NCBI GenBank assembly: GCA_016281825.1
Contig: JAEEJI010000068.1
Span: forward strand, 1 to 47,381
Direction: 5' to 3'
Length of the DNA: 47,381 nt
Source of the DNA: Muribaculaceae bacterium
Lineage (GTDB): Bacteria; Bacteroidota; Bacteroidia; Bacteroidales; Muribaculaceae
Shown: one piece after another, positions 1 to 47,381 of the stretch
Layout of the letters: each line of letters starts with the position of its first letter
Position numbering within the stretch: the stretch's first letter is position 1
Notes under the pieces: model-generated
What the model saw: only the letters and a program-made list of their open reading frames with translations
What the model was told of the DNA's origin: nothing
Database searches by the model: none
Position numbers and translations under genes: made by a program

Positions 1-1525
1 TGCTGCGGTCGAGGTTGCGGTAGCCGATGGCTTCCATGATGTGGTGGTGCTGGACGCGGGGGCTCTGCTCGAGGTCGGCGATGGTGCGGGCGACCTTGAG
101 GATGCGGTCATAGGCACGGGCACTCATGTTCATGCGCTCCATGGCATCGCGGAGTTTTTCGAGGCCGGCGGCATCGGGCTCGGCGTGTTTGTGGAGCAGC
201 GATGAGGTCATCTGGGCGTTGCAGTAGATGCCCTTGTCGTGTTTGAACCGCTCGGCCTGGATGGCGCGGGCGGCAATGACGCGCTCACGGATGGCGGCAG
301 AAGGCTCGCCGGGGGCTTTGCTGGACATTTGGTCAAAGTCGACGGGCTGAACCTCTATCTGAAGGTCGATTCGGTCAAGCAGCGGCCCGGAAATTTTCCC
401 CATATAGTGGGCGCGCTGGTAGTCGGTGCAGATGCATTGTTTCTTGGGGTGTCCATAATAGCCGCAGGGACACGGGTTCATACTCGCCACGAGCATGAAC
501 GAGGCGGGGTACTCGGTGGCGTAACGTGCGCGGCTGATGCTGATGACGCGGTCCTCCAGCGGCTGCCGCATCACCTCCAAAACTGACCTTGGAAATTCTG
601 GGAGTTCGTCTAGGAAAAGAACCCCGTTGTGCGCCAAGGAGATTTCGCCCGGCGTGGGGTAGCTGCCGCCACCGACTAGGGCGACAGGTGAAATAGTATG
701 ATGGGGTGAGCGAAATGGCCGTTGTGTCATCAAGGTTGTGCCGACAGGCAGTTTGCCTGCGACACTGTGGATTTTGGTGGTTTCGAGAGCCTCGCTCAGT
801 GTGAGTGGCGGCAGGATGCTGGGCAGTCGTTTCGCCATCATAGACTTACCTGAGCCTGGGCTGCCCACGAGCAGGATATTGTGTCCGCCGGCGCATGCCA
901 CCTCAAAGGCGCGCTTGACGTTCTCCTGCCCCTTTACGTCGGCAAAGTCGTATGGGAACTGCCCCTGTGCACGGGCAAACTCAGCGCGTGTGTCGACCTC
1001 TGTGGGTTCCAGGTGAATGTCTCCGTTAAGAAATGCAATGACCTGTTGCACGTTGTCTACCCCATAGATTTTCAGGTTGTTGACCACGGCGGCCTCCATG
1101 GCATTGGCACGCGGCAGGATGAAACCGTCGAGCTGCATTTCGCGCGCAATGATGGCCATAGGCAAAGCACCCTTGACGGCACGCAGTGTGCCATCAAGGG
1201 ATAACTCGCCCATGAGCATGTAGCGCTGAAGTCGCTCGGCCGAGATTTTCTCATCGGCAGCGAGGATGCCAATTGCTAGAGGCAGGTCATAGGCCGACCC
1301 CTCCTTTTTGATGTCGGCTGGCGACAGGTTGATGACCACGCTTTTGCGCGGGAAGTCATACCCTGCCTGCTGGATGGCGCAGCGCACACGTTCGGCACTC
1401 TCCTTGACAGCGGTGTCGGGCAGGCCAACGATGACAAACCCCGAGCCCCAGTCGACTGAGACCTCAATTTCTACTTTGATGGCATCGATGCCCGTGACGG
1501 CAGCGCCAATGGTGCGTGTCAGCAT
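1..1525 (-). CDS. yifB: YifB/ComM family Mg-chelatase-like AAA+ ATPase (3' end just cut off by the window edge)
   Basis: The first 508 codons are present. The visible end, IMEAIGYRNLDRS, matches the usual C-terminus of the family (about 510 aa), so only a few residues are missing. An N-terminal Lon-protease-like fold (about 1-180) precedes an Mg-chelatase-type AAA+ domain with Walker A GSPGSGKS at 219-226 and Walker B VLFLDEL at about 300-306. The family's characterised member, ComM, is a hexameric helicase that promotes branch migration of integrating DNA during natural transformation; the role in Bacteroidota is not established. ATG at 1525 is the natural start and lies 9 bp after the frr stop, so the gene is probably co-transcribed with frr. 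Confidence 0.93.
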   Translation of the reverse strand, partial: MLTRTIGAAVTGIDAIKVEIEVSVDWGSGFVIVGLPDTAVKESAERVRCAIQQAGYDFPRKSVVINLSPADIKKEGSAYDLPLAIGILAADEKISAERLQRYMLMGELSLDGTLRAVKGALPMAIIAREMQLDGFILPRANAMEAAVVNNLKIYGVDNVQQVIAFLNGDIHLEPTEVDTRAEFARAQGQFPYDFADVKGQENVKRAFEVACAGGHNILLVGSPGSGKSMMAKRLPSILPPLTLSEALETTKIHSVAGKLPVGTTLMTQRPFRSPHHTISPVALVGGGSYPTPGEISLAHNGVLFLDELPEFPRSVLEVMRQPLEDRVISISRARYATEYPASFMLVASMNPCPCGYYGHPKKQCICTDYQRAHYMGKISGPLLDRIDLQIEVQPVDFDQMSSKAPGEPSAAIRERVIAARAIQAERFKHDKGIYCNAQMTSSLLHKHAEPDAAGLEKLRDAMERMNMSARAYDRILKVARTIADLEQSPRVQHHHIMEAIGYRNLDRS

Positions 1526-1534
1526 AGGTTGCGG

Positions 1535-2095
1535 TTAGACGGTGAGAATCTCTTTCTCCTTGGCTGCGAATAGTTCGTCAATCTGCTTCATGTACTTGTC
1601 GTGCAGTTTCTGAACCTTCTCCTCGCCGTCCTTCTGCACGTCTTCGCTCATGCCTTCTTTGACGGCTTTCTTCAGCCCGTCGATGCACTCGCGGCGAGCA
1701 TTGCGTACGCTCACGCGAGCCTTCTCGGACTCAGCCTTGCTGTCCTTGACGAGCTGCTTGCGACGTTCCTCGGTCAGTGGCGGGATGTTCAGGCGGATGA
1801 CTTCGCCATTGTTGATGGGCATGATGCCGATGTTACTGTTGATGATGGCCTTCTCAATCACGGGGAACATGTTTTTTTCCCACGGCTGGATGGCGATGGT
1901 GCGTTGGTCGGGTGTCGAGATGTTGGCGACGTTTCCCAGAGGCACTTTTGTGCCGTAGTAGTCGACGCGGATGGGGTCGAGGATTTTCACGTTTGCCTTG
2001 CCGGCGCGGATGTGTGCCAGAGAGTCATCGAGGAAAGCGACAGCTTCTTGCATGCTCTCCTCTGCCAGGTCGAGATAAAATTTCAGGTCGTTCAT
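1535..2095 (-). CDS. frr: Ribosome recycling factor
   Basis: This 186-aa protein has the normal RRF length and spans the whole family. The conserved segments include RAGKANVKILDPIRVDYYGT, the ISTPDQRTIAIQPWEK region and the RRKQLVKDSKAESEKARVSV helix. RRF acts with EF-G in the cytoplasm to split post-termination ribosomes and is essential in most bacteria. The start codon follows a 53-bp leader with a Bacteroidota-type promoter upstream. yifB follows after 9 bp. The identification is secure. Confidence 0.97.
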   Translation of the reverse strand: MNDLKFYLDLAEESMQEAVAFLDDSLAHIRAGKANVKILDPIRVDYYGTKVPLGNVANISTPDQRTIAIQPWEKNMFPVIEKAIINSNIGIMPINNGEVIRLNIPPLTEERRKQLVKDSKAESEKARVSVRNARRECIDGLKKAVKEGMSEDVQKDGEEKVQKLHDKYMKQIDELFAAKEKEILTV

Positions 2096-2147
2096 TGTGT
2101 AGATATAGTTTAATTGTTGTTGTGTCGATTAGACTGGATACATTGTG

Positions 2148-2180
2148 CAAAGTTACAAAATTTGCGCAAGTTGAGAGCAA
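2148..2180 (-). promoter_or_regulatory. Candidate frr promoter (TAnnTTTG type)
   Basis: On the minus strand TAACTTTG (2155-2148) matches the Bacteroidota -7 consensus TAnnTTTG. A TTG at 2180-2178 could serve as the -33 element, but the spacer is 22 bp rather than the usual 19-20, so that half is weak. The predicted start of transcription is near 2141, giving a leader of about 45 nt. The upstream half lies in a repeat shared with the pdxJ promoter region. Confidence 0.55.
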
Positions 2181-2245
2181 TAAAAAAATAAAACAATCTT
2201 TTTTTATTATTTATTGCCGAGACTCAGCCGAATTTATCCTAAAAA
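2164..2245. repeat. Copy 1 of an ~80-bp intergenic repeat (upstream of frr)
   Basis: This AT-rich stretch aligns over its whole length, with small gaps, to 7903-7982 upstream of pdxJ. Shared landmarks in order are GCAAGTTGAGAG, an A-rich block, a run of seven or eight T followed by ATT, CCGARACKCAGCC and a final TAAAA. Both copies lie just upstream of a minus-strand gene start, in the same orientation. The copies are clearly non-identical, so this is an old or constrained element rather than a recent duplication. Confidence 0.7.
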
Positions 2246-2246
2246 T

Positions 2247-2292
2247 CATTCGTTGCCAGAAACGTGATTTTCAGCGTTTTTGGCAACGAATG
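2247..2292 (-). terminator. Probable terminator of the BspA-like gene; stem nearly identical to the one at 4272-4320
   Basis: Two 18-nt arms (2247-2264 and 2275-2292) pair at 17 of 18 positions around a 10-nt loop. On the minus strand the hairpin lies 27 nt past the stop codon of the LRR gene and is followed by a run of five T. The stem sequence, with the core TTCGTTGCCA, is shared with the hairpin at the other end of the LRR gene. Confidence 0.65.
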
Positions 2293-2318
2293 ATAGTGGT
2301 GTCCTGTTGTAAAATAAA

Positions 2319-4145
2319 TTATTGATTGGGCGTGCCTAGGATAATGTTGACGATTGCGTTCACGTCACTCACGTCAACAGCGCCTTCGCCGGTGAGATCG
2401 GCATTGCCGGGGTAGTCTTCGGGAGTGTTCTTACCTAGGATGATGTTGACGATTGCGTTCACGTCACTCACGTCAACAATACCGTCACCGGTCACGTCGC
2501 CCACCAGAGCTGTTTTCTTGGTGATGACGAGCTTCATATCTTCCAAGTTCAAGCTCAGTTTGTATTCGCCCTCAGGAATCATAAATGCTTGGCCATTTTC
2601 GTATGTGAGGCTAAGTTCACGACCCAACATTTCGTCGGTCACGGCAAAGTCTCCCACACTCACAGCACCGAAACGGAAAGGAGCAATGTATGCCCAGCCA
2701 CCGTCATCATTGTTTTCGGCAAGTTCGGTAGTAAAGCTGAAGAAATTATAGCCGCTGTTGCGCCCGTCGCAAGTGATATCGGAAGTATAGAGTCCGTTCT
2801 CGCCAAGGATCATTTTCTTGCCCACGTTGGGAGCCCAACCGTTCTCATCTACCTCGCCCAGGATGTAAATATCCTGTGCATCGAGGTCGCCAATCACGTT
2901 GAACTCTTTCCACTGCTCGGCAGTGCTGTAGTAGTTAAAGTCTGATGAATAAACGTGTAACGTGCAATCTTTTGAAGACCAAAGATCTTCATCCATAAAT
3001 GCCCATATATCATCTTCAAGTGTCACGCTATTGCCATGGGGATAGGCATAAATGTCAGTGAGGCTATTGCAACCCTGGAAGGCACCATAACAAATTTTAG
3101 TGAGCGTAGAAGGCAGGATGACTGTCTTCAACTGAGCGCAATCAATAAAAGCCCCATTCTCTATGGTTGTAACACCATCAGAGATGTTAACATCAGTTAT
3201 CAAGCACGCTCTGAAAGCAGTCGTTCCGATGGTGGTCACTGAGGCAGGGATTTTGGTATTTTTACATCCTACAATGATTTTGTCTTCGCTAGTTTTGATA
3301 ATTGCGTTACTGTTATTGCGCGAGTCAAAAGTCGTATTTCCTTCAGCGACTACGATAGATTCCATTGCTGAGCAGTAACTGAAGGCATTGTCACCTATTG
3401 TGGTGAGCGTAGCCGGTAAGTTGACCGTCTTCAACGATTTGCAAAAATTAAAAGCTTCATCTTCGATGGTAGTTACCCCCTCAGGAATGTCAAGAGAAGT
3501 GATCGAACTTTCTCTGAAAGAACCTCTTCCTATGATTACAGAGGCAGGGAACGTTGAGCCTTTACATCCAAAAATAAGTGTGTTTGTGGCAGTTTCAATG
3601 ATGGCGTTGCAGTTGTCGCGCGAGTCAAAATATTGATTTCCTTCTTCTACCACAATTGTTTCCAAATTGTCACAACGGTAGAATGGACCTCTATTTGCAT
3701 TATTGACTTGTCCTTTCCCGTTGATAGAAATTACCGAAGCAGGTATTGTTATCGAAGTGAGTGACGTGCAATACTGAAATGCCCCTGATTCTATCACTTT
3801 CAGACCACTGGGCAGGTTTATGCTGGTTAAGTTCTCGCAATGCGAGAATGCATCCGTAAAAATAGATTCTACAGTCTCGGGTATGACAACGGATGTCAGC
3901 CCATTGCATGACCAGAAAGCTCTACTATCGATTGCAATTACTGTGTAGGTTTTGCCATTATTGGTTACCTGGCCCGGGATATTCAATGCTCCATTCAGTG
4001 TTGTTGCATAGTTCTCTCCTTGAGTAACTGAGACGTTAGTGCTATTTCCATAAATCATATAGCACAAGCCGTCAACCGTGAAGTCATAAGCATTGGCTGT
4101 GACGAAAGCACACAGTAATGCCAATAAGAAGGCTATTTTTTTCAT
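2319..4145 (-). CDS. BspA-like leucine-rich-repeat (LRR_5) secreted protein with C-terminal dockerin-type repeats
   Basis: An N-terminal signal peptide (MKKIAFLLALLCAFVTANA) precedes a block of BspA/LRR_5 repeats at about residues 45-380, recognisable by repeated units such as VTTIEDEAFNFCKSLKTVNL. A beta-rich module of unknown type (about 430-545) follows. The end of the protein (about 550-608) holds two dockerin-like calcium-binding repeats, each containing DVSDVNAIVNIILG. BspA-family proteins of oral and gut Bacteroidales are surface proteins linked to adhesion. Here the protein is inferred to be exported and to act outside the cell; its partner is unknown and no cohesin is visible in the window. 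The gene has its own promoter and terminator, so it is monocistronic. Family confidence is high; function is open. Confidence 0.88.
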   Translation of the reverse strand: MKKIAFLLALLCAFVTANAYDFTVDGLCYMIYGNSTNVSVTQGENYATTLNGALNIPGQVTNNGKTYTVIAIDSRAFWSCNGLTSVVIPETVESIFTDAFSHCENLTSINLPSGLKVIESGAFQYCTSLTSITIPASVISINGKGQVNNANRGPFYRCDNLETIVVEEGNQYFDSRDNCNAIIETATNTLIFGCKGSTFPASVIIGRGSFRESSITSLDIPEGVTTIEDEAFNFCKSLKTVNLPATLTTIGDNAFSYCSAMESIVVAEGNTTFDSRNNSNAIIKTSEDKIIVGCKNTKIPASVTTIGTTAFRACLITDVNISDGVTTIENGAFIDCAQLKTVILPSTLTKICYGAFQGCNSLTDIYAYPHGNSVTLEDDIWAFMDEDLWSSKDCTLHVYSSDFNYYSTAEQWKEFNVIGDLDAQDIYILGEVDENGWAPNVGKKMILGENGLYTSDITCDGRNSGYNFFSFTTELAENNDDGGWAYIAPFRFGAVSVGDFAVTDEMLGRELSLTYENGQAFMIPEGEYKLSLNLEDMKLVITKKTALVGDVTGDGIVDVSDVNAIVNIILGKNTPEDYPGNADLTGEGAVDVSDVNAIVNIILGTPNQ

Positions 4146-4200
4146 CTTGATAAATATTATAAATAAATTAATTGTCTTTTAATAATTTTCAGGAATCCGG

Positions 4201-4231
4201 CAAAGTTACAGAATCTTGTTGAACTAGCAAA
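4201..4231 (-). promoter_or_regulatory. Promoter of the BspA-like gene
   Basis: On the minus strand TTTG (4231-4228), a 19-bp spacer and TAACTTTG (4208-4201) form an exact Bacteroidota consensus promoter. Transcription should start near 4194, about 50 nt before the start codon at 4145. The leader is AT-rich with no Shine-Dalgarno site. Confidence 0.8.
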
Positions 4232-4271
4232 ATAATTGTCCATTTTTGCCCAGTTTTTCGGCAAAAAAGTA

Positions 4272-4320
4272 TTATTCGTTGCCAAAAACGCGAAAAAAGC
4301 TCGGTTTTGGCAACGAATAA
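4272..4320 (-). terminator. Probable terminator of the pdxJ-peptidase-SPOR unit
   Basis: Nineteen-nt arms (4272-4290 and 4302-4320) pair at 18 of 19 positions around an 11-nt loop. On the minus strand the hairpin begins 18 nt after the SPOR gene stop and is followed within a few nt by six T. It shares its stem sequence with the hairpin at 2247-2292. It lies between the SPOR gene and the promoter of the next gene, which fits a transcription-unit boundary. Confidence 0.65.
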
Positions 4321-4338
4321 AAGTGACGTGTAATACTG

Positions 4339-4944
4339 TTACTCCTCGCGTGGGGTGAGGGGTGCGATGCGGATGGCACCGTCATAGAGGCTCTCGGGAC
4401 GGTAGACGCAGTCGGCAAAACCCTTGGTGGCCCAAATCCAGGTATCTGCCCCAAAATTCTCCTTAATTTCATTCTGGTGCGCCTCGGCCTGCTTGCGATT
4501 CAGGAAGCAACCCGTGCAAATGCGGTAGTAGGTCTTACCCTTGTCTACGGCACGGTAGACGGGACTGAGCAAGGCGTCGGGCATGTCCTCGGCACGAGCC
4601 CTGGCGGCATCCAGCGTGCTGAAGCTTTGTATCACCACGTAGTACAGCGTGCGCTGCAGCGGCTTGGCCTTGGGCTTGGAGCCTACAGTGACATACTTGC
4701 TGTTGACATAGCCCTTCTGGCCGTCATACAAAATGTGGAGCCAATTGCCCTGTCGGTCCAGGAGCTTGGCGGGCTTTCCGCCAGTGAAGAGAACGTCGAC
4801 GATGAAGGCGTTTGCGTTAGGTTCCTCGCGCATGTTGACATAGCAGTCACTGGCATTGGCATAGACCTGCTGGGCCTGCGCTGTGTTGATGCCAACCAGT
4901 ATTCCAACCAATAACAAGCAGAATAATGTAAGTAACTGTTTCAT
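4339..4944 (-). CDS. Exported SH3b-SPOR domain protein
   Basis: A signal peptide (about 1-24, ending AQA) is followed by a bacterial SH3 domain at about 28-87 (CYVNMREEPNANAFIVDVL through KGYVNSKYVTVG). A SPOR domain follows at about 100-170 (YYVVIQSFSTLDAARARAED through CTGCFLNRKQAEAHQNEI). SPOR domains bind denuded septal peptidoglycan and SH3b domains commonly bind cell wall, so a periplasmic wall-associated role is inferred. No catalytic domain is visible. The gene is the last of the pdxJ-peptidase unit, 31 bp after the peptidase stop, and ends in front of a strong hairpin. Confidence 0.82.
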   Translation of the reverse strand: MKQLLTLFCLLLVGILVGINTAQAQQVYANASDCYVNMREEPNANAFIVDVLFTGGKPAKLLDRQGNWLHILYDGQKGYVNSKYVTVGSKPKAKPLQRTLYYVVIQSFSTLDAARARAEDMPDALLSPVYRAVDKGKTYYRICTGCFLNRKQAEAHQNEIKENFGADTWIWATKGFADCVYRPESLYDGAIRIAPLTPREE

Positions 4945-4952
4945 TGTCTAAA

Positions 4953-4980
4953 AACTATTAACTTTCAACTATAAACTAAT
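4953..4980. repeat. 7-bp tandem array, core AACTNNN, four units
   Basis: Units start at 4953, 4960, 4967 and 4974. The AACT core is invariant while the last three bases change. The array covers the stop codon of the prolyl oligopeptidase (4976-4978) and the gap to the SPOR gene. The same AACTNNN family occurs at 8016-8043, 15456-15476 and 17993-18020. Confidence 0.8.
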
Positions 4981-7081
4981 ACTTCACTCCTAAGTTGTAG
5001 AGAATGAAGGAGTGGATGTCGGTGTATTCGTCAATGACTTTGCTGATGGGCTTGCCGCCGCCATGGCCGGCATTGATGTCCACGCGAATCAGTTTCACGG
5101 CATCGCCGGTGTTGCTGGCCTGCAGCTGGGCTGCATACTTGAACGAGTGTGCTGGCACCACGCGATCATCGTGATCGCCACTGGTTACCAAAATAGGCGG
5201 ATACTTGGTGCCATCATTCTTGATGGTGTGCAGCGGGGAGTAACCCTTGAGGTACTCGAACATCTCTTTTGAATCATCGCTACGGCCATAGTCGGATGCC
5301 CAGTTCCAGCCGATAGTGAACAGGTGGTAACGCAGCATGTCCATCACGCCCACTTGGGGCACTGCAGCACCGAAGAGGTCGGGACGTTGGTTAACCACGG
5401 CACCCACGAGCAGACCGCCATTGCTGGCACCATTGCACGCTATCTTCTTGGGCGTGGTATAGCCTTCCTTGATGAGCCACTCGGCAGCGGCAATGAAGTC
5501 GTCAAAAACGTTCTGCTTGTTCAGTTTGGTGCCCGCCTCATGCCACTTCTCACCATACTCGCCGCCACCACGCAGGTTGGTGAACGCACCGATGCCGCCT
5601 GCCTCAATCAAGGCAAACGGGGTGCGGTAGTAGTTGAAGCCTGGGGTAAGGCTAACATTGAACCCTCCGTAGCCATAGAGAAACACTGGGCGTTTGCCGT
5701 CGCGCTTCATGCCCTTCTTGTAGATGAGGAACATTGGAATCTTGGTGCCGTCCTTGCTAGGAAAGAACACCTGCTCGGTGACGTAGTTCTCGGGCGTGAG
5801 TGCCACCTTCGGGCGGAATAGCAGTTTTGACTCGCCAGTGGCCAAGTCGTAGCTGTAGATAGATGTCGGGAAGGTGTAGCTGGTGAAACTATAGAAGACC
5901 TCGGGCTTATCCCAGTCGCAGCTGAAGCCCACCGAACCGAAAGTGGGGAGCTGGATTTCACGCACCTCACGACCCTGTGCGTCATAGACGTAGGGGTGGC
6001 TCGACGCGTCTCGGTCGTAGGTAAGAATGAACTGGTGATTGGCCATCTGCGCACCGCTCAAAACCCACTCTTTTTCGGGCACGAAGTCGGTGTAGTTGTT
6101 CTCGTTCAGATGGTTGATGTCATAGGCGCGAATTTTGTAGCAAGGCGCGCCGTCGTTGGTGTAGACATAGATTTTTCCATGGTCCACGCCGATGGGGCTA
6201 TAGGTATAGTGGCGGTTGCTGGCCAGTCGCACATAGTGGGGGTTCCGGTCATTCAGGTCTTTGACCCATAATTCGTTGCCATCTCCCTCGCTGACCCATC
6301 CGAAGATGAATCTCTCCTCGGCCATGACGGTGACCTGATGGAAGAGCAACGGCTCGCGCTGGTTCTGCAACTCGACATAGTCCTCGCTCTGCGGTGTGCC
6401 TAGTTTGTGGTACATCACCTTGTGGTACTCATTCTTTGATGACTTGGCATCCTCAGGTGCATCGTAGCAGCTATAGAAGAAGCCGTCGCCCAACCACTGC
6501 GCGTCGGTGAACTTCGCCCAAACGATGTGGTCCTCGAGCAGTTGGCCCGTCTGTAGGTCTTTGACGTAAATCTCGTTCCAGTCGCTGCCGTTGCGGCTGA
6601 TGATGTAGGCCATATATCGTCCATCCTTTGAGAAATTGATGCCCGACAGTGCCACGGTGCCGTCCTCCGAGAGTGTGTTCGGGTCAAGCACCAGTCGCGG
6701 CTCACCATCGAGCTTGTCGCGGACATAGAGGCAGCTTTGGTTCTGCAGGCTGTTGTTCTTGAAGAAGTAGTACTTGTCCTTAACCTTGAACGGTGCGCCC
6801 ACCTTCTCATAGTTGGCGAGTTCGGTGATGCGTTTCTTCACCTTATTGCGGAAGGGAATCTTGGACAGGTAGTCCTGCGTGAGCTTGTTTTCGGCCTTGA
6901 CCCACGCGGCGGTCTCGGCACTGTTGTCGTCCTCGAGCCAGCGGTAGGGGTCGGGCACGGGGGTGCCAAAGTAGGTGTCGACAGTATCTACGCGGCGTGC
7001 GTCGGGATAGTCGATGGTACGTGCCTGCGCCAGCACGGAGGTTGCTGCAATCAATGTTGCGCTCATGATGATGGCTTTCAT
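4976..7081 (-). CDS. Exported prolyl oligopeptidase family serine peptidase (S9A)
   Basis: The 701-aa protein has a signal peptide (about 1-20, MKAIIMSATLIAATSVLAQA), so it is probably periplasmic. A seven-bladed propeller region (about 80-430) is followed by an alpha/beta-hydrolase domain. The catalytic triad is visible: Ser about 553 in GASNGGLLVG, Asp about 639 in GDHDDRVVP and His about 673 in NAGHGGGKP. The family cleaves after proline in short peptides. The N-terminal DPYRWLED signature is also typical of S9A enzymes. The gene sits 19 bp after pdxJ and 31 bp before the SPOR gene, consistent with one transcript. Substrates cannot be read from the sequence. Confidence 0.94.
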   Translation of the reverse strand: MKAIIMSATLIAATSVLAQARTIDYPDARRVDTVDTYFGTPVPDPYRWLEDDNSAETAAWVKAENKLTQDYLSKIPFRNKVKKRITELANYEKVGAPFKVKDKYYFFKNNSLQNQSCLYVRDKLDGEPRLVLDPNTLSEDGTVALSGINFSKDGRYMAYIISRNGSDWNEIYVKDLQTGQLLEDHIVWAKFTDAQWLGDGFFYSCYDAPEDAKSSKNEYHKVMYHKLGTPQSEDYVELQNQREPLLFHQVTVMAEERFIFGWVSEGDGNELWVKDLNDRNPHYVRLASNRHYTYSPIGVDHGKIYVYTNDGAPCYKIRAYDINHLNENNYTDFVPEKEWVLSGAQMANHQFILTYDRDASSHPYVYDAQGREVREIQLPTFGSVGFSCDWDKPEVFYSFTSYTFPTSIYSYDLATGESKLLFRPKVALTPENYVTEQVFFPSKDGTKIPMFLIYKKGMKRDGKRPVFLYGYGGFNVSLTPGFNYYRTPFALIEAGGIGAFTNLRGGGEYGEKWHEAGTKLNKQNVFDDFIAAAEWLIKEGYTTPKKIACNGASNGGLLVGAVVNQRPDLFGAAVPQVGVMDMLRYHLFTIGWNWASDYGRSDDSKEMFEYLKGYSPLHTIKNDGTKYPPILVTSGDHDDRVVPAHSFKYAAQLQASNTGDAVKLIRVDINAGHGGGKPISKVIDEYTDIHSFILYNLGVKY

Positions 7082-7100
7082 ATTGTTTTTCGGTTGATGG

Positions 7101-7826
7101 TTATCCTTTTATACACTTCAGGTAGGCCTTAACGGTAGCCTCAAGACCCAGATAGAGGGCATCGCTGATGAGCTGGTGCCCGATGGACACCTCGGCCAGA
7201 TGCAGGATGTGTTGCTTGAAGAAGGCCAGATTGTCTAGGCTCAAGTCATGTCCTGCATTGATGCCCAGCCCCACACTGCGTGCCACCTGCGCGGCTGCGA
7301 CGTATGGGGCGATGGCGGCCTCGCGGTTGTCGGGGTGGGCGGCGAAGTCGTGGGCATATGGGCCGGTATACAGTTCGATGCGGTCAGCCCCGGTCTTCGC
7401 TGCCCAGCGGATATTGTCCAGGTCGGTGCCCACGAAGATGCTGGTGCGAATGCCGACCTCCTTCAGGCGGTCGACGATGCCGCACAACTGGTCGTAGTGC
7501 TCCTTTACTTCCCAGCCTGCATTGCTGGTGAGCACGCCCGGCGCGTCGGGCACGAGCGTGGCCTGTTCGGGCTTGACGGTGAGCACTAGTTGCATGTAGT
7601 CCTCACTGGGATAGCCCTCGATGTTGAACTCGGTGGTCACCAACGGCCTGAGGTTGAACACGTCTGCACGGGTGATGTGCCGCTCGTCGGGGCGGGGATG
7701 CACCGTGATGCCGTTCGCGCCGAAACGTTGGATGTCGACGGCGACGGTCTCGACACAGGGTACATTGCCTCCACGCGCATTGCGCAGAGTGGCTATCTTG
7801 TTGACATTGACACTGAGGTTCGTCAT
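7101..7826 (-). CDS. pdxJ: Pyridoxine 5'-phosphate synthase PdxJ
   Basis: PdxJ condenses 1-deoxy-D-xylulose 5-phosphate with 3-amino-2-oxopropyl phosphate to give pyridoxine 5'-phosphate, the last step of DXP-dependent vitamin B6 synthesis. Starting at the ATG at 7826 the protein is 241 aa, the usual length, and begins [20 protein letters not shown] as family members do. The longer reading frame back to 7877 would add 17 residues and run close to the promoter, so it was not used. The motifs [23 protein letters not shown] and [11 protein letters not shown] are characteristic. pdxJ leads the unit with the peptidase and SPOR genes and has a consensus promoter 70 bp upstream. Confidence 0.95.
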
Positions 7827-7845
7827 ATATTTCGATGAGAATAGC

Positions 7846-7874
7846 TTTGAAGTAAAAATAAATGAGTAACTTTG
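7846..7874 (+). promoter_or_regulatory. Possible nadK promoter
   Basis: On the plus strand TTTG (7846-7849) and TAACTTTG (7867-7874) are separated by 17 bp, a little short of the usual 19. Transcription would begin near 7881, run through the pdxJ promoter and the repeat, and give a leader of about 160 nt. No better plus-strand candidate lies nearer to nadK. Confidence 0.4.
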
Positions 7875-7894
7875 CACGATGTAAAAAGATACTG

Positions 7895-7925
7895 CAAAAG
7901 TAGTGCAAGTTGAGAGAAGTACAAA
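7895..7925 (-). promoter_or_regulatory. pdxJ: Promoter of the pdxJ unit
   Basis: On the minus strand TTTG (7925-7922), a 19-bp spacer and TACTTTTG (7902-7895) form an exact Bacteroidota consensus. The start of transcription is predicted near 7888, about 60 nt ahead of the pdxJ start. The promoter is inside the first copy of a 33-bp direct repeat; the second copy carries a one-base variant -7 (TACTTTTA). Confidence 0.8.
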
Positions 7926-8011
7926 ATATAAAATTGGTTTTTTTTATTTTTAATTCCGAAACGCAGCCTACTTTAACTAAAAGTAGTGCAAGTTGAGAGA
8001 AGTACAAAATA
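7896..8011. repeat. 83-bp repeat unit in 1.4 copies upstream of pdxJ; second site of the frr-type intergenic repeat
   Basis: A 33-bp block at 7896-7928 recurs exactly at 7979-8011, an offset of 83 bp. The part from 7903 to 7982 is related to the repeat upstream of frr (2164-2245). The block contains the spacer and -33 element of the pdxJ promoter, so the second copy is a near-duplicate promoter sequence. Confidence 0.8.
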
Positions 8012-8015
8012 AAAA

Positions 8016-8043
8016 AACTGACAACTGATAACTGACAACTAAA
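8016..8043. repeat. 7-bp tandem array, core AACTNNN, four units, abutting the nadK start codon
   Basis: Units start at 8016, 8023, 8030 and 8037 and the last unit ends in the A of the nadK ATG. It is the same family as the array at 4953-4980, but here it precedes a plus-strand gene, so its orientation relative to transcription is reversed. Confidence 0.8.
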
Positions 8044-8900
8044 TGAAACTGGTTATATTCGGGAACAACTACCAGGATGCCAACCTGCAGGCTATCCTGA
8101 ATCTGGTCGAACGGCTGCAGCATCGTGGCGTTGCGGTGACGCTGGAGCGCGACTTCTGCGACTACTTGGCGGCACAGATGTGCACGACGCTCGGCGTAGC
8201 CACAGTTCATTGTGGGGAGCCGGTGGATGCCGACGTGGCGTTGAGTCTGGGCGGCGACGGCACATTCCTCACCACAGTGATGTGGGTAGTGGAGCAGGAC
8301 ATCCCCATCATGGGCATCAATATGGGGCATCTGGGCTACCTGGCGGCCTACAGTCTGGACGAGGCGGAGCAGGCGGTCGATGACCTGCTCGCGGGAAACT
8401 ATACCATCGAGCGCCGCTCCATGCTGCGTGCCCGCTGCGAAGGCGTAGAGATTGAACATCCGCTGGCACTGAACGACATCGCCATCCTGCGCCAGGACAC
8501 CTCGAGTATGATTGAGATGGAAACCACCCTGCAGGGCAAGCCCCTCACCACCTACAAGGGCGACGGCCTGGTGGTGTGCACGCCCACGGGCAGCACCGCC
8601 TATAATCTGAGTGCCGGCGGTCCCATCCTTGAGCCCACCACCCGCTGCCTGGTGCTTTCACCGTTGTCACCCCACTCGTTGACGATGCGGCCCCTGGTGG
8701 TGCCCGACGAGTCGGTCATCACCATCGTGACACACACGCGCGCCGACACCTACCGCCTGAGCGTCGACGGCGAGGGCATCACCTGCCCGGCCGGCACCCG
8801 CGTCACCATCGAGCGCGCCCCGCTCACCGTACAGGTCATCCAGCGCACCGACAACAACTTTGCCCGCACTCTGCGCCACAAGCTGCACTGGGGCTCTTGA
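8043..8900 (+). CDS. nadK: NAD kinase
   Basis: This enzyme phosphorylates NAD to NADP in the cytoplasm and is essential in most bacteria. The 285-aa length is typical. The diagnostic motifs are GGDGTFL at 70-76, LND at 143-145, and the segment GDGLVVCTPTGSTAYNLSAG at about 173-192, which forms the nucleotide site. Transcription is divergent from pdxJ, with overlapping promoter regions between them. A YgjP-like peptidase gene follows 39 bp downstream. Confidence 0.97.
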   Translation: MKLVIFGNNYQDANLQAILNLVERLQHRGVAVTLERDFCDYLAAQMCTTLGVATVHCGEPVDADVALSLGGDGTFLTTVMWVVEQDIPIMGINMGHLGYLAAYSLDEAEQAVDDLLAGNYTIERRSMLRARCEGVEIEHPLALNDIAILRQDTSSMIEMETTLQGKPLTTYKGDGLVVCTPTGSTAYNLSAGGPILEPTTRCLVLSPLSPHSLTMRPLVVPDESVITIVTHTRADTYRLSVDGEGITCPAGTRVTIERAPLTVQVIQRTDNNFARTLRHKLHWGS

Positions 8901-8906
8901 TGGCTC

Positions 8907-8939
8907 GCCCCCCTCAGTCCCCCCTGAAGAGGGGGAAGC
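8907..8939 (+). repeat. 33-bp GC-rich hairpin repeat after nadK (copy 1)
   Basis: The sequence runs from a C-rich half to a G-rich half that can fold as CCCCCT with AGGGGG around a 4-nt loop. It is 32/33 identical to the reverse complement of 46366-46398 at the end of rsmA. In both places it is read in the direction of transcription at or just after the stop codon. It contrasts strongly with the AT-rich intergenic DNA around it. Confidence 0.75.
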
Positions 8940-9683
8940 ATGATTCTCTACCAGCGCAGCGGTCTCAAATATATGAAATACTACCACGACGACAAGGAAT
9001 TTGGGCGTGTGATGATCAACACACGCCGCGGCATGCGCAATGTCACCGCACGGTGGCAAGGCGATGTGCTGTACCTGAATGTGCCGCTTGGAATCACCGT
9101 GCAAGGCATTCAGGAGGCGTTGGACGACCTGCGCCCGCGTCTGCGTGCCCGCAAGGAACAAGAGCCTGGAGTGACCTTTACCATTGGTCAAGTAATAGAG
9201 TGTTTCCGTTGTCGTGTTCGGCTCGACAGTCAGTCTCGTGTCCCACGACGCATGCTCTTCGGCCATGACGGCGACTTATTGACCTTGTCGTTGCCCGTGG
9301 GAATGGACCTAGAGAGCGACTTGGAAAAACGCAACGTCACCCACGGCTTGCAGGTGTTGCTAGAGCAGGAGGCGCAGCGATTGCTGCTGCCATTCGCCAC
9401 TCAGGTGGCCGAGCAACTGGGGGTGTCGCCTGCCGGGTGGGAAATTGGCCGTGGCATGCGAAAGTTAGGACATTGCACCAAGGGGCGCGTCATCCAGCTC
9501 TCTCGCAACCTGATGTTCCTGCCCGAGCGACTCGTGCGTTACATCATCTGCCATGAGTTGGCCCACCTCACCCACATGAACCACTCCGCTGCATTTCACG
9601 CCCTAGTCAATAAGTACACCAGCGGGCAAGAGAAAGCGCTCGAGCAAGAGCTCAAGCGCTTCAACTGGCCCATCGTCCGGTAA
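8940..9683 (+). CDS. YgjP-like (M48/SprT-type) zinc metallopeptidase domain protein
   Basis: The protein contains the zinc motif HELAHLTHMNH at about 205-215 and CHELAHLTHMNHSAAFH overall, which fits the YgjP-like metallopeptidase family (DUF45). Such proteins are soluble and their substrates are mostly unknown. No signal peptide is present. Two ATG starts are possible: 8940, which directly abuts the GC-rich hairpin repeat, and 8973 (MKYYHDDKEFGRVM), which fits family N-termini equally well and would shorten the protein by 11 residues. It is the second gene of the nadK unit, and the MITE-like element starts 28 bp after its stop. Confidence 0.82.
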   Translation: MILYQRSGLKYMKYYHDDKEFGRVMINTRRGMRNVTARWQGDVLYLNVPLGITVQGIQEALDDLRPRLRARKEQEPGVTFTIGQVIECFRCRVRLDSQSRVPRRMLFGHDGDLLTLSLPVGMDLESDLEKRNVTHGLQVLLEQEAQRLLLPFATQVAEQLGVSPAGWEIGRGMRKLGHCTKGRVIQLSRNLMFLPERLVRYIICHELAHLTHMNHSAAFHALVNKYTSGQEKALEQELKRFNWPIVR

Positions 9684-9711
9684 ACGGACAGAAAGGGGAC
9701 GGTTCTTTTTC

Positions 9712-10042
9712 GTAACTATTCAGCGATTCACCAACACTTCCCCTCCCTCCCCTCCCCTTTCCCAAAGGTGAGGGGTGGGGTTTGGATAATCTCGGCTGCA
9801 CCTCAGCAATCGAAGCAAGCTTCATTGCATTCGGTTTGCACGAGATTTTATGCACACATCCGTGTTAATTATGGAGAACTAGACCTGTTTATTGGTCTAA
9901 ACCCCACCCCAACCGCTCTTCCAGCATCAATGGGCATCGCCTCAGCATAGCGCGAGCAAGCTCTCGCTCTGCGTTCGGCTCGAACCATTGGTCCCCTTTC
10001 CCAAAGGGGAGGGAAAGTATTAGCGAATCGCTGAATAGTTAC
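9712..10042. mobile_element. MITE-like 331-bp inverted-repeat element
   Basis: An exact 18-bp inverted repeat bounds the element (9712-9729 and 10025-10042); similarity continues inward to about 36 bp per end with a few mismatches. Inside are a second inverted pair of the type GGGGTGGGGTTT / AAACCCCACCCC, C-rich/G-rich hairpins with TTTCCCAAAGG loops, and two related modules around GAAGCAAGCTTC and GAGCAAGCTC. No protein-coding frame of note is present. No clear target-site duplication is seen. The structure suggests a non-autonomous mobile element or a large structured repeat in the gap between two convergent units. Confidence 0.6.
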
Positions 10043-10121
10043 TGATGAATTTTGATGGCTTTGGTGCAATTTTTTCATCTTATCCTGTAAACTTTTTTCA
10101 GGACGATACATATAGGAACTA

Positions 10122-10171
10122 GACACCAAATACAACAAAAGCAATGATGTGCTGTTGTTGTATTTGGTGTC
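10122..10171. terminator. Bidirectional terminator-like hairpin between the nadK unit and ftsZ
   Basis: Sixteen-bp perfect arms (10122-10137 and 10156-10171) flank an 18-nt loop. On plus the stem is followed by TTTATTATT, which suits the nadK-peptidase transcript. On minus it lies 18 nt past the ftsZ stop but lacks an immediate T run. It marks the end of the dcw cluster. Confidence 0.65.
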
Positions 10172-10189
10172 TTTATTATTGGGGGTGCG

Positions 10190-11569
10190 TCAGTCGTTGC
10201 CGAAGTTGATGGTGGCGCTGGTGCCGGGTTTCTTGGGAGCGGCGGGCTTGGCTGCCTGCTCGGCAGCCTTGGTGGCCTGAGCGGCAGCGGCCTGACGCTT
10301 CTCGCGGATGGCGGTCTTGTCATCGGGTTTGCGCTTATAGGCGGGGGTGCGCTCGAGCAAGTCGATGAGTTCGTCGTTGTCGATGTCCTCGGGGGTGAGC
10401 AGGATGAACTGCGCCTCGTCCTTGCGGGTCTGCATCTCGGCGATGGCGGCGACACCATACTCCTCCTGCAGTCGCTTGTCGGCATCGGCGGGTGCAGCGG
10501 GCACATCATTCTCGCTGGCCTCGTGGTGCTTGCGGCGCACGACGGGGGCGGCGGGGGCTTCTTTCTCGAGCGACACGTTGAACCCGGCGGCTAGCACGGT
10601 AATCTTAATCTTGTCCTCGAGGGTGCGGTCGTGAGCATAGCCGGTGATGACGTCCACCTCCTGACTGAAGTTTGCCATGAACTCCTCCACCTCGCTCAAT
10701 TCCTGTGTCTTGAACGGGTTCTTGCTGTCGGGGTTGTAATAGACGTTGATCAAGATTTTGCGCGAGCCATAGACATCGCGGTTCTTGAGAAGCGGTGACT
10801 CGAGGGCATCCTCGATGGCCTTGGTCACGCGGCGCTCGCCCTCGCCGTAGCCGCTACTGATGATGGCGACACCGCCCTCACGCAGGGTGGTGTTCACGTC
10901 CATGAAGTCGACGTTCACCTGCCCCTCGGCGGTGATGAGCTCGCTGATGGAGCGTGCCGCAGTCGACAGGGTGTCATCGGCCTTGCCGAAGGCGTTGTTG
11001 AAGTCCAGGTCGGGATAGATGTCGATGAGTCGCTGGTTGTTGATAATCAGCAAGGCGTCGACATATTTGCTCATCTCGTCGGCGCCGGCGAGTGCCTTGA
11101 GAATCTTCTTTTGCCCCTCGAAGAGGAAGGGGATGGTGACGATGCCGATGGTGAGCACGCCCTTCTCGTGGGCGATGCGTGCCACCACGGGAGCCGCACC
11201 CGTACCAGTGCCACCGCCCATACCGGCGGTGATGAACACCATCTTGGTCTCGTCGTCAAACAGCGCGGCAATCTCTGCCGCGCTCTCCTCGGCGGCCGCC
11301 TTGGCACGCTCGGGGACATTTCCGGCACCCAGACCGTTGGTGGTCTTGGGACCGATGAGCACGCGGTTAGGCACGGGCGACATGTTCAGGGCCTGACGGT
11401 CGGTGTTGATCACGACGAACGACACACCCTCGACGTTCTGCGCCCACATGTGGTTGATGGCGTTGTTGCCGCCGCCGCCCACACCCACCACCTTGATGAT
11501 GGTGGGGTTCTTTTTCTCCTCGTTGAAACCAGGGTTCTGGTCTACTGAGTCATAAATGTTTGGTCTCAT
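10190..11569 (-). CDS. ftsZ: Cell division GTPase FtsZ
   Basis: FtsZ polymerises into the Z-ring at mid-cell. The GTP-binding signature GGGTGTG is at 118-124 and the catalytic T7-loop residues are in NVDFMD at 219-224. The globular part ends near 335 and is followed by a charged, Ala/Pro-rich linker. A likely conserved C-terminal peptide (RTPAYKRK, 407-414) is not at the end: about 45 more residues, rich in Ala, Lys and Pro, follow and end in TSATINFGND. Extra tails occur in other Bacteroidota. ftsZ is the last gene of the dcw cluster, 69 bp after ftsA, with a CTAGA array between them. Confidence 0.97.
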   Translation of the reverse strand: MRPNIYDSVDQNPGFNEEKKNPTIIKVVGVGGGGNNAINHMWAQNVEGVSFVVINTDRQALNMSPVPNRVLIGPKTTNGLGAGNVPERAKAAAEESAAEIAALFDDETKMVFITAGMGGGTGTGAAPVVARIAHEKGVLTIGIVTIPFLFEGQKKILKALAGADEMSKYVDALLIINNQRLIDIYPDLDFNNAFGKADDTLSTAARSISELITAEGQVNVDFMDVNTTLREGGVAIISSGYGEGERRVTKAIEDALESPLLKNRDVYGSRKILINVYYNPDSKNPFKTQELSEVEEFMANFSQEVDVITGYAHDRTLEDKIKITVLAAGFNVSLEKEAPAAPVVRRKHHEASENDVPAAPADADKRLQEEYGVAAIAEMQTRKDEAQFILLTPEDIDNDELIDLLERTPAYKRKPDDKTAIREKRQAAAAQATKAAEQAAKPAAPKKPGTSATINFGND

Positions 11570-11598
11570 ATAGCGTTTTGTTTTTTATCAACTTATTT

Positions 11599-11630
11599 CT
11601 AGATAGACTAGATTTTCTAGATGGACTAGA
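11599..11630. repeat. 9-bp tandem array, core CTAGANNNN, four units (ftsA-ftsZ junction)
   Basis: CTAGA starts at 11599, 11608, 11617 and 11626, exactly 9 bp apart. The four spacer bases differ in each unit. The array ends 8 bp short of the ftsA stop codon and lies about 30-60 nt upstream of the ftsZ start. The same family appears at 12984, 17955 and 30032. Confidence 0.85.
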
Positions 11631-11638
11631 CTGATATT

Positions 11639-12949
11639 CTATTCGTCGTCGACATCGTCTTCGCTGAGCATCTCGCCGGCCTTGGTGCGGAGTTTCTCCC
11701 ACCAACTAGGTTTTTTCTTTTTCTTGTGTTCCTCGGTGTGGGGCTTCTTCTCGCGCTCAGGCTCCTGAGGTTGCACAGGGCGGGTGCCGGCAACCTGGAA
11801 GCCGTCGTCGTAGTTGCGTCGGGCGATGCAGGTCTCGCCGGGCAGGATGTCGGCCGCGGCCTTGGCGAGCAAGCAGAAGGTCTCGATGTACTCGGGACGG
11901 TTAAAGCTGTGGTTGAGGATGTTGAGCGACTGGGGGTAGTGTCCCATGCGCACGCTGAGCTTGGTGTTCTCCTCGAGTTTCTTGCCCAAGCCCTGCAGTT
12001 GTGCTCCGCCACCGATGAGGACGATGGAGCGGATATCGTCGGCAGTCATGCCCGCCAGGTTCAGCTGGTTCTTGATGTTGGCGATAATCTCACGATTGCG
12101 GGCGGCGATGAAGTTGGCTGCCTCGCTGCTTCTCACACCCTCGATAACGATGTCATCGACATTGCTGTCCAATGGGTTGTTGATGTTCTTCTTCACGCGC
12201 TCGGCGGTATCCTCGAGCACGCTCAGGCCGTTGCTGATGTCGCGCGTGATGTTGCGTCCGCCCAGCGGCAGTGTCGCCAGATAGGCCAGCGAGCCGTCCT
12301 TGTAGATGCTCACTGTGGTGGTCTCGGCTCCCATGTCGACGAGCATGCAACCCAGTCGCTCACTGTCGGTGAGGACATATTCTCCCACTGCCAGGGGCGT
12401 GACGAGGTAGTCCTTGACATCAATGCCAAAGCTGAAGACGCGCATCAGGTTCTGCTTGATGGCTGGCTTGGCGACAATGAGGTTTGCCTTGATTTTGATG
12501 CTTGAGCCGACAACACCCACGGGGTCGGCGGTGACATTCTTGTCGACCACGTAGGTGCGGGGCACCACAGCGATGGTCTCATAGTTCTTGATGGGGTTGC
12601 GGCTGGCGTCACGGATGATGCCGGATATAATATCGGCGCTAATGGGCTTGGTAGCGTCCAAGCCTCGGTTCACCTCGCTGACCTCGCTGTGCAGCGAGCG
12701 TCCCGCCACACCCACATAGACATACTTGACGTTGCCTCCTACCTGGTCCTCAATGTTCTTGAGGATGCGGTTGATGGCCGCCTTGACGTTCTCCACATTC
12801 TGCACCACGCCATAGCGCACGCAGTTGCTCAGCCGCTCCTCTACGAGGTGGCTCACGCTCACCATGCCGGCGGGCGACTTCTCGGCCACAGCACCCACAA
12901 TCTTGCTGGACCCAATCTCAAATGCTACAATATACTGGTTCTTGTCCAT
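11639..12949 (-). CDS. ftsA: Cell division protein FtsA
   Basis: FtsA is an actin-like ATPase that anchors FtsZ filaments to the inner membrane. The N-terminus (MDKNQYIVAFEIGSSKIVGA) carries the phosphate-1 motif of the fold, LGCMLVDMGAETTTVSIYKD is the phosphate-2 region, and VLIGGGAQLQGL the adenosine motif. The C-terminal stretch is a lysine-rich linker followed by a tryptophan-containing amphipathic helix (about 415-431, SWWEKLRTKAGEMLSED), which should be the membrane-targeting sequence. The 436-aa length is normal. It lies between ftsQ (66 bp) and ftsZ. Confidence 0.96.
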   Translation of the reverse strand: MDKNQYIVAFEIGSSKIVGAVAEKSPAGMVSVSHLVEERLSNCVRYGVVQNVENVKAAINRILKNIEDQVGGNVKYVYVGVAGRSLHSEVSEVNRGLDATKPISADIISGIIRDASRNPIKNYETIAVVPRTYVVDKNVTADPVGVVGSSIKIKANLIVAKPAIKQNLMRVFSFGIDVKDYLVTPLAVGEYVLTDSERLGCMLVDMGAETTTVSIYKDGSLAYLATLPLGGRNITRDISNGLSVLEDTAERVKKNINNPLDSNVDDIVIEGVRSSEAANFIAARNREIIANIKNQLNLAGMTADDIRSIVLIGGGAQLQGLGKKLEENTKLSVRMGHYPQSLNILNHSFNRPEYIETFCLLAKAAADILPGETCIARRNYDDGFQVAGTRPVQPQEPEREKKPHTEEHKKKKKPSWWEKLRTKAGEMLSEDDVDDE

Positions 12950-12983
12950 AATATGATGTTTTTTTATTTGCTGTATCTTGGTT

Positions 12984-13024
12984 CTAGATGGCCTAGATGC
13001 ACTAGATGTTCTAGACTATCTAGA
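12984..13024. repeat. 9-bp tandem array, core CTAGANNNN, five units (ftsQ-ftsA junction)
   Basis: CTAGA starts at 12984, 12993, 13002, 13011 and 13020 with an exact 9-bp period. The array overlaps the end of ftsQ: its stop codon (13016-13018) and the last residues, Ser-Arg, are encoded inside it. The first unit is about 35 nt from the ftsA start. Confidence 0.87.
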
Positions 13025-13903
13025 TGGTTTCTTGCCGGTAGTGTCTTGCTTCTGTTTTAGTTTCTTCTCGTCGACGGCGAGGGTGTGGCGGTCTTCAGCG
13101 ACGGTGATGGTCTGCAGGTCGGGCTCTGGCTCGTCGAAGGCGGAGTCGTAGTCCATTTCGACCTTCACGGCCTTGACGCGGCGTGTGGCGACAACCTGGT
13201 GGTCCCACTTGACCGAGATGGTGTCATAGTTTTCCCATCCCTTGGCGGGCAGCACCTTGCGGTAGAAGAGTTTGAGTTTGCGGAACTTCGCCTCAAAGTT
13301 GTCGCAACTGCCGATGTTGACGACGTGGCCATAGATGGCCGGCACGATGAAGATGTTGTTGCTGTCGCGCATGGTGTACATTGTCACGAGCGAGCGCAGC
13401 AAGGAGTCGCCCTCGACATACTGCACCAATGGGAGTAGGCGTGTGGCAGGGTACTTGTCGGTAAAATGTCCCTGCATGACGGGCACATCGGCATGATAAC
13501 TCGCCGTGGCACTCATGCGTTTGCCGAAGCGGTTGACGTAGTAGCTCTGGTCGCCGTCAAACACACGCAACACGGGCACCAGCTGGCTGGCCCGGATGAT
13601 GAGCACACCGTCGGCTCCTTTGACACACTCGGCCTTCTCGAGGTACTCCGAGCGTTGCAGGGCCTGTTCAATGCGGTTGGCATCGATTTGCCACATGGGT
13701 TTGCCCACGACCTTGAAGCCCAATTTGGCGAGTTCCTGAGTGACTCCTTCGGGAGTGACAAACTGCGTGCTGTCGGCATTGTCAATGGTTACGGTGACGA
13801 GCCGGCAGGTCTCGTCGGCCGCCTTACCCCGCGCCCAAAAGATGCCCCACAGGAGCAACCCCGCGAGGACAAGCAAGATAGTATTTTGGATTATCTTCTT
13901 CAA
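13016..13903 (-). CDS. ftsQ: Cell division protein FtsQ
   Basis: The 295-aa protein has a short cytoplasmic start, one membrane helix at about 8-25 (TILLVLAGLLLWGIFWA) and a periplasmic part with a POTRA-like region at about 40-115 (FVTPEGVTQELAKLGF and onward), followed by the FtsQ beta domain. It bridges early and late divisome proteins with FtsB/FtsL. Sequence conservation is low, as usual for FtsQ, so position between murC and ftsA is part of the support. The C-terminal tail is Lys/Gln-rich and its last two residues lie in a tandem array. Confidence 0.9.
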   Translation of the reverse strand: MKKIIQNTILLVLAGLLLWGIFWARGKAADETCRLVTVTIDNADSTQFVTPEGVTQELAKLGFKVVGKPMWQIDANRIEQALQRSEYLEKAECVKGADGVLIIRASQLVPVLRVFDGDQSYYVNRFGKRMSATASYHADVPVMQGHFTDKYPATRLLPLVQYVEGDSLLRSLVTMYTMRDSNNIFIVPAIYGHVVNIGSCDNFEAKFRKLKLFYRKVLPAKGWENYDTISVKWDHQVVATRRVKAVKVEMDYDSAFDEPEPDLQTITVAEDRHTLAVDEKKLKQKQDTTGKKPSR

Positions 13904-13919
13904 ATTAATCGATAATTAA

Positions 13920-14002
13920 GACCGCGCTTCGCGCTGGTAGATTCTACTTAACTCCCTTTAACTACTGAAAATTACTGGTAGACCGCGCTTCGCGCTGGTA
14001 GA
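13920..14002. repeat. Two copies of a 22-bp GC-rich hairpin repeat in the murC-ftsQ gap
   Basis: The unit, containing GCGCTTCGCGC and ending CTGGTAGA, occurs at 13920-13941 and again, identical, at 13981-14002 (61-bp offset). A related version with the hairpin collapsed to GCGTTGC forms the 16-bp array at 20778-20825. Together with the following CTAA array it fills the 120-bp gap between murC and ftsQ. Confidence 0.75.
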
Positions 14003-14037
14003 CTAAAGTCTAAGGGCTAACGACTAAAGTCTAATTA
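14003..14037. repeat. 7-bp tandem array, core CTAANNN, five units
   Basis: Units start at 14003, 14010, 14017, 14024 and 14031. The fourth unit contains the murC stop codon (14024-14026) and the last residues of MurC (Leu-Ile-Arg-Leu) are encoded in the array. The same core, again following a GC-rich repeat, is found at 20835-20862. Confidence 0.85.
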
Positions 14038-15394
14038 GTTGTTGGCGGATGTCGGGGAGGAGGCGGTCGATGTCTCCGGCTCCAACCGTTAACAAAACGT
14101 CAAAGTTAAGGCTTTTTATTGACTCCACCAACTTTTCTCGTTGAATTATAGCTTTTTTAGCACAAGTGAGTCGATTGAGGATGATTTCGCTGGTCACACC
14201 GGGTATGGGCAACTCGCGCGCGGGGTAGATGGGGAGCAGGTACACCTCGTCGGCGAGCGAGAGCACTTCGGCAAATTCTGGCGCGAAATCGCGCGTGCGG
14301 GTGTAAAGGTGCGGCTGGAAAACCACGCCTAGCCGACGGCCTGGGTACAGGTCGCGCACGCTGGTGATGCTGGCGCGCAGTTCGTCGGGATGGTGGGCAT
14401 AGTCGTCAATCATTACGTGGCCGTGTTCGCCCGGTTCCTTGACCCAAAACTCAAAACGGCGCTTGGGTCCTTGGAATGTGGCGATAGCATCGCGCATGGC
14501 ATCGGCTGTAACCTCAGTGAGGCGGCAGGCGGCCATGGCGGCGATGGCGTTGTCAATATTGATGTCCACTGGCACACCCAGACGGATGTCAGGGACGACC
14601 TCCCATGGTGTGACCAAGTCGAAGGTGATGTCACCGTCTGCTTTGCGGATGTTCTGTGCGTGGAAGTCCCCCTCGTGACGGCTATAGGTATAGACGCGTA
14701 CATCAGCCTGAGGACGTGGCACAAGTTTCAGTCCCGTATGCACGATGAGGGCACCGTCAGGGCGAATCAGCTCGGTGAAGTGGGCGAAACTCTCGAGGTA
14801 GGCCTCCTCGGTGCCGTAGATATCGAGGTGGTCAGGGTCGGTCGAGGTGATGACCGCTACCCATGGAGTGAGTTGGTGGAACGAGCGGTCAAACTCATCG
14901 GCCTCGATGACCGAGTAGGGACTGGTGTCGCTGAGCAAGAAGTTCGTGCCATAATTGCGCAGGATGCCGCCCAGGAAAGCGTTGCATCCGATACCGCTCT
15001 GGTGCAGGATGTGCGCGGCCATGCTCGACGTGGTGGTCTTGCCATGAGTGCCTGCGAAGCATAGTCCCTTGCTTTGTTCGGTGACGATGCCCAGTGCTTT
15101 GGCGCGTTTGATGACCTCAAAGCCATTGTCCATGAACCACCGCAGCACAGGGTGGTCTGCAGGCATGGCAGCGGTGTATACCACCAGTGTCTGCTCTGGG
15201 TCACGACAGTAGTCGGGGATGAGCGAAGGGTCGTCGTTGTAGTCGATATGCACGCCCTCGGCCTCCAACTCGTGTGTAAGGTCGCTCGGTGTGCGGTCGT
15301 AACCTGCCACGCGGCATCCGCGTGCCAGGAAATAACGCTCCAGAGCGGCCATTCCGATGCCGCCCGCGCCGATAAAGTAGATGCTATTTTTCAT
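14024..15394 (-). CDS. murC: UDP-N-acetylmuramate--L-alanine ligase
   Basis: MurC adds the first residue, L-alanine, to UDP-MurNAc using ATP in the cytoplasm. The N-terminal Rossmann motif IGAGGIGMAALE, the P-loop GTHGKTTT at 115-122, and IDDYAHHPDELRASI in the central/C-terminal region identify MurC rather than Mpl or another Mur ligase. The 456-aa length is normal. It lies between murG and ftsQ. The gaps on both sides, 66 and 120 bp, hold tandem arrays. Confidence 0.97.
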   Translation of the reverse strand: MKNSIYFIGAGGIGMAALERYFLARGCRVAGYDRTPSDLTHELEAEGVHIDYNDDPSLIPDYCRDPEQTLVVYTAAMPADHPVLRWFMDNGFEVIKRAKALGIVTEQSKGLCFAGTHGKTTTSSMAAHILHQSGIGCNAFLGGILRNYGTNFLLSDTSPYSVIEADEFDRSFHQLTPWVAVITSTDPDHLDIYGTEEAYLESFAHFTELIRPDGALIVHTGLKLVPRPQADVRVYTYSRHEGDFHAQNIRKADGDITFDLVTPWEVVPDIRLGVPVDINIDNAIAAMAACRLTEVTADAMRDAIATFQGPKRRFEFWVKEPGEHGHVMIDDYAHHPDELRASITSVRDLYPGRRLGVVFQPHLYTRTRDFAPEFAEVLSLADEVYLLPIYPARELPIPGVTSEIILNRLTCAKKAIIQREKLVESIKSLNFDVLLTVGAGDIDRLLPDIRQQLIRL

Positions 15395-15414
15395 ATTCTA
15401 GGGGTTTCTGAGAG

Positions 15415-15441
15415 AACTGGGAGAATTGGGAAAACTGGGAA
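15415..15441. repeat. 9-bp tandem array, core AAYTGGGAN, three units (murG-murC junction)
   Basis: Units start at 15415, 15424 and 15433. The core TGGGA is constant. The same motif family forms the array between rsmH and ftsL (24830-24856). It lies just upstream of the murC start on the minus strand. Confidence 0.8.
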
Positions 15442-15448
15442 TGTTTTG

Positions 15449-15476
15449 TACTATAGACTCTTAACTCTTAACTATC
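15449..15476. repeat. 7-bp tandem array, core NACTNTN, four units, over the murG stop codon
   Basis: Units start at 15449, 15456, 15463 and 15470. The murG stop (15461-15463) and the C-terminal residues Ile-Val-Lys-Ser are encoded inside it. Two of the units match the AACTNNN family seen elsewhere. Confidence 0.75.
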
Positions 15477-16564
15477 TTGAACACCTCGTCGACGATGTGG
15501 GCGGCACTATCGCGGAGAGCCATCTTGGCGACATTGTCAGCGAGGGTCTTGAGTACGCCGTCGTTGATGACGGTGCGCAACATGCAGTCGACCAACTCAT
15601 TGGGAGCGTCGGCATCTCGCACCATAATAGCAGCATTGCGGTTCGACAATGCTTGGGCGTTCTTGGTCTGGTGGTCCTCAGCGACATTGGGCGAAGGCAC
15701 GAGAATGGCGGGCAGACCCAGTGCCTGTATCTCACTGATGCTGCTTGCTCCGGCACGGGAGACGACAAGATCAGCTGCTCGGTAGGCCATGTCCATGTTA
15801 CTGATAAAGTCGGTACGCAACACATTGGTCACGCCTGATGCCGCATGGATCTCCTCGCTGTTGCCGCGGTTGACCTTTCCTGTCTGCCAAATGACTTGCA
15901 CCTGGTCGGCCGTCTCGCCGATTCGCTTCAGTCCAGCACCGATGACGTTGTTAATGCTCAGTGCTCCCAAACTGCCGCCGATGATGAGAATGGTGCGTTT
16001 GTCAGGGTTTACCCCCATGGCACGGCGCGCCTCCTGCTTGCTGGCGGTACACTCCAGCAGATTTTGTCGGATGGGGTTGCCGGTAAGCACGATGCGGTCG
16101 GCGGGGAAGAAGCGCTCCATGCCCTCATATGCCACGCATATGCAGCGTGCATCGGCACCGAGCTTCTTGTTGGTCACACCGGCAAAGGAGTTCTGCTCTT
16201 GCAACAGGGTGGGAATCCCCATCTTTTGCGCTGCTTTCAGGGTCGGTCCACTGGCATAGCCACCCACACCAATGGCGATATCGGGTTTAAACTCCTTGAT
16301 GATACTGCGCGCCATACCCATGCTCTTGAGAAGTTGATAGGCCACCTTGAAGTTGCGCAACAGATTGCTACGGTCAAAACCCATGACGGGCAGGCCCTTG
16401 ATCTCATAGCCTGCCGCAGGCACGCGCTCCATTTCCATACGGCCTTCGGCACCCACAAACAGTATGCGGGCATCGGGCATTCGCCGACGAATCTCGTTGG
16501 CTATTGACAGTGCGGGAAAGATGTGGCCACCCGTGCCACCACCGCTGATGATAAAACTTTTCAT
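15461..16564 (-). CDS. murG: UDP-GlcNAc--undecaprenyl-PP-MurNAc-pentapeptide transferase
   Basis: MurG adds GlcNAc to lipid I to form lipid II at the cytoplasmic face of the membrane. The start chosen is the ATG at 16564, which gives a 367-aa protein beginning MKSFIISGGGTGGHIFPALS, the family signature (GGTGGH). An upstream ATG at 16600 would put 12 residues of tandem-array sequence in front of it and is unlikely. The C-terminal donor-site region RAGASSISEIQALGLPAILV is clear. Neighbours are ftsW upstream and murC downstream. Confidence 0.96.
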   Translation of the reverse strand: MKSFIISGGGTGGHIFPALSIANEIRRRMPDARILFVGAEGRMEMERVPAAGYEIKGLPVMGFDRSNLLRNFKVAYQLLKSMGMARSIIKEFKPDIAIGVGGYASGPTLKAAQKMGIPTLLQEQNSFAGVTNKKLGADARCICVAYEGMERFFPADRIVLTGNPIRQNLLECTASKQEARRAMGVNPDKRTILIIGGSLGALSINNVIGAGLKRIGETADQVQVIWQTGKVNRGNSEEIHAASGVTNVLRTDFISNMDMAYRAADLVVSRAGASSISEIQALGLPAILVPSPNVAEDHQTKNAQALSNRNAAIMVRDADAPNELVDCMLRTVINDGVLKTLADNVAKMALRDSAAHIVDEVFKIVKS

Positions 16565-16575
16565 AGATTTATTTT

Positions 16576-16615
16576 TTCGATAATTCGAGTATTCGAGCAT
16601 TCGAGTATTCGAGTT
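16576..16615. repeat. 8-bp tandem array, core TTCGANNN, five units (ftsW-murG junction)
   Basis: TTCGA starts at 16576, 16584, 16592, 16600 and 16608 with an exact 8-bp period. It fills most of the 61-bp gap between the ftsW stop and the murG start. This is the only 8-bp TTCGA array in the window. Confidence 0.87.
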
Positions 16616-16625
16616 AGATTAAAGA

Positions 16626-17939
16626 CTATTTCCAGACATTCTTGGGAACGATTTGTGTGGGATTGACGGCATCGAGGCCCTCGGGGAGGATGGTGTCATC
16701 AACCTTGTTGTTCTTGTTGTTGTAATTGGCGATAGTTCGGCTCACACTGAGCATAACGCCAAATGCCGCACTGATGACGAGGATGCTCGTACCGCCCGCC
16801 GAGATTAGCGGCAAAGGTTGGCCAGAGACGGGGAAGACCCCCACGTTGATGGCCATGTGGAACAGAGCCTGCAGTGTGATGAATGATGCCATACCGATGA
16901 TGAGCAGACTGGGCAAGACACGCGTACTGCGCTGCACTATCATCGCCGCTCGCGCTAGCAGCCACAGATACAGCACTAGCACGAACAAGCCACCGATGAT
17001 TCCAGTCTCCTCAATAATGATAGAGTAGATATAGTCACTGAATGCTAACGGCAGTCGGCTGCATTCGCGTGAGCTGCCGATACCCACACCCGTAGTACCA
17101 CCATGTGCCTGCGCCATGCGTGCAAACATCTCCTGTTGGTTCTTGTTGGTGATGGGACGGAAGCGTAGCGAGTCGTTGTACCACCAGTCGTGTATACGTC
17201 CCTTGCGGAGGTCGCTACGATCCTCGATGTCGCGCTCTACCACGGCAGTCGTGCCATTTTCTTGCGCCAACACCTCGTCCATCTTCTCATTGTGCTTCTT
17301 GATACCCATGAAGCCTCCGGCAAAGATGCCATACGCCAGCAAGACAATGGCAATTTTCTTGAACTTCGCACCACCGATGAGCATCATTGCCATACTGATG
17401 GCCATCAGCAGGATGGTGTTGGTCAAGCCGCTTTTGAACATCAGTCCGCCATAGATGGCCACAGCGATGGCAGAAGCCACCAAGCCGAAGTTACTCACAT
17501 CGCGGTTTTTCTGGCTCTTAGCCAAGATATAGCTCAACAATGTGACAATTGAAAACTTGGCTAGTTCGGCTGGTTGCAGCGTGACCCCCGGCAGAATCTT
17601 CATGGCACGTCGTGCACCATTGACAATTTCTCCTGCCGCCATCACATAAATCAGCGTAAAGACGGTGAACAATGCCAGTCCCGGAATCATCACATAGAGA
17701 AACTTGCTGCTGTTATAGTCGATGCGGTGCAAGAAGAACACCAGCAGGGCTCCGGCACCCAGAAACTTGCACTGATTGATGATGGGGCCGTAGACACCTT
17801 GTGTGGCAATCACACGACTCGACGCGCTATACCCCTCGACAATCGAGATGATGATGAGCGTGAAGTAGATGCCCCAGATCCATGGGTCACCATGTTTCTG
17901 AGCAATCTCGTTGTACTTTGTCTGTTTTTCTTGTGTCAT
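16626..17939 (-). CDS. ftsW: Septal peptidoglycan polymerase FtsW (SEDS family)
   Basis: The 437-aa protein has about ten hydrophobic membrane segments. SEDS-family features include the region GARRAMKILPGVTLQPAELA (with the conserved PxELAK-type start of a helix) and the C-terminal PVSGQPLPLISAGGTSIL. FtsW is the lipid II glycosyltransferase that works with FtsI at the septum. A charged periplasmic loop near 205-250 holds the stretch EERDIEDRSDLRKGR-like residues before the SSREC segment. ftsI lies in the same cluster. Placement between murD and murG is the standard dcw order. Confidence 0.95.
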   Translation of the reverse strand: MTQEKQTKYNEIAQKHGDPWIWGIYFTLIIISIVEGYSASSRVIATQGVYGPIINQCKFLGAGALLVFFLHRIDYNSSKFLYVMIPGLALFTVFTLIYVMAAGEIVNGARRAMKILPGVTLQPAELAKFSIVTLLSYILAKSQKNRDVSNFGLVASAIAVAIYGGLMFKSGLTNTILLMAISMAMMLIGGAKFKKIAIVLLAYGIFAGGFMGIKKHNEKMDEVLAQENGTTAVVERDIEDRSDLRKGRIHDWWYNDSLRFRPITNKNQQEMFARMAQAHGGTTGVGIGSSRECSRLPLAFSDYIYSIIIEETGIIGGLFVLVLYLWLLARAAMIVQRSTRVLPSLLIIGMASFITLQALFHMAINVGVFPVSGQPLPLISAGGTSILVISAAFGVMLSVSRTIANYNNKNNKVDDTILPEGLDAVNPTQIVPKNVWK

Positions 17940-17954
17940 TGCAGGGACTGTTGA

Positions 17955-17990
17955 CTAGAGGCACTAGACTGACTAGATGTTCTAGAAGTA
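17955..17990. repeat. 9-bp tandem array, core CTAGANNNN, four units (murD-ftsW junction)
   Basis: CTAGA starts at 17955, 17964, 17973 and 17982. It is directly followed by an AACTNNN array, so two array families with different periods are joined in one 62-bp gap. Confidence 0.85.
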
Positions 17991-17992
17991 TA

Positions 17993-18020
17993 AACTATTA
18001 ACTATAAACTATTAACTCTT
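17993..18020. repeat. 7-bp tandem array, core AACTNNN, four units, over the murD stop codon
   Basis: Units start at 17993, 18000, 18007 and 18014. The murD stop (18002-18004) and its last residues (Val-Asn-Ser-Leu) are inside the array. Confidence 0.82.
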
Positions 18021-19336
18021 TCTTTGAACTGGCGGCCACGGTCTTCATAACTTGTGAATAGGTCGAAGCTGGCACAACACGGCGAGAGTAACACAGTGTC
18101 GCCGTTCTGTGCCAACTGATGGCACTTCTCAACGCATTCGGCCATCGAGCCTGCATCGGTCACCACAGGCACCTTGCCATCGAAAAACGCGTGCAACTTG
18201 CGGTTGTCCACGCCCAGGCAGACGATGGCCTTGACCTTCTCGAGCACGAACGGCTCAATCTCGGTGTAGTCGTTGCCCTTGTCCTTGCCGCCCAGGATGA
18301 GTACCACCGGGTCGCGCATGCTCTCAAGGGCATACCAAGTCGAGTTGACGTTAGTGGCCTTGGAGTCGTTGATCCAGCGCACGCCGTCCAGGGTGCGGAC
18401 ATATTCCAGCCGGTGTTCCACAGCCTGAAAGTCGCTCAAGGCGCGACGGATGACCTCGTTCTTAATATTGAGCACACTGGCACTGATACTGGCTGCCATG
18501 GAGTTATACAGGTTGTGCAGACCTTGGATGGCTATCTCTTGAGTGGGCATTGACCAAGGCTCACCGTCAACATTGACAGTCATCACACCATCGCTGACCC
18601 ATGCCGTGCAGCCATCGGGGTTCTCAGCACTGAACGGCATCATGCGAGCCTCGGTGCGCATCTGCTTCAGCTGTGCCGAGATGATGGGATCGTCCTGCCA
18701 GTAGATGAACACATCGTCGGGCCCTTGGTTGCGCATGATGCGGAACTTGGCGGCGACATAATTCTCCATCTTGTGGTCATAGCGGTCTAGATGGTCGGGT
18801 GTGATATTGAGCAATACGGCGATGTTAGCCTTGAACTCATACATGTTGTCTAGTTGGAAACTGCTCAATTCGATAACATATACATCGTGCGGATCCTCGG
18901 CCACCTGCAGTGCCAAACTGTTGCCTACATTGCCAGCCAACCCCACGTCCAAGCCTGCCTCCTTGAGGATGTGATAGGTAAGCATCGTGGTCGTAGTCTT
19001 GCCATTGCTGCCGGTGATGCACACCATCCGTGACTGCGTGTAGCGGCCGGCAAACTCTATCTCACTGATGATGGGGATGCCACGCTCGGTTGCCTTAACC
19101 ACCAAGGGTGCCTCACAGGGGATGCCCGGACTCTTGACAATCTCGTCGGCATTGAGGATGAGTTCCTCGGTGTGGCCGCCCTCCTCCCAACGGATGCCAT
19201 GACTGTCGAGCATCTCCTTATACTTTGGCTTGATGTGCCCCATATCGCTCAGAAACACGTCCATACCCTTGGCTTGGGCGAGTACGGCAGCTCCAGCACC
19301 GCTCTCGCCACCACCTAATACGACTAATCTTTTCAT
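18002..19336 (-). CDS. murD: UDP-N-acetylmuramoyl-L-alanine--D-glutamate ligase
   Basis: MurD adds D-glutamate to UDP-MurNAc-L-Ala. The N-terminal motif VVLGGGESGAGAAVLA and the ATP loop GSNGKTTT (109-116) are typical, as are LNITPDHLDRYD and VRWINDSKATN in the later domains. The 444-aa length is normal. It lies 31 bp after mraY. The C-terminal four residues fall in a tandem array. Confidence 0.97.
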   Translation of the reverse strand: MKRLVVLGGGESGAGAAVLAQAKGMDVFLSDMGHIKPKYKEMLDSHGIRWEEGGHTEELILNADEIVKSPGIPCEAPLVVKATERGIPIISEIEFAGRYTQSRMVCITGSNGKTTTTMLTYHILKEAGLDVGLAGNVGNSLALQVAEDPHDVYVIELSSFQLDNMYEFKANIAVLLNITPDHLDRYDHKMENYVAAKFRIMRNQGPDDVFIYWQDDPIISAQLKQMRTEARMMPFSAENPDGCTAWVSDGVMTVNVDGEPWSMPTQEIAIQGLHNLYNSMAASISASVLNIKNEVIRRALSDFQAVEHRLEYVRTLDGVRWINDSKATNVNSTWYALESMRDPVVLILGGKDKGNDYTEIEPFVLEKVKAIVCLGVDNRKLHAFFDGKVPVVTDAGSMAECVEKCHQLAQNGDTVLLSPCCASFDLFTSYEDRGRQFKERVNSL

Positions 19337-19367
19337 ATATTTTTCTTTTTAGTAAACGAGTTTCGAT

Positions 19368-20750
19368 TTACCTGACCTTGAAAGTGACGAAGGTGAGGAC
19401 GGCGAGGATGATACTTACCAGCAAGAAGCGGATGACAATCTTGTTCTCGGGGATGGCGTTGGCGGGCTTTTGAAACTTGACGTTCATAATTTTGCCAGCA
19501 GGAATCTGGAAATGGTGATGGAGGGGTGCCATCTTGAAAATGCGTTTTCCAGTACCAGTTTTCTTCTTGGTGTACTTGAAATAGCCCGTCTGAATGATGT
19601 TGCTCAACGCCTCGACGAAGAACACACCACAAAGAATGGGCAACAACCACTCCTTGCGCAGCAACAAGGCGAATACCCCCACGATGCCTCCCAGGCACAG
19701 GCTGCCCGTGTCGCCCATAAACACTTGGGCGGGATAGGAGTTGTACCACAGGAAGCCGAGTGTTGCTCCGATGAATGCGGCGGCAAAGATTACTAACTCG
19801 CCGCTGTTGGGGATATACATGATGTTGAGGTAAGCGGCATAGATGACGTTGCCGCTCAAATACGCCATGATGGCCAGTGCGACAGCATAGACCGCACTTG
19901 TACTGCTTGCCAAGCCGTCAAAGCCATCTGTGAGGTTGGCGGCATTGCTCACTGCGGTGACGATAAAGATTGCCAATGCAGCAAAGATGAGCCATCCGAT
20001 GCCGCGTGCGGTTTTTCCCTCAATGCCGAACCACTGCGCCACGCGGGCATAGTCAAAGTTGTGGTTTTTGATGAAGGGGATGGTGGTCTGGGTGCCTTTG
20101 ACTTGTGGGGCATGCACCACTTCCATCTGGCCTGTCTCGGGGTTGCGCACCTCGGTATTCTCGCTCATGACGATGGCGGGACTTGCCCACATCACTAGGG
20201 CGACAACGACACCTAGACCTACTTGTCCGATGATTTTGAACTTGCCTTTGAGACCTCGCTTGTCATGATGGGCAATTTTGATGTAGTCATCCAGGAAACC
20301 CAATGCGCCGCACCAAATGGTAGCAAGAATCATCAGCCACATGTAGATGTTGTTGAGTTTGCCCATGAGAAGGCACGGCAGCAAGATGGAGACGATAATG
20401 ATAATGCCTCCCATGCTCGGGGTCTGAGACTTGCGGTCTTTCTCTAGAGCCTTGGCAACATCATCTTTCTTCTCCTGGTCAGTCTCGTCCAGATTGTTAA
20501 GAACGAACTGGATTTTCTCGATAGCATCGGTGTGCGACACAATCTTCCCAGCATTGTCCAGGTCGCGCTGATTTTCACCGCCTTGCTTGGTGTAGTAACG
20601 CTCCAATTTCTTGATGATGGCTCCACCGATGACGATGGCGATGAACAGTGACAACGCCAACGTGATGCCGGCACGGAAAGTGATATAGTCCATCAGATGC
20701 GCTCCTGGCACATCAAATTGCTGTAGGTATTGAAACAGATGGTAAAGCAT
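19368..20750 (-). CDS. mraY: Phospho-N-acetylmuramoyl-pentapeptide transferase MraY (with Bacteroidota-type inserts)
   Basis: MraY transfers phospho-MurNAc-pentapeptide to undecaprenyl phosphate, making lipid I. Conserved motifs are TPSMGGIIII at about 110, the first Asp pair in LDDYIKIAHHDKRG, NLTDGFDGL and the HHHF motif in APLHHHFQ. At 460 aa it is about 100 residues longer than the E. coli protein. The extra length is a charged insert at about 55-105, between the first helix and the TPSMGG motif, and a soluble loop around TEVRNPETGQMEVVHAPQ. Long MraY is common in this phylum. Confidence 0.96.
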   Translation of the reverse strand: MLYHLFQYLQQFDVPGAHLMDYITFRAGITLALSLFIAIVIGGAIIKKLERYYTKQGGENQRDLDNAGKIVSHTDAIEKIQFVLNNLDETDQEKKDDVAKALEKDRKSQTPSMGGIIIIVSILLPCLLMGKLNNIYMWLMILATIWCGALGFLDDYIKIAHHDKRGLKGKFKIIGQVGLGVVVALVMWASPAIVMSENTEVRNPETGQMEVVHAPQVKGTQTTIPFIKNHNFDYARVAQWFGIEGKTARGIGWLIFAALAIFIVTAVSNAANLTDGFDGLASSTSAVYAVALAIMAYLSGNVIYAAYLNIMYIPNSGELVIFAAAFIGATLGFLWYNSYPAQVFMGDTGSLCLGGIVGVFALLLRKEWLLPILCGVFFVEALSNIIQTGYFKYTKKKTGTGKRIFKMAPLHHHFQIPAGKIMNVKFQKPANAIPENKIVIRFLLVSIILAVLTFVTFKVR

Positions 20751-20759
20751 TGTATTTAA

Positions 20760-20780
20760 TTAAGAATTAAGAATTAAGAC
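20760..20780. repeat. 7-bp tandem array, core TTAAGAN, three units
   Basis: Units start at 20760, 20767 and 20774 and lead directly into the 16-bp array that follows. It lies just upstream of the mraY start on the minus strand. Confidence 0.7.
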
Positions 20781-20825
20781 CGCGTTGCTGGTAGACTGCT
20801 TTGCTGGTAGACCGCGTTGCTGGTA
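20778..20825. repeat. 16-bp tandem array, three units (murE-mraY junction)
   Basis: Units GACCGCGTTGCTGGTA, GACTGCTTTGCTGGTA and GACCGCGTTGCTGGTA are contiguous at 20778, 20794 and 20810. The unit resembles the 22-bp hairpin repeat at 13920 and 13981 with part of its hairpin lost. Confidence 0.87.
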
Positions 20826-20834
20826 GACCAAAGT

Positions 20835-20862
20835 CTAAAGCCTAAAGTCTAACGTCTATATG
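20835..20862. repeat. 7-bp tandem array, core CTAANNN, four units
   Basis: Units start at 20835, 20842, 20849 and 20856; the last has CTAT in place of CTAA. It is the same family as 14003-14037 and again directly follows the GC-rich CTGGTAGAC repeat, so a composite block recurs at two junctions. It ends just before the murE stop codon. Confidence 0.8.
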
Positions 20863-20863
20863 G

Positions 20864-22312
20864 TTAGAAGCAGTCACGCAGCACTTCTCGATCGTCAAAG
20901 TGGTGCTTGACACCGTTTATTTCTTGATAGGTCTCATGTCCCTTTCCGGCTACGAGTACGACATCGCCCGGCTGTGCCAACATGCAAGCAGTGCGGATGG
21001 CCTCGCGGCGGTCGGTAATCATGATGGTGTGCTGACGGTCGTCATCAGTCAGTCCGGTCTCCATATCACGCAAGATGGCATCAGGATCCTCGGAACGTGG
21101 ATTGTCGCTTGTGAGGATGGTACGGTCGCTGCGTTGGGCGGCAGCATGTGCCATGATGGGTCGCTTGGTGGCGTCACGGTCTCCACCGCAGCCGCACACG
21201 GCGATAATTTGCCCCTTGCCACGCACCAAGTCGCGGATGGTGTCGAGCACGTTGATAAGCGCATCGGGCGTGTGGGCATAGTCGACAATGGCAGTAAACC
21301 CTTTGGGTGCATGCAGCGTCTGGAAGCGTCCATCGGCGGGTTGCAGCTGGCTCAACTGCACCAACACCTCGTCACGATCAATGCCCAGCAACATGGCAGT
21401 GGCAGCGATTGCAGTGAGGTTATAGGCGTTGAAGCGGCCTGTGAGCATCACCTCGACATCGCGGTCGTTGATTTGCAGACTCATGCCATCGATACGCTCC
21501 TCAACCAACTTGCAATTGAAGTCTGCCAGGGTGCGCAAAGCATAGGTGTAGTGACTAGCGCGGCAGTTCTGCAGCATCACCTTGCCCACCTTGTCATCGG
21601 CATTGACAAGGGCAAAAGCGTTGTCAGGCAAGGCATCAAAGAACATCTTCTTGGCACGCAAGTAGTCGTCCATCGTCTTGTGGAAGTCCAAATGATCCTG
21701 AGTGAGGTTGGTAAACACGCCTCCTGCCCATTGCAGCCCGTCGACTCGGTGCTGGGCGCAAGCATGACTACTCACTTCCATGAAGGCATAGTCACAACCT
21801 GCTTCGACCATCTCGTGCAACAAGCGGTTGAGTGTGAGGTGGTCGGGGGTTGTCTGTGCTGCTGCTTCCTCTCGGCGGTCAATCATGTTCTTCACCGTCG
21901 AAAGCAATCCGGCCTTGTAGCCCAGGCTCTGCATCATCTCGTAGAGCAGTGTGGCAATGGTTGTCTTGCCGTTGGTGCCTGTTACGCCCACCAGTCGCAA
22001 ATGCTCGCTAGGACGGTCATACCACTCGCTGGCGACCAATGCCAACGCTCGGGTGCTATCGGGTACCACGACGTAGGTGACGCGTTCGTCAAGCGCATCA
22101 GGCAGTGTTTGGCACAGAATAGCCGATGCCCCTTGGGCGATGACCTGCGGGATGAAGCGATGGGCGTCGACTGCCACTCCAACGACGGCGACAAAGAGTT
22201 CGCCACCCTTGACCTTTCGTGAGTCACACAGTACGTCGGTAATGTCGATGTCGGTGGGGCCTACCACTTGGGTGGTCTCAGCGCGACGGAGAAGTTCGTA
22301 AAGTTTCTTCAT
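20864..22312 (-). CDS. murE: UDP-N-acetylmuramoyl-tripeptide synthetase, probably meso-DAP-adding
   Basis: MurE adds the third residue of the stem peptide. The ATP loop is GTNGKTT at 112-118 and VDYAHTPDAL is at about 343-352. The motif DNPR at 403-406 (TSDNPRSEDP) is the residue set that recognises meso-diaminopimelate rather than lysine, so a DAP-type wall is inferred. The 482-aa length is normal. It follows ftsI by only 6 bp, which suggests coupling with ftsI. Confidence 0.96.
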   Translation of the reverse strand: MKKLYELLRRAETTQVVGPTDIDITDVLCDSRKVKGGELFVAVVGVAVDAHRFIPQVIAQGASAILCQTLPDALDERVTYVVVPDSTRALALVASEWYDRPSEHLRLVGVTGTNGKTTIATLLYEMMQSLGYKAGLLSTVKNMIDRREEAAAQTTPDHLTLNRLLHEMVEAGCDYAFMEVSSHACAQHRVDGLQWAGGVFTNLTQDHLDFHKTMDDYLRAKKMFFDALPDNAFALVNADDKVGKVMLQNCRASHYTYALRTLADFNCKLVEERIDGMSLQINDRDVEVMLTGRFNAYNLTAIAATAMLLGIDRDEVLVQLSQLQPADGRFQTLHAPKGFTAIVDYAHTPDALINVLDTIRDLVRGKGQIIAVCGCGGDRDATKRPIMAHAAAQRSDRTILTSDNPRSEDPDAILRDMETGLTDDDRQHTIMITDRREAIRTACMLAQPGDVVLVAGKGHETYQEINGVKHHFDDREVLRDCF

Positions 22313-22318
22313 ATAGCG

Positions 22319-24424
22319 TTAGTGTTTTAGTGTCAGATTAATCACTTGTCCTCGAGCATATTGGCTACCAGCCGCGAGACTTTGTCCTACCACATATCCG
22401 TTACCTGAGAACCTCACACACAGGCCCGCGTCTTCCAGGCGCCGGATGGCGTCACGGACGGCGAGGCCTCGCACATTAGGCACACCGCTCTGTGTGGGAG
22501 CGGGCTGCTGGAACACTTTGGCGTGCTGCATGGCGAGGCCTTTCTTCACGTTGCTTGTGTGTTTTGGATTAGTACTGGCAAAGAGTGTGGCTTGTGAGGG
22601 TGCTTTCTGCACCTGTTTCCCGTCTTTGTCGACGGTCATCGCATAGTTCGGTTCGTTGCCCAACAATCCGCGGGCATACATTTTCAGGGCAATATTCTTG
22701 AGGACCATGCCGCTGCTCGCTCCAGCACCTCGGTTGGCGCCGAGCATCAGCACGATGCATGAGTATTTGGGGTTGTCATAAGGGAAGAATCCGCAGAACG
22801 CGAGGCGCTTCTGGTTGCCATAGTGTCCGTCGCTCGTAATGGTGTAAGCCGTTCCCGTCTTACCTGCGATGGGTACGCGCTCGTCTTGCACCCACTTGCG
22901 TGCGGTGCCGCGGCTGCCCCACACCACGTCGTGCAACATGATGCGCAACTTCTGTGCATTCTCAGGGCTGCACACCTGTTGACGGATGTATGTCACGGGC
23001 ACGATACTGTCAGGTTCGCCTTCGCGCGTGAGTTTCTTGACCAGGTGTGGCCGCACATACTTCCCGTCGTTGGCGATGGCGTTGTACATGGCCAGCGTGC
23101 TCAGTGGCGGAATGAGTGTCGAGTAACCGAACGCCATGCGGGTAAGGGCCACTCGGTCGGCACGGGTGTTGCCCAGACGTTGGATGATAGGGGTGCGTTC
23201 GCCACCGATACCTGAATGGAAAGGCTCGAAGAAGCCCATTCCCTTCAGTCGGTCATAGAATCCGCCCGGGTTACTGCCATACTTCTTGACGATAATCTTT
23301 GACATTCCCACATTTGACGAGGTCTCGATAATCTGTCGCGGAGTGAGTTGTGCGCCCCCATGAGGGTCGTTGATGACACGCCCCTCGTACAGCCATGTCG
23401 TGCCAGTGGGCATGGGCTCGTCAATGTTGTTGACGATACCGTCCTCCAAGGCAATCATCATCGAGATAGGTTTCATCACCGAACCAGGCTCGTAGCCTAG
23501 CACGGCATTGTTCACACCCTCGATATAGTCATTGAAGCCATCATCCCACTGCAGGTTGCTGATGGCCTTTATTTCGCCGGTGGCGACCTCCATAAGCACG
23601 GCGGTGCCCCAACGTGCATCAGTCTCCTTGCACATGTCGTAGAGTTCGTTCTCGACAATATCCTGCAGTGCAATGTTGATGGTTGTGGTGATATCATAGC
23701 CTGGCTTAGCCGGCACGCTCTCATGGTTGACGATGTTGTAGGTCAGCTGGATACGTGTAGCCTTGCCCGGCACGCCATAGAGCATGGTGTCGAGTGCCAT
23801 CTCCAAGCCCGAACGCCCATGTAATCCTTTGCGTGTCTCACTCTCTCCCACAGTGCCAATGCTTCGTGATGCCATCGACCCGTAGGGTTTGCAGCGCTTG
23901 GTCTCGCGCTCGCTATAGAGTCCGCTCTTGTTTTGTCCTTTGTTGAAGTAAGGGAATGTCTTGAGCCGCTCCCACTCGCCATGGGTGAGCAAACGGCGGA
24001 TGAGACGGTAGCTATGGTTCTTTTTCTTCTTGTCGGTGGTGATGCGCTCGTAGGCTCCAGCGAGTTCCTCCTGCCACTGTTGAGCGGTGCGTGACGGCTC
24101 AAGCACCGCCAACGAGTCGGCCAGCGCGGGCAGATACTTCATTAGTGTGTCTTTCTTGATACCCGCCGACAACCAGTCAACACGGGCAGTGAAGTATTGC
24201 AAGTTGGCTGCGAGCACAGTACCGTTGTCGGCAAGCAGTTTGCCTCGCTCAGGCTCGATGACAGTTTCTTGCGTGAGGATACTATCGGCCTTGGCGTTCC
24301 AGTCGCCAGCATAGATGACCGATGTCTTGACCATATCCCAGACGATGGCGGCCGAGAAAGCCAGCACAATTCCCACAACAAGTGAGTATCGCAGCAAGAT
24401 GTGTTTTTTGTTGGTCTCTTTCAT
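22319..24424 (-). CDS. ftsI: Septal peptidoglycan transpeptidase FtsI (PBP3-type) with a C-terminal PASTA domain
   Basis: This class B penicillin-binding protein has one membrane helix at about 9-29, a dimerisation domain and a transpeptidase domain. The active-site motifs are S315-V-M-K318 (EPGSVMKPIS), SSN at 369-371 and KTGTA at 522-526. A single PASTA domain occupies the end (about 645-701, VPNVRGLAVRDAIRRLEDAG). PASTA in FtsI is common in Bacteroidota. It cross-links septal peptidoglycan together with FtsW. The start overlaps the ftsL stop by 4 bp (ATGA), and murE begins 6 bp after its stop, indicating tight translational coupling. Confidence 0.96.
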   Translation of the reverse strand: MKETNKKHILLRYSLVVGIVLAFSAAIVWDMVKTSVIYAGDWNAKADSILTQETVIEPERGKLLADNGTVLAANLQYFTARVDWLSAGIKKDTLMKYLPALADSLAVLEPSRTAQQWQEELAGAYERITTDKKKKNHSYRLIRRLLTHGEWERLKTFPYFNKGQNKSGLYSERETKRCKPYGSMASRSIGTVGESETRKGLHGRSGLEMALDTMLYGVPGKATRIQLTYNIVNHESVPAKPGYDITTTINIALQDIVENELYDMCKETDARWGTAVLMEVATGEIKAISNLQWDDGFNDYIEGVNNAVLGYEPGSVMKPISMMIALEDGIVNNIDEPMPTGTTWLYEGRVINDPHGGAQLTPRQIIETSSNVGMSKIIVKKYGSNPGGFYDRLKGMGFFEPFHSGIGGERTPIIQRLGNTRADRVALTRMAFGYSTLIPPLSTLAMYNAIANDGKYVRPHLVKKLTREGEPDSIVPVTYIRQQVCSPENAQKLRIMLHDVVWGSRGTARKWVQDERVPIAGKTGTAYTITSDGHYGNQKRLAFCGFFPYDNPKYSCIVLMLGANRGAGASSGMVLKNIALKMYARGLLGNEPNYAMTVDKDGKQVQKAPSQATLFASTNPKHTSNVKKGLAMQHAKVFQQPAPTQSGVPNVRGLAVRDAIRRLEDAGLCVRFSGNGYVVGQSLAAGSQYARGQVINLTLKH

Positions 24425-24822
24425 TGTTCTTTCAGGTGGTAAGGTGGTTGTTCGGGTGAGGTAAGGTCGATGTGCATCGTGTCGACAAATGCCGTCATCT
24501 GGCTCTCGCGAATTTGTGAGTTATAGGCGGCGCTGGCGTTGACGCAATCGGTCTTAGCGTTCTCCAGCTCAAGTTTGAGGTCAATGACCTCTTTCATGTA
24601 GTTTTGGCAGACATACTTATTGCTGATGTACATCAGCGTCATGACGGTAGCCGCCACGATATACACAGCGTTGCGCTTAAAAAAGTCCCACGAGAGAAAA
24701 GAGCGTCCCTGCACGACACCCTTGACGGCTTTCTGTGCCTTGCGTTTGCGTTTCTTCTTGCTCTTGTCTCCTGCTGACGCCTCGTCGGCAGTAGGAATGA
24801 TCTGTTTGCTGTTGTCTGCCAT
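24421..24822 (-). CDS. ftsL: FtsL-like division protein (Bacteroidota type)
   Basis: The 133-aa protein starts at ATG 24822 (MADNSKQIIPTADEASAG). A frame open to 24864 would add 14 residues read from a tandem array and is not favoured. A Lys/Arg-rich cytoplasmic segment (about 20-35) precedes one membrane helix (AVYIVAATVMTLMYIS) and a short periplasmic coiled-coil region. FtsL with FtsB links FtsQ to FtsWI. Sequence similarity across the family is low; the call rests on topology, size and position between rsmH and ftsI, with which it overlaps by 4 bp. Confidence 0.85.
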   Translation of the reverse strand: MADNSKQIIPTADEASAGDKSKKKRKRKAQKAVKGVVQGRSFLSWDFFKRNAVYIVAATVMTLMYISNKYVCQNYMKEVIDLKLELENAKTDCVNASAAYNSQIRESQMTAFVDTMHIDLTSPEQPPYHLKEQ

Positions 24823-24829
24823 AGTGCTT

Positions 24830-24856
24830 GCTGGGATTACTGGGAAAACTGGGAAT
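24830..24856. repeat. 9-bp tandem array, core CTGGGANNN, three units (rsmH-ftsL junction)
   Basis: Units start at 24830, 24839 and 24848 and fill the gap between the rsmH stop (24858) and the ftsL start (24822). It shares the ACTGGGAA core with the array upstream of murC. Confidence 0.8.
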
Positions 24857-24857
24857 A

Positions 24858-25769
24858 TTAACAAACTTTCTCTGCTATGCGGAGTTTGGCGCTGCGAGCA
24901 CGAGGGTTTTGTGTCACCTCGTCATCACTGGGGACAATCACTTTGTTGTTGACCAGCACCAGCGGAGCTTCAATGCGTCCGTAGAAGTCCTTGATGACAT
25001 GCCCCTCAACGTTGCCGGTGCGCATGAAGTTCTTTACCAGACGGTCCTCTAGCGAGTGGTAGGTGATGATGACAAGCCTTCCGCCGGGTCGCAGCACTTC
25101 GAGCGATTGCTGCAGCAGACGTTTTAGCACGTCAATCTCGTGGTTCACCTCGATGCGCAGAGCCTGGAACAGCTGTGCCAACTCCTTCTTCTCCTGGTTG
25201 GGTCGGACAAGCGGCCTAACGACCTCGATGAGTTGCAGCGTGGTGTCAATGCTACGTTGTGCGCGTGCACGCACGATGGCTCGTGCCAGCTGCCGGCTTT
25301 GCCTGAGTTCACCATAAAGGTAGAACACGTCGGCCAAGCGTTCCTCGCTGTAAGTGGCGACAACTTGTCGCGCATCCAGTGTGCTAGACTGGTTCATACG
25401 CATATCCAATTGGCCATCGAACCGGAACGAAAAGCCACGTTCTTGGTCGTCGAAATGGTGGAACGACACACCCAAGTCAGCAAGGATTCCATCCACAGAT
25501 GGCACACCATAGAATCTCAAAAAATTCTTCAGGTAAGCAAAATTGCTCAGCACAAAAGTGAACCTCGGGTCATCAATGCGGTTGCGCCAGGCATCGATGT
25601 CTTGATCCATACCGTAAAGGTGGCCAAGCGATGAGAGGCACTCAATGATGGCACGACTGTGTCCACCACCGCCGAAAGTAACATCGACGTATGTGCCGTC
25701 TGGCTTGATATTCAAGCCGTTAAGGCACTCATTGAGCAAGGCGGGTATGTGATAAACAGGGTCGTTCAT
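24858..25769 (-). CDS. rsmH: 16S rRNA (cytosine1402-N4)-methyltransferase
   Basis: RsmH (MraW) methylates N4 of C1402 in the 16S rRNA decoding site with SAM. The SAM motif VDVTFGGGGHSRAIIE is near the start, ILADLGVSFHHFDDQERGFS is characteristic, and the C-terminus contains RLVIITYHSLEDRLVKNFM. The 303-aa length is normal. It is the first gene of the dcw cluster here; the usual upstream mraZ is absent, because the next gene upstream on the same strand is the LytTR regulator, 267 bp away and followed by a terminator. Confidence 0.97.
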   Translation of the reverse strand: MNDPVYHIPALLNECLNGLNIKPDGTYVDVTFGGGGHSRAIIECLSSLGHLYGMDQDIDAWRNRIDDPRFTFVLSNFAYLKNFLRFYGVPSVDGILADLGVSFHHFDDQERGFSFRFDGQLDMRMNQSSTLDARQVVATYSEERLADVFYLYGELRQSRQLARAIVRARAQRSIDTTLQLIEVVRPLVRPNQEKKELAQLFQALRIEVNHEIDVLKRLLQQSLEVLRPGGRLVIITYHSLEDRLVKNFMRTGNVEGHVIKDFYGRIEAPLVLVNNKVIVPSDDEVTQNPRARSAKLRIAEKVC

Positions 25770-25814
25770 GAGCTAAAGAACTGGGGTCAGCAAGGTTCAC
25801 AACTATTGAGGGTG

Positions 25815-25822
25815 TAAAGTTA
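25815..25822 (-). promoter_or_regulatory. Possible -7 element for the dcw cluster
   Basis: The 267-bp gap upstream of rsmH (25770-26036) holds no gene. On minus, TAACTTTA (25822-25815) matches TAnnTTTG at all but the last base and sits 46 bp before the rsmH start. No clear TTTG is found 19-21 bp upstream, so this is a weak candidate. Nothing resembling repeated MraZ-binding motifs was seen in the gap. Confidence 0.35.
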
Positions 25823-25982
25823 CAAACTTTTTTTTAATAATTTGGAAAACGAAATTTGTTTTTGTAAATTTTTAGCAAAAAAGTTATTAACAACCCCTTG
25901 AAGTAGCTCACATACAACATTTAGCAGATGCCCTTCCGGCTATTTGCGTCCGTAAACAGATCTCTCGACTCATCGTAAAAAA

Positions 25983-26005
25983 GGCATCCTCGCGATGAGG
26001 ATGCC
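25983..26005 (-). terminator. Intrinsic terminator of the LytS-LytTR unit
   Basis: Arms GGCATCCTC (25983-25991) and GAGGATGCC (25997-26005) form a perfect 9-bp stem with a 5-nt loop. On the minus strand it lies 31 nt after the response-regulator stop and is followed at once by six T. This isolates the dcw cluster from the upstream unit. Confidence 0.85.
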
Positions 26006-26036
26006 ACATAAAAAAGCTATGAGAAAAATATTATCC

Positions 26037-26759
26037 CTACTTAGTGAGGAACTTGCTATTGAGATAGGCCATAAAGGTGTCCTTGTAGAGGTCACCGATG
26101 GGCAGTGCCACTTGCGGTGCCATGACGATATGACTCTTGTTCACCTCGATAATGCGCTTCAAGTTGACGATATAGGAGCGGTGGGTGCGCATGAACTTGT
26201 TGCTGGGCAGGCGCTCTTCCATCTTCTTCATGCTCAACAGGGCGGTCACTGGTCGAGCACCGTTGCTGAAGTGTATGCGCAAGTACTCGCTCATCGCCTC
26301 GACATAGAGTATATCGTCGATGGAGATGCGCACAATCTTGTACTCGGTCTTTAGGAAGATACAATCGTCCTCATCGACCAGCGACACAGCAGCGGCATTG
26401 AGGAGTTCGTGCTTCTCGACCAAGCGCTTGGTGGCACGGCGGAATTCATCGATGCCAAAGGGTTTAAGTAGGTAATCGAGTGCATTGAGCTTAAACCCGT
26501 CAACGGCATACTGACTGTATGCTGTAGTAAACACCACCATCGGCGGGTTTTCAAGCGATTGCACAAAGTCCATACCATTCAGGTCGGGCATGTTGATGTC
26601 AGTGAAAATGGCATCAATCTGTTCGTTGTTGAGCACCTCTTGCGCCTCCTTGGCACTGCGGCACGATGCCACAAGTTCTAGTTCGGGCATCTGCGATGCA
26701 TATTTGGTCAATTGTTTCAGAGCCAGCGGCTCGTCATCTATTACAATGCAGCGAATCAT
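26037..26759 (-). CDS. LytTR-family response regulator
   Basis: A receiver domain (about 1-120) contains the acidic pair D8-D9 and the phospho-acceptor D54 (TDINMPDLNG), with the conserved Lys in LLKPFG. The C-terminal LytTR DNA-binding domain (about 135-238) includes ILYVEAMSEYLRIHF and MRTHRSYIVNLKRI. It should be phosphorylated by the LytS-type kinase encoded 56 bp upstream and bind DNA as a LytTR direct-repeat regulator. The 240-aa length is typical. Targets cannot be deduced; the neighbouring envelope genes are plausible but unproven. Confidence 0.94.
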   Translation of the reverse strand: MIRCIVIDDEPLALKQLTKYASQMPELELVASCRSAKEAQEVLNNEQIDAIFTDINMPDLNGMDFVQSLENPPMVVFTTAYSQYAVDGFKLNALDYLLKPFGIDEFRRATKRLVEKHELLNAAAVSLVDEDDCIFLKTEYKIVRISIDDILYVEAMSEYLRIHFSNGARPVTALLSMKKMEERLPSNKFMRTHRSYIVNLKRIIEVNKSHIVMAPQVALPIGDLYKDTFMAYLNSKFLTK

Positions 26760-26815
26760 GTATTAAGTAGTTAAAGAAGTTAAGTCGTTAAAGGGAGTTA
26801 GTAGTTAGCAGATGG

Positions 26816-27874
26816 TTACAATGGCTCTGCTGGGACAATGAGGGTGACCTTGAAAGTGTCATCGCCATCATCGATGTTGAGTGTGTATCTGTCACCGTAA
26901 ATGAGGTCAAGTCGCTTGGTGACATTAGCGATGCCCACGCCTCCGGCGTCGTGCTTCACATTGTTCTTGCTATTGCAGCAATGGAACTCGATATTGTCTT
27001 TGTCAACCGTGAGGGTTATGTGAATGAACGATGGTTTGTCATAACTCACACCATGTTTGAATGCGTTCTCGACAAATGGGACGATGATCAGCGGTGCGAC
27101 TCCCACCTGAGGCACTTCGTGCGGAGAATCGAAGCGGATATCAACATTGTCGGTATAACGGATGCGCATCAGGCTGATATGCTGGTCAATCAGTTCTATG
27201 GCCTTTTGCAGCGAGATGCGTTCAACATCGCTCTCATAAAGCAGGTAGCGCATGAAACGGGACAATTGCACGATGCTGGTCTTGGCGTCCTCGGGTTCAA
27301 TGTCAACCAATGCATGGATATTGTTGAGCGTGTTCATCAAGAAGTGCGGATTGACCTGATAGCGTAAATAAGTGAGTTCTTGACGCAGTTTATGATTCTC
27401 CAGTTCGGCCAATTGCTTCTGCTCGGCTTGCGTCTTGAAATAGAGCTTCAAGCCCAAATTTGCACCCAATGCGAACACCAACAACGAGAACATGGTGAAG
27501 TCATGTGGCCCGGCTATTGGACGCACAGGAGGGGCTCCAATGATTTTGGGACCCCCTGGACCAGGATCCGGTGGACCAGTAGCACATTGGTAAAACACGA
27601 ACACCGTCATCAGGATGGACAACAACACCACGTAACGTAGGCGGTTGTGTTCGTAGACGAGTACAGGAGCTATGAAATAGTTGTGGATCAAAAAAGCTAA
27701 CAAAACCACGACCAAGGGCACCCAAATGTGCAGTAGATCAATCCAACGGAATGAGTAGTTGTTGTCGACCGACGAAAGCACCACCATCCCTACCAAAGGG
27801 ACGATGAACATCACCGCCCAAAGCAAGGCATTGGCACAGGCCTCTTGACGAGATGAATATCGGAACAACTTCAT
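26816..27874 (-). CDS. LytS/YehU-type membrane sensor histidine kinase
   Basis: Four membrane helices are seen at about 14-36, 48-72, 80-97 and 125-147. A Pro/Gly-rich loop (about 100-122) lies between helices 3 and 4. The His_kinase domain has the phospho-acceptor H177 in YQVNPHFLMNTLNNIHAL, an N-box in NAFKHGVSYD and a G-box in GVGIANVTKRL. It lacks a periplasmic sensor domain, so the signal is probably sensed in the membrane. It forms a pair with the LytTR regulator downstream and has a strong promoter 27 bp upstream. Confidence 0.94.
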   Translation of the reverse strand: MKLFRYSSRQEACANALLWAVMFIVPLVGMVVLSSVDNNYSFRWIDLLHIWVPLVVVLLAFLIHNYFIAPVLVYEHNRLRYVVLLSILMTVFVFYQCATGPPDPGPGGPKIIGAPPVRPIAGPHDFTMFSLLVFALGANLGLKLYFKTQAEQKQLAELENHKLRQELTYLRYQVNPHFLMNTLNNIHALVDIEPEDAKTSIVQLSRFMRYLLYESDVERISLQKAIELIDQHISLMRIRYTDNVDIRFDSPHEVPQVGVAPLIIVPFVENAFKHGVSYDKPSFIHITLTVDKDNIEFHCCNSKNNVKHDAGGVGIANVTKRLDLIYGDRYTLNIDDGDDTFKVTLIVPAEPL

Positions 27875-27900
27875 GAGTGGTTATAAATGATTAATCCAAA

Positions 27901-27932
27901 CAAAATTAGTATTATTTGTTCGGATTGGCAAA
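27901..27932 (-). promoter_or_regulatory. Promoter of the LytS-LytTR unit
   Basis: On the minus strand TTTG (27932-27929), a 20-bp spacer and TAATTTTG (27908-27901) match the Bacteroidota consensus. The start of transcription is predicted near 27894, only about 20 nt from the kinase start codon. Confidence 0.75.
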
Positions 27933-27962
27933 TGAATTCAGTATATAATTGATTTTTGTCAA

Positions 27963-29210
27963 TCAATCGCCTATAAATGAAATGATAACCCGTCGTGGCT
28001 TGGTCTCCCAGGAAGTATAACCATCGGCAACGGTGACACCATTTGTGGCATCGATGGGCGAAGCGTTGGCGCTGAAGCTGTAGACATACCCTCCTGTGAC
28101 CGTCAGCGCGCCATCACCCTTGATACCCTTGGGGGAAGCAAGACCTTTGATGCCTGTGGTGACGACCTGCAATGCACCGCCTGTGACAAGGATGTCGCCG
28201 GTGTTGTTCACGCCCTTGCCACCTTCACCGGTGGCCTTAATCAGCACATTGCCACCGTTGATGATAAGGGCGTAGTCACATTTGATGCCTGCGCAACTGC
28301 TGGTATCGGCGGGAGCGATATTGGTCGCTGGCGTGATGGAGACACCACCCGTGGCGATGATGGTGGTGCGACCGCCATTGATGGTCATCGTCGAGTCGCA
28401 ACGGATACCCTTGGCACCGTCGCCAGCAACTGCAATGTTGAACACGCCGCCGTCAATAGTGATGCCATCATTCGCCTTGATGCCATGCCCTATCGCCGAC
28501 TTAATATACACCTTACAGCCTGGACGGAAACGGAAATAGTCATCGCTGACGAGGCCATGACGCGCATTGGCATTGACAACAAGCGCTCCCTTGCCACTGA
28601 CCAGCACCTGCCCCTCGCTAAACAACGCGCCCTTCTGGTCCTCGCCTTCGACATCGGTGTAGGTCGAGCCATCGGTCAACGTGTTCTCTGTACCGTCGGC
28701 AAGTACCAAGTAAAGCGACTTACTACCCTGATTGTTTATTGCAGCACCCGTCGGGTTGGTCAATGTCAAACCATTAAGTGTCATCTTGAACTTGTTCTCG
28801 CTATAAATCTTCAGCGAACCATTGTCGCTCGTTCCCGATACCACATAGTTGACTCGGGCGCTGGTCGAACGAATGACAACATGACCTCCCGTGACCGTTG
28901 ACCGCACACGTGCGGTGTTACCGCTCAATGTCGCAGTTTCGCCATCATAGGAAATATTTATCGTATAGCTCCAGTCGGTGTTCTCCTCGTAGTCGTTATA
29001 TGCCTCGTTGGTCTCATCGGTGGGTACCACGTCATCAACCTCGTCCAGGGGGCTGAAGTCCAGGTCGATGTCGATAGGCGTGATCACCTCTTGAGGGATG
29101 GTATCGTTGCCCCCATTCGAGCCATTGATTAAATCGCTGAAATCGGTGTCGTCGTTGACACAAGCCGTGGTCATCACCGCCATCAGCATAAGCAGTATAT
29201 AGGGTCTCAT
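27963..29210 (-). CDS. Cthe_2159-like beta-helix (carbohydrate-binding domain) lipoprotein
   Basis: Starting at ATG 29210 the 415-aa protein opens with MRPYILLMLMAVMTTAC, a lipoprotein signal with Cys at about 17 and an acidic segment soon after, as in surface-exported Bacteroidota lipoproteins. An acidic linker precedes a right-handed beta-helix-like part (about 85-400) with repeated units such as TMTINGGRTTIIATGG and DYALIINGGNVLIKATG. These match the carbohydrate-binding domain family named after Clostridium thermocellum Cthe_2159, which binds polysaccharide with calcium. It follows the DUF2490 gene and probably forms a pair with it. Such proteins are often found near CotH genes; here CotH paralogues lie 4 kb upstream. 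Confidence 0.82.
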   Translation of the reverse strand: MRPYILLMLMAVMTTACVNDDTDFSDLINGSNGGNDTIPQEVITPIDIDLDFSPLDEVDDVVPTDETNEAYNDYEENTDWSYTINISYDGETATLSGNTARVRSTVTGGHVVIRSTSARVNYVVSGTSDNGSLKIYSENKFKMTLNGLTLTNPTGAAINNQGSKSLYLVLADGTENTLTDGSTYTDVEGEDQKGALFSEGQVLVSGKGALVVNANARHGLVSDDYFRFRPGCKVYIKSAIGHGIKANDGITIDGGVFNIAVAGDGAKGIRCDSTMTINGGRTTIIATGGVSITPATNIAPADTSSCAGIKCDYALIINGGNVLIKATGEGGKGVNNTGDILVTGGALQVVTTGIKGLASPKGIKGDGALTVTGGYVYSFSANASPIDATNGVTVADGYTSWETKPRRVIISFIGD

Positions 29211-29249
29211 TTTTTGGACTTTATACTTAGTTATAACAAGCAACCTCGA

Positions 29250-30029
29250 TTAAAACTTAAACTTATAGCTCAGGCCCAGGGAGTGCATATTGCCTTCATC
29301 TTCATCATCATAGACGCGCTGGTAGCGGTAGTAGAGGCTGAAGGAATGTGTCTTCTTGACTGTGTAATCAATGCCAGCGCTATAGCGCACTTTGTCAAGC
29401 GCCATGTTGTTAAATAGCTCGACGCTTGCCCAGGGGTCAAATCTCCATTTTGGGATATCCCATTCTAGCTTTAGGCGACTGCGCAACACATGGCCGTGCT
29501 TGGTTTCGATGACCTTGTCTTCCCATATCGCATTGTCGAAATCATAGCGCTCGGTTGTGCGCTCAGGACGATAGGTATAGCGCCAGCGCTCGCGCAATGA
29601 CATGCTGAAACGACCAATCTTGTAACTACCTGTCAATGAAGCATACAAACGATGACGCAGCCCCCAATAGGAGGGTCTCCAATTGTTGTAATTGAGCACC
29701 TCGTTGCCCTCATCATTGAGCAAAAAGAGGGGGTCATTATAGGTAATTGCTTCGCGGTTGTTGTCAATGAGTAACTGGTAGCCCAAGTCGGCCTTGAGCC
29801 ACTTGGTTAGTTTGTAATCCACACTGATTCCCACATTCACGCGGTCGGCTGTGCGGAAATTGTTGCGCGAGCGGAACTCGGCTTCAAGAGAGAAGCTAGC
29901 CTTCTTGTTGAGTTTCTTCTCGGCGGTGACGCCTACAATGAGTCCTGCGTCATCGCCACCAGCCCATGACAAGGCAGGCAGCGCTAACGCAACCAGCAGG
30001 AGTATGGTTTTAAACTTATTGATCGTCAT
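29250..30029 (-). CDS. DUF2490 outer-membrane beta-barrel protein
   Basis: A signal peptide (about 1-23, ending SWA) is followed by alternating hydrophobic/aromatic strands typical of an outer-membrane barrel. The protein ends in Phe after GLSYKFKF, as barrel proteins do. The arrangement ASFSLEAEFRSRNNFRTADR and LRERWRYTYRPERTTERY matches DUF2490. The function of the family is unknown. It lies 39 bp ahead of the Cthe_2159-like lipoprotein, and the gap upstream contains the longest CTAGA array of the window. Confidence 0.85.
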   Translation of the reverse strand: MTINKFKTILLLVALALPALSWAGGDDAGLIVGVTAEKKLNKKASFSLEAEFRSRNNFRTADRVNVGISVDYKLTKWLKADLGYQLLIDNNREAITYNDPLFLLNDEGNEVLNYNNWRPSYWGLRHRLYASLTGSYKIGRFSMSLRERWRYTYRPERTTERYDFDNAIWEDKVIETKHGHVLRSRLKLEWDIPKWRFDPWASVELFNNMALDKVRYSAGIDYTVKKTHSFSLYYRYQRVYDDEDEGNMHSLGLSYKFKF

Positions 30030-30031
30030 GA

Positions 30032-30081
30032 CTAGATACTCTAGAGCGTCTAGATGAACTAGATTTTCTAGATAATCTAGA
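30032..30081. repeat. 9-bp tandem array, core CTAGANNNN, six units (upstream of the DUF2490 gene)
   Basis: CTAGA starts at 30032, 30041, 30050, 30059, 30068 and 30077 with no deviation from 9 bp. The four intervening bases vary between units. It begins 3 bp upstream of the DUF2490 start codon, so it would form the 5' leader of that gene. Confidence 0.9.
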
Positions 30082-30109
30082 CGCTGCTATTATGCTTAAC
30101 GGATTGTTC

Positions 30110-30135
30110 CGCTGAATGTTGTGTTACATTCAGCG
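30110..30135 (-). terminator. Hairpin after the flippase gene (possible terminator)
   Basis: A perfect 10-bp stem (30110-30119 with 30126-30135) surrounds a 6-nt loop. On minus it is 30 nt past the flippase stop. No T run follows, so it might be a processing or pausing hairpin rather than an intrinsic terminator. Confidence 0.4.
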
Positions 30136-30164
30136 AGTAGGGTGTTGTATGGGGACGAATGAGC

Positions 30165-31169
30165 TTATTCTTTCTTCTTATCCAATGCGATGCTGACAAA
30201 AGCATAGATGCCCAACACGATAATAAGCAGCTGCTGAACGCCCCATACAAGCCAAGCGAAAGCCGAGGCCTGCGCATCATAGGGCGTACTGGGCGGGAAG
30301 GCTCCCACGCCGTAGAGCGACAATCCGAAGATAATGGCAAACTGCCATGGTCCCAAACCACCATTGCTGGGTACTGCCATGCCCAGGCTGCTCAACACAA
30401 AGAGTACCAGCACGGGCAACACGCCCAAGTCGGCAGTAAAAGTGAACGCCTTGCTGGCGATGTAGAGCTGCAGGAAATAGCATCCCCAAATGAGGATGGT
30501 ATAGAGCAGGAACATCCACTTGCCGTCCATGTGTGCGATGGCGGCAAATCCGTCCCACAAGTCGTGCAAGATGCCACGCAACTTGGCGATGACTTTGTTT
30601 TGTGAGGTACTACGATAGAGCCATACCATGGCAACTAATCCCAAAACACATGCTACCACAAGGGCCACCATTGTCCATGAAGCCGCAGTTGAGCCACCAT
30701 CACCACGGGCATCAAAGAACTTGAAGAAGGCATCCTGGGCCAGGAAAAAAGTGACCAGCGTGAGCAATCCCACCGTTACGGTATCACTCAAGCGATCACC
30801 CACCATCGAGCCAAGCACTGTGGCGAAGGGGGCCTTCTGTCGCTGTGCGATGTAGCCTGTGCGCCACACTTCACCCAAGCGAGGGAACACGAGGTTGACA
30901 AAGTAGGTGCCGAAGATGCTATTGACCAGCACCCAAAGCGGCGCGTCAATGTTGATGGCACGCAGCTGTAGCCGCCAACGCAGTGCGCGGAAGATGTGGC
31001 TGAAGATGCTCACCACAATCACTGGCACAAACCACCAGTAGTTAACATCCTGCCGCAGGCTGGTCTTAATGGCCTCAATGTCCACATTACTATATAGGAA
31101 CCACGCCAGCCCCACACTGATGAGGATGGGTATGCCATATTTGACCAGATTGGAAACGATATTTTTCAT
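30165..31169 (-). CDS. YbhN/AglD-type flippase-like membrane protein (lysylphosphatidylglycerol synthase TM family)
   Basis: The 334-aa protein has about eight hydrophobic segments. Family features include RALRWRLQLRAI at the cytoplasmic side of an early helix, FPRLGEVWRTGYIAQRQKAP, DRLSDTVTVGLLTLVTFF and SLGMAVPSNGGLGPWQFA. This is the UPF0104 type, related to the membrane domain of MprF, and is usually assumed to flip lipids or lipid-linked sugars; the substrate is not known. A TACCTTTG -7 element lies 25 bp upstream. It lies downstream of a glycosyltransferase and a lipoprotein gene. Confidence 0.88.
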   Translation of the reverse strand: MKNIVSNLVKYGIPILISVGLAWFLYSNVDIEAIKTSLRQDVNYWWFVPVIVVSIFSHIFRALRWRLQLRAINIDAPLWVLVNSIFGTYFVNLVFPRLGEVWRTGYIAQRQKAPFATVLGSMVGDRLSDTVTVGLLTLVTFFLAQDAFFKFFDARGDGGSTAASWTMVALVVACVLGLVAMVWLYRSTSQNKVIAKLRGILHDLWDGFAAIAHMDGKWMFLLYTILIWGCYFLQLYIASKAFTFTADLGVLPVLVLFVLSSLGMAVPSNGGLGPWQFAIIFGLSLYGVGAFPPSTPYDAQASAFAWLVWGVQQLLIIVLGIYAFVSIALDKKKE

Positions 31170-31193
31170 TGTCTATACAGCCTTTGGGGACTG

Positions 31194-31201
31194 CAAAGGT
31201 A
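31194..31201 (-). promoter_or_regulatory. Candidate -7 element of the flippase gene
   Basis: On the minus strand TACCTTTG (31201-31194) matches TAnnTTTG and would start transcription about 18 nt before the flippase start. The region 19-21 bp upstream is A/T-only and lacks TTTG. Confidence 0.5.
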
Positions 31202-31224
31202 AGAAAATTTTTTTTAGTGAGTGC

Positions 31225-31788
31225 TCAATCGTTCTTGTGAGTGGTGACATACTCCTGATACCACGCTTTCTCATCGAGGAGTTCGCCTTCGTAATACTGC
31301 TGCATGTTGTCGATGTACCAGTCGTTGCGCTCAAAGACTAGCGGCAGGATGAGTTGGGTCTGACTCTCTTCGTTGTCTGGGATGTGCTTGGTGATGGTGA
31401 CATGCGCCGTGGCCGTGGTCGCGGTAATGTTCTCAATTTTACCGACGGCCATAGTGGGATAGGTCCACTCCTGCCCTTGCACCCAGTGGTCAGCATCAAT
31501 AACGAGATCCTCGATGCGTTCGGCAATTTCCATCGCCTTGTCTTGCAGACGGTTGTACTCTTTTGACATGAACTTGTGGTCGAGGGCGAGCAAGTCATGG
31601 TTGTCGTCACTATATGCCTCGGTGAAGATGTCATTCAAGCGTTGGGTGATGTACTCGGTAGTGTGCTTGTTGTCGCTGGAGGTTGCCATGTCTTTGTTGG
31701 GTTGTTGCGAGGTGCTACCAGTGACGTTGTTGCAGCTGGCTAGAGCGATGAAACAGACTGCAGTCTTAAGTGGTGAGGAAAGTCTCAT
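31225..31788 (-). CDS. Small lipoprotein, DUF3828-like
   Basis: The N-terminus MRLSSPLKTAVCFIALASC is a lipoprotein signal with Cys at 19. The mature part is mostly helical, then beta-rich. The segment YNRLQDKAMEIAERIEDLV followed by DADHWVQGQEW and the late FERNDWYIDNM recall DUF3828 proteins of Prevotella-like bacteria, which have no known function. This family call is from memory of the pattern and is moderate. Its ATG overlaps the glycosyltransferase stop (ATGA), so the two are translated together. Confidence 0.65.
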   Translation of the reverse strand: MRLSSPLKTAVCFIALASCNNVTGSTSQQPNKDMATSSDNKHTTEYITQRLNDIFTEAYSDDNHDLLALDHKFMSKEYNRLQDKAMEIAERIEDLVIDADHWVQGQEWTYPTMAVGKIENITATTATAHVTITKHIPDNEESQTQLILPLVFERNDWYIDNMQQYYEGELLDEKAWYQEYVTTHKND

Positions 31789-32903
31789 TTTGCAGATTTT
31801 TTGGAGGTTAGTAGTTCGTGATAAAGTGTGGTCATCTTGTCGTAAAAGATGTCGTAGTTTAGTGTTTGGTCGAAGTCTTGCTTCGCTTGCTGCCCCATTT
31901 TCTGACGCAAGTCGGGGTCATCAAGTAGTCGTTGCATGGCCGCGACAAGAGCCTCTATATCATTTGGTGGCACGAGCATGGCGTTACTCTGGTCGGTGAC
32001 ATACTCGGTTTGCGCACCATTGTTGGTGGTGATGTGGGGTTTTCCCTGCATCATATACTCCAGGTTGGCAATACCTAGTGCCTCGGGTTCGACCGATGGC
32101 AACACACCTAAATCGCACTGCTGGATTAAGTGTGCCATGTCCTCTTGAAAGCCCAACAGCGAGACATTCTGCACAAGTTGGTGCTCGACGACGAAGCTCT
32201 TTAGTTGAGTCATGTACTTGCGTTTGCCCTCGCCTATGATGACCAAATGATACTTTGACTTGTCGAGGTGGGTAGTGGCCTCAAGGAGGATGTCGATACC
32301 TTTTTCAGGCGTAAGTCGGCCATGGAACATAATCAGAGCCCTGTCGGAGGCGACACCAAGTTTTTGGCGCAAGTCAGGAGCGGGAGTCGCTAAGGGGTTA
32401 TCGATGACACTGTCGCGGATGATGCATGCTCGGGTGGGTGCGTATTTCTTGGCATGCCCCATCCACTCGTCGTAGGCGCGTTGTGAGACAAACACGATTT
32501 TGTCGATTGAGCGGTATAACTTGCGGTAGATGTAATTGGTCTTTGGTCGGCACACACCGTGTACGGTCAGAACGACCCGTGTGTTGCGATTCTCACTGAT
32601 GCGGCGGGCCATCACCGCAGCAAAGGCATCCTTAAACGTATGCACATGCACGATGTTATGCCCCTTGTGAAGAAGGCGGGCAAGCCGTGTGGGCGTGTCG
32701 ATGTCGGTCATACCTTTCAGTGGCAAGATAGAGATGGGAATCTCCAGGCGGCGGAAATGAAATAGCACAGGTTCATTCTTCTTGCACACAACCTCGGCAT
32801 AAAAGCGCGGGTCGTTGCGCAGGCGAGAAATCATCTCGTAGGCATATTCCTCGGAACCACCCCAGTTCTTGTTCGAGACAATATGGAAGACATTAATTTT
32901 CAT
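31785..32903 (-). CDS. GT-B glycosyltransferase, family 4 type
   Basis: The 372-aa protein has an N-terminal acceptor fold beginning MKINVFHIVSNKNWGGSEEY and a C-terminal donor-binding fold. FHGRLTPEKGIDILLEA is the typical nucleotide-sugar loop and EPEALGIANLEYMMQGKP is the EX7E region. These retaining enzymes transfer sugars in lipopolysaccharide, capsule or exopolysaccharide synthesis; sugar and acceptor cannot be predicted. It follows cotH1 by 69 bp on the same strand, overlaps the lipoprotein gene by 4 bp, and precedes a flippase gene. Confidence 0.92.
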   Translation of the reverse strand: MKINVFHIVSNKNWGGSEEYAYEMISRLRNDPRFYAEVVCKKNEPVLFHFRRLEIPISILPLKGMTDIDTPTRLARLLHKGHNIVHVHTFKDAFAAVMARRISENRNTRVVLTVHGVCRPKTNYIYRKLYRSIDKIVFVSQRAYDEWMGHAKKYAPTRACIIRDSVIDNPLATPAPDLRQKLGVASDRALIMFHGRLTPEKGIDILLEATTHLDKSKYHLVIIGEGKRKYMTQLKSFVVEHQLVQNVSLLGFQEDMAHLIQQCDLGVLPSVEPEALGIANLEYMMQGKPHITTNNGAQTEYVTDQSNAMLVPPNDIEALVAAMQRLLDDPDLRQKMGQQAKQDFDQTLNYDIFYDKMTTLYHELLTSKKSAK

Positions 32904-32972
32904 TTAGAATCAAACTTTATGATGTGACCAGGGAGACGAATGCTCCAAACTAGCCGTTATTAACTCCATGAC

Positions 32973-34748
32973 TCATTCTTTCTGCAGCATGATGTTTATG
33001 ATGGCGTTGAGGTCGGCAATGTCGGTGACATAGTCGCGCACAAGGTCTTCATACCAAACAGGGTAATCGTCAGAATGAAGCATGCGGTTGATGATGTGAT
33101 TTATATCTACGATGTCAATCATTCCGTCGCGGTTCACGTCTCCCCGAACATAGGGCGAGAATCGCCCCTTATCCAAGTAGTCCAGACGTATGTCGAGCCA
33201 ATTGCGAATGTATGCTAGTTCAGCGTCAAAGTCCAGCTCATTGCCCGACAAGTCACTATCGTTGGTCCATCTCTCTATCTCGCGCGCAACGGCACCGCAT
33301 CGTTTGAGCCAGTTAATACGATTCTTGAATCGATTGTAGATGCTGTCGGCACTAAGCAAATCGTTGCGCAGCAGTCGGTAACGCTCTACGGCCTTGATGC
33401 AGAAGCTGTCGGGGTTATGCTCATAAAGACGTAACAACAAGTCGTTAAATCCCGCCAAAGATCTCGTTGGGCCCACAAATGCGTCATTGTGTGGCGGCGC
33501 GTTTATCCAATTCTGACCTACAGTACAGTCTAGGTCCCAAGCGGCCAAAGTAAGTTTCTTGTCAACGTTTTCGTCGTATACAGCCCAATAGATGTTCTTT
33601 GCACCATTATCCACGGCTAGAACGGCGTTTATCAATATCCAGTAGTCCATGACTACAGGAAGGTCGAAGTACTCATCAACATGATTGACAAAGTAAGCGT
33701 GCGAACTGTCGGCCACGAATCTAATTGCGTTGGAAAGCGTTGAATAGTCAGTGGGCATCACCTCGTCAGGATCAGGGTATTTCACCTCAATACCCCCCCA
33801 TGTGTCACTATTGTTGTTATACTCGTACCACTTGTTCATGCGCGTGATGCCGTCTGTGGTCTTTGCTTTCCAAAGCATACCATGGAAGGTATTCATACCA
33901 GCAGAGTCGGTTTTGGTCTTAACCAACTTGAGCTGCTTGCGGTCCATCGCTTCGGTCAGGGCATAAATGCCGTTGTAACGGTCGTTGAGATAGAGTTCGA
34001 CAAAATCTCCTCTCACGCCCAGCAAAGCCTTCGGTTCCTTATCGGCATAATAAGGCTTTGGGCACATGTCTAACCACAATTCAGTTATCACGCGGTTGCG
34101 GATTCGCAACATGTCAATCTGGCCAGCGTCAAGGATCCAGCTGTTATCGTTGCGCAACCCAAAGAACTTGCGGTCCATCTTCTGCGAGTCAGTGTCTAGG
34201 AACTTGATGTGGTAGTTTCGTTTATGGCGCTCTGGCAGGTTGGTTGTAGCACCACGATGCTTCACCTTGGCGAACATGCTTGTGGCAGTCGCAGAATCGG
34301 GCAGTGACACATCGACGTGGGTCACTCGGTAGTCATCATTGAATTCGCCCTGCAGGTGCAGGATGGGTAGGTAAGTGAAGCAAATCTTGTGGTGCAGGGT
34401 GTCGCCCGAAAGGGTGTCAACGGCGGCGAGAAAATAGGATCTGTCGCCAGCGACCTCAGTGAATGTGACGAGTGAATCGGAGTCCAAAGCGATGCCATCT
34501 ATGGTGATGTCACTCCAATGCAGCGTGGAGTCTACAGCCAAGCGAACCGTCAGGTCTTCGCCAAATTGTTGTGGCGGGACGCAGCATAGCCAAGTATTGG
34601 TGCCACAATCAAAGTATGCCGTACGCCCTCCCAAGGTGAGCGGTTTACTCCAGGCGGAACACACCAGGCTAACGGTGATTGCTATGAGTAACGAACGAAA
34701 CAAATTCTCTAATAAAGAAACAAGAATTATTGAATTCCAAGGACGCAC
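32973..34748 (-). CDS. Secreted CotH-kinase family protein with C-terminal dockerin repeats (CotH1)
   Basis: CotH proteins have an atypical protein-kinase fold; the Bacillus founder phosphorylates spore-coat proteins. CotH-type motifs are HRG (164-166), YHIKFLD (179-185), MDRKQLKL (269-276), the run NIYWAVYD (about 385-392) and WDLDCTVGQ (404-412), which should carry metal-binding aspartates. A dockerin pair ends the protein (about 536-591); the first repeat, GDVNRDGMIDIVDIN, is intact and the second is degenerate. The N-terminal 160 residues are a separate beta-rich module. No ATG is available: the frame opens with GTG at 34748, or a TTG at 34703 that gives MFRSLLIAITVSLVCSAWS, a better signal peptide. 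It is last in a run of three paralogues, 13 bp after CotH2. Confidence 0.87.
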   Translation of the reverse strand: MRPWNSIILVSLLENLFRSLLIAITVSLVCSAWSKPLTLGGRTAYFDCGTNTWLCCVPPQQFGEDLTVRLAVDSTLHWSDITIDGIALDSDSLVTFTEVAGDRSYFLAAVDTLSGDTLHHKICFTYLPILHLQGEFNDDYRVTHVDVSLPDSATATSMFAKVKHRGATTNLPERHKRNYHIKFLDTDSQKMDRKFFGLRNDNSWILDAGQIDMLRIRNRVITELWLDMCPKPYYADKEPKALLGVRGDFVELYLNDRYNGIYALTEAMDRKQLKLVKTKTDSAGMNTFHGMLWKAKTTDGITRMNKWYEYNNNSDTWGGIEVKYPDPDEVMPTDYSTLSNAIRFVADSSHAYFVNHVDEYFDLPVVMDYWILINAVLAVDNGAKNIYWAVYDENVDKKLTLAAWDLDCTVGQNWINAPPHNDAFVGPTRSLAGFNDLLLRLYEHNPDSFCIKAVERYRLLRNDLLSADSIYNRFKNRINWLKRCGAVAREIERWTNDSDLSGNELDFDAELAYIRNWLDIRLDYLDKGRFSPYVRGDVNRDGMIDIVDINHIINRMLHSDDYPVWYEDLVRDYVTDIADLNAIINIMLQKE

Positions 34749-34761
34749 AACACCTTGACAC

Positions 34762-36486
34762 CTAATCTTTTCCGAGCATTATGTTAATGATGGCATTGAT
34801 ATCAGCGATGTCGAGCACATCGTCATTGTTCATGTCCTCATACCATACCGGTGTCATGGCTGCTAAAATTTCGTTAACAACCACATTGATATCTCCTACG
34901 TCAACCACTCCGTCCCGATTTGCGTCGCCTTTGATGTAGGGTCTGAAACGTGCGTTGTCAAGATAGGTCATGTGCAGGTCAATCCAGTTGTCTATATACT
35001 CGAGTTCGGCTGGAAAGTTCAGCGGTTGTCTTGACAAGTCGGTTGATTTAGTCCAGCGCACTGTCTCACGAGCGAGTGCGCCTGCGCGATCCAGCGGTTC
35101 TAAGCGGGTATGGAACCGTTGCTTAAGACTATCCTCATTTAACAAGGTCTGGCGCAGCAGTTGGTAACGCTCGACAGCTTTGACCGAAAAACTGTCGGGG
35201 CTAAGTTCATGCAGGCGTAGTAATAGTTTGTTGAAACTTCCTAACGGGCGCGTAGGACTCACGACAGCCTCATTGTGCAGCGGATAGTTAATCCAGTTTT
35301 GCCCGAAAGTACAATCCAAATCCCATGCAGCAAGAGTGACCTTTTTGTCTTCTTGATCATCGTAGACCGCCCAGTAAATGTTTTTGACACCACTATCCAC
35401 TCCATGGATGGCATTGATAAAGATCCAGTAATCCATGATGACAGGTATGTCAAAATACTCACCAACTTGAGCACGGAAAGTGTTGTTGTCGCTTGTGTTA
35501 ACAAATCGTGTAGCATTATACATGGTTTTCCAGTTGGTAGGCATAACGTCATCGGGGTCAGGATATTTCACTTCCAGTCCACCCCAAAAGGCTTGGTTGT
35601 TGCTATAGCCATAGGAACTGGTCATGCGCGTGATGCCGTCGGTGTTCTTTGCTTTCCAGAGCATACCGTGGAAGGTATTCACTCCGGCAGAGTCAGTTTC
35701 TAATTTGGCAAGCTTCAATTGCTTGCGGTCCAGCGCCTCGGTCAAAGCATAGATGCCGTTATACTGACCATTGAGGAAAAGTTCGATGAAATCGCCACGG
35801 ACACCCAGAAGTGCCTTTGGCTCCTGGTCACCATAATAGGGTTTACGGGACATATCTAGCCATAACTCAGTGCTCACGCGATTGCGGATTCGCAACATGT
35901 CAATCTGGCCAGCATCAAGTATCCAACTATTATCGTTGCGCAACCCAAAGAACTTGCGGTCCATCTTTTGCGAGTCTGCGTCCAGAAACTTGATGTGGTA
36001 GTTGCGTTTGAGGCGTTCAGGACTATTGGTGCTACCGCCTCGGTGTTTAAGCTTACTTAGCATCGGTGTCGGACCTTGGTTCTGAGGCAAGTTTGCGATT
36101 ATCTCGGAAATTTGATAGTCATTGTTGAACGTGCCGGTGAACTCAAAGATTGGCAGGAAGGTGAAGCAGATATTGCCCGAGATGGTTATACTATCGCCGA
36201 TATGTGCAACCAAGGCGTATTTCTTGTCACCAGCGATTTGAATAAAGGTGTAGCTGGAGCCGTTGGCGACGGTGTCGCCATCAATGGTGATATTGATCCA
36301 TGGCTCGCTGGTGTTGAATGTAGCTGTGAAGTCGGTGCCGAAGGTGCTTTCGGGCACACTGCACAACCAATCACCCGTACGACTGTCATGAACGGCGCGT
36401 CGGCTATTCAGCGTAATCTGCGCTGACCCGGATAGTGTCATCATCACACAAGCGATAATGACTATTATGAAACGTTCTATAACCAT
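34762..36486 (-). CDS. Secreted CotH-kinase family protein with C-terminal dockerin repeats (CotH2)
   Basis: The 574-aa protein has a signal peptide (about 1-23) beginning with ATG. The kinase-fold core contains HRG (148-150), YHIKFLD (163-169), DRKQLKL (253-259) and WDLDCTFGQ (388-396). Two dockerin repeats close the protein (GDANRDGVVDVGDIN and DMNNDDVLDIADIN, about 518-574). Its core is about 80% identical to CotH1, while the first 140 residues differ strongly. It is likely co-transcribed with CotH3 upstream (36 bp) and CotH1 downstream (13 bp). Substrate unknown. Confidence 0.9.
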   Translation of the reverse strand: MVIERFIIVIIACVMMTLSGSAQITLNSRRAVHDSRTGDWLCSVPESTFGTDFTATFNTSEPWINITIDGDTVANGSSYTFIQIAGDKKYALVAHIGDSITISGNICFTFLPIFEFTGTFNNDYQISEIIANLPQNQGPTPMLSKLKHRGGSTNSPERLKRNYHIKFLDADSQKMDRKFFGLRNDNSWILDAGQIDMLRIRNRVSTELWLDMSRKPYYGDQEPKALLGVRGDFIELFLNGQYNGIYALTEALDRKQLKLAKLETDSAGVNTFHGMLWKAKNTDGITRMTSSYGYSNNQAFWGGLEVKYPDPDDVMPTNWKTMYNATRFVNTSDNNTFRAQVGEYFDIPVIMDYWIFINAIHGVDSGVKNIYWAVYDDQEDKKVTLAAWDLDCTFGQNWINYPLHNEAVVSPTRPLGSFNKLLLRLHELSPDSFSVKAVERYQLLRQTLLNEDSLKQRFHTRLEPLDRAGALARETVRWTKSTDLSRQPLNFPAELEYIDNWIDLHMTYLDNARFRPYIKGDANRDGVVDVGDINVVVNEILAAMTPVWYEDMNNDDVLDIADINAIINIMLGKD

Positions 36487-36522
36487 ATTGCTATAACATG
36501 AATTATATGGTGAATATTGTAA

Positions 36523-38205
36523 TTAGTTTTTAATCATTTTCTTTCCTTTTCGCACGTAGAAACCTGGCGGCAGGGGGCGGTCATCGGGCATGCGCTGACC
36601 CAATACGTTGTAAGTCCCGCTGGGCTCTGTAGTAATGTCTTCTTGTATGAAATCAATGGCGGCTGGGGCAAAGGTGTTCACATCGAGGTAATGCAGGCGG
36701 CGTTGTAGCCAATCGGCGATGTACGCCTTCTCGGCCTCCCAGTCTAGCGAGTGTCCGCCCAAGTCGCTATCACCATCCCATCGTGCGCTCTCGCGCGCCG
36801 CAGCCCCTGCATGAATCAGGCAATCGATGTGGTCTAGATAGCGTTTCGTGATAGAGTCGGTGTGCAGCACCCCCTTGCGCAACGATTGATAACGCGACAC
36901 CATCTCCTCGTGAAAGCCGTCGATGAGTATGTTCAGACGTCCAAACAAGTTGTTGCCAACGCTGAACTTACGCTCAGGACCTACGCGACTTTCGGGGCGA
37001 AACGGTGTGTTGGTCCAGTCTTGCCCTACCGTACAGTCTAAATCCCATACGGCCAATGTTATCATCTGGTTCATCTGTTTGTCATAGACTGCCCAGTAGA
37101 TGTTCTTGTTAGAGTTGTCGATAGCGAGCAACGTCTGGAGCAAGATATAGTAGTCGCGCATTACGGGCAGGTCGTAGTAATTCTTTGCTACGCGTCGCCA
37201 CTTGCTATCGTAGCATGTGACCGCCAATTTTACCGCGTCGTAGAGCACGCTATAGTCGGTAGGCGACACCTCTTCAAGCTCAGGGTATTTGGTCTCAAAG
37301 CCCAACCAAAATGTGTCGGTGTTATCATAATCACCGTAGCCAGTGAACGTGGTGCCCTTGGTGTAATCAATTGTCTTCCACAGTTGACCATGGATAATGT
37401 TCGTGCCAGTACTGTCGGTCTCGTATTTTGCCAACTTGAGCTGTTTCCGATCCATAGCCTCCATCAATGTGTAGATGCCCTCATACTGGCCATTGATAAA
37501 CAATTCGATGAATTCACTACGGCAGCCAGAACGAGCCTTGGGCTCGAGGTCGGCATAATAGGGCTTTGCAGCCATGTCAAGCCATAGCTCGTGAGCCACA
37601 TGGTTGCGGATGCGGCTGAGGTCGGTCTGGCCTGCATCCAAGAGCCAACTGTTGTCTTTGCGCATCCCTAACAGCTTTTTGTCCAACTTCTTGCCGTGTT
37701 CGTCCTCTAGCTTTATGTGGAAGTTGTGTTTGTGTCGGCCAGCCATCAAGGTGGTCTGCCCCCTTAACTTGAATCGCCCTTGAAGTGAAATCGGTGATAC
37801 ACTGTCGGGATGGTGCAGCCTAAGTGTGGCATGCTGGTAAGTCTCACTGATTGTGGAATTTACCTCAAGCAATGGTAGGCATGAGAACAACAGGTTGCCT
37901 GTAACGATAGAATCACCGACTCTGGCGGTGAGATGATGAGGTATGATGCCATCGAGAGAAGGGAACCATACGGATTGCCCGTCGGCTACTGGCACACCAT
38001 CAATCTCGACCTGGTCCCATGCGTCCTCGGGAATCATAGATACGATCGCCTCATAGTCGGTGCCGAATACCGAGTCAGGAACGGTACAAAGCCATTGCCC
38101 GGCAAGTTCATCGCGGATGATGTACTTGCCGTTGAGCCGCAACTGTGCCTGTCCCTGCAGACAGCACAATGCCATGAACAATATGTGCAACCATGTCCGA
38201 GACAA
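36523..38205 (-). CDS. Secreted CotH-kinase family protein with a Por/T9SS-like C-terminal tail (CotH3)
   Basis: The kinase-like core has LRG (148-150), FHIKLED (162-168), MDRKQLKL (251-258) and WDLDCTVGQ (387-395). Unlike its two paralogues it lacks dockerin repeats and ends in YNVLGQRMPDDRPLPPGF followed by a Lys-rich tail, like the C-terminal sorting/attachment domains common in this phylum. The start must be TTG at 38205: it gives a good signal peptide (SRTWLHILFMALCCLQGQA), and the only ATG, ten codons later, would remove the basic n-region. It begins 12 bp after the SPFH gene stop, so coupling with SPFH/NfeD is likely. It is the most divergent of the three. Confidence 0.87.
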   Translation of the reverse strand: MSRTWLHILFMALCCLQGQAQLRLNGKYIIRDELAGQWLCTVPDSVFGTDYEAIVSMIPEDAWDQVEIDGVPVADGQSVWFPSLDGIIPHHLTARVGDSIVTGNLLFSCLPLLEVNSTISETYQHATLRLHHPDSVSPISLQGRFKLRGQTTLMAGRHKHNFHIKLEDEHGKKLDKKLLGMRKDNSWLLDAGQTDLSRIRNHVAHELWLDMAAKPYYADLEPKARSGCRSEFIELFINGQYEGIYTLMEAMDRKQLKLAKYETDSTGTNIIHGQLWKTIDYTKGTTFTGYGDYDNTDTFWLGFETKYPELEEVSPTDYSVLYDAVKLAVTCYDSKWRRVAKNYYDLPVMRDYYILLQTLLAIDNSNKNIYWAVYDKQMNQMITLAVWDLDCTVGQDWTNTPFRPESRVGPERKFSVGNNLFGRLNILIDGFHEEMVSRYQSLRKGVLHTDSITKRYLDHIDCLIHAGAAARESARWDGDSDLGGHSLDWEAEKAYIADWLQRRLHYLDVNTFAPAAIDFIQEDITTEPSGTYNVLGQRMPDDRPLPPGFYVRKGKKMIKN

Positions 38206-38217
38206 ATCTGCAATAGT

Positions 38218-39171
38218 TTATTCGCCTTTGAACAAATCTTTGATACCACCGATTGATCCCATGAGGTTGGTTGCCTCATAGGGCAGGTAGACCGTCTTGG
38301 TCTTGTCGCCACTGGCAACATCTTCGAGCATACCGATGTACTTTTGTGCCAGCAAATAGTGCGCTGGATTTGCGCTCTTGCCAACGGCCTCGCTCACCTT
38401 GTCGATGGCAACAGCCTCAGCCTCGGCACGGCGTATGCGAGCTTGCGCCTCACCTTCGGCACGCAGAATCTCGGTCTGCTTATCGGCCTCGGCTTGGTTG
38501 ATACGCGCTGTCTTCTGACCCTCGCTCTGCAAGATGGCTGCAGCCTTCTGACCCTCGCTGGTGAGAATGGTAGCGCGCTTGTTGCGCTCGGCCTGCATCT
38601 GCTTCTCCATCGCTTGTAGTACGCTTTGTGGCGGGGTAATGTCCTGCAACTCAACGCGGTTCACTTTGATGCCCCACTTGTTGGTGGCATCGTCAAGCAC
38701 CGCGCGCAACTTACTGTTGATGGTGTCGCGAGAAGTGAGCGTCTCGTCCAACTCAAGCTCGCCAATGATATTACGCAAGGTGGTTTGCGTCAACTTCTCA
38801 ATGGCGTTGGGCAAATTGTTGATTTCGTACACTGCCTTGAATGGGTCAACGATTTGGAAGTAGAGCAGTGCATTGATTTGCATCAAGATGTTATCCTTGG
38901 TGATAACATTCTGCTTGTCAAAGTCGTAAACCTGTTCGCGCAGGTCGATGGCGCTGGTGTATACATATCGCCCACCCGTGAGGGTGACGATGGGTTTGGC
39001 TCGGTCAATAAACGGGATGATGATGTTAATGCCGGGTTTGAGCGTGGCATAGTACTTGCCCAGACGCTCAATGATCTTGGTCTCGCTTTGCGGAATGATG
39101 ACGAGGCTCATCTTGACGAGCACGAGAGCCAACACGACAATCACTGCCAGGAAAATAGGAAAAGGAGTCAT
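38218..39171 (-). CDS. SPFH/Band 7 membrane scaffold protein (stomatin/QmcA-like)
   Basis: One N-terminal membrane helix (about 5-25) is followed by the SPFH domain, starting IIPQSETKIIERLGKYYATL and including VDLREQ-type strands, then a long Ala/Glu/Arg-rich coiled coil (about 190-275) with repeated SEGQKAA / AEGEAQARIRRAEAEA units. SPFH proteins form large oligomers that organise membrane domains and often bind proteases. With NfeD upstream it forms the classical slipin-NfeD pair. The cotH3 gene follows after 12 bp, an unusual association. Confidence 0.94.
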   Translation of the reverse strand: MTPFPIFLAVIVVLALVLVKMSLVIIPQSETKIIERLGKYYATLKPGINIIIPFIDRAKPIVTLTGGRYVYTSAIDLREQVYDFDKQNVITKDNILMQINALLYFQIVDPFKAVYEINNLPNAIEKLTQTTLRNIIGELELDETLTSRDTINSKLRAVLDDATNKWGIKVNRVELQDITPPQSVLQAMEKQMQAERNKRATILTSEGQKAAAILQSEGQKTARINQAEADKQTEILRAEGEAQARIRRAEAEAVAIDKVSEAVGKSANPAHYLLAQKYIGMLEDVASGDKTKTVYLPYEATNLMGSIGGIKDLFKGE

Positions 39172-39180
39172 CTTAGTTAA

Positions 39181-39201
39181 ATTGAGAATTTAGAATTGAG
39201 A
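39181..39201. repeat. 7-bp tandem array, core ATTNAGA, three units (nfeD-SPFH gap)
   Basis: Units start at 39181, 39188 and 39195. It precedes the SPFH start on the minus strand. The rest of the 97-bp gap holds an 8-bp hairpin (39242-39249 with 39262-39269) without a T run. Confidence 0.65.
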
Positions 39202-39268
39202 ATGGCAACGATTAAACTGCAGTTAAGAAAGGCCGAGGCATATGTCTCAATCATGGATTCATGAGACA

Positions 39269-39727
39269 TTATTCACTTGGTTTTGGTTCGACGGTGAGAA
39301 TGATGCTATCGCGGCTCACGACACGCACGACAGTGCCTTTCGAAATAGCGCTGCCGTCGGCCGAGACCGCTTTCCAGTCGTCACCGTCGATGGCGACGCG
39401 GCCATGGCCATCCGAGTCAATGGTTTCGCTCACACGAACCTCGCGTCCCAGCAATGCGTCGGCATTGCTTGCACGTTCGGGGTCATTACGATGGAAGTAC
39501 TTTAGCGCGACAGGGCGAACAAACAGCACGCTAAGTACCGATGCCACTGCAAACAGGATAATTTGTGCCGTCAGAGAGGCACCACACAATGCGGCCAGCA
39601 AAGACACAGCGGCTCCAATCGAGAAACATAGGATGAAAAAGTCACCCGAGAACAACTCCAGTATAAGGCACACCACAGCGATGATAGCCCACACTTGCCA
39701 TAGGTTTTGAGAGAAATATTCAATCAT
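39269..39727 (-). CDS. NfeD-like membrane protein
   Basis: The 152-aa protein has three or four membrane helices (about 10-80, VWAIIAVVCLILELFSGDFF onward) and a C-terminal OB-fold domain (about 100-150, LLGREVRVSETIDSDGHGR and VVSRDSIILTVEP). This short NfeD type pairs with SPFH proteins and may link them to the membrane. A near-consensus promoter lies 27 bp upstream, so nfeD should lead the nfeD-SPFH-cotH unit. Confidence 0.92.
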   Translation of the reverse strand: MIEYFSQNLWQVWAIIAVVCLILELFSGDFFILCFSIGAAVSLLAALCGASLTAQIILFAVASVLSVLFVRPVALKYFHRNDPERASNADALLGREVRVSETIDSDGHGRVAIDGDDWKAVSADGSAISKGTVVRVVSRDSIILTVEPKPSE

Positions 39728-39753
39728 ATGTTAAAACTTTTGATTTGAACTTG

Positions 39754-39784
39754 TAAAAGTAGACAAAAAACTGAAATCATCAAA
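39754..39784 (-). promoter_or_regulatory. Promoter of the nfeD-SPFH-cotH unit
   Basis: On minus, TTTG (39784-39781), a 19-bp spacer and TACTTTTA (39761-39754) differ from consensus only at the last base. It gives a leader of about 20 nt. No comparable promoter was found inside the following genes down to the flippase, which supports one long transcript. Confidence 0.65.
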
Positions 39785-39798
39785 ATTTTGATGGAATT

Positions 39799-40659
39799 TT
39801 AACATTTTGACTTTAGTAATTCACCACGCGCGATGATACAGCACTCGCCGCCAACATAGATGTCTCCATCCTCGTGAATGACGGTAGTCACAATTGAACG
39901 GCGACCCATTGCCTCGCCTTGCACAAAGCGGCAGGTAGCTCCCAAGGTGATAAAGCCTCGGCGGAATAGGTAATGAGTCAGTGCGGCATTGGCGGTGCCT
40001 GTTGCCGACTCTTCGGGGATACCGTATAACGGACCGAAGTTGCGTACGTGTGCTGTGAAATTGTCGGCACCTAACGCAAAAGCGTGTACACCGGTTACAC
40101 CCAGTTCCTGGCTTAACGTGGCCAGTGCATTCATGTCGGGAGAAAGTGCGTTGAGCTTGTCAATAGTGGCTACTGGCATGATGATGTCGGGAAGACCAGT
40201 CGAAACAATCTCAATAGGCCAGTCGGTGGTGGGCAGGATATCATCACCAAACATGGCATGTTCTAGCCGCTGGGTGTCAACGCGGCGGTCGGCGATTGAG
40301 GGGGTGGCCATCTGCATCATCACATGCTGGCTTGGACGAACTTCCAGGTCGCCTGCCAGTGTGTGATTGATACAAACTGCACCATCGGGGACGATGCCTT
40401 CGTGATACAAAGTGCCAAAGGCTGCGATGGTTGCATGGCCGCACAAATTAACCTCGGCGCGAGGTGTAAAGTAGCGTACGGTAAACTCGGTGGGACCATC
40501 TTGACGAACGAAAGCCGTCTCACTGTAGCGCAGTTCAGCCGCCACTTGCACCATCAGTTCGTTTGCAGGGAAACGTCCGTCGCTTCCTAGTAGCACCACA
40601 CCTGCAGGGTTGCCGCCGAATGGTGTGGCCGAAAATGCATCAACAAGGTAGTATTTCAT
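39799..40659 (-). CDS. PhzF-family epimerase/isomerase-like protein
   Basis: The 286-aa protein has the two-lobed diaminopimelate-epimerase-like fold. Family signatures are FGGNPAGVVLL, RYSETAFVRQ (with the catalytic-type Glu), LCGHATIAAFG and ESATGTANAALTHYL. The natural reaction of most family members, including Bacteroidota ones, is unknown; no phenazine genes are nearby. It lies 6 bp after the glucosaminidase gene and is probably co-transcribed with it. Confidence 0.92.
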   Translation of the reverse strand: MKYYLVDAFSATPFGGNPAGVVLLGSDGRFPANELMVQVAAELRYSETAFVRQDGPTEFTVRYFTPRAEVNLCGHATIAAFGTLYHEGIVPDGAVCINHTLAGDLEVRPSQHVMMQMATPSIADRRVDTQRLEHAMFGDDILPTTDWPIEIVSTGLPDIIMPVATIDKLNALSPDMNALATLSQELGVTGVHAFALGADNFTAHVRNFGPLYGIPEESATGTANAALTHYLFRRGFITLGATCRFVQGEAMGRRSIVTTVIHEDGDIYVGGECCIIARGELLKSKC

Positions 40660-40665
40660 CGTTTT

Positions 40666-41451
40666 TTAGTCATTGTCGGTGCTAGCGTTGGCGATGGTTA
40701 CGTGGCGAGAGACCGTAGGACGATTGTGCGCCACTTGATGGTCAACCTCGGCGCGAGAGGGTTGTTGCTCGGTTTTCGAGCGGCTGAACGCACTCGCCAC
40801 CCGCTCGGCATGGTCACGTTTGGCAGGTGGTGGCACATCGGCCTTGGTTTGTTCTTTACGTTTGGGCGGCAGTGGCACCGCGACATTGGAATGCATCAAG
40901 TTTGCTGATACAGATTCTTCGGCCAGGGCGTAAAGCTCATACTGCTCGATGATGTTGACCAGTTTCTGCGGGTATGCAGGGTCCTCGGCATAGCCACACT
41001 CGCGCAGACCCTGAGCCCATCCCTGGTAGTCGGTCACCTCAAGCTCATATAGCGGGCTATAACGCTTGCCTCGCAAGAACTTGGCATGGTCTAAAAACGA
41101 ATCTTCGGCACAGCCATAGTTGCGATAACAGTTATGTTGTAGCGTGTCATCATACTCAACGACTGGTCCTTTCCAGCTATAGCACTTGATGCCGAAGTGG
41201 TTATTGCCGCGCCGTGCCAAGTAGCTCTGCCCAGCGTTGCTCTCAAGCAGTCCCTGCGCCAACGTGATACACGCTGGCACACCATAGTCGTGCTGATGCT
41301 CAAGCGCAATGGCCTTGTAGCGGTCGATATACTCAAGATATCGCGCATTCAGGGACTGACTGTGGGCAAAAACAGCCGTAAAAATCGACAAAATCAGGCA
41401 AAAAAACGCTTTTTGTTTGCTGTTTGAGAAATATTGACTATTTTTGCGCAT
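40666..41451 (-). CDS. Exported glucosaminidase-domain protein (FlgJ/Auto-like peptidoglycan hydrolase)
   Basis: Starting at ATG 41451 (MRKNSQYFSNSK), a signal peptide (about 1-32) leads into a glucosaminidase domain at about 35-165. The catalytic Glu is expected in AQGLLESNAGQS; RGNNHFGIKCYSWKGP and YRNYGCAEDSFLDHAKFL are conserved. Such enzymes cut the glycan between GlcNAc and MurNAc. A Lys/Pro/Ala-rich tail without a LysM domain follows. A longer frame back to 41505 would overlap the divergent cdd start and was rejected. Only 21 bp separate its start from that of cdd. Confidence 0.9.
   Translation of the reverse strand: MRKNSQYFSNSKQKAFFCLILSIFTAVFAHSQSLNARYLEYIDRYKAIALEHQHDYGVPACITLAQGLLESNAGQSYLARRGNNHFGIKCYSWKGPVVEYDDTLQHNCYRNYGCAEDSFLDHAKFLRGKRYSPLYELEVTDYQGWAQGLRECGYAEDPAYPQKLVNIIEQYELYALAEESVSANLMHSNVAVPLPPKRKEQTKADVPPPAKRDHAERVASAFSRSKTEQQPSRAEVDHQVAHNRPTVSRHVTIANASTDND
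41416..41446 (+). promoter_or_regulatory. cdd: Promoter of cdd, inside the glucosaminidase coding region
   Basis: On plus, TTTG (41416-41419), a 19-bp spacer and TATTTTTG (41439-41446) form an exact consensus. The start of transcription would be near 41453, about 20 nt before the cdd ATG. The whole promoter is within the first 12 codons of the divergent glucosaminidase gene. Confidence 0.75.
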
Positions 41452-41472
41452 AGTTTTAAAACCATAGAAGTC

Positions 41473-41940
41473 ATGACCGAAAAAAATATCACCACAAAGA
41501 TACAAGTTTTTGCTTACACAGAGCTTATCGAAGAGGAAAAAAAACTTGTAGACATGGCTCGCGAGGCAACTAAAGCATCATACGCACCCTACAGCAATTA
41601 TCATGTTGGGGCGGCATTAGTGCTTGACAACGGCGAGTACTTTATCGGTGCAAACCAGGAGAATGCTGCTTTTGCTGGCATCTGCGGAGAGCGCAGCGCC
41701 ATCTATGCCGCTGGGGCGAAATTTCCAGGTGTGCCCGTCAAGACGCTCGCTATCACCGCAGCCCAAGACGGCGAGATTGTTGCCGAGCCTGTGGCGCCCT
41801 GCGGCGTATGCCGGCAAGCCATCCTGGAGTTTGAGAAAAACGCACCCCACCCTATCGTCATCCTGCTCGCAGGCCGCGACACTGTCTACCGCTTGGATAG
41901 TATCGCCTCTACCCTACCCCTCTGCTTCAAGGAGTTCTAG
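41473..41940 (+). CDS. cdd: Cytidine deaminase
   Basis: This 155-aa enzyme converts cytidine and deoxycytidine to uridine forms for pyrimidine salvage. Zinc-site residues are in CGERSAIYAAG (Cys and catalytic Glu) and PCGVCRQAILEF (two Cys). SYAPYSNYHVGAALV is the substrate-side signature. The start was set at ATG 41473 (MTEKNITTK), 20 nt after the predicted start of transcription; the frame open to 41434 would lie over the promoter. Confidence 0.96.
   Translation: MTEKNITTKIQVFAYTELIEEEKKLVDMAREATKASYAPYSNYHVGAALVLDNGEYFIGANQENAAFAGICGERSAIYAAGAKFPGVPVKTLAITAAQDGEIVAEPVAPCGVCRQAILEFEKNAPHPIVILLAGRDTVYRLDSIASTLPLCFKEF
41495..41502 (-). promoter_or_regulatory. Candidate -7 element of the glucosaminidase gene, inside cdd
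   Basis: On minus, TATCTTTG (41502-41495) fits TAnnTTTG and would start transcription near 41488, about 37 nt before the ATG at 41451. It lies in codons 8-10 of cdd. No TTTG is present at -33. Confidence 0.5.
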
Positions 41941-41975
41941 CGGCCAGGAGTCAGTTGAATTCTGACCCCTGACCC

Positions 41976-42055
41976 CTGATGGCACATAGCACCCTCACTC
42001 CTGATAGCGCAAAGCGCCCTGACCCTGATAGCGCAAAGCGCCCTGACTCCTGACT
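41976..42055. repeat. 24-25-bp tandem hairpin repeats between cdd and the convergent gene
   Basis: Units start at 41976, 42001, 42025 and 42050 (the last partial). Each full unit begins CTGAT and contains a small hairpin: GCGCAAAGCGC in units 2 and 3, a diverged version in unit 1. A 7-bp TGACCCC duplication precedes the array. It fills the gap between convergent genes and may act as a bidirectional terminator. Confidence 0.8.
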
Positions 42056-43280
42056 ATAGCTCCAAGTCGATGTCGTGCAGTTCGTGCCAGGGAAGGCCTT
42101 GCTTGGCCACCTCGGCGAGGAATGGATCAGGGTCAAACTCCTCGACGTTGTGTACGCCAGGCATCGCCCACAGTCCCTTGAGGAACATCATTGCGCCCGT
42201 CATGGCGGGCACACCGGTTGTATAGCTCACTGCTTGCATGCCCGTCTCTTCGTAGGCGGCGCGGTGCGAGCAGTTGTTGTAGATATAGTAGGTGTGTTCC
42301 TGTCCGTCGTTGCCGATGCCACGAATGCGGCAGCCTATCGAGGTCTCGCCCTCGTAGTTCTCGCCCAGGTCTTGCGGATTGGGCAACACAGCCTTGAGGA
42401 ACTGCAGAGGCACTATCTTGACGCGCACATTGCCGGTGCCATCGGCTAACGGAGCCTCATACTCCACCTCGTCAATGCGGCTCATGCCGATGTTTTGAAT
42501 CACTTCCAAGTGCTTGAGATACTGCTGCCCGAAAGTCATCCAGAAGCGGGCACGCTTGATGGTCGGGTAATTGATGACCAGCGACTCTATCTCCTCGTGG
42601 TGCAGCAGGTAACTGTCACGCGGGCCGATGTTAGGATAGGTCAAGTCCTTGTGGAACTCCAGTGGCTCGGTCTCTACCCACTTGCCGTCTTCCCAATACA
42701 GGCCTTTTTGGGTGATTTCGCGAATGTTGATCTCGGGGTTGAAGTTGGTGGCGAATGCCTTGTGGTGGTCACCGGCATTGCAGTCGACGATGTCAAGGTA
42801 GTGAATCTCCTTGAAGTGGTGCTTGGCGGCATAAGCAGTATAGATGCTGGTCACGCCCGGGTCGAAACCGCAACCCAGGATAGCGGTCAGACCGGCCTTC
42901 TCGAAGCGCTCGCGGTAGGCCCACTGCCAGCTGTACTCAAAGTGTGCCTCGTCGCGCGGCTCATAGTTGGCGGTATCCAGATAGTTCACACCGCACTGTA
43001 GGCAGGCCTCCATGATGGTCAGGTCCTGGTAAGGCAAGGCCAAGTTGATGACCAGGTTGGGTTTGTGGCGATTGAATAGCGCCACCAATTGGTCTATCTC
43101 GTCGGCATCCACTTGGTCGGTGGTGACGTTCGGCGCACCGATGGCACGTGCCACGGCATCGCACTTGGCGCGGTTGCGCGAGGCTATCACGATTTCATGA
43201 AACACGTCGGGATTTTGTGCGCACTTGTGCGCGCACACGGTGCCGACACCACCGCAACCGATAATAATGACTTTGTTCAT
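42054..43280 (-). CDS. Carboxynorspermidine synthase-like saccharopine dehydrogenase family protein
   Basis: An N-terminal Rossmann motif (VIIIGCGGVGTVCAHKCAQN) binds NAD(P)H; PNVTTDQVDADEIDQLVALF and LVINLALPYQD follow. GCGFDPGVTSIYTAYA and FNPEINIREITQKGLYWEDG are typical of the carboxynorspermidine/carboxyspermidine dehydrogenase group within the saccharopine dehydrogenase family. The enzyme condenses aspartate semialdehyde with a diamine for polyamine synthesis. The decarboxylase partner is not in this window. The 408-aa length is normal. A saccharopine-lysine role is less likely but not excluded by sequence alone. Confidence 0.88.
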   Translation of the reverse strand: MNKVIIIGCGGVGTVCAHKCAQNPDVFHEIVIASRNRAKCDAVARAIGAPNVTTDQVDADEIDQLVALFNRHKPNLVINLALPYQDLTIMEACLQCGVNYLDTANYEPRDEAHFEYSWQWAYRERFEKAGLTAILGCGFDPGVTSIYTAYAAKHHFKEIHYLDIVDCNAGDHHKAFATNFNPEINIREITQKGLYWEDGKWVETEPLEFHKDLTYPNIGPRDSYLLHHEEIESLVINYPTIKRARFWMTFGQQYLKHLEVIQNIGMSRIDEVEYEAPLADGTGNVRVKIVPLQFLKAVLPNPQDLGENYEGETSIGCRIRGIGNDGQEHTYYIYNNCSHRAAYEETGMQAVSYTTGVPAMTGAMMFLKGLWAMPGVHNVEEFDPDPFLAEVAKQGLPWHELHDIDLEL

Positions 43281-43288
43281 ATATTTTT

Positions 43289-43320
43289 AGTAGTTAAGTA
43301 GTTAACAGGTTATGATGATA
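43289..43320. repeat. 8-bp tandem array, AGTAGTTA type, four units
   Basis: Units start at 43289, 43297, 43305 and 43313; the first two are identical and the last two diverged. It occupies most of the 46-bp gap between the ATPase gene stop and the start of the carboxynorspermidine synthase gene. A looser relative with GTTAA cores lies at 26763-26808. Confidence 0.65.
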
Positions 43321-43326
43321 AGATTT

Positions 43327-44646
43327 CTATTGAGCAAGCAAATCTCGTTGCAAATATCCTTCGATGGCGTAAAGAGGTATGTTTTCCATCCAGCCCTGAT
43401 CAATATATGGTAACATGGAGCATCTCAATCCTTTCAGCCTTCTTGTGGCATAATCGATGTTGATGAACTGCGAAAATGATTTGCTTTTGACATTGGTTTC
43501 GGCCTTGACTTCAATAGGAATGATACGGCTCGGGGCCTGAAGCACAAAGTCTACCTCAACCATTGAATTCTCTTTGCTATAATAATAGATGGGCAAATCG
43601 TCAAACGAACACAATTGCTGCAACACATAATTTTCAGTAAAAGCACCTTTGAATTGCGTGAACACCTCATTGTTAACCAAAATTTGACTGGAGGGCACAC
43701 CAGACAATGCACCCAACAAGCCCACATCAAGCAGATATAGTTTGAAGGCATCAAAGTCCTCGTAAAACTTGAGTGGCATTTCTGGCACTTTGCAACGATG
43801 CACTCGATGCACAATACCAGCATCTACGAGCCATTGGATGGCTGTCTCGAAGTCGCGAGCGCGTCCGCCTTTCTTGACGGCACCATAGATAAATTTTTTG
43901 TTCTCCTTGGCCAGTTGAGATGGGATGCTTTGCCACACAAGGCGGATGCGATCATCAATCACGGCTGCATGCTTGGCCATGTCGTTGATGTAAGAGGACA
44001 AGATGTTATTCTGGATAGTGCGCACGCGACCCAAGTCGTGACGCGTTGTATAACTGAGAACAGCTTCGGGCATGCCTCCTACATAGTAGTATTGCCGCAA
44101 AAGGTCTTGTAGCAAAGAATCAAGGTTCTTCAGGCTCTCCCACTCGCAATCCATCACAATCTGTGACAATGTCTCTCTGTCCATTGCCCATAAGAACTCC
44201 GTAAATGTCATGGGATGCAAGCGCATGATGTCCACTTTTCCAACTGGATATGACTCGCCTTGCCGATGGGTTACACCAAGCAGCGACCCAGCCACTACAA
44301 CATGAAGGTCGCGAGCCTGCTCGCAGAAGTATTTTAATGACGACAAGCCATGGGGAGCCTCTTGAATCTCGTCAAAGAACAACAATGTCGTGCCCATGAT
44401 GACGTGTTCACCAGTGATGGCCTCGACATCACGAAGGATGCGCTCAACCTTGAGGTCTTGATTGAACAGATTACGTGCGGTTGGGTCATCGTGACAGTTA
44501 ACATAGACAAGATTGTCAAACTCGTTTTTACCAAACTCGGTCAACAACCAAGTCTTTCCCACCTGACGTGCACCCTCTAAAATCAGGGGCTTACGGTCAG
44601 GGGCGACTTTCCAATGGAGCAAAGAGTTGTATAATATTCGCTTCAT
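43327..44646 (-). CDS. AAA-type ATP-binding protein with DUF4143 domain
   Basis: The 439-aa protein has Walker A in EGARQVGKTWLLTEFG (about 24-39), Walker B LLFFDEIQEA (about 88-97) and a C-terminal DUF4143 region (about 210-420) with VDFVLQAPSRIIPIEVKAE, which resembles a PD-(D/E)XK nuclease core. Large families of these genes occur in Bacteroidota; their function is not established. The gene has its own consensus promoter, and directly upstream of it lies a 32-bp tandem array, a setting seen to recur near this family in my recollection of other Bacteroidales. It is otherwise unrelated to its neighbours. Confidence 0.93.
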   Translation of the reverse strand: MKRILYNSLLHWKVAPDRKPLILEGARQVGKTWLLTEFGKNEFDNLVYVNCHDDPTARNLFNQDLKVERILRDVEAITGEHVIMGTTLLFFDEIQEAPHGLSSLKYFCEQARDLHVVVAGSLLGVTHRQGESYPVGKVDIMRLHPMTFTEFLWAMDRETLSQIVMDCEWESLKNLDSLLQDLLRQYYYVGGMPEAVLSYTTRHDLGRVRTIQNNILSSYINDMAKHAAVIDDRIRLVWQSIPSQLAKENKKFIYGAVKKGGRARDFETAIQWLVDAGIVHRVHRCKVPEMPLKFYEDFDAFKLYLLDVGLLGALSGVPSSQILVNNEVFTQFKGAFTENYVLQQLCSFDDLPIYYYSKENSMVEVDFVLQAPSRIIPIEVKAETNVKSKSFSQFINIDYATRRLKGLRCSMLPYIDQGWMENIPLYAIEGYLQRDLLAQ

Positions 44647-44671
44647 AAATGCACTGAAATGTTTTTTGCCG

Positions 44672-44703
44672 CAAAGATACTATTTTTCAGTTAGTTTGGC
44701 AAA
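44672..44703 (-). promoter_or_regulatory. Promoter of the DUF4143 ATPase gene
   Basis: On minus, TTTG (44703-44700), a 20-bp spacer and TATCTTTG (44679-44672) match consensus. The predicted leader is about 19 nt. The 32-bp tandem array begins only 6 bp upstream of the -33 element. Confidence 0.75.
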
Positions 44704-44709
44704 TCTTTA

Positions 44710-44822
44710 CCACTTTTCTGGACGAATATTATTCATTTCTGCCACTTTTCTGGACGAATGTTGGTCGTTCTTGCCACTTATCTGGACGAATGTTAGTCAT
44801 CCTTGCCACTTTTTTGACGAAC
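44710..44822. repeat. 32-bp tandem array, about 3.5 units, upstream of the DUF4143 ATPase promoter
   Basis: Units start at 44710, 44742, 44774 and 44806 with no spacers. Each begins CCACTT, then TCTGGACGAAT, followed by a more variable half ending in TG. The last unit is truncated. On the minus strand the conserved part reads ATTCGTCCAGA. Because units are contiguous and 32 is not a multiple of three, this is neither a CRISPR nor a coding repeat. Confidence 0.9.
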
Positions 44823-44832
44823 AACTGAATAA

Positions 44833-46230
44833 CTATCCCATCAGTGAAGTGAATGTTGTGATGAGCCAGGTGCTGATGGACATGTAAATTATCATGCCCA
44901 CGATATCGTTGGTCACCGTCACGAACGGGCCGGTGGCAATGGCGGGGTCTATCTTGAGTTTCTCGAGTACGATTGGCACTAGCGAGCCAAAAATCGAGGC
45001 GAACAGGATGACGCCGAACAACGACAGGGTTACTGCCATCGTTGTCACTTGCGCCTTGACCGCGTCATCATCGGCAGGGAAGAACCAGTTATAGACAAAC
45101 AAGCACGCCGAGATAATCAGGGCGTTGAGTATGGCCACGCCAAACTCCTTGAACAAGTGTTTGCCTGCGTGTTGGATATCCAGACTGCCGTTGGCTAAGC
45201 CCTGAACCACGATAGCACTCGATTGTGTACCCACGTTACCGCCAGTACCACCAATGAGCGGGATGAACAATGCCATGCCGGGCAGAATTTGGAGAAGGTC
45301 GGCCTCGGTGCTGCCACCGCCGTCAAGGATGAACGCGTTAGCGATACCGCCCGCCAGACCGATGAGCAACCATGGCAGACGTGCCTTGACCTGCGTGAAG
45401 ATGTTGTCGTCGGTCTCGACGTCAGCCGAGATACCTGATGCCAACTGGTAGTCACGCTCGCTTTGTTCGCGCACCTGGTCGATGATGTCGTCGACGGTGA
45501 TGCGCCCCACTAGGCGGCCGATGCCGTCGACAACGGGCATCGCCACGAGGTCGTACTTCTCAAAGTCCAATGCCACGTCATCGATGGGCGTGTCGGTCTT
45601 CACGCTGATGGGGTCTGGCTCCATCACGTGTTTAATCTTGCTCGCGTTGGGGTTGGTGATGGTGGTTTTGAGAGGGAAGATGCCCTTCAGGCGATGGTCG
45701 TCATCCACGACATAGATGTTGTAAATCTCGTCCATATCCTCGGCCTGCTCGCGCATCGCCTTGATGCAGTCAGGCATCGACAGGTTCTCGTTGACGACAA
45801 TCATCTCGGTGCTCATGTGACCACCGGCGGTATCCTCGTCATACTGCATCAGGTCGACGATGTCGCCAGCCTGCTCCACGTCGTCGATGTGGCTGATCAC
45901 ATCTTCCTGGTCTTCCTTGTCCAACTCCTGGATAAGGTCTACTGCGTCGTCGGCATCCATCTGCTCGAGCTGCTTGGCAATTTCCTCGTTGGGCATCAAC
46001 TCAAGCAGGTCGGCACGTTCGTCCTCGTCAAGTTCGACCAGCACGTCGGCGGCTGTCTCGTCGTCGAGCAGGAGCATCACAAACAATGCCTCCTCGGCGT
46101 CGAGGTCGCTCACTATCTCGGCGATGTCGGCAGGGTGCAGGTCGGCGATGAGCGCCATCACCTGCTCCTTATCCTGTGCCTCAATCAAGTCGGACAGTTG
46201 GGCTATATTTTTTTCATCAAGTTCTTTCAT
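44833..46230 (-). CDS. mgtE: Magnesium transporter MgtE
   Basis: The 465-aa protein has the cytoplasmic acidic helical N-domain (about 1-130), a pair of CBS domains (about 135-265) and five membrane helices (about 290-460). The signature GGTGGNVGTQSSAIVVQGLA in helix 2 and VTNDIVGMIIYMSIS in the last helix are conserved. The N and CBS domains sense cytoplasmic Mg2+ and gate the pore. No promoter of consensus type was seen in the 147-bp gap upstream, which contains the tail of the rsmA unit and the 33-bp GC repeat. Confidence 0.96.
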   Translation of the reverse strand: MKELDEKNIAQLSDLIEAQDKEQVMALIADLHPADIAEIVSDLDAEEALFVMLLLDDETAADVLVELDEDERADLLELMPNEEIAKQLEQMDADDAVDLIQELDKEDQEDVISHIDDVEQAGDIVDLMQYDEDTAGGHMSTEMIVVNENLSMPDCIKAMREQAEDMDEIYNIYVVDDDHRLKGIFPLKTTITNPNASKIKHVMEPDPISVKTDTPIDDVALDFEKYDLVAMPVVDGIGRLVGRITVDDIIDQVREQSERDYQLASGISADVETDDNIFTQVKARLPWLLIGLAGGIANAFILDGGGSTEADLLQILPGMALFIPLIGGTGGNVGTQSSAIVVQGLANGSLDIQHAGKHLFKEFGVAILNALIISACLFVYNWFFPADDDAVKAQVTTMAVTLSLFGVILFASIFGSLVPIVLEKLKIDPAIATGPFVTVTNDIVGMIIYMSISTWLITTFTSLMG

Positions 46231-46365
46231 ATCACAATTCTAAGACATAAGAACAATGTCACGAATAATCTTTCTTTCACGATCCTTAAGCTCGCTGGCC
46301 GAAGGTCGGCAATTATCAAATTATTTGTTTCGCGAAATCCGCGGTTATATTTGAGGTCTTACTGG

Positions 46366-46398
46366 GCTTCCCCCTCTTTAGGGGGGACTGAGGGGGGC
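46366..46398 (-). repeat. 33-bp GC-rich hairpin repeat at the end of rsmA (copy 2)
   Basis: On minus this is 32/33 identical to the plus-strand repeat at 8907-8939. The rsmA stop codon (46378-46380) lies inside it and the last residues, Ala-Pro-Leu-Ser-Pro-Pro, are encoded by it. The C-rich and G-rich halves can form a 6-bp stem. Position relative to transcription is the same at both sites. Confidence 0.75.
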
Positions 46399-47172
46399 CT
46401 TATTGTCAGCAATCAGGTTTGTGAGATCAATGAATTCGCTCACACTCAATTGCTCTGGACGTTGTCGGAACACGTCGCGCTCCAGCACGGGGCTGTCCTT
46501 GGGCAAGAGTCCGCGCAGCGAGTTGCGCAAGGTCTTGCGGCGCTGGCCGAACGAGGTCTTCACCACGGTCTTCATCAGTCGCTCGTCGCAGCCCAGGTCG
46601 GTGACCCCGTTGCGTACCAGGCGGATGACGCCAGACTTGACCTTCGGGGGAGGATTGAACACATGCTCGTCAACGGTGAACAAGTACTCGATGTCGTACC
46701 ATGCCTGCAGCAGTACCGACAGAATGCCGTAGGTCTTGCTCCCCGGACCGGCTGCGATGCGTTGCGCCACCTCGCGCTGCAGCATGCCGCTGCAGCAAGT
46801 CACCTGATCCTTGTAGTCCAGCACCTTGAAGAAAATCTGCGATGAGATGTTGTAGGGGTAGTTGCCAATGATGCTGAACGGGCGGTCGCCGTAGACTTTG
46901 TGCAGGTCCAACTTCAAAAAGTCCTCCGCCACGATGCGGCCAGCAAGTTGTGGGAAGTTGAGTTGCAGGTAGCGCACGCTCTCCTGGTCCAGCTCCACCA
47001 CAGTCAGGTCATGCCCTTTTTCCAACAGGAACTCGGTGAGCACGCCCATGCCAGGACCCACCTCCAGCGTCGGTTGCTGGCGGAAGTCATCAAGCGTCGC
47101 GGCGATGCGCTCGGCGATGCTCAAGTCGGTCAGGAAGTGCTGACCCAACGATTTCTTCGCACGTACTTGCAT
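46378..47172 (-). CDS. rsmA: 16S rRNA (adenine1518-N6/adenine1519-N6)-dimethyltransferase
   Basis: RsmA (KsgA) dimethylates two adenines near the 3' end of 16S rRNA, a checkpoint in small-subunit assembly. The N-terminus KSLGQHFLTDLSIAERIA, SAM motif LEVGPGMGVLTEFLLEKG, VVELDQESV and the catalytic IGNYPYNISSQIF are all clear. The 264-aa length is normal. The final six residues come from a mobile-looking GC-rich repeat, so the native stop may have been replaced. Confidence 0.97.
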   Translation of the reverse strand: MQVRAKKSLGQHFLTDLSIAERIAATLDDFRQQPTLEVGPGMGVLTEFLLEKGHDLTVVELDQESVRYLQLNFPQLAGRIVAEDFLKLDLHKVYGDRPFSIIGNYPYNISSQIFFKVLDYKDQVTCCSGMLQREVAQRIAAGPGSKTYGILSVLLQAWYDIEYLFTVDEHVFNPPPKVKSGVIRLVRNGVTDLGCDERLMKTVVKTSFGQRRKTLRNSLRGLLPKDSPVLERDVFRQRPEQLSVSEFIDLTNLIADNKAPLSPP

Positions 47173-47201
47173 GGCAATATAAGTGAATGTTTAGCAAACT
47201 G

Positions 47202-47209
47202 CAAAGGTA
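47202..47209 (-). promoter_or_regulatory. rsmA: Candidate -7 element of rsmA
   Basis: On minus, TACCTTTG (47209-47202) fits TAnnTTTG, 30 bp upstream of the start. The expected -33 position falls in an AT-only 7-bp tandem array with no TTTG. Confidence 0.5.
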
Positions 47210-47216
47210 CAAAAAA

Positions 47217-47244
47217 AATTTATAATTTATAATTTAGAATTTAT
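47217..47244. repeat. 7-bp tandem array, core AATTTAN, four units (upstream of rsmA)
   Basis: Units start at 47217, 47224, 47231 and 47238. It lies where the rsmA -33 element would be expected. Confidence 0.7.
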
Positions 47245-47381
47245 CATTACTGTCCCATTAAAAACAGAAAGAGTTCTTTGAAATAATTGATATTTAGTTC
47301 GTTGTAGAGTTTTCACAAGCGAACGGATCTGATTTTGTATTTTTGCGATTTCATATAATAACGGCAAATGTACAATCCCAA
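47245..47381 (+). other. Right-edge sequence, possibly the start of an incoming plus-strand gene or insertion element
   Basis: This AT-rich stretch contains a small inverted pair (CTGT/ACAG near 47250), AAAGAGTTCTTTGA, and a plus-strand TATTTTTG (47338-47345) that fits the Bacteroidota -7 element. An ATG at 47368 follows and opens a frame (Met-Tyr-Asn-Pro) cut by the window edge. Leaders with GTTCTTTGA precede some Bacteroidales insertion-sequence genes, but too little is visible to name it. Confidence 0.25.

Follow-up and report, generated by a model that had tools for sequence, protein, structure and literature searches.

Short-period degenerate arrays between genes of a Muribaculaceae bacterium probably derive from the inverted ends of small selfish elements carrying one of two ORFs

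What produces the short, degenerate tandem arrays between the genes of this Muribaculaceae contig? For the 47,381-nucleotide window (the whole stretch of DNA analyzed), the original prediction had described a single class of 7-, 8- and 9-bp arrays marking gene junctions, in places fused or linked with GC-rich repeats. Every array that it listed was located by Tandem Repeats Finder (TRF) at or near its predicted position, including the fused case and both GC-linked ones (Table 1). Single gaps were tested against dinucleotide shuffles; seven of the nine re-tested gaps or regions gave p values of 0.001-0.022, and p was 0.005 for the gaps, taken from an earlier codon model, that hold the arrays at 8016, 16576, 24831 and 39180.

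Table 1. Arrays in the window, with the originally predicted family in brackets (L numbers, loci; G numbers, genomes)
Position	Strand	Array	Detection and setting	Relation to element flanks
4948..4978	-	AGTTNNN, 7 bp (AACTNNN)	TRF; p 0.022; stop-to-start gap ahead of SH3/SPOR gene	Longest word in common with IVP flanks 12 nt (L276)
8016..8040	.	AACTGAC/AACTGAT, 7 bp (AACTNNN)	TRF; NAD kinase gene downstream	At least 24 nt identical to congener IVP flanks L328 and L331
11596..11630	.	CTAG, 9 bp	TRF; p 0.015; ftsA-ftsZ junction	
12981..13026	.	CTAG, 9 bp	TRF; ftsQ-ftsA junction	
13904..14037	-	TTAGNNN heptamers and GC-rich GTCTACCAGC repeats (CTAANNN, 14003-14034)	murC-ftsQ junction; gap 13904-14023 alone p 0.087, not significant	
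15408..15440	-	TCCCAGNNN, 9 bp (CTGGGANNN)	TRF; p 0.001; murG-murC junction	No word of at least 10 nt in common with IVP or GxxExxY flanks
15457..15473	-	7 bp, 2.4 copies (AACTNNN)	TRF; adjoins murG stop codon	15-nt word in common with IVP flank L284
16576..16614	-	TCGAANNN, 8 bp (TTCGANNN)	TRF; ftsW-murG junction	Family of the arms of G008 GxxExxY element L262
17952..18017	-	CTAG, 9 bp, fused to AGTTNNN, 7 bp (AACTNNN, 17989-18017)	TRF; p 0.004; murD-ftsW junction	
20758..20858	-	TTAGACT heptamers, three GC-rich GGTCTACCAGC units, CTTAATT heptamers (TTAAGAN, 20758-20779; CTAANNN, 20830-20858)	TRF; p 0.001; murE-mraY junction	GC-rich unit: 13 nt in common with flanks of IVP element L281
24831..24855	-	TCCCAGNNN, 9 bp (CTGGGANNN)	TRF; mraW gene downstream	
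26763..26807	-	AACTACTT-type repeats (not predicted)	TRF; between histidine kinase and LytTR regulator genes; region 26760-26815 alone p 0.24, not significant	14-nt word in common with IVP flank L291 (G008)
30032..30081	.	CTAG, 9 bp	TRF	
39180..39203	-	TTCTCAA, 7 bp (ATTNAGA)	TRF	Belongs to the arm family of own IVP element L305
43289..43305	-	AACTACTT, 8 bp, 2.1 copies (AGTAGTTA)	TRF; gap p 0.002	16-nt word in common with IVP flank L291
47217..47248	-	AAATTAT, 7 bp (AATTTAN)	TRF; p 0.001	19-nt word in common with own IVP element L294

Outside the window, we sampled 45 stretches of this genome, amounting to 399 kb with 288 called genes (array threshold, a score of at least 12) and chosen by contig number except for L233, which was set over an already known TCCCAG array. 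Arrays occupied 47 of 139 co-directional gaps (shuffles, 0.51), 6 of 24 convergent ones (0.03) and 7 of 22 divergent ones (0.27), so that randomized sequence does not reproduce their density. Convergent and divergent gaps carry them too: the arrays occur in every kind of intergenic gap rather than at operon junctions in particular, and selection confined to such junctions was rejected. Among periods of 5-12 bp, the threshold was reached only at 7 (51 of the 60 arrays in all 185 gaps), 9 (7) and 8 bp (2). In coding DNA, 21 of 2,490 windows of 120 bp contained an array, 20 of these at period 6, 9 or 12. Families recur outside the window: genome-wide, counting overlapping matches, the palindromic CTAGN5CTAGN5CTAG occurs 117 times per strand against 0 for the reversed pattern, and both strands together hold 41 TCCCAGN3TCCCAG against 0 and 49 runs of three TCGAA at 8-bp spacing (at most one mismatch) against 2. 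These recurrences, the failure of shuffles and the candidate source described below support the predicted generating mechanism or selection over unrelated simple repeats. The periods of 7, 8 and 9 bp also hold, but the arrays make up at least two classes.

With tandem units of 5-11 nt above chance, mainly of 7 nt and mainly intergenic, the arrays agree with long simple sequence repeats and STRR. Intergenic heptamers, used for strain fingerprinting, are known from cyanobacteria (STRR) and other bacteria, including TAACTGA of Beggiatoaceae (PMC4679880), GGGANTN of Xanthomonas and GGGGA(T/C)T of Nostoc (PMC4692102). They resemble the present arrays in being short, tandem, mostly 7 nt, intergenic, degenerate and different between related species. 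The sections of these papers that describe them leave origin and 7-nt prevalence open and give no source or linked gene, whereas the arrays here are tied to two ORFs, have inverted arms and include 8- and 9-bp classes besides.

The two ORFs encode IVP, the four-helix-bundle '23S rRNA intervening sequence protein', and GxxExxY, a nuclease-like protein. PF05635 and TIGR02436 scored above cut-off for the IVP loci L281, L283, L294 and L305 but not for the GxxExxY kind, which scored above that of PF13366. Across 52 GxxExxY sequences (median identity 34%), the residues E, Y, D, ExK and Q are invariant and the last Y of QxxxY is 98% conserved, in line with the active-site residues E, D and ExK of PD-(D/E)XK nucleases; a sequence search for a relative of solved structure returned none. 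We placed 51 of 56 IVP and 52 of 57 GxxExxY loci and, after dropping duplicates and short flanks, kept 50 of each from the genus of G000 (five IVP loci and one GxxExxY locus came from same-order genomes); these are the best-scoring loci, and the metagenome-assembled genomes are incomplete. Inverted flank matches of at least 17 were present at 41 of 50 IVP and 47 of 50 GxxExxY loci (same-direction, 6 and 10); median matches were 24.5 and 27.5, compared with 10 for 132 control genes. The period followed the ORF type: IVP flank arrays had 7 bp in 73 of 85 cases, GxxExxY flank arrays 8-12 bp and 7 bp in 0 of 35 (Fisher, 2e-20, with loci not corrected for kinship). A phylum-wide sample (30 of 30 IVP and 26 of 30 GxxExxY loci kept) gave inverted matches at 15/30 and 17/26 loci (same-direction, 3 and 7) and a 7-bp period in 17/23 IVP and 0/6 GxxExxY arrays.

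We propose that the window arrays are probably the terminal arrays, complete or leftover, of small selfish elements that lodge in intergenic DNA and come in two kinds: an IVP ORF flanked by inverted 7-bp arrays, and a GxxExxY ORF flanked by inverted 8-12-bp arrays built mainly of a core and two to three free bases. An element would enter a stop-to-start junction and bring its arrays along, and its arms would pair in RNA to form a long stem enclosing the ORF, like that of 23S rRNA intervening sequences (IVS). Predicted RNA folds of two elements contain 55 and 32 arm-to-arm pairs (z, -6.1 and -5.6), consistent with the inverted flanks. Later loss of the ORF and one arm, with drift in unit number and sequence, would leave a one-armed array.

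Evidence for joint arrival came from cyanobacterial plasmids, of which we examined 9 of 33 IVP records and 5 of 8 GxxExxY records. A heptamer array was present at eight of the nine IVP loci and an inverted match of at least 17 at five; L363 and L364 lacked an inverted match, and the L366 arrays ran in the same direction. At four junctions, some Nostocales plasmids have nothing inserted while others carry an IVP ORF plus heptamer array (site 3 with the upstream arm only), showing that array and element arrive together. One of these junctions also occurs in an ORF-less 260-bp form with both arms, showing that full elements do decay, and an array differs by one heptamer unit between two plasmids compared. 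The cell-division junctions of the window also vary among relatives. At murG-murC, an IVP ORF is present in L117, L068 and L069. The murC-ftsQ junction is occupied by a GxxExxY ORF and its arrays in two species (L069, L117), is short in others and, in L066, carries inverted heptamer arms that enclose no ORF. The ftsW-murG array is kept in five relatives (L066, L107, L067, L068, L069) and entirely deleted in G008 (L207).

Solo heptamer arrays share sequence with IVP flanks. A common 12-mer linked 46 of 70 own 7-bp arrays to congeners' IVP flanks (control, 17.3) and 10 to GxxExxY flanks (7.9); for 14-nt words, the numbers were 23 (5.4) and 5 (0.8). The 25 own 8- and 9-bp arrays showed no excess at 12 nt (IVP, 2 against 1.8; GxxExxY, 3 against 1.9), with 2 (0.5) and 1 (0.3) at 14 nt, and none of them had words in common with the own GxxExxY element. 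The 9-bp CTAG and CTGGGA families matched no ORF-bearing element examined, and no CTAG-armed ORF appeared among 100 element flanks; they may be of the GxxExxY kind. In the single pair examined of CTAG arrays separated by roughly 1 kb (L469), the arrays enclose a 319-codon ORF, presumably an ordinary carbamoyltransferase. Solo arrays had an inverted partner in 4 of 61 gaps and a direct one in 8 of 61, about chance, leaving the idea that they are usually two-armed miniature elements (MITEs) unsupported; L066 at murC-ftsQ and L460 are two-armed, ORF-less exceptions.

One-armed solo arrays would also be expected if IVP and GxxExxY proteins copied or extended arrays at new intergenic sites in trans, so that solo arrays never had an ORF. 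The precedent is REP/RAYT, in which the RAYT (TnpA-REP) is a Y1/HUH transposase and REPs are palindromes. As there, few genes accompany many small intergenic repeats and the gene lies between inverted copies, which flank the element ORFs here; in contrast, tandem arrays take the place of palindromes and an IVP or PD-(D/E)XK-like protein that of the transposase. The present genome contains three IVP matches and one GxxExxY match against arrays in about one third of sampled gaps, and arrays are almost missing where neither ORF occurs. Seven congeners lacking both had arrays in 3 of 130 gaps (3 arrays in G115), compared with 60/185 in the own genome and 13/53 in congeners that have the elements (at distances above 260 bp from the ORF); CTAG triples in the seven numbered 0, 0, 0, 0, 0, 0 and 2, whereas the remaining 94 had a median of 25, both comparisons being uncorrected for kinship. 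Outliers were G113 (97 triples, no IVP found) and G109 (87, no GxxExxY found). The five one-ORF genomes yielded a small sample of 24 gaps, in which the array periods were 8 and 10 bp for G113 and 12 bp for the one array of G109, with no arrays in G088, G060 and G100; G005, with both ORFs, had arrays in 0 of 10 gaps. In stretches of 14 same-order genomes from other families, analyzed along with two short G080 contigs, 6 of 88 gaps carried an array, where 2.75 were expected, and IVP was present in all three searched for it (G026-G028), so IVP is not sufficient. These few arrays despite IVP, the decay seen in an ORF-less two-armed form and the lack of any intermediate make dispersal in trans unlikely as the source of solo arrays, which we infer to be leftovers.

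Replication slippage in neutral intergenic DNA, by a polymerase favoring 7 nt (Mrazek 2007, as cited in PMC4679880) and with the elements as bystanders, fits the single-heptamer step between plasmids, coding DNA nearly free of arrays except at periods divisible by 3, and heptamers being commonest beside control genes as well (25/34). We regard it as improbable because it does not explain why a single ORF lies between inverted arms, why the period depends on the type of ORF, why array and ORF arrive together or why TCTAGA is conserved next to three almost freely varying bases across 100 CTAG pairs. Even less probable is that selection keeps the arrays close to start codons as sites where a regulator binds RNA or DNA, a role proposed for TAACTGA in the Beggiatoaceae work (PMC4679880). 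Cores are conserved while spacers vary between species at ftsW-murG and murD-ftsW, and the sense strand is favored by TCCCAG (in the own genome 13 to 3, where a few arrays contribute two parts each), AATTCTC (6 to 1) and TCGAA (9 to 1, with relatives' arrays pooled in), but the commonest family, AATTCTT, is split 6 to 6, speaking against a uniform sense-strand signal. Arrays in convergent gaps, their full loss at ftsW-murG in G008 and their near absence from some congeners also oppose such a role.

Terminal arrays of selfish elements thus remain our preferred reading, for which IVS provide the closest parallel. In Coxiella burnetii, the 23S IVS is described with an S23/IVP ORF, inverted ends and heptamers upstream of the ORF that vary in number among strains (PMC4990558). 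Protein family, similar size, ends folding around the ORF and upstream heptamers are common to both, whereas IVS sit in 23S rRNA and are removed by RNase III, and the elements here end in tandem arrays and, in the GxxExxY kind, carry an unrelated ORF. Wherever annotation or called genes were available, the element loci examined sat among protein genes rather than in a 23S rRNA gene, so we term them IVS-like and do not class them as 23S rRNA IVS. Although heptamers adjoining the S23 ORF were thus already reported, we found no paper in the open-access literature searched (preprints excluded) tying IVP or GxxExxY ORFs to such arrays outside rRNA.

Inverted element ends offer a likely and testable origin for repeats noticed long ago in bacteria, and suggest elements that exploit stop-to-start junctions without disrupting genes. 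More tentatively, and with some doubt, IVP and GxxExxY proteins might represent an undescribed kind of mobile element with tandem-array ends, in which the protein sets the period (IVP, 7 bp; GxxExxY, mostly 8-10 bp with core and free bases) and seeds or extends single arrays in trans; on this view, the proteins would have produced the intergenic heptamers seen in Cyanobacteria and Bacteroidota, and perhaps those in Beggiatoaceae. The link between period and two small ORFs gives context to these poorly understood proteins, which are widespread: among 296 Bacteroidota genomes searched, IVP occurred in 232 and GxxExxY in 151.

Every array listed in the original prediction, which had placed short-period (7, 8, 9 bp) degenerate arrays at gene junctions and proposed a generating mechanism or selection, was recovered by Tandem Repeats Finder. 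The window is a single contig with 52.6% G+C from a 2.83-Mb assembly of 281 contigs (83% completeness), here termed the own genome; most of the named relatives identified through FtsA are MAGs from rumen and gut that carry the label Muribaculaceae, Prevotellaceae, Porphyromonadaceae or Bacteroidales. Most of the window's genes, a division and cell-wall cluster among them, are encoded on the minus strand. In sense orientation, many arrays extend from the stop codon of the preceding gene almost to the next start, ending a few bases short of it. We scanned 45 stretches of the own genome beyond the window (399 kb, 288 genes; one, L233, sited over an already known array) with genes called by a simple caller and arrays scored by self-match at periods 5–12. 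Arrays occupied 47/139 co-directional, 6/24 convergent and 7/22 divergent gaps, versus shuffle expectations of 0.51, 0.03 and 0.27, and the CTAG, TCCCAG and TCGAA families were found repeatedly, confirming that arrays exceed shuffles (60/185 gaps) and that families recur beyond the window.

A period of 7 bp predominated (n = 51), followed by 9 (n = 7) and 8 (n = 2); with periods 2–30 and a higher threshold, 7 still led (n = 43), then 18 (n = 5) and 9 (n = 3). Coding DNA reached the score in 21 of 2490 windows, 20 of them with period 6, 9 or 12. In 100 distinct CTAG pairs from the own genome, the 9-bp unit was TCTAGA (end bases A 84%, T 77%) plus three nearly free bases; the search pattern itself fixes CTAG, which also occurred in 107 of 160 following units, at positions unconstrained by that pattern. 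On contig C86 of the own genome (locus L131), units of CTGGGA abut units of TCTCAG as an inverted 9-bp pair with no ORF.

In relatives, the ftsW–murG junction carries TCGA 8-mers in six species, with differing spacers and copy numbers, and the array is lost in genome G008, whose FtsA is 94% identical. Between murD and ftsW, five species have CTAG 9-mers and two have other arrays; among the congeners listed, the more distant ones have mostly short, array-free spacers. Small extra ORFs at murG–murC and murC–ftsQ of some relatives led us to a candidate source of the arrays. They match IVP, the four-helix-bundle 23S rRNA intervening sequence protein (PF05635, TIGR02436), and GxxExxY, a PD-(D/E)XK nuclease-like protein (PF13366 PDDEXK_3, TIGR04256). 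The proposed generating mechanism is supported, with small elements comprising an IVP or GxxExxY ORF and flanking arrays (arms) as candidate source; the window contains neither ORF. The murC–ftsQ junction is short in the cluster locus L068, while in L069 it holds a GxxExxY ORF with AAAGACATA arms; the word TTTC at each end of this insert is a possible target duplication. At both ORF-bearing cluster sites, the element's own array family is absent from empty relatives (at most six relatives listed per site). L069 has an ORF with an internal deletion. The GC-rich GGTCTACCAGC repeats of the window, REP-like by eye, also occur in L068, L069 and the IVP locus L281; around IVP elements in G008 they stand in inverted order.

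Arrays on the two sides of IVP and GxxExxY ORFs read oppositely. In 50 best-scoring loci for each ORF, almost all from genus members, an inverted flank match of at least 17 was present at 41/50 IVP and 47/50 GxxExxY loci, and a same-direction match of at least 17 at 6/50 and 10/50; median matches for 132 control genes were 10 inverted and 11 direct. IVP flanks had period 7 in 73 of 85 arrays and other periods in 12, and the 35 arrays of GxxExxY flanks had periods 9 (n = 19), 8 (n = 8), 10 (n = 6) and 12 (n = 2), never 7. Arrays, mostly 7-bp, also lay upstream of 9 and downstream of 25 control genes, as expected because solo arrays, those with neither ORF, are common. A phylum sample was weaker (inverted match in 15/30 IVP and 17/26 GxxExxY loci; direct in 3/30 and 7/26), with a 7-bp period in 17/23 IVP and 0/6 GxxExxY arrays. 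In 52 diverse sequences, GxxExxY proteins, putative nucleases, keep the PD-(D/E)XK nuclease residues.

Solo arrays were linked to elements by shared words, with permuted unit columns as control. Among 70 own 7-bp arrays, 46 shared an exact 12-mer with congeners' IVP flanks (17.3 in the control) and 10 with GxxExxY flanks (7.9). For 14-nt words, the counts were 23 versus 5.4 and 5 versus 0.8, and the latter means that GxxExxY flanks are not entirely free of 7-bp array words. Taken singly, the three IVP elements of the own genome have 12-mers that recur in 4, 10 and 15 of these 70 arrays; the window array at 8016 has at least 24 nt in common with IVP flanks L328 and L331, and that at 47217 has 19 nt in common with the own IVP element L294. 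The TCGAA 8-bp family forms the arms of a GxxExxY element in G008. Own 8- and 9-bp arrays as a set had no clear word excess with IVP or GxxExxY flanks; for CTAG and CTGGGA, period and co-occurrence are the basis of a weak tie to elements. The proposed element source is well supported for heptamers, moderately for the 8-bp family and weakly for the 9-bp families. An inverted partner was present for only 4 of 61 solo arrays, and we regard one-armed solo arrays as leftovers or copies made in trans.

Across 101 congeners, CTAG triples ranged from 0 to 284 per genome. As raw counts that ignore kinship, the seven congeners with neither ORF had 0, 0, 0, 0, 0, 0 and 2; of the remaining 94, 79 had at least 3 and 15 had fewer. 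Sampled gaps of these seven held arrays in 3/130, all three in G115. Kinship again ignored, the frequency was 60/185 in the own genome and 13/53 in element-bearing congeners away from the ORF; the congeners' 60 cluster loci gave 74/646. Genomes G109, G113 and G005 fit the ORF/array association imperfectly. In 14 genomes from other families of the same order, arrays occupied 6/88 gaps versus 2.75 expected, and the three searched for IVP all contained it; the IVP ORF alone is thus insufficient for a rich solo-array set. In G115 (L450–L452), neither ORF was found, yet arrays of periods 5, 7 and 8 occur.

On plasmids of named cyanobacteria, heptamer arrays were found at 8 of 9 IVP loci examined and an inverted match of at least 17 at 5 of 9; the arrays of L366 run in the same direction, and L363 and L364 had no flank match. 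Five plasmid GxxExxY loci included three with a 9-bp and none with a 7-bp array, and the match at L369 was same-direction. Four junctions on Nostocales plasmids were seen both with and without the IVP ORF, indicating that arrays come in together with the IVP element. Every plasmid insert sits between stop and start; words repeated at the two ends, TTCTA in one case and TAATG/TTATG in another, are possible target duplications.

Features of the window and of Nostocales plasmid junctions that hold or lack an IVP ORF
Feature	State	Sequence	Position	Content
GC-rich GGTCTACCAGC repeats	ORF-less	window	13920–14037	
GC-rich GGTCTACCAGC repeats	ORF-less	window	20777–20829	
CotH-kinase-domain genes		window	32973–38205	three consecutive genes
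32-bp tandem repeat		window	44710–44821	3.5 copies, 5′ of MgtE gene; differs from the short arrays
TraM/hypothetical protein junction	empty	Nostoc C057		52-bp gap, no array
TraM/hypothetical protein junction	occupied	C052 and N. edaphicum		ORF and AGGGAAC arms; downstream arm differs by one unit
TraM/hypothetical protein junction	ORF-less, two arms	L460, Nostoc sp. ATCC 53789 plasmid pNsp_c	651–910	260 bp; IVP-element relative
Integrase/hypothetical protein junction	empty	three plasmids		3-bp gap
Integrase/hypothetical protein junction	occupied	Calothrix brevissima		ORF and GGGTGTA arms
Third Nostocales junction	three empty, two occupied	plasmids		AGTCAGA array upstream only
Fourth Nostocales junction	four empty, one occupied	plasmids		AAAGGGA-type arms

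We propose that an element would enter a stop-to-start junction, leaving genes unbroken, and that its two arms would base-pair around the ORF in the transcript; predicted arm-to-arm pairs number 55 in the own element L283 (z −6.1) and 32 in a Nostoc element (z −5.6). The 23S rRNA intervening sequences contain the same ORF as IVP elements, and their ends pair in like manner; PMC4990558 describes heptamers upstream of the ORF in the Coxiella 23S intervening sequence. Over time, the number of repeat units would drift and ORFs would degrade, as the deletion in L069 may illustrate, with a single arm remaining. The IVP of L281 matches the retroelement protein Avd below the cut-off, for which reason we entertain insertion by reverse transcription as a possibility. 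On three cyanobacterial plasmids, IVP ORFs lie within CRISPR operons (L359, Anabaena sp. 90; L366, Pseudanabaena galeata; L365, Picosynechococcus PCC 7003), twice at cas6/cas4 and once at cas10/cmr3-type gene, a position in which annotation could misread them as accessory cas genes.
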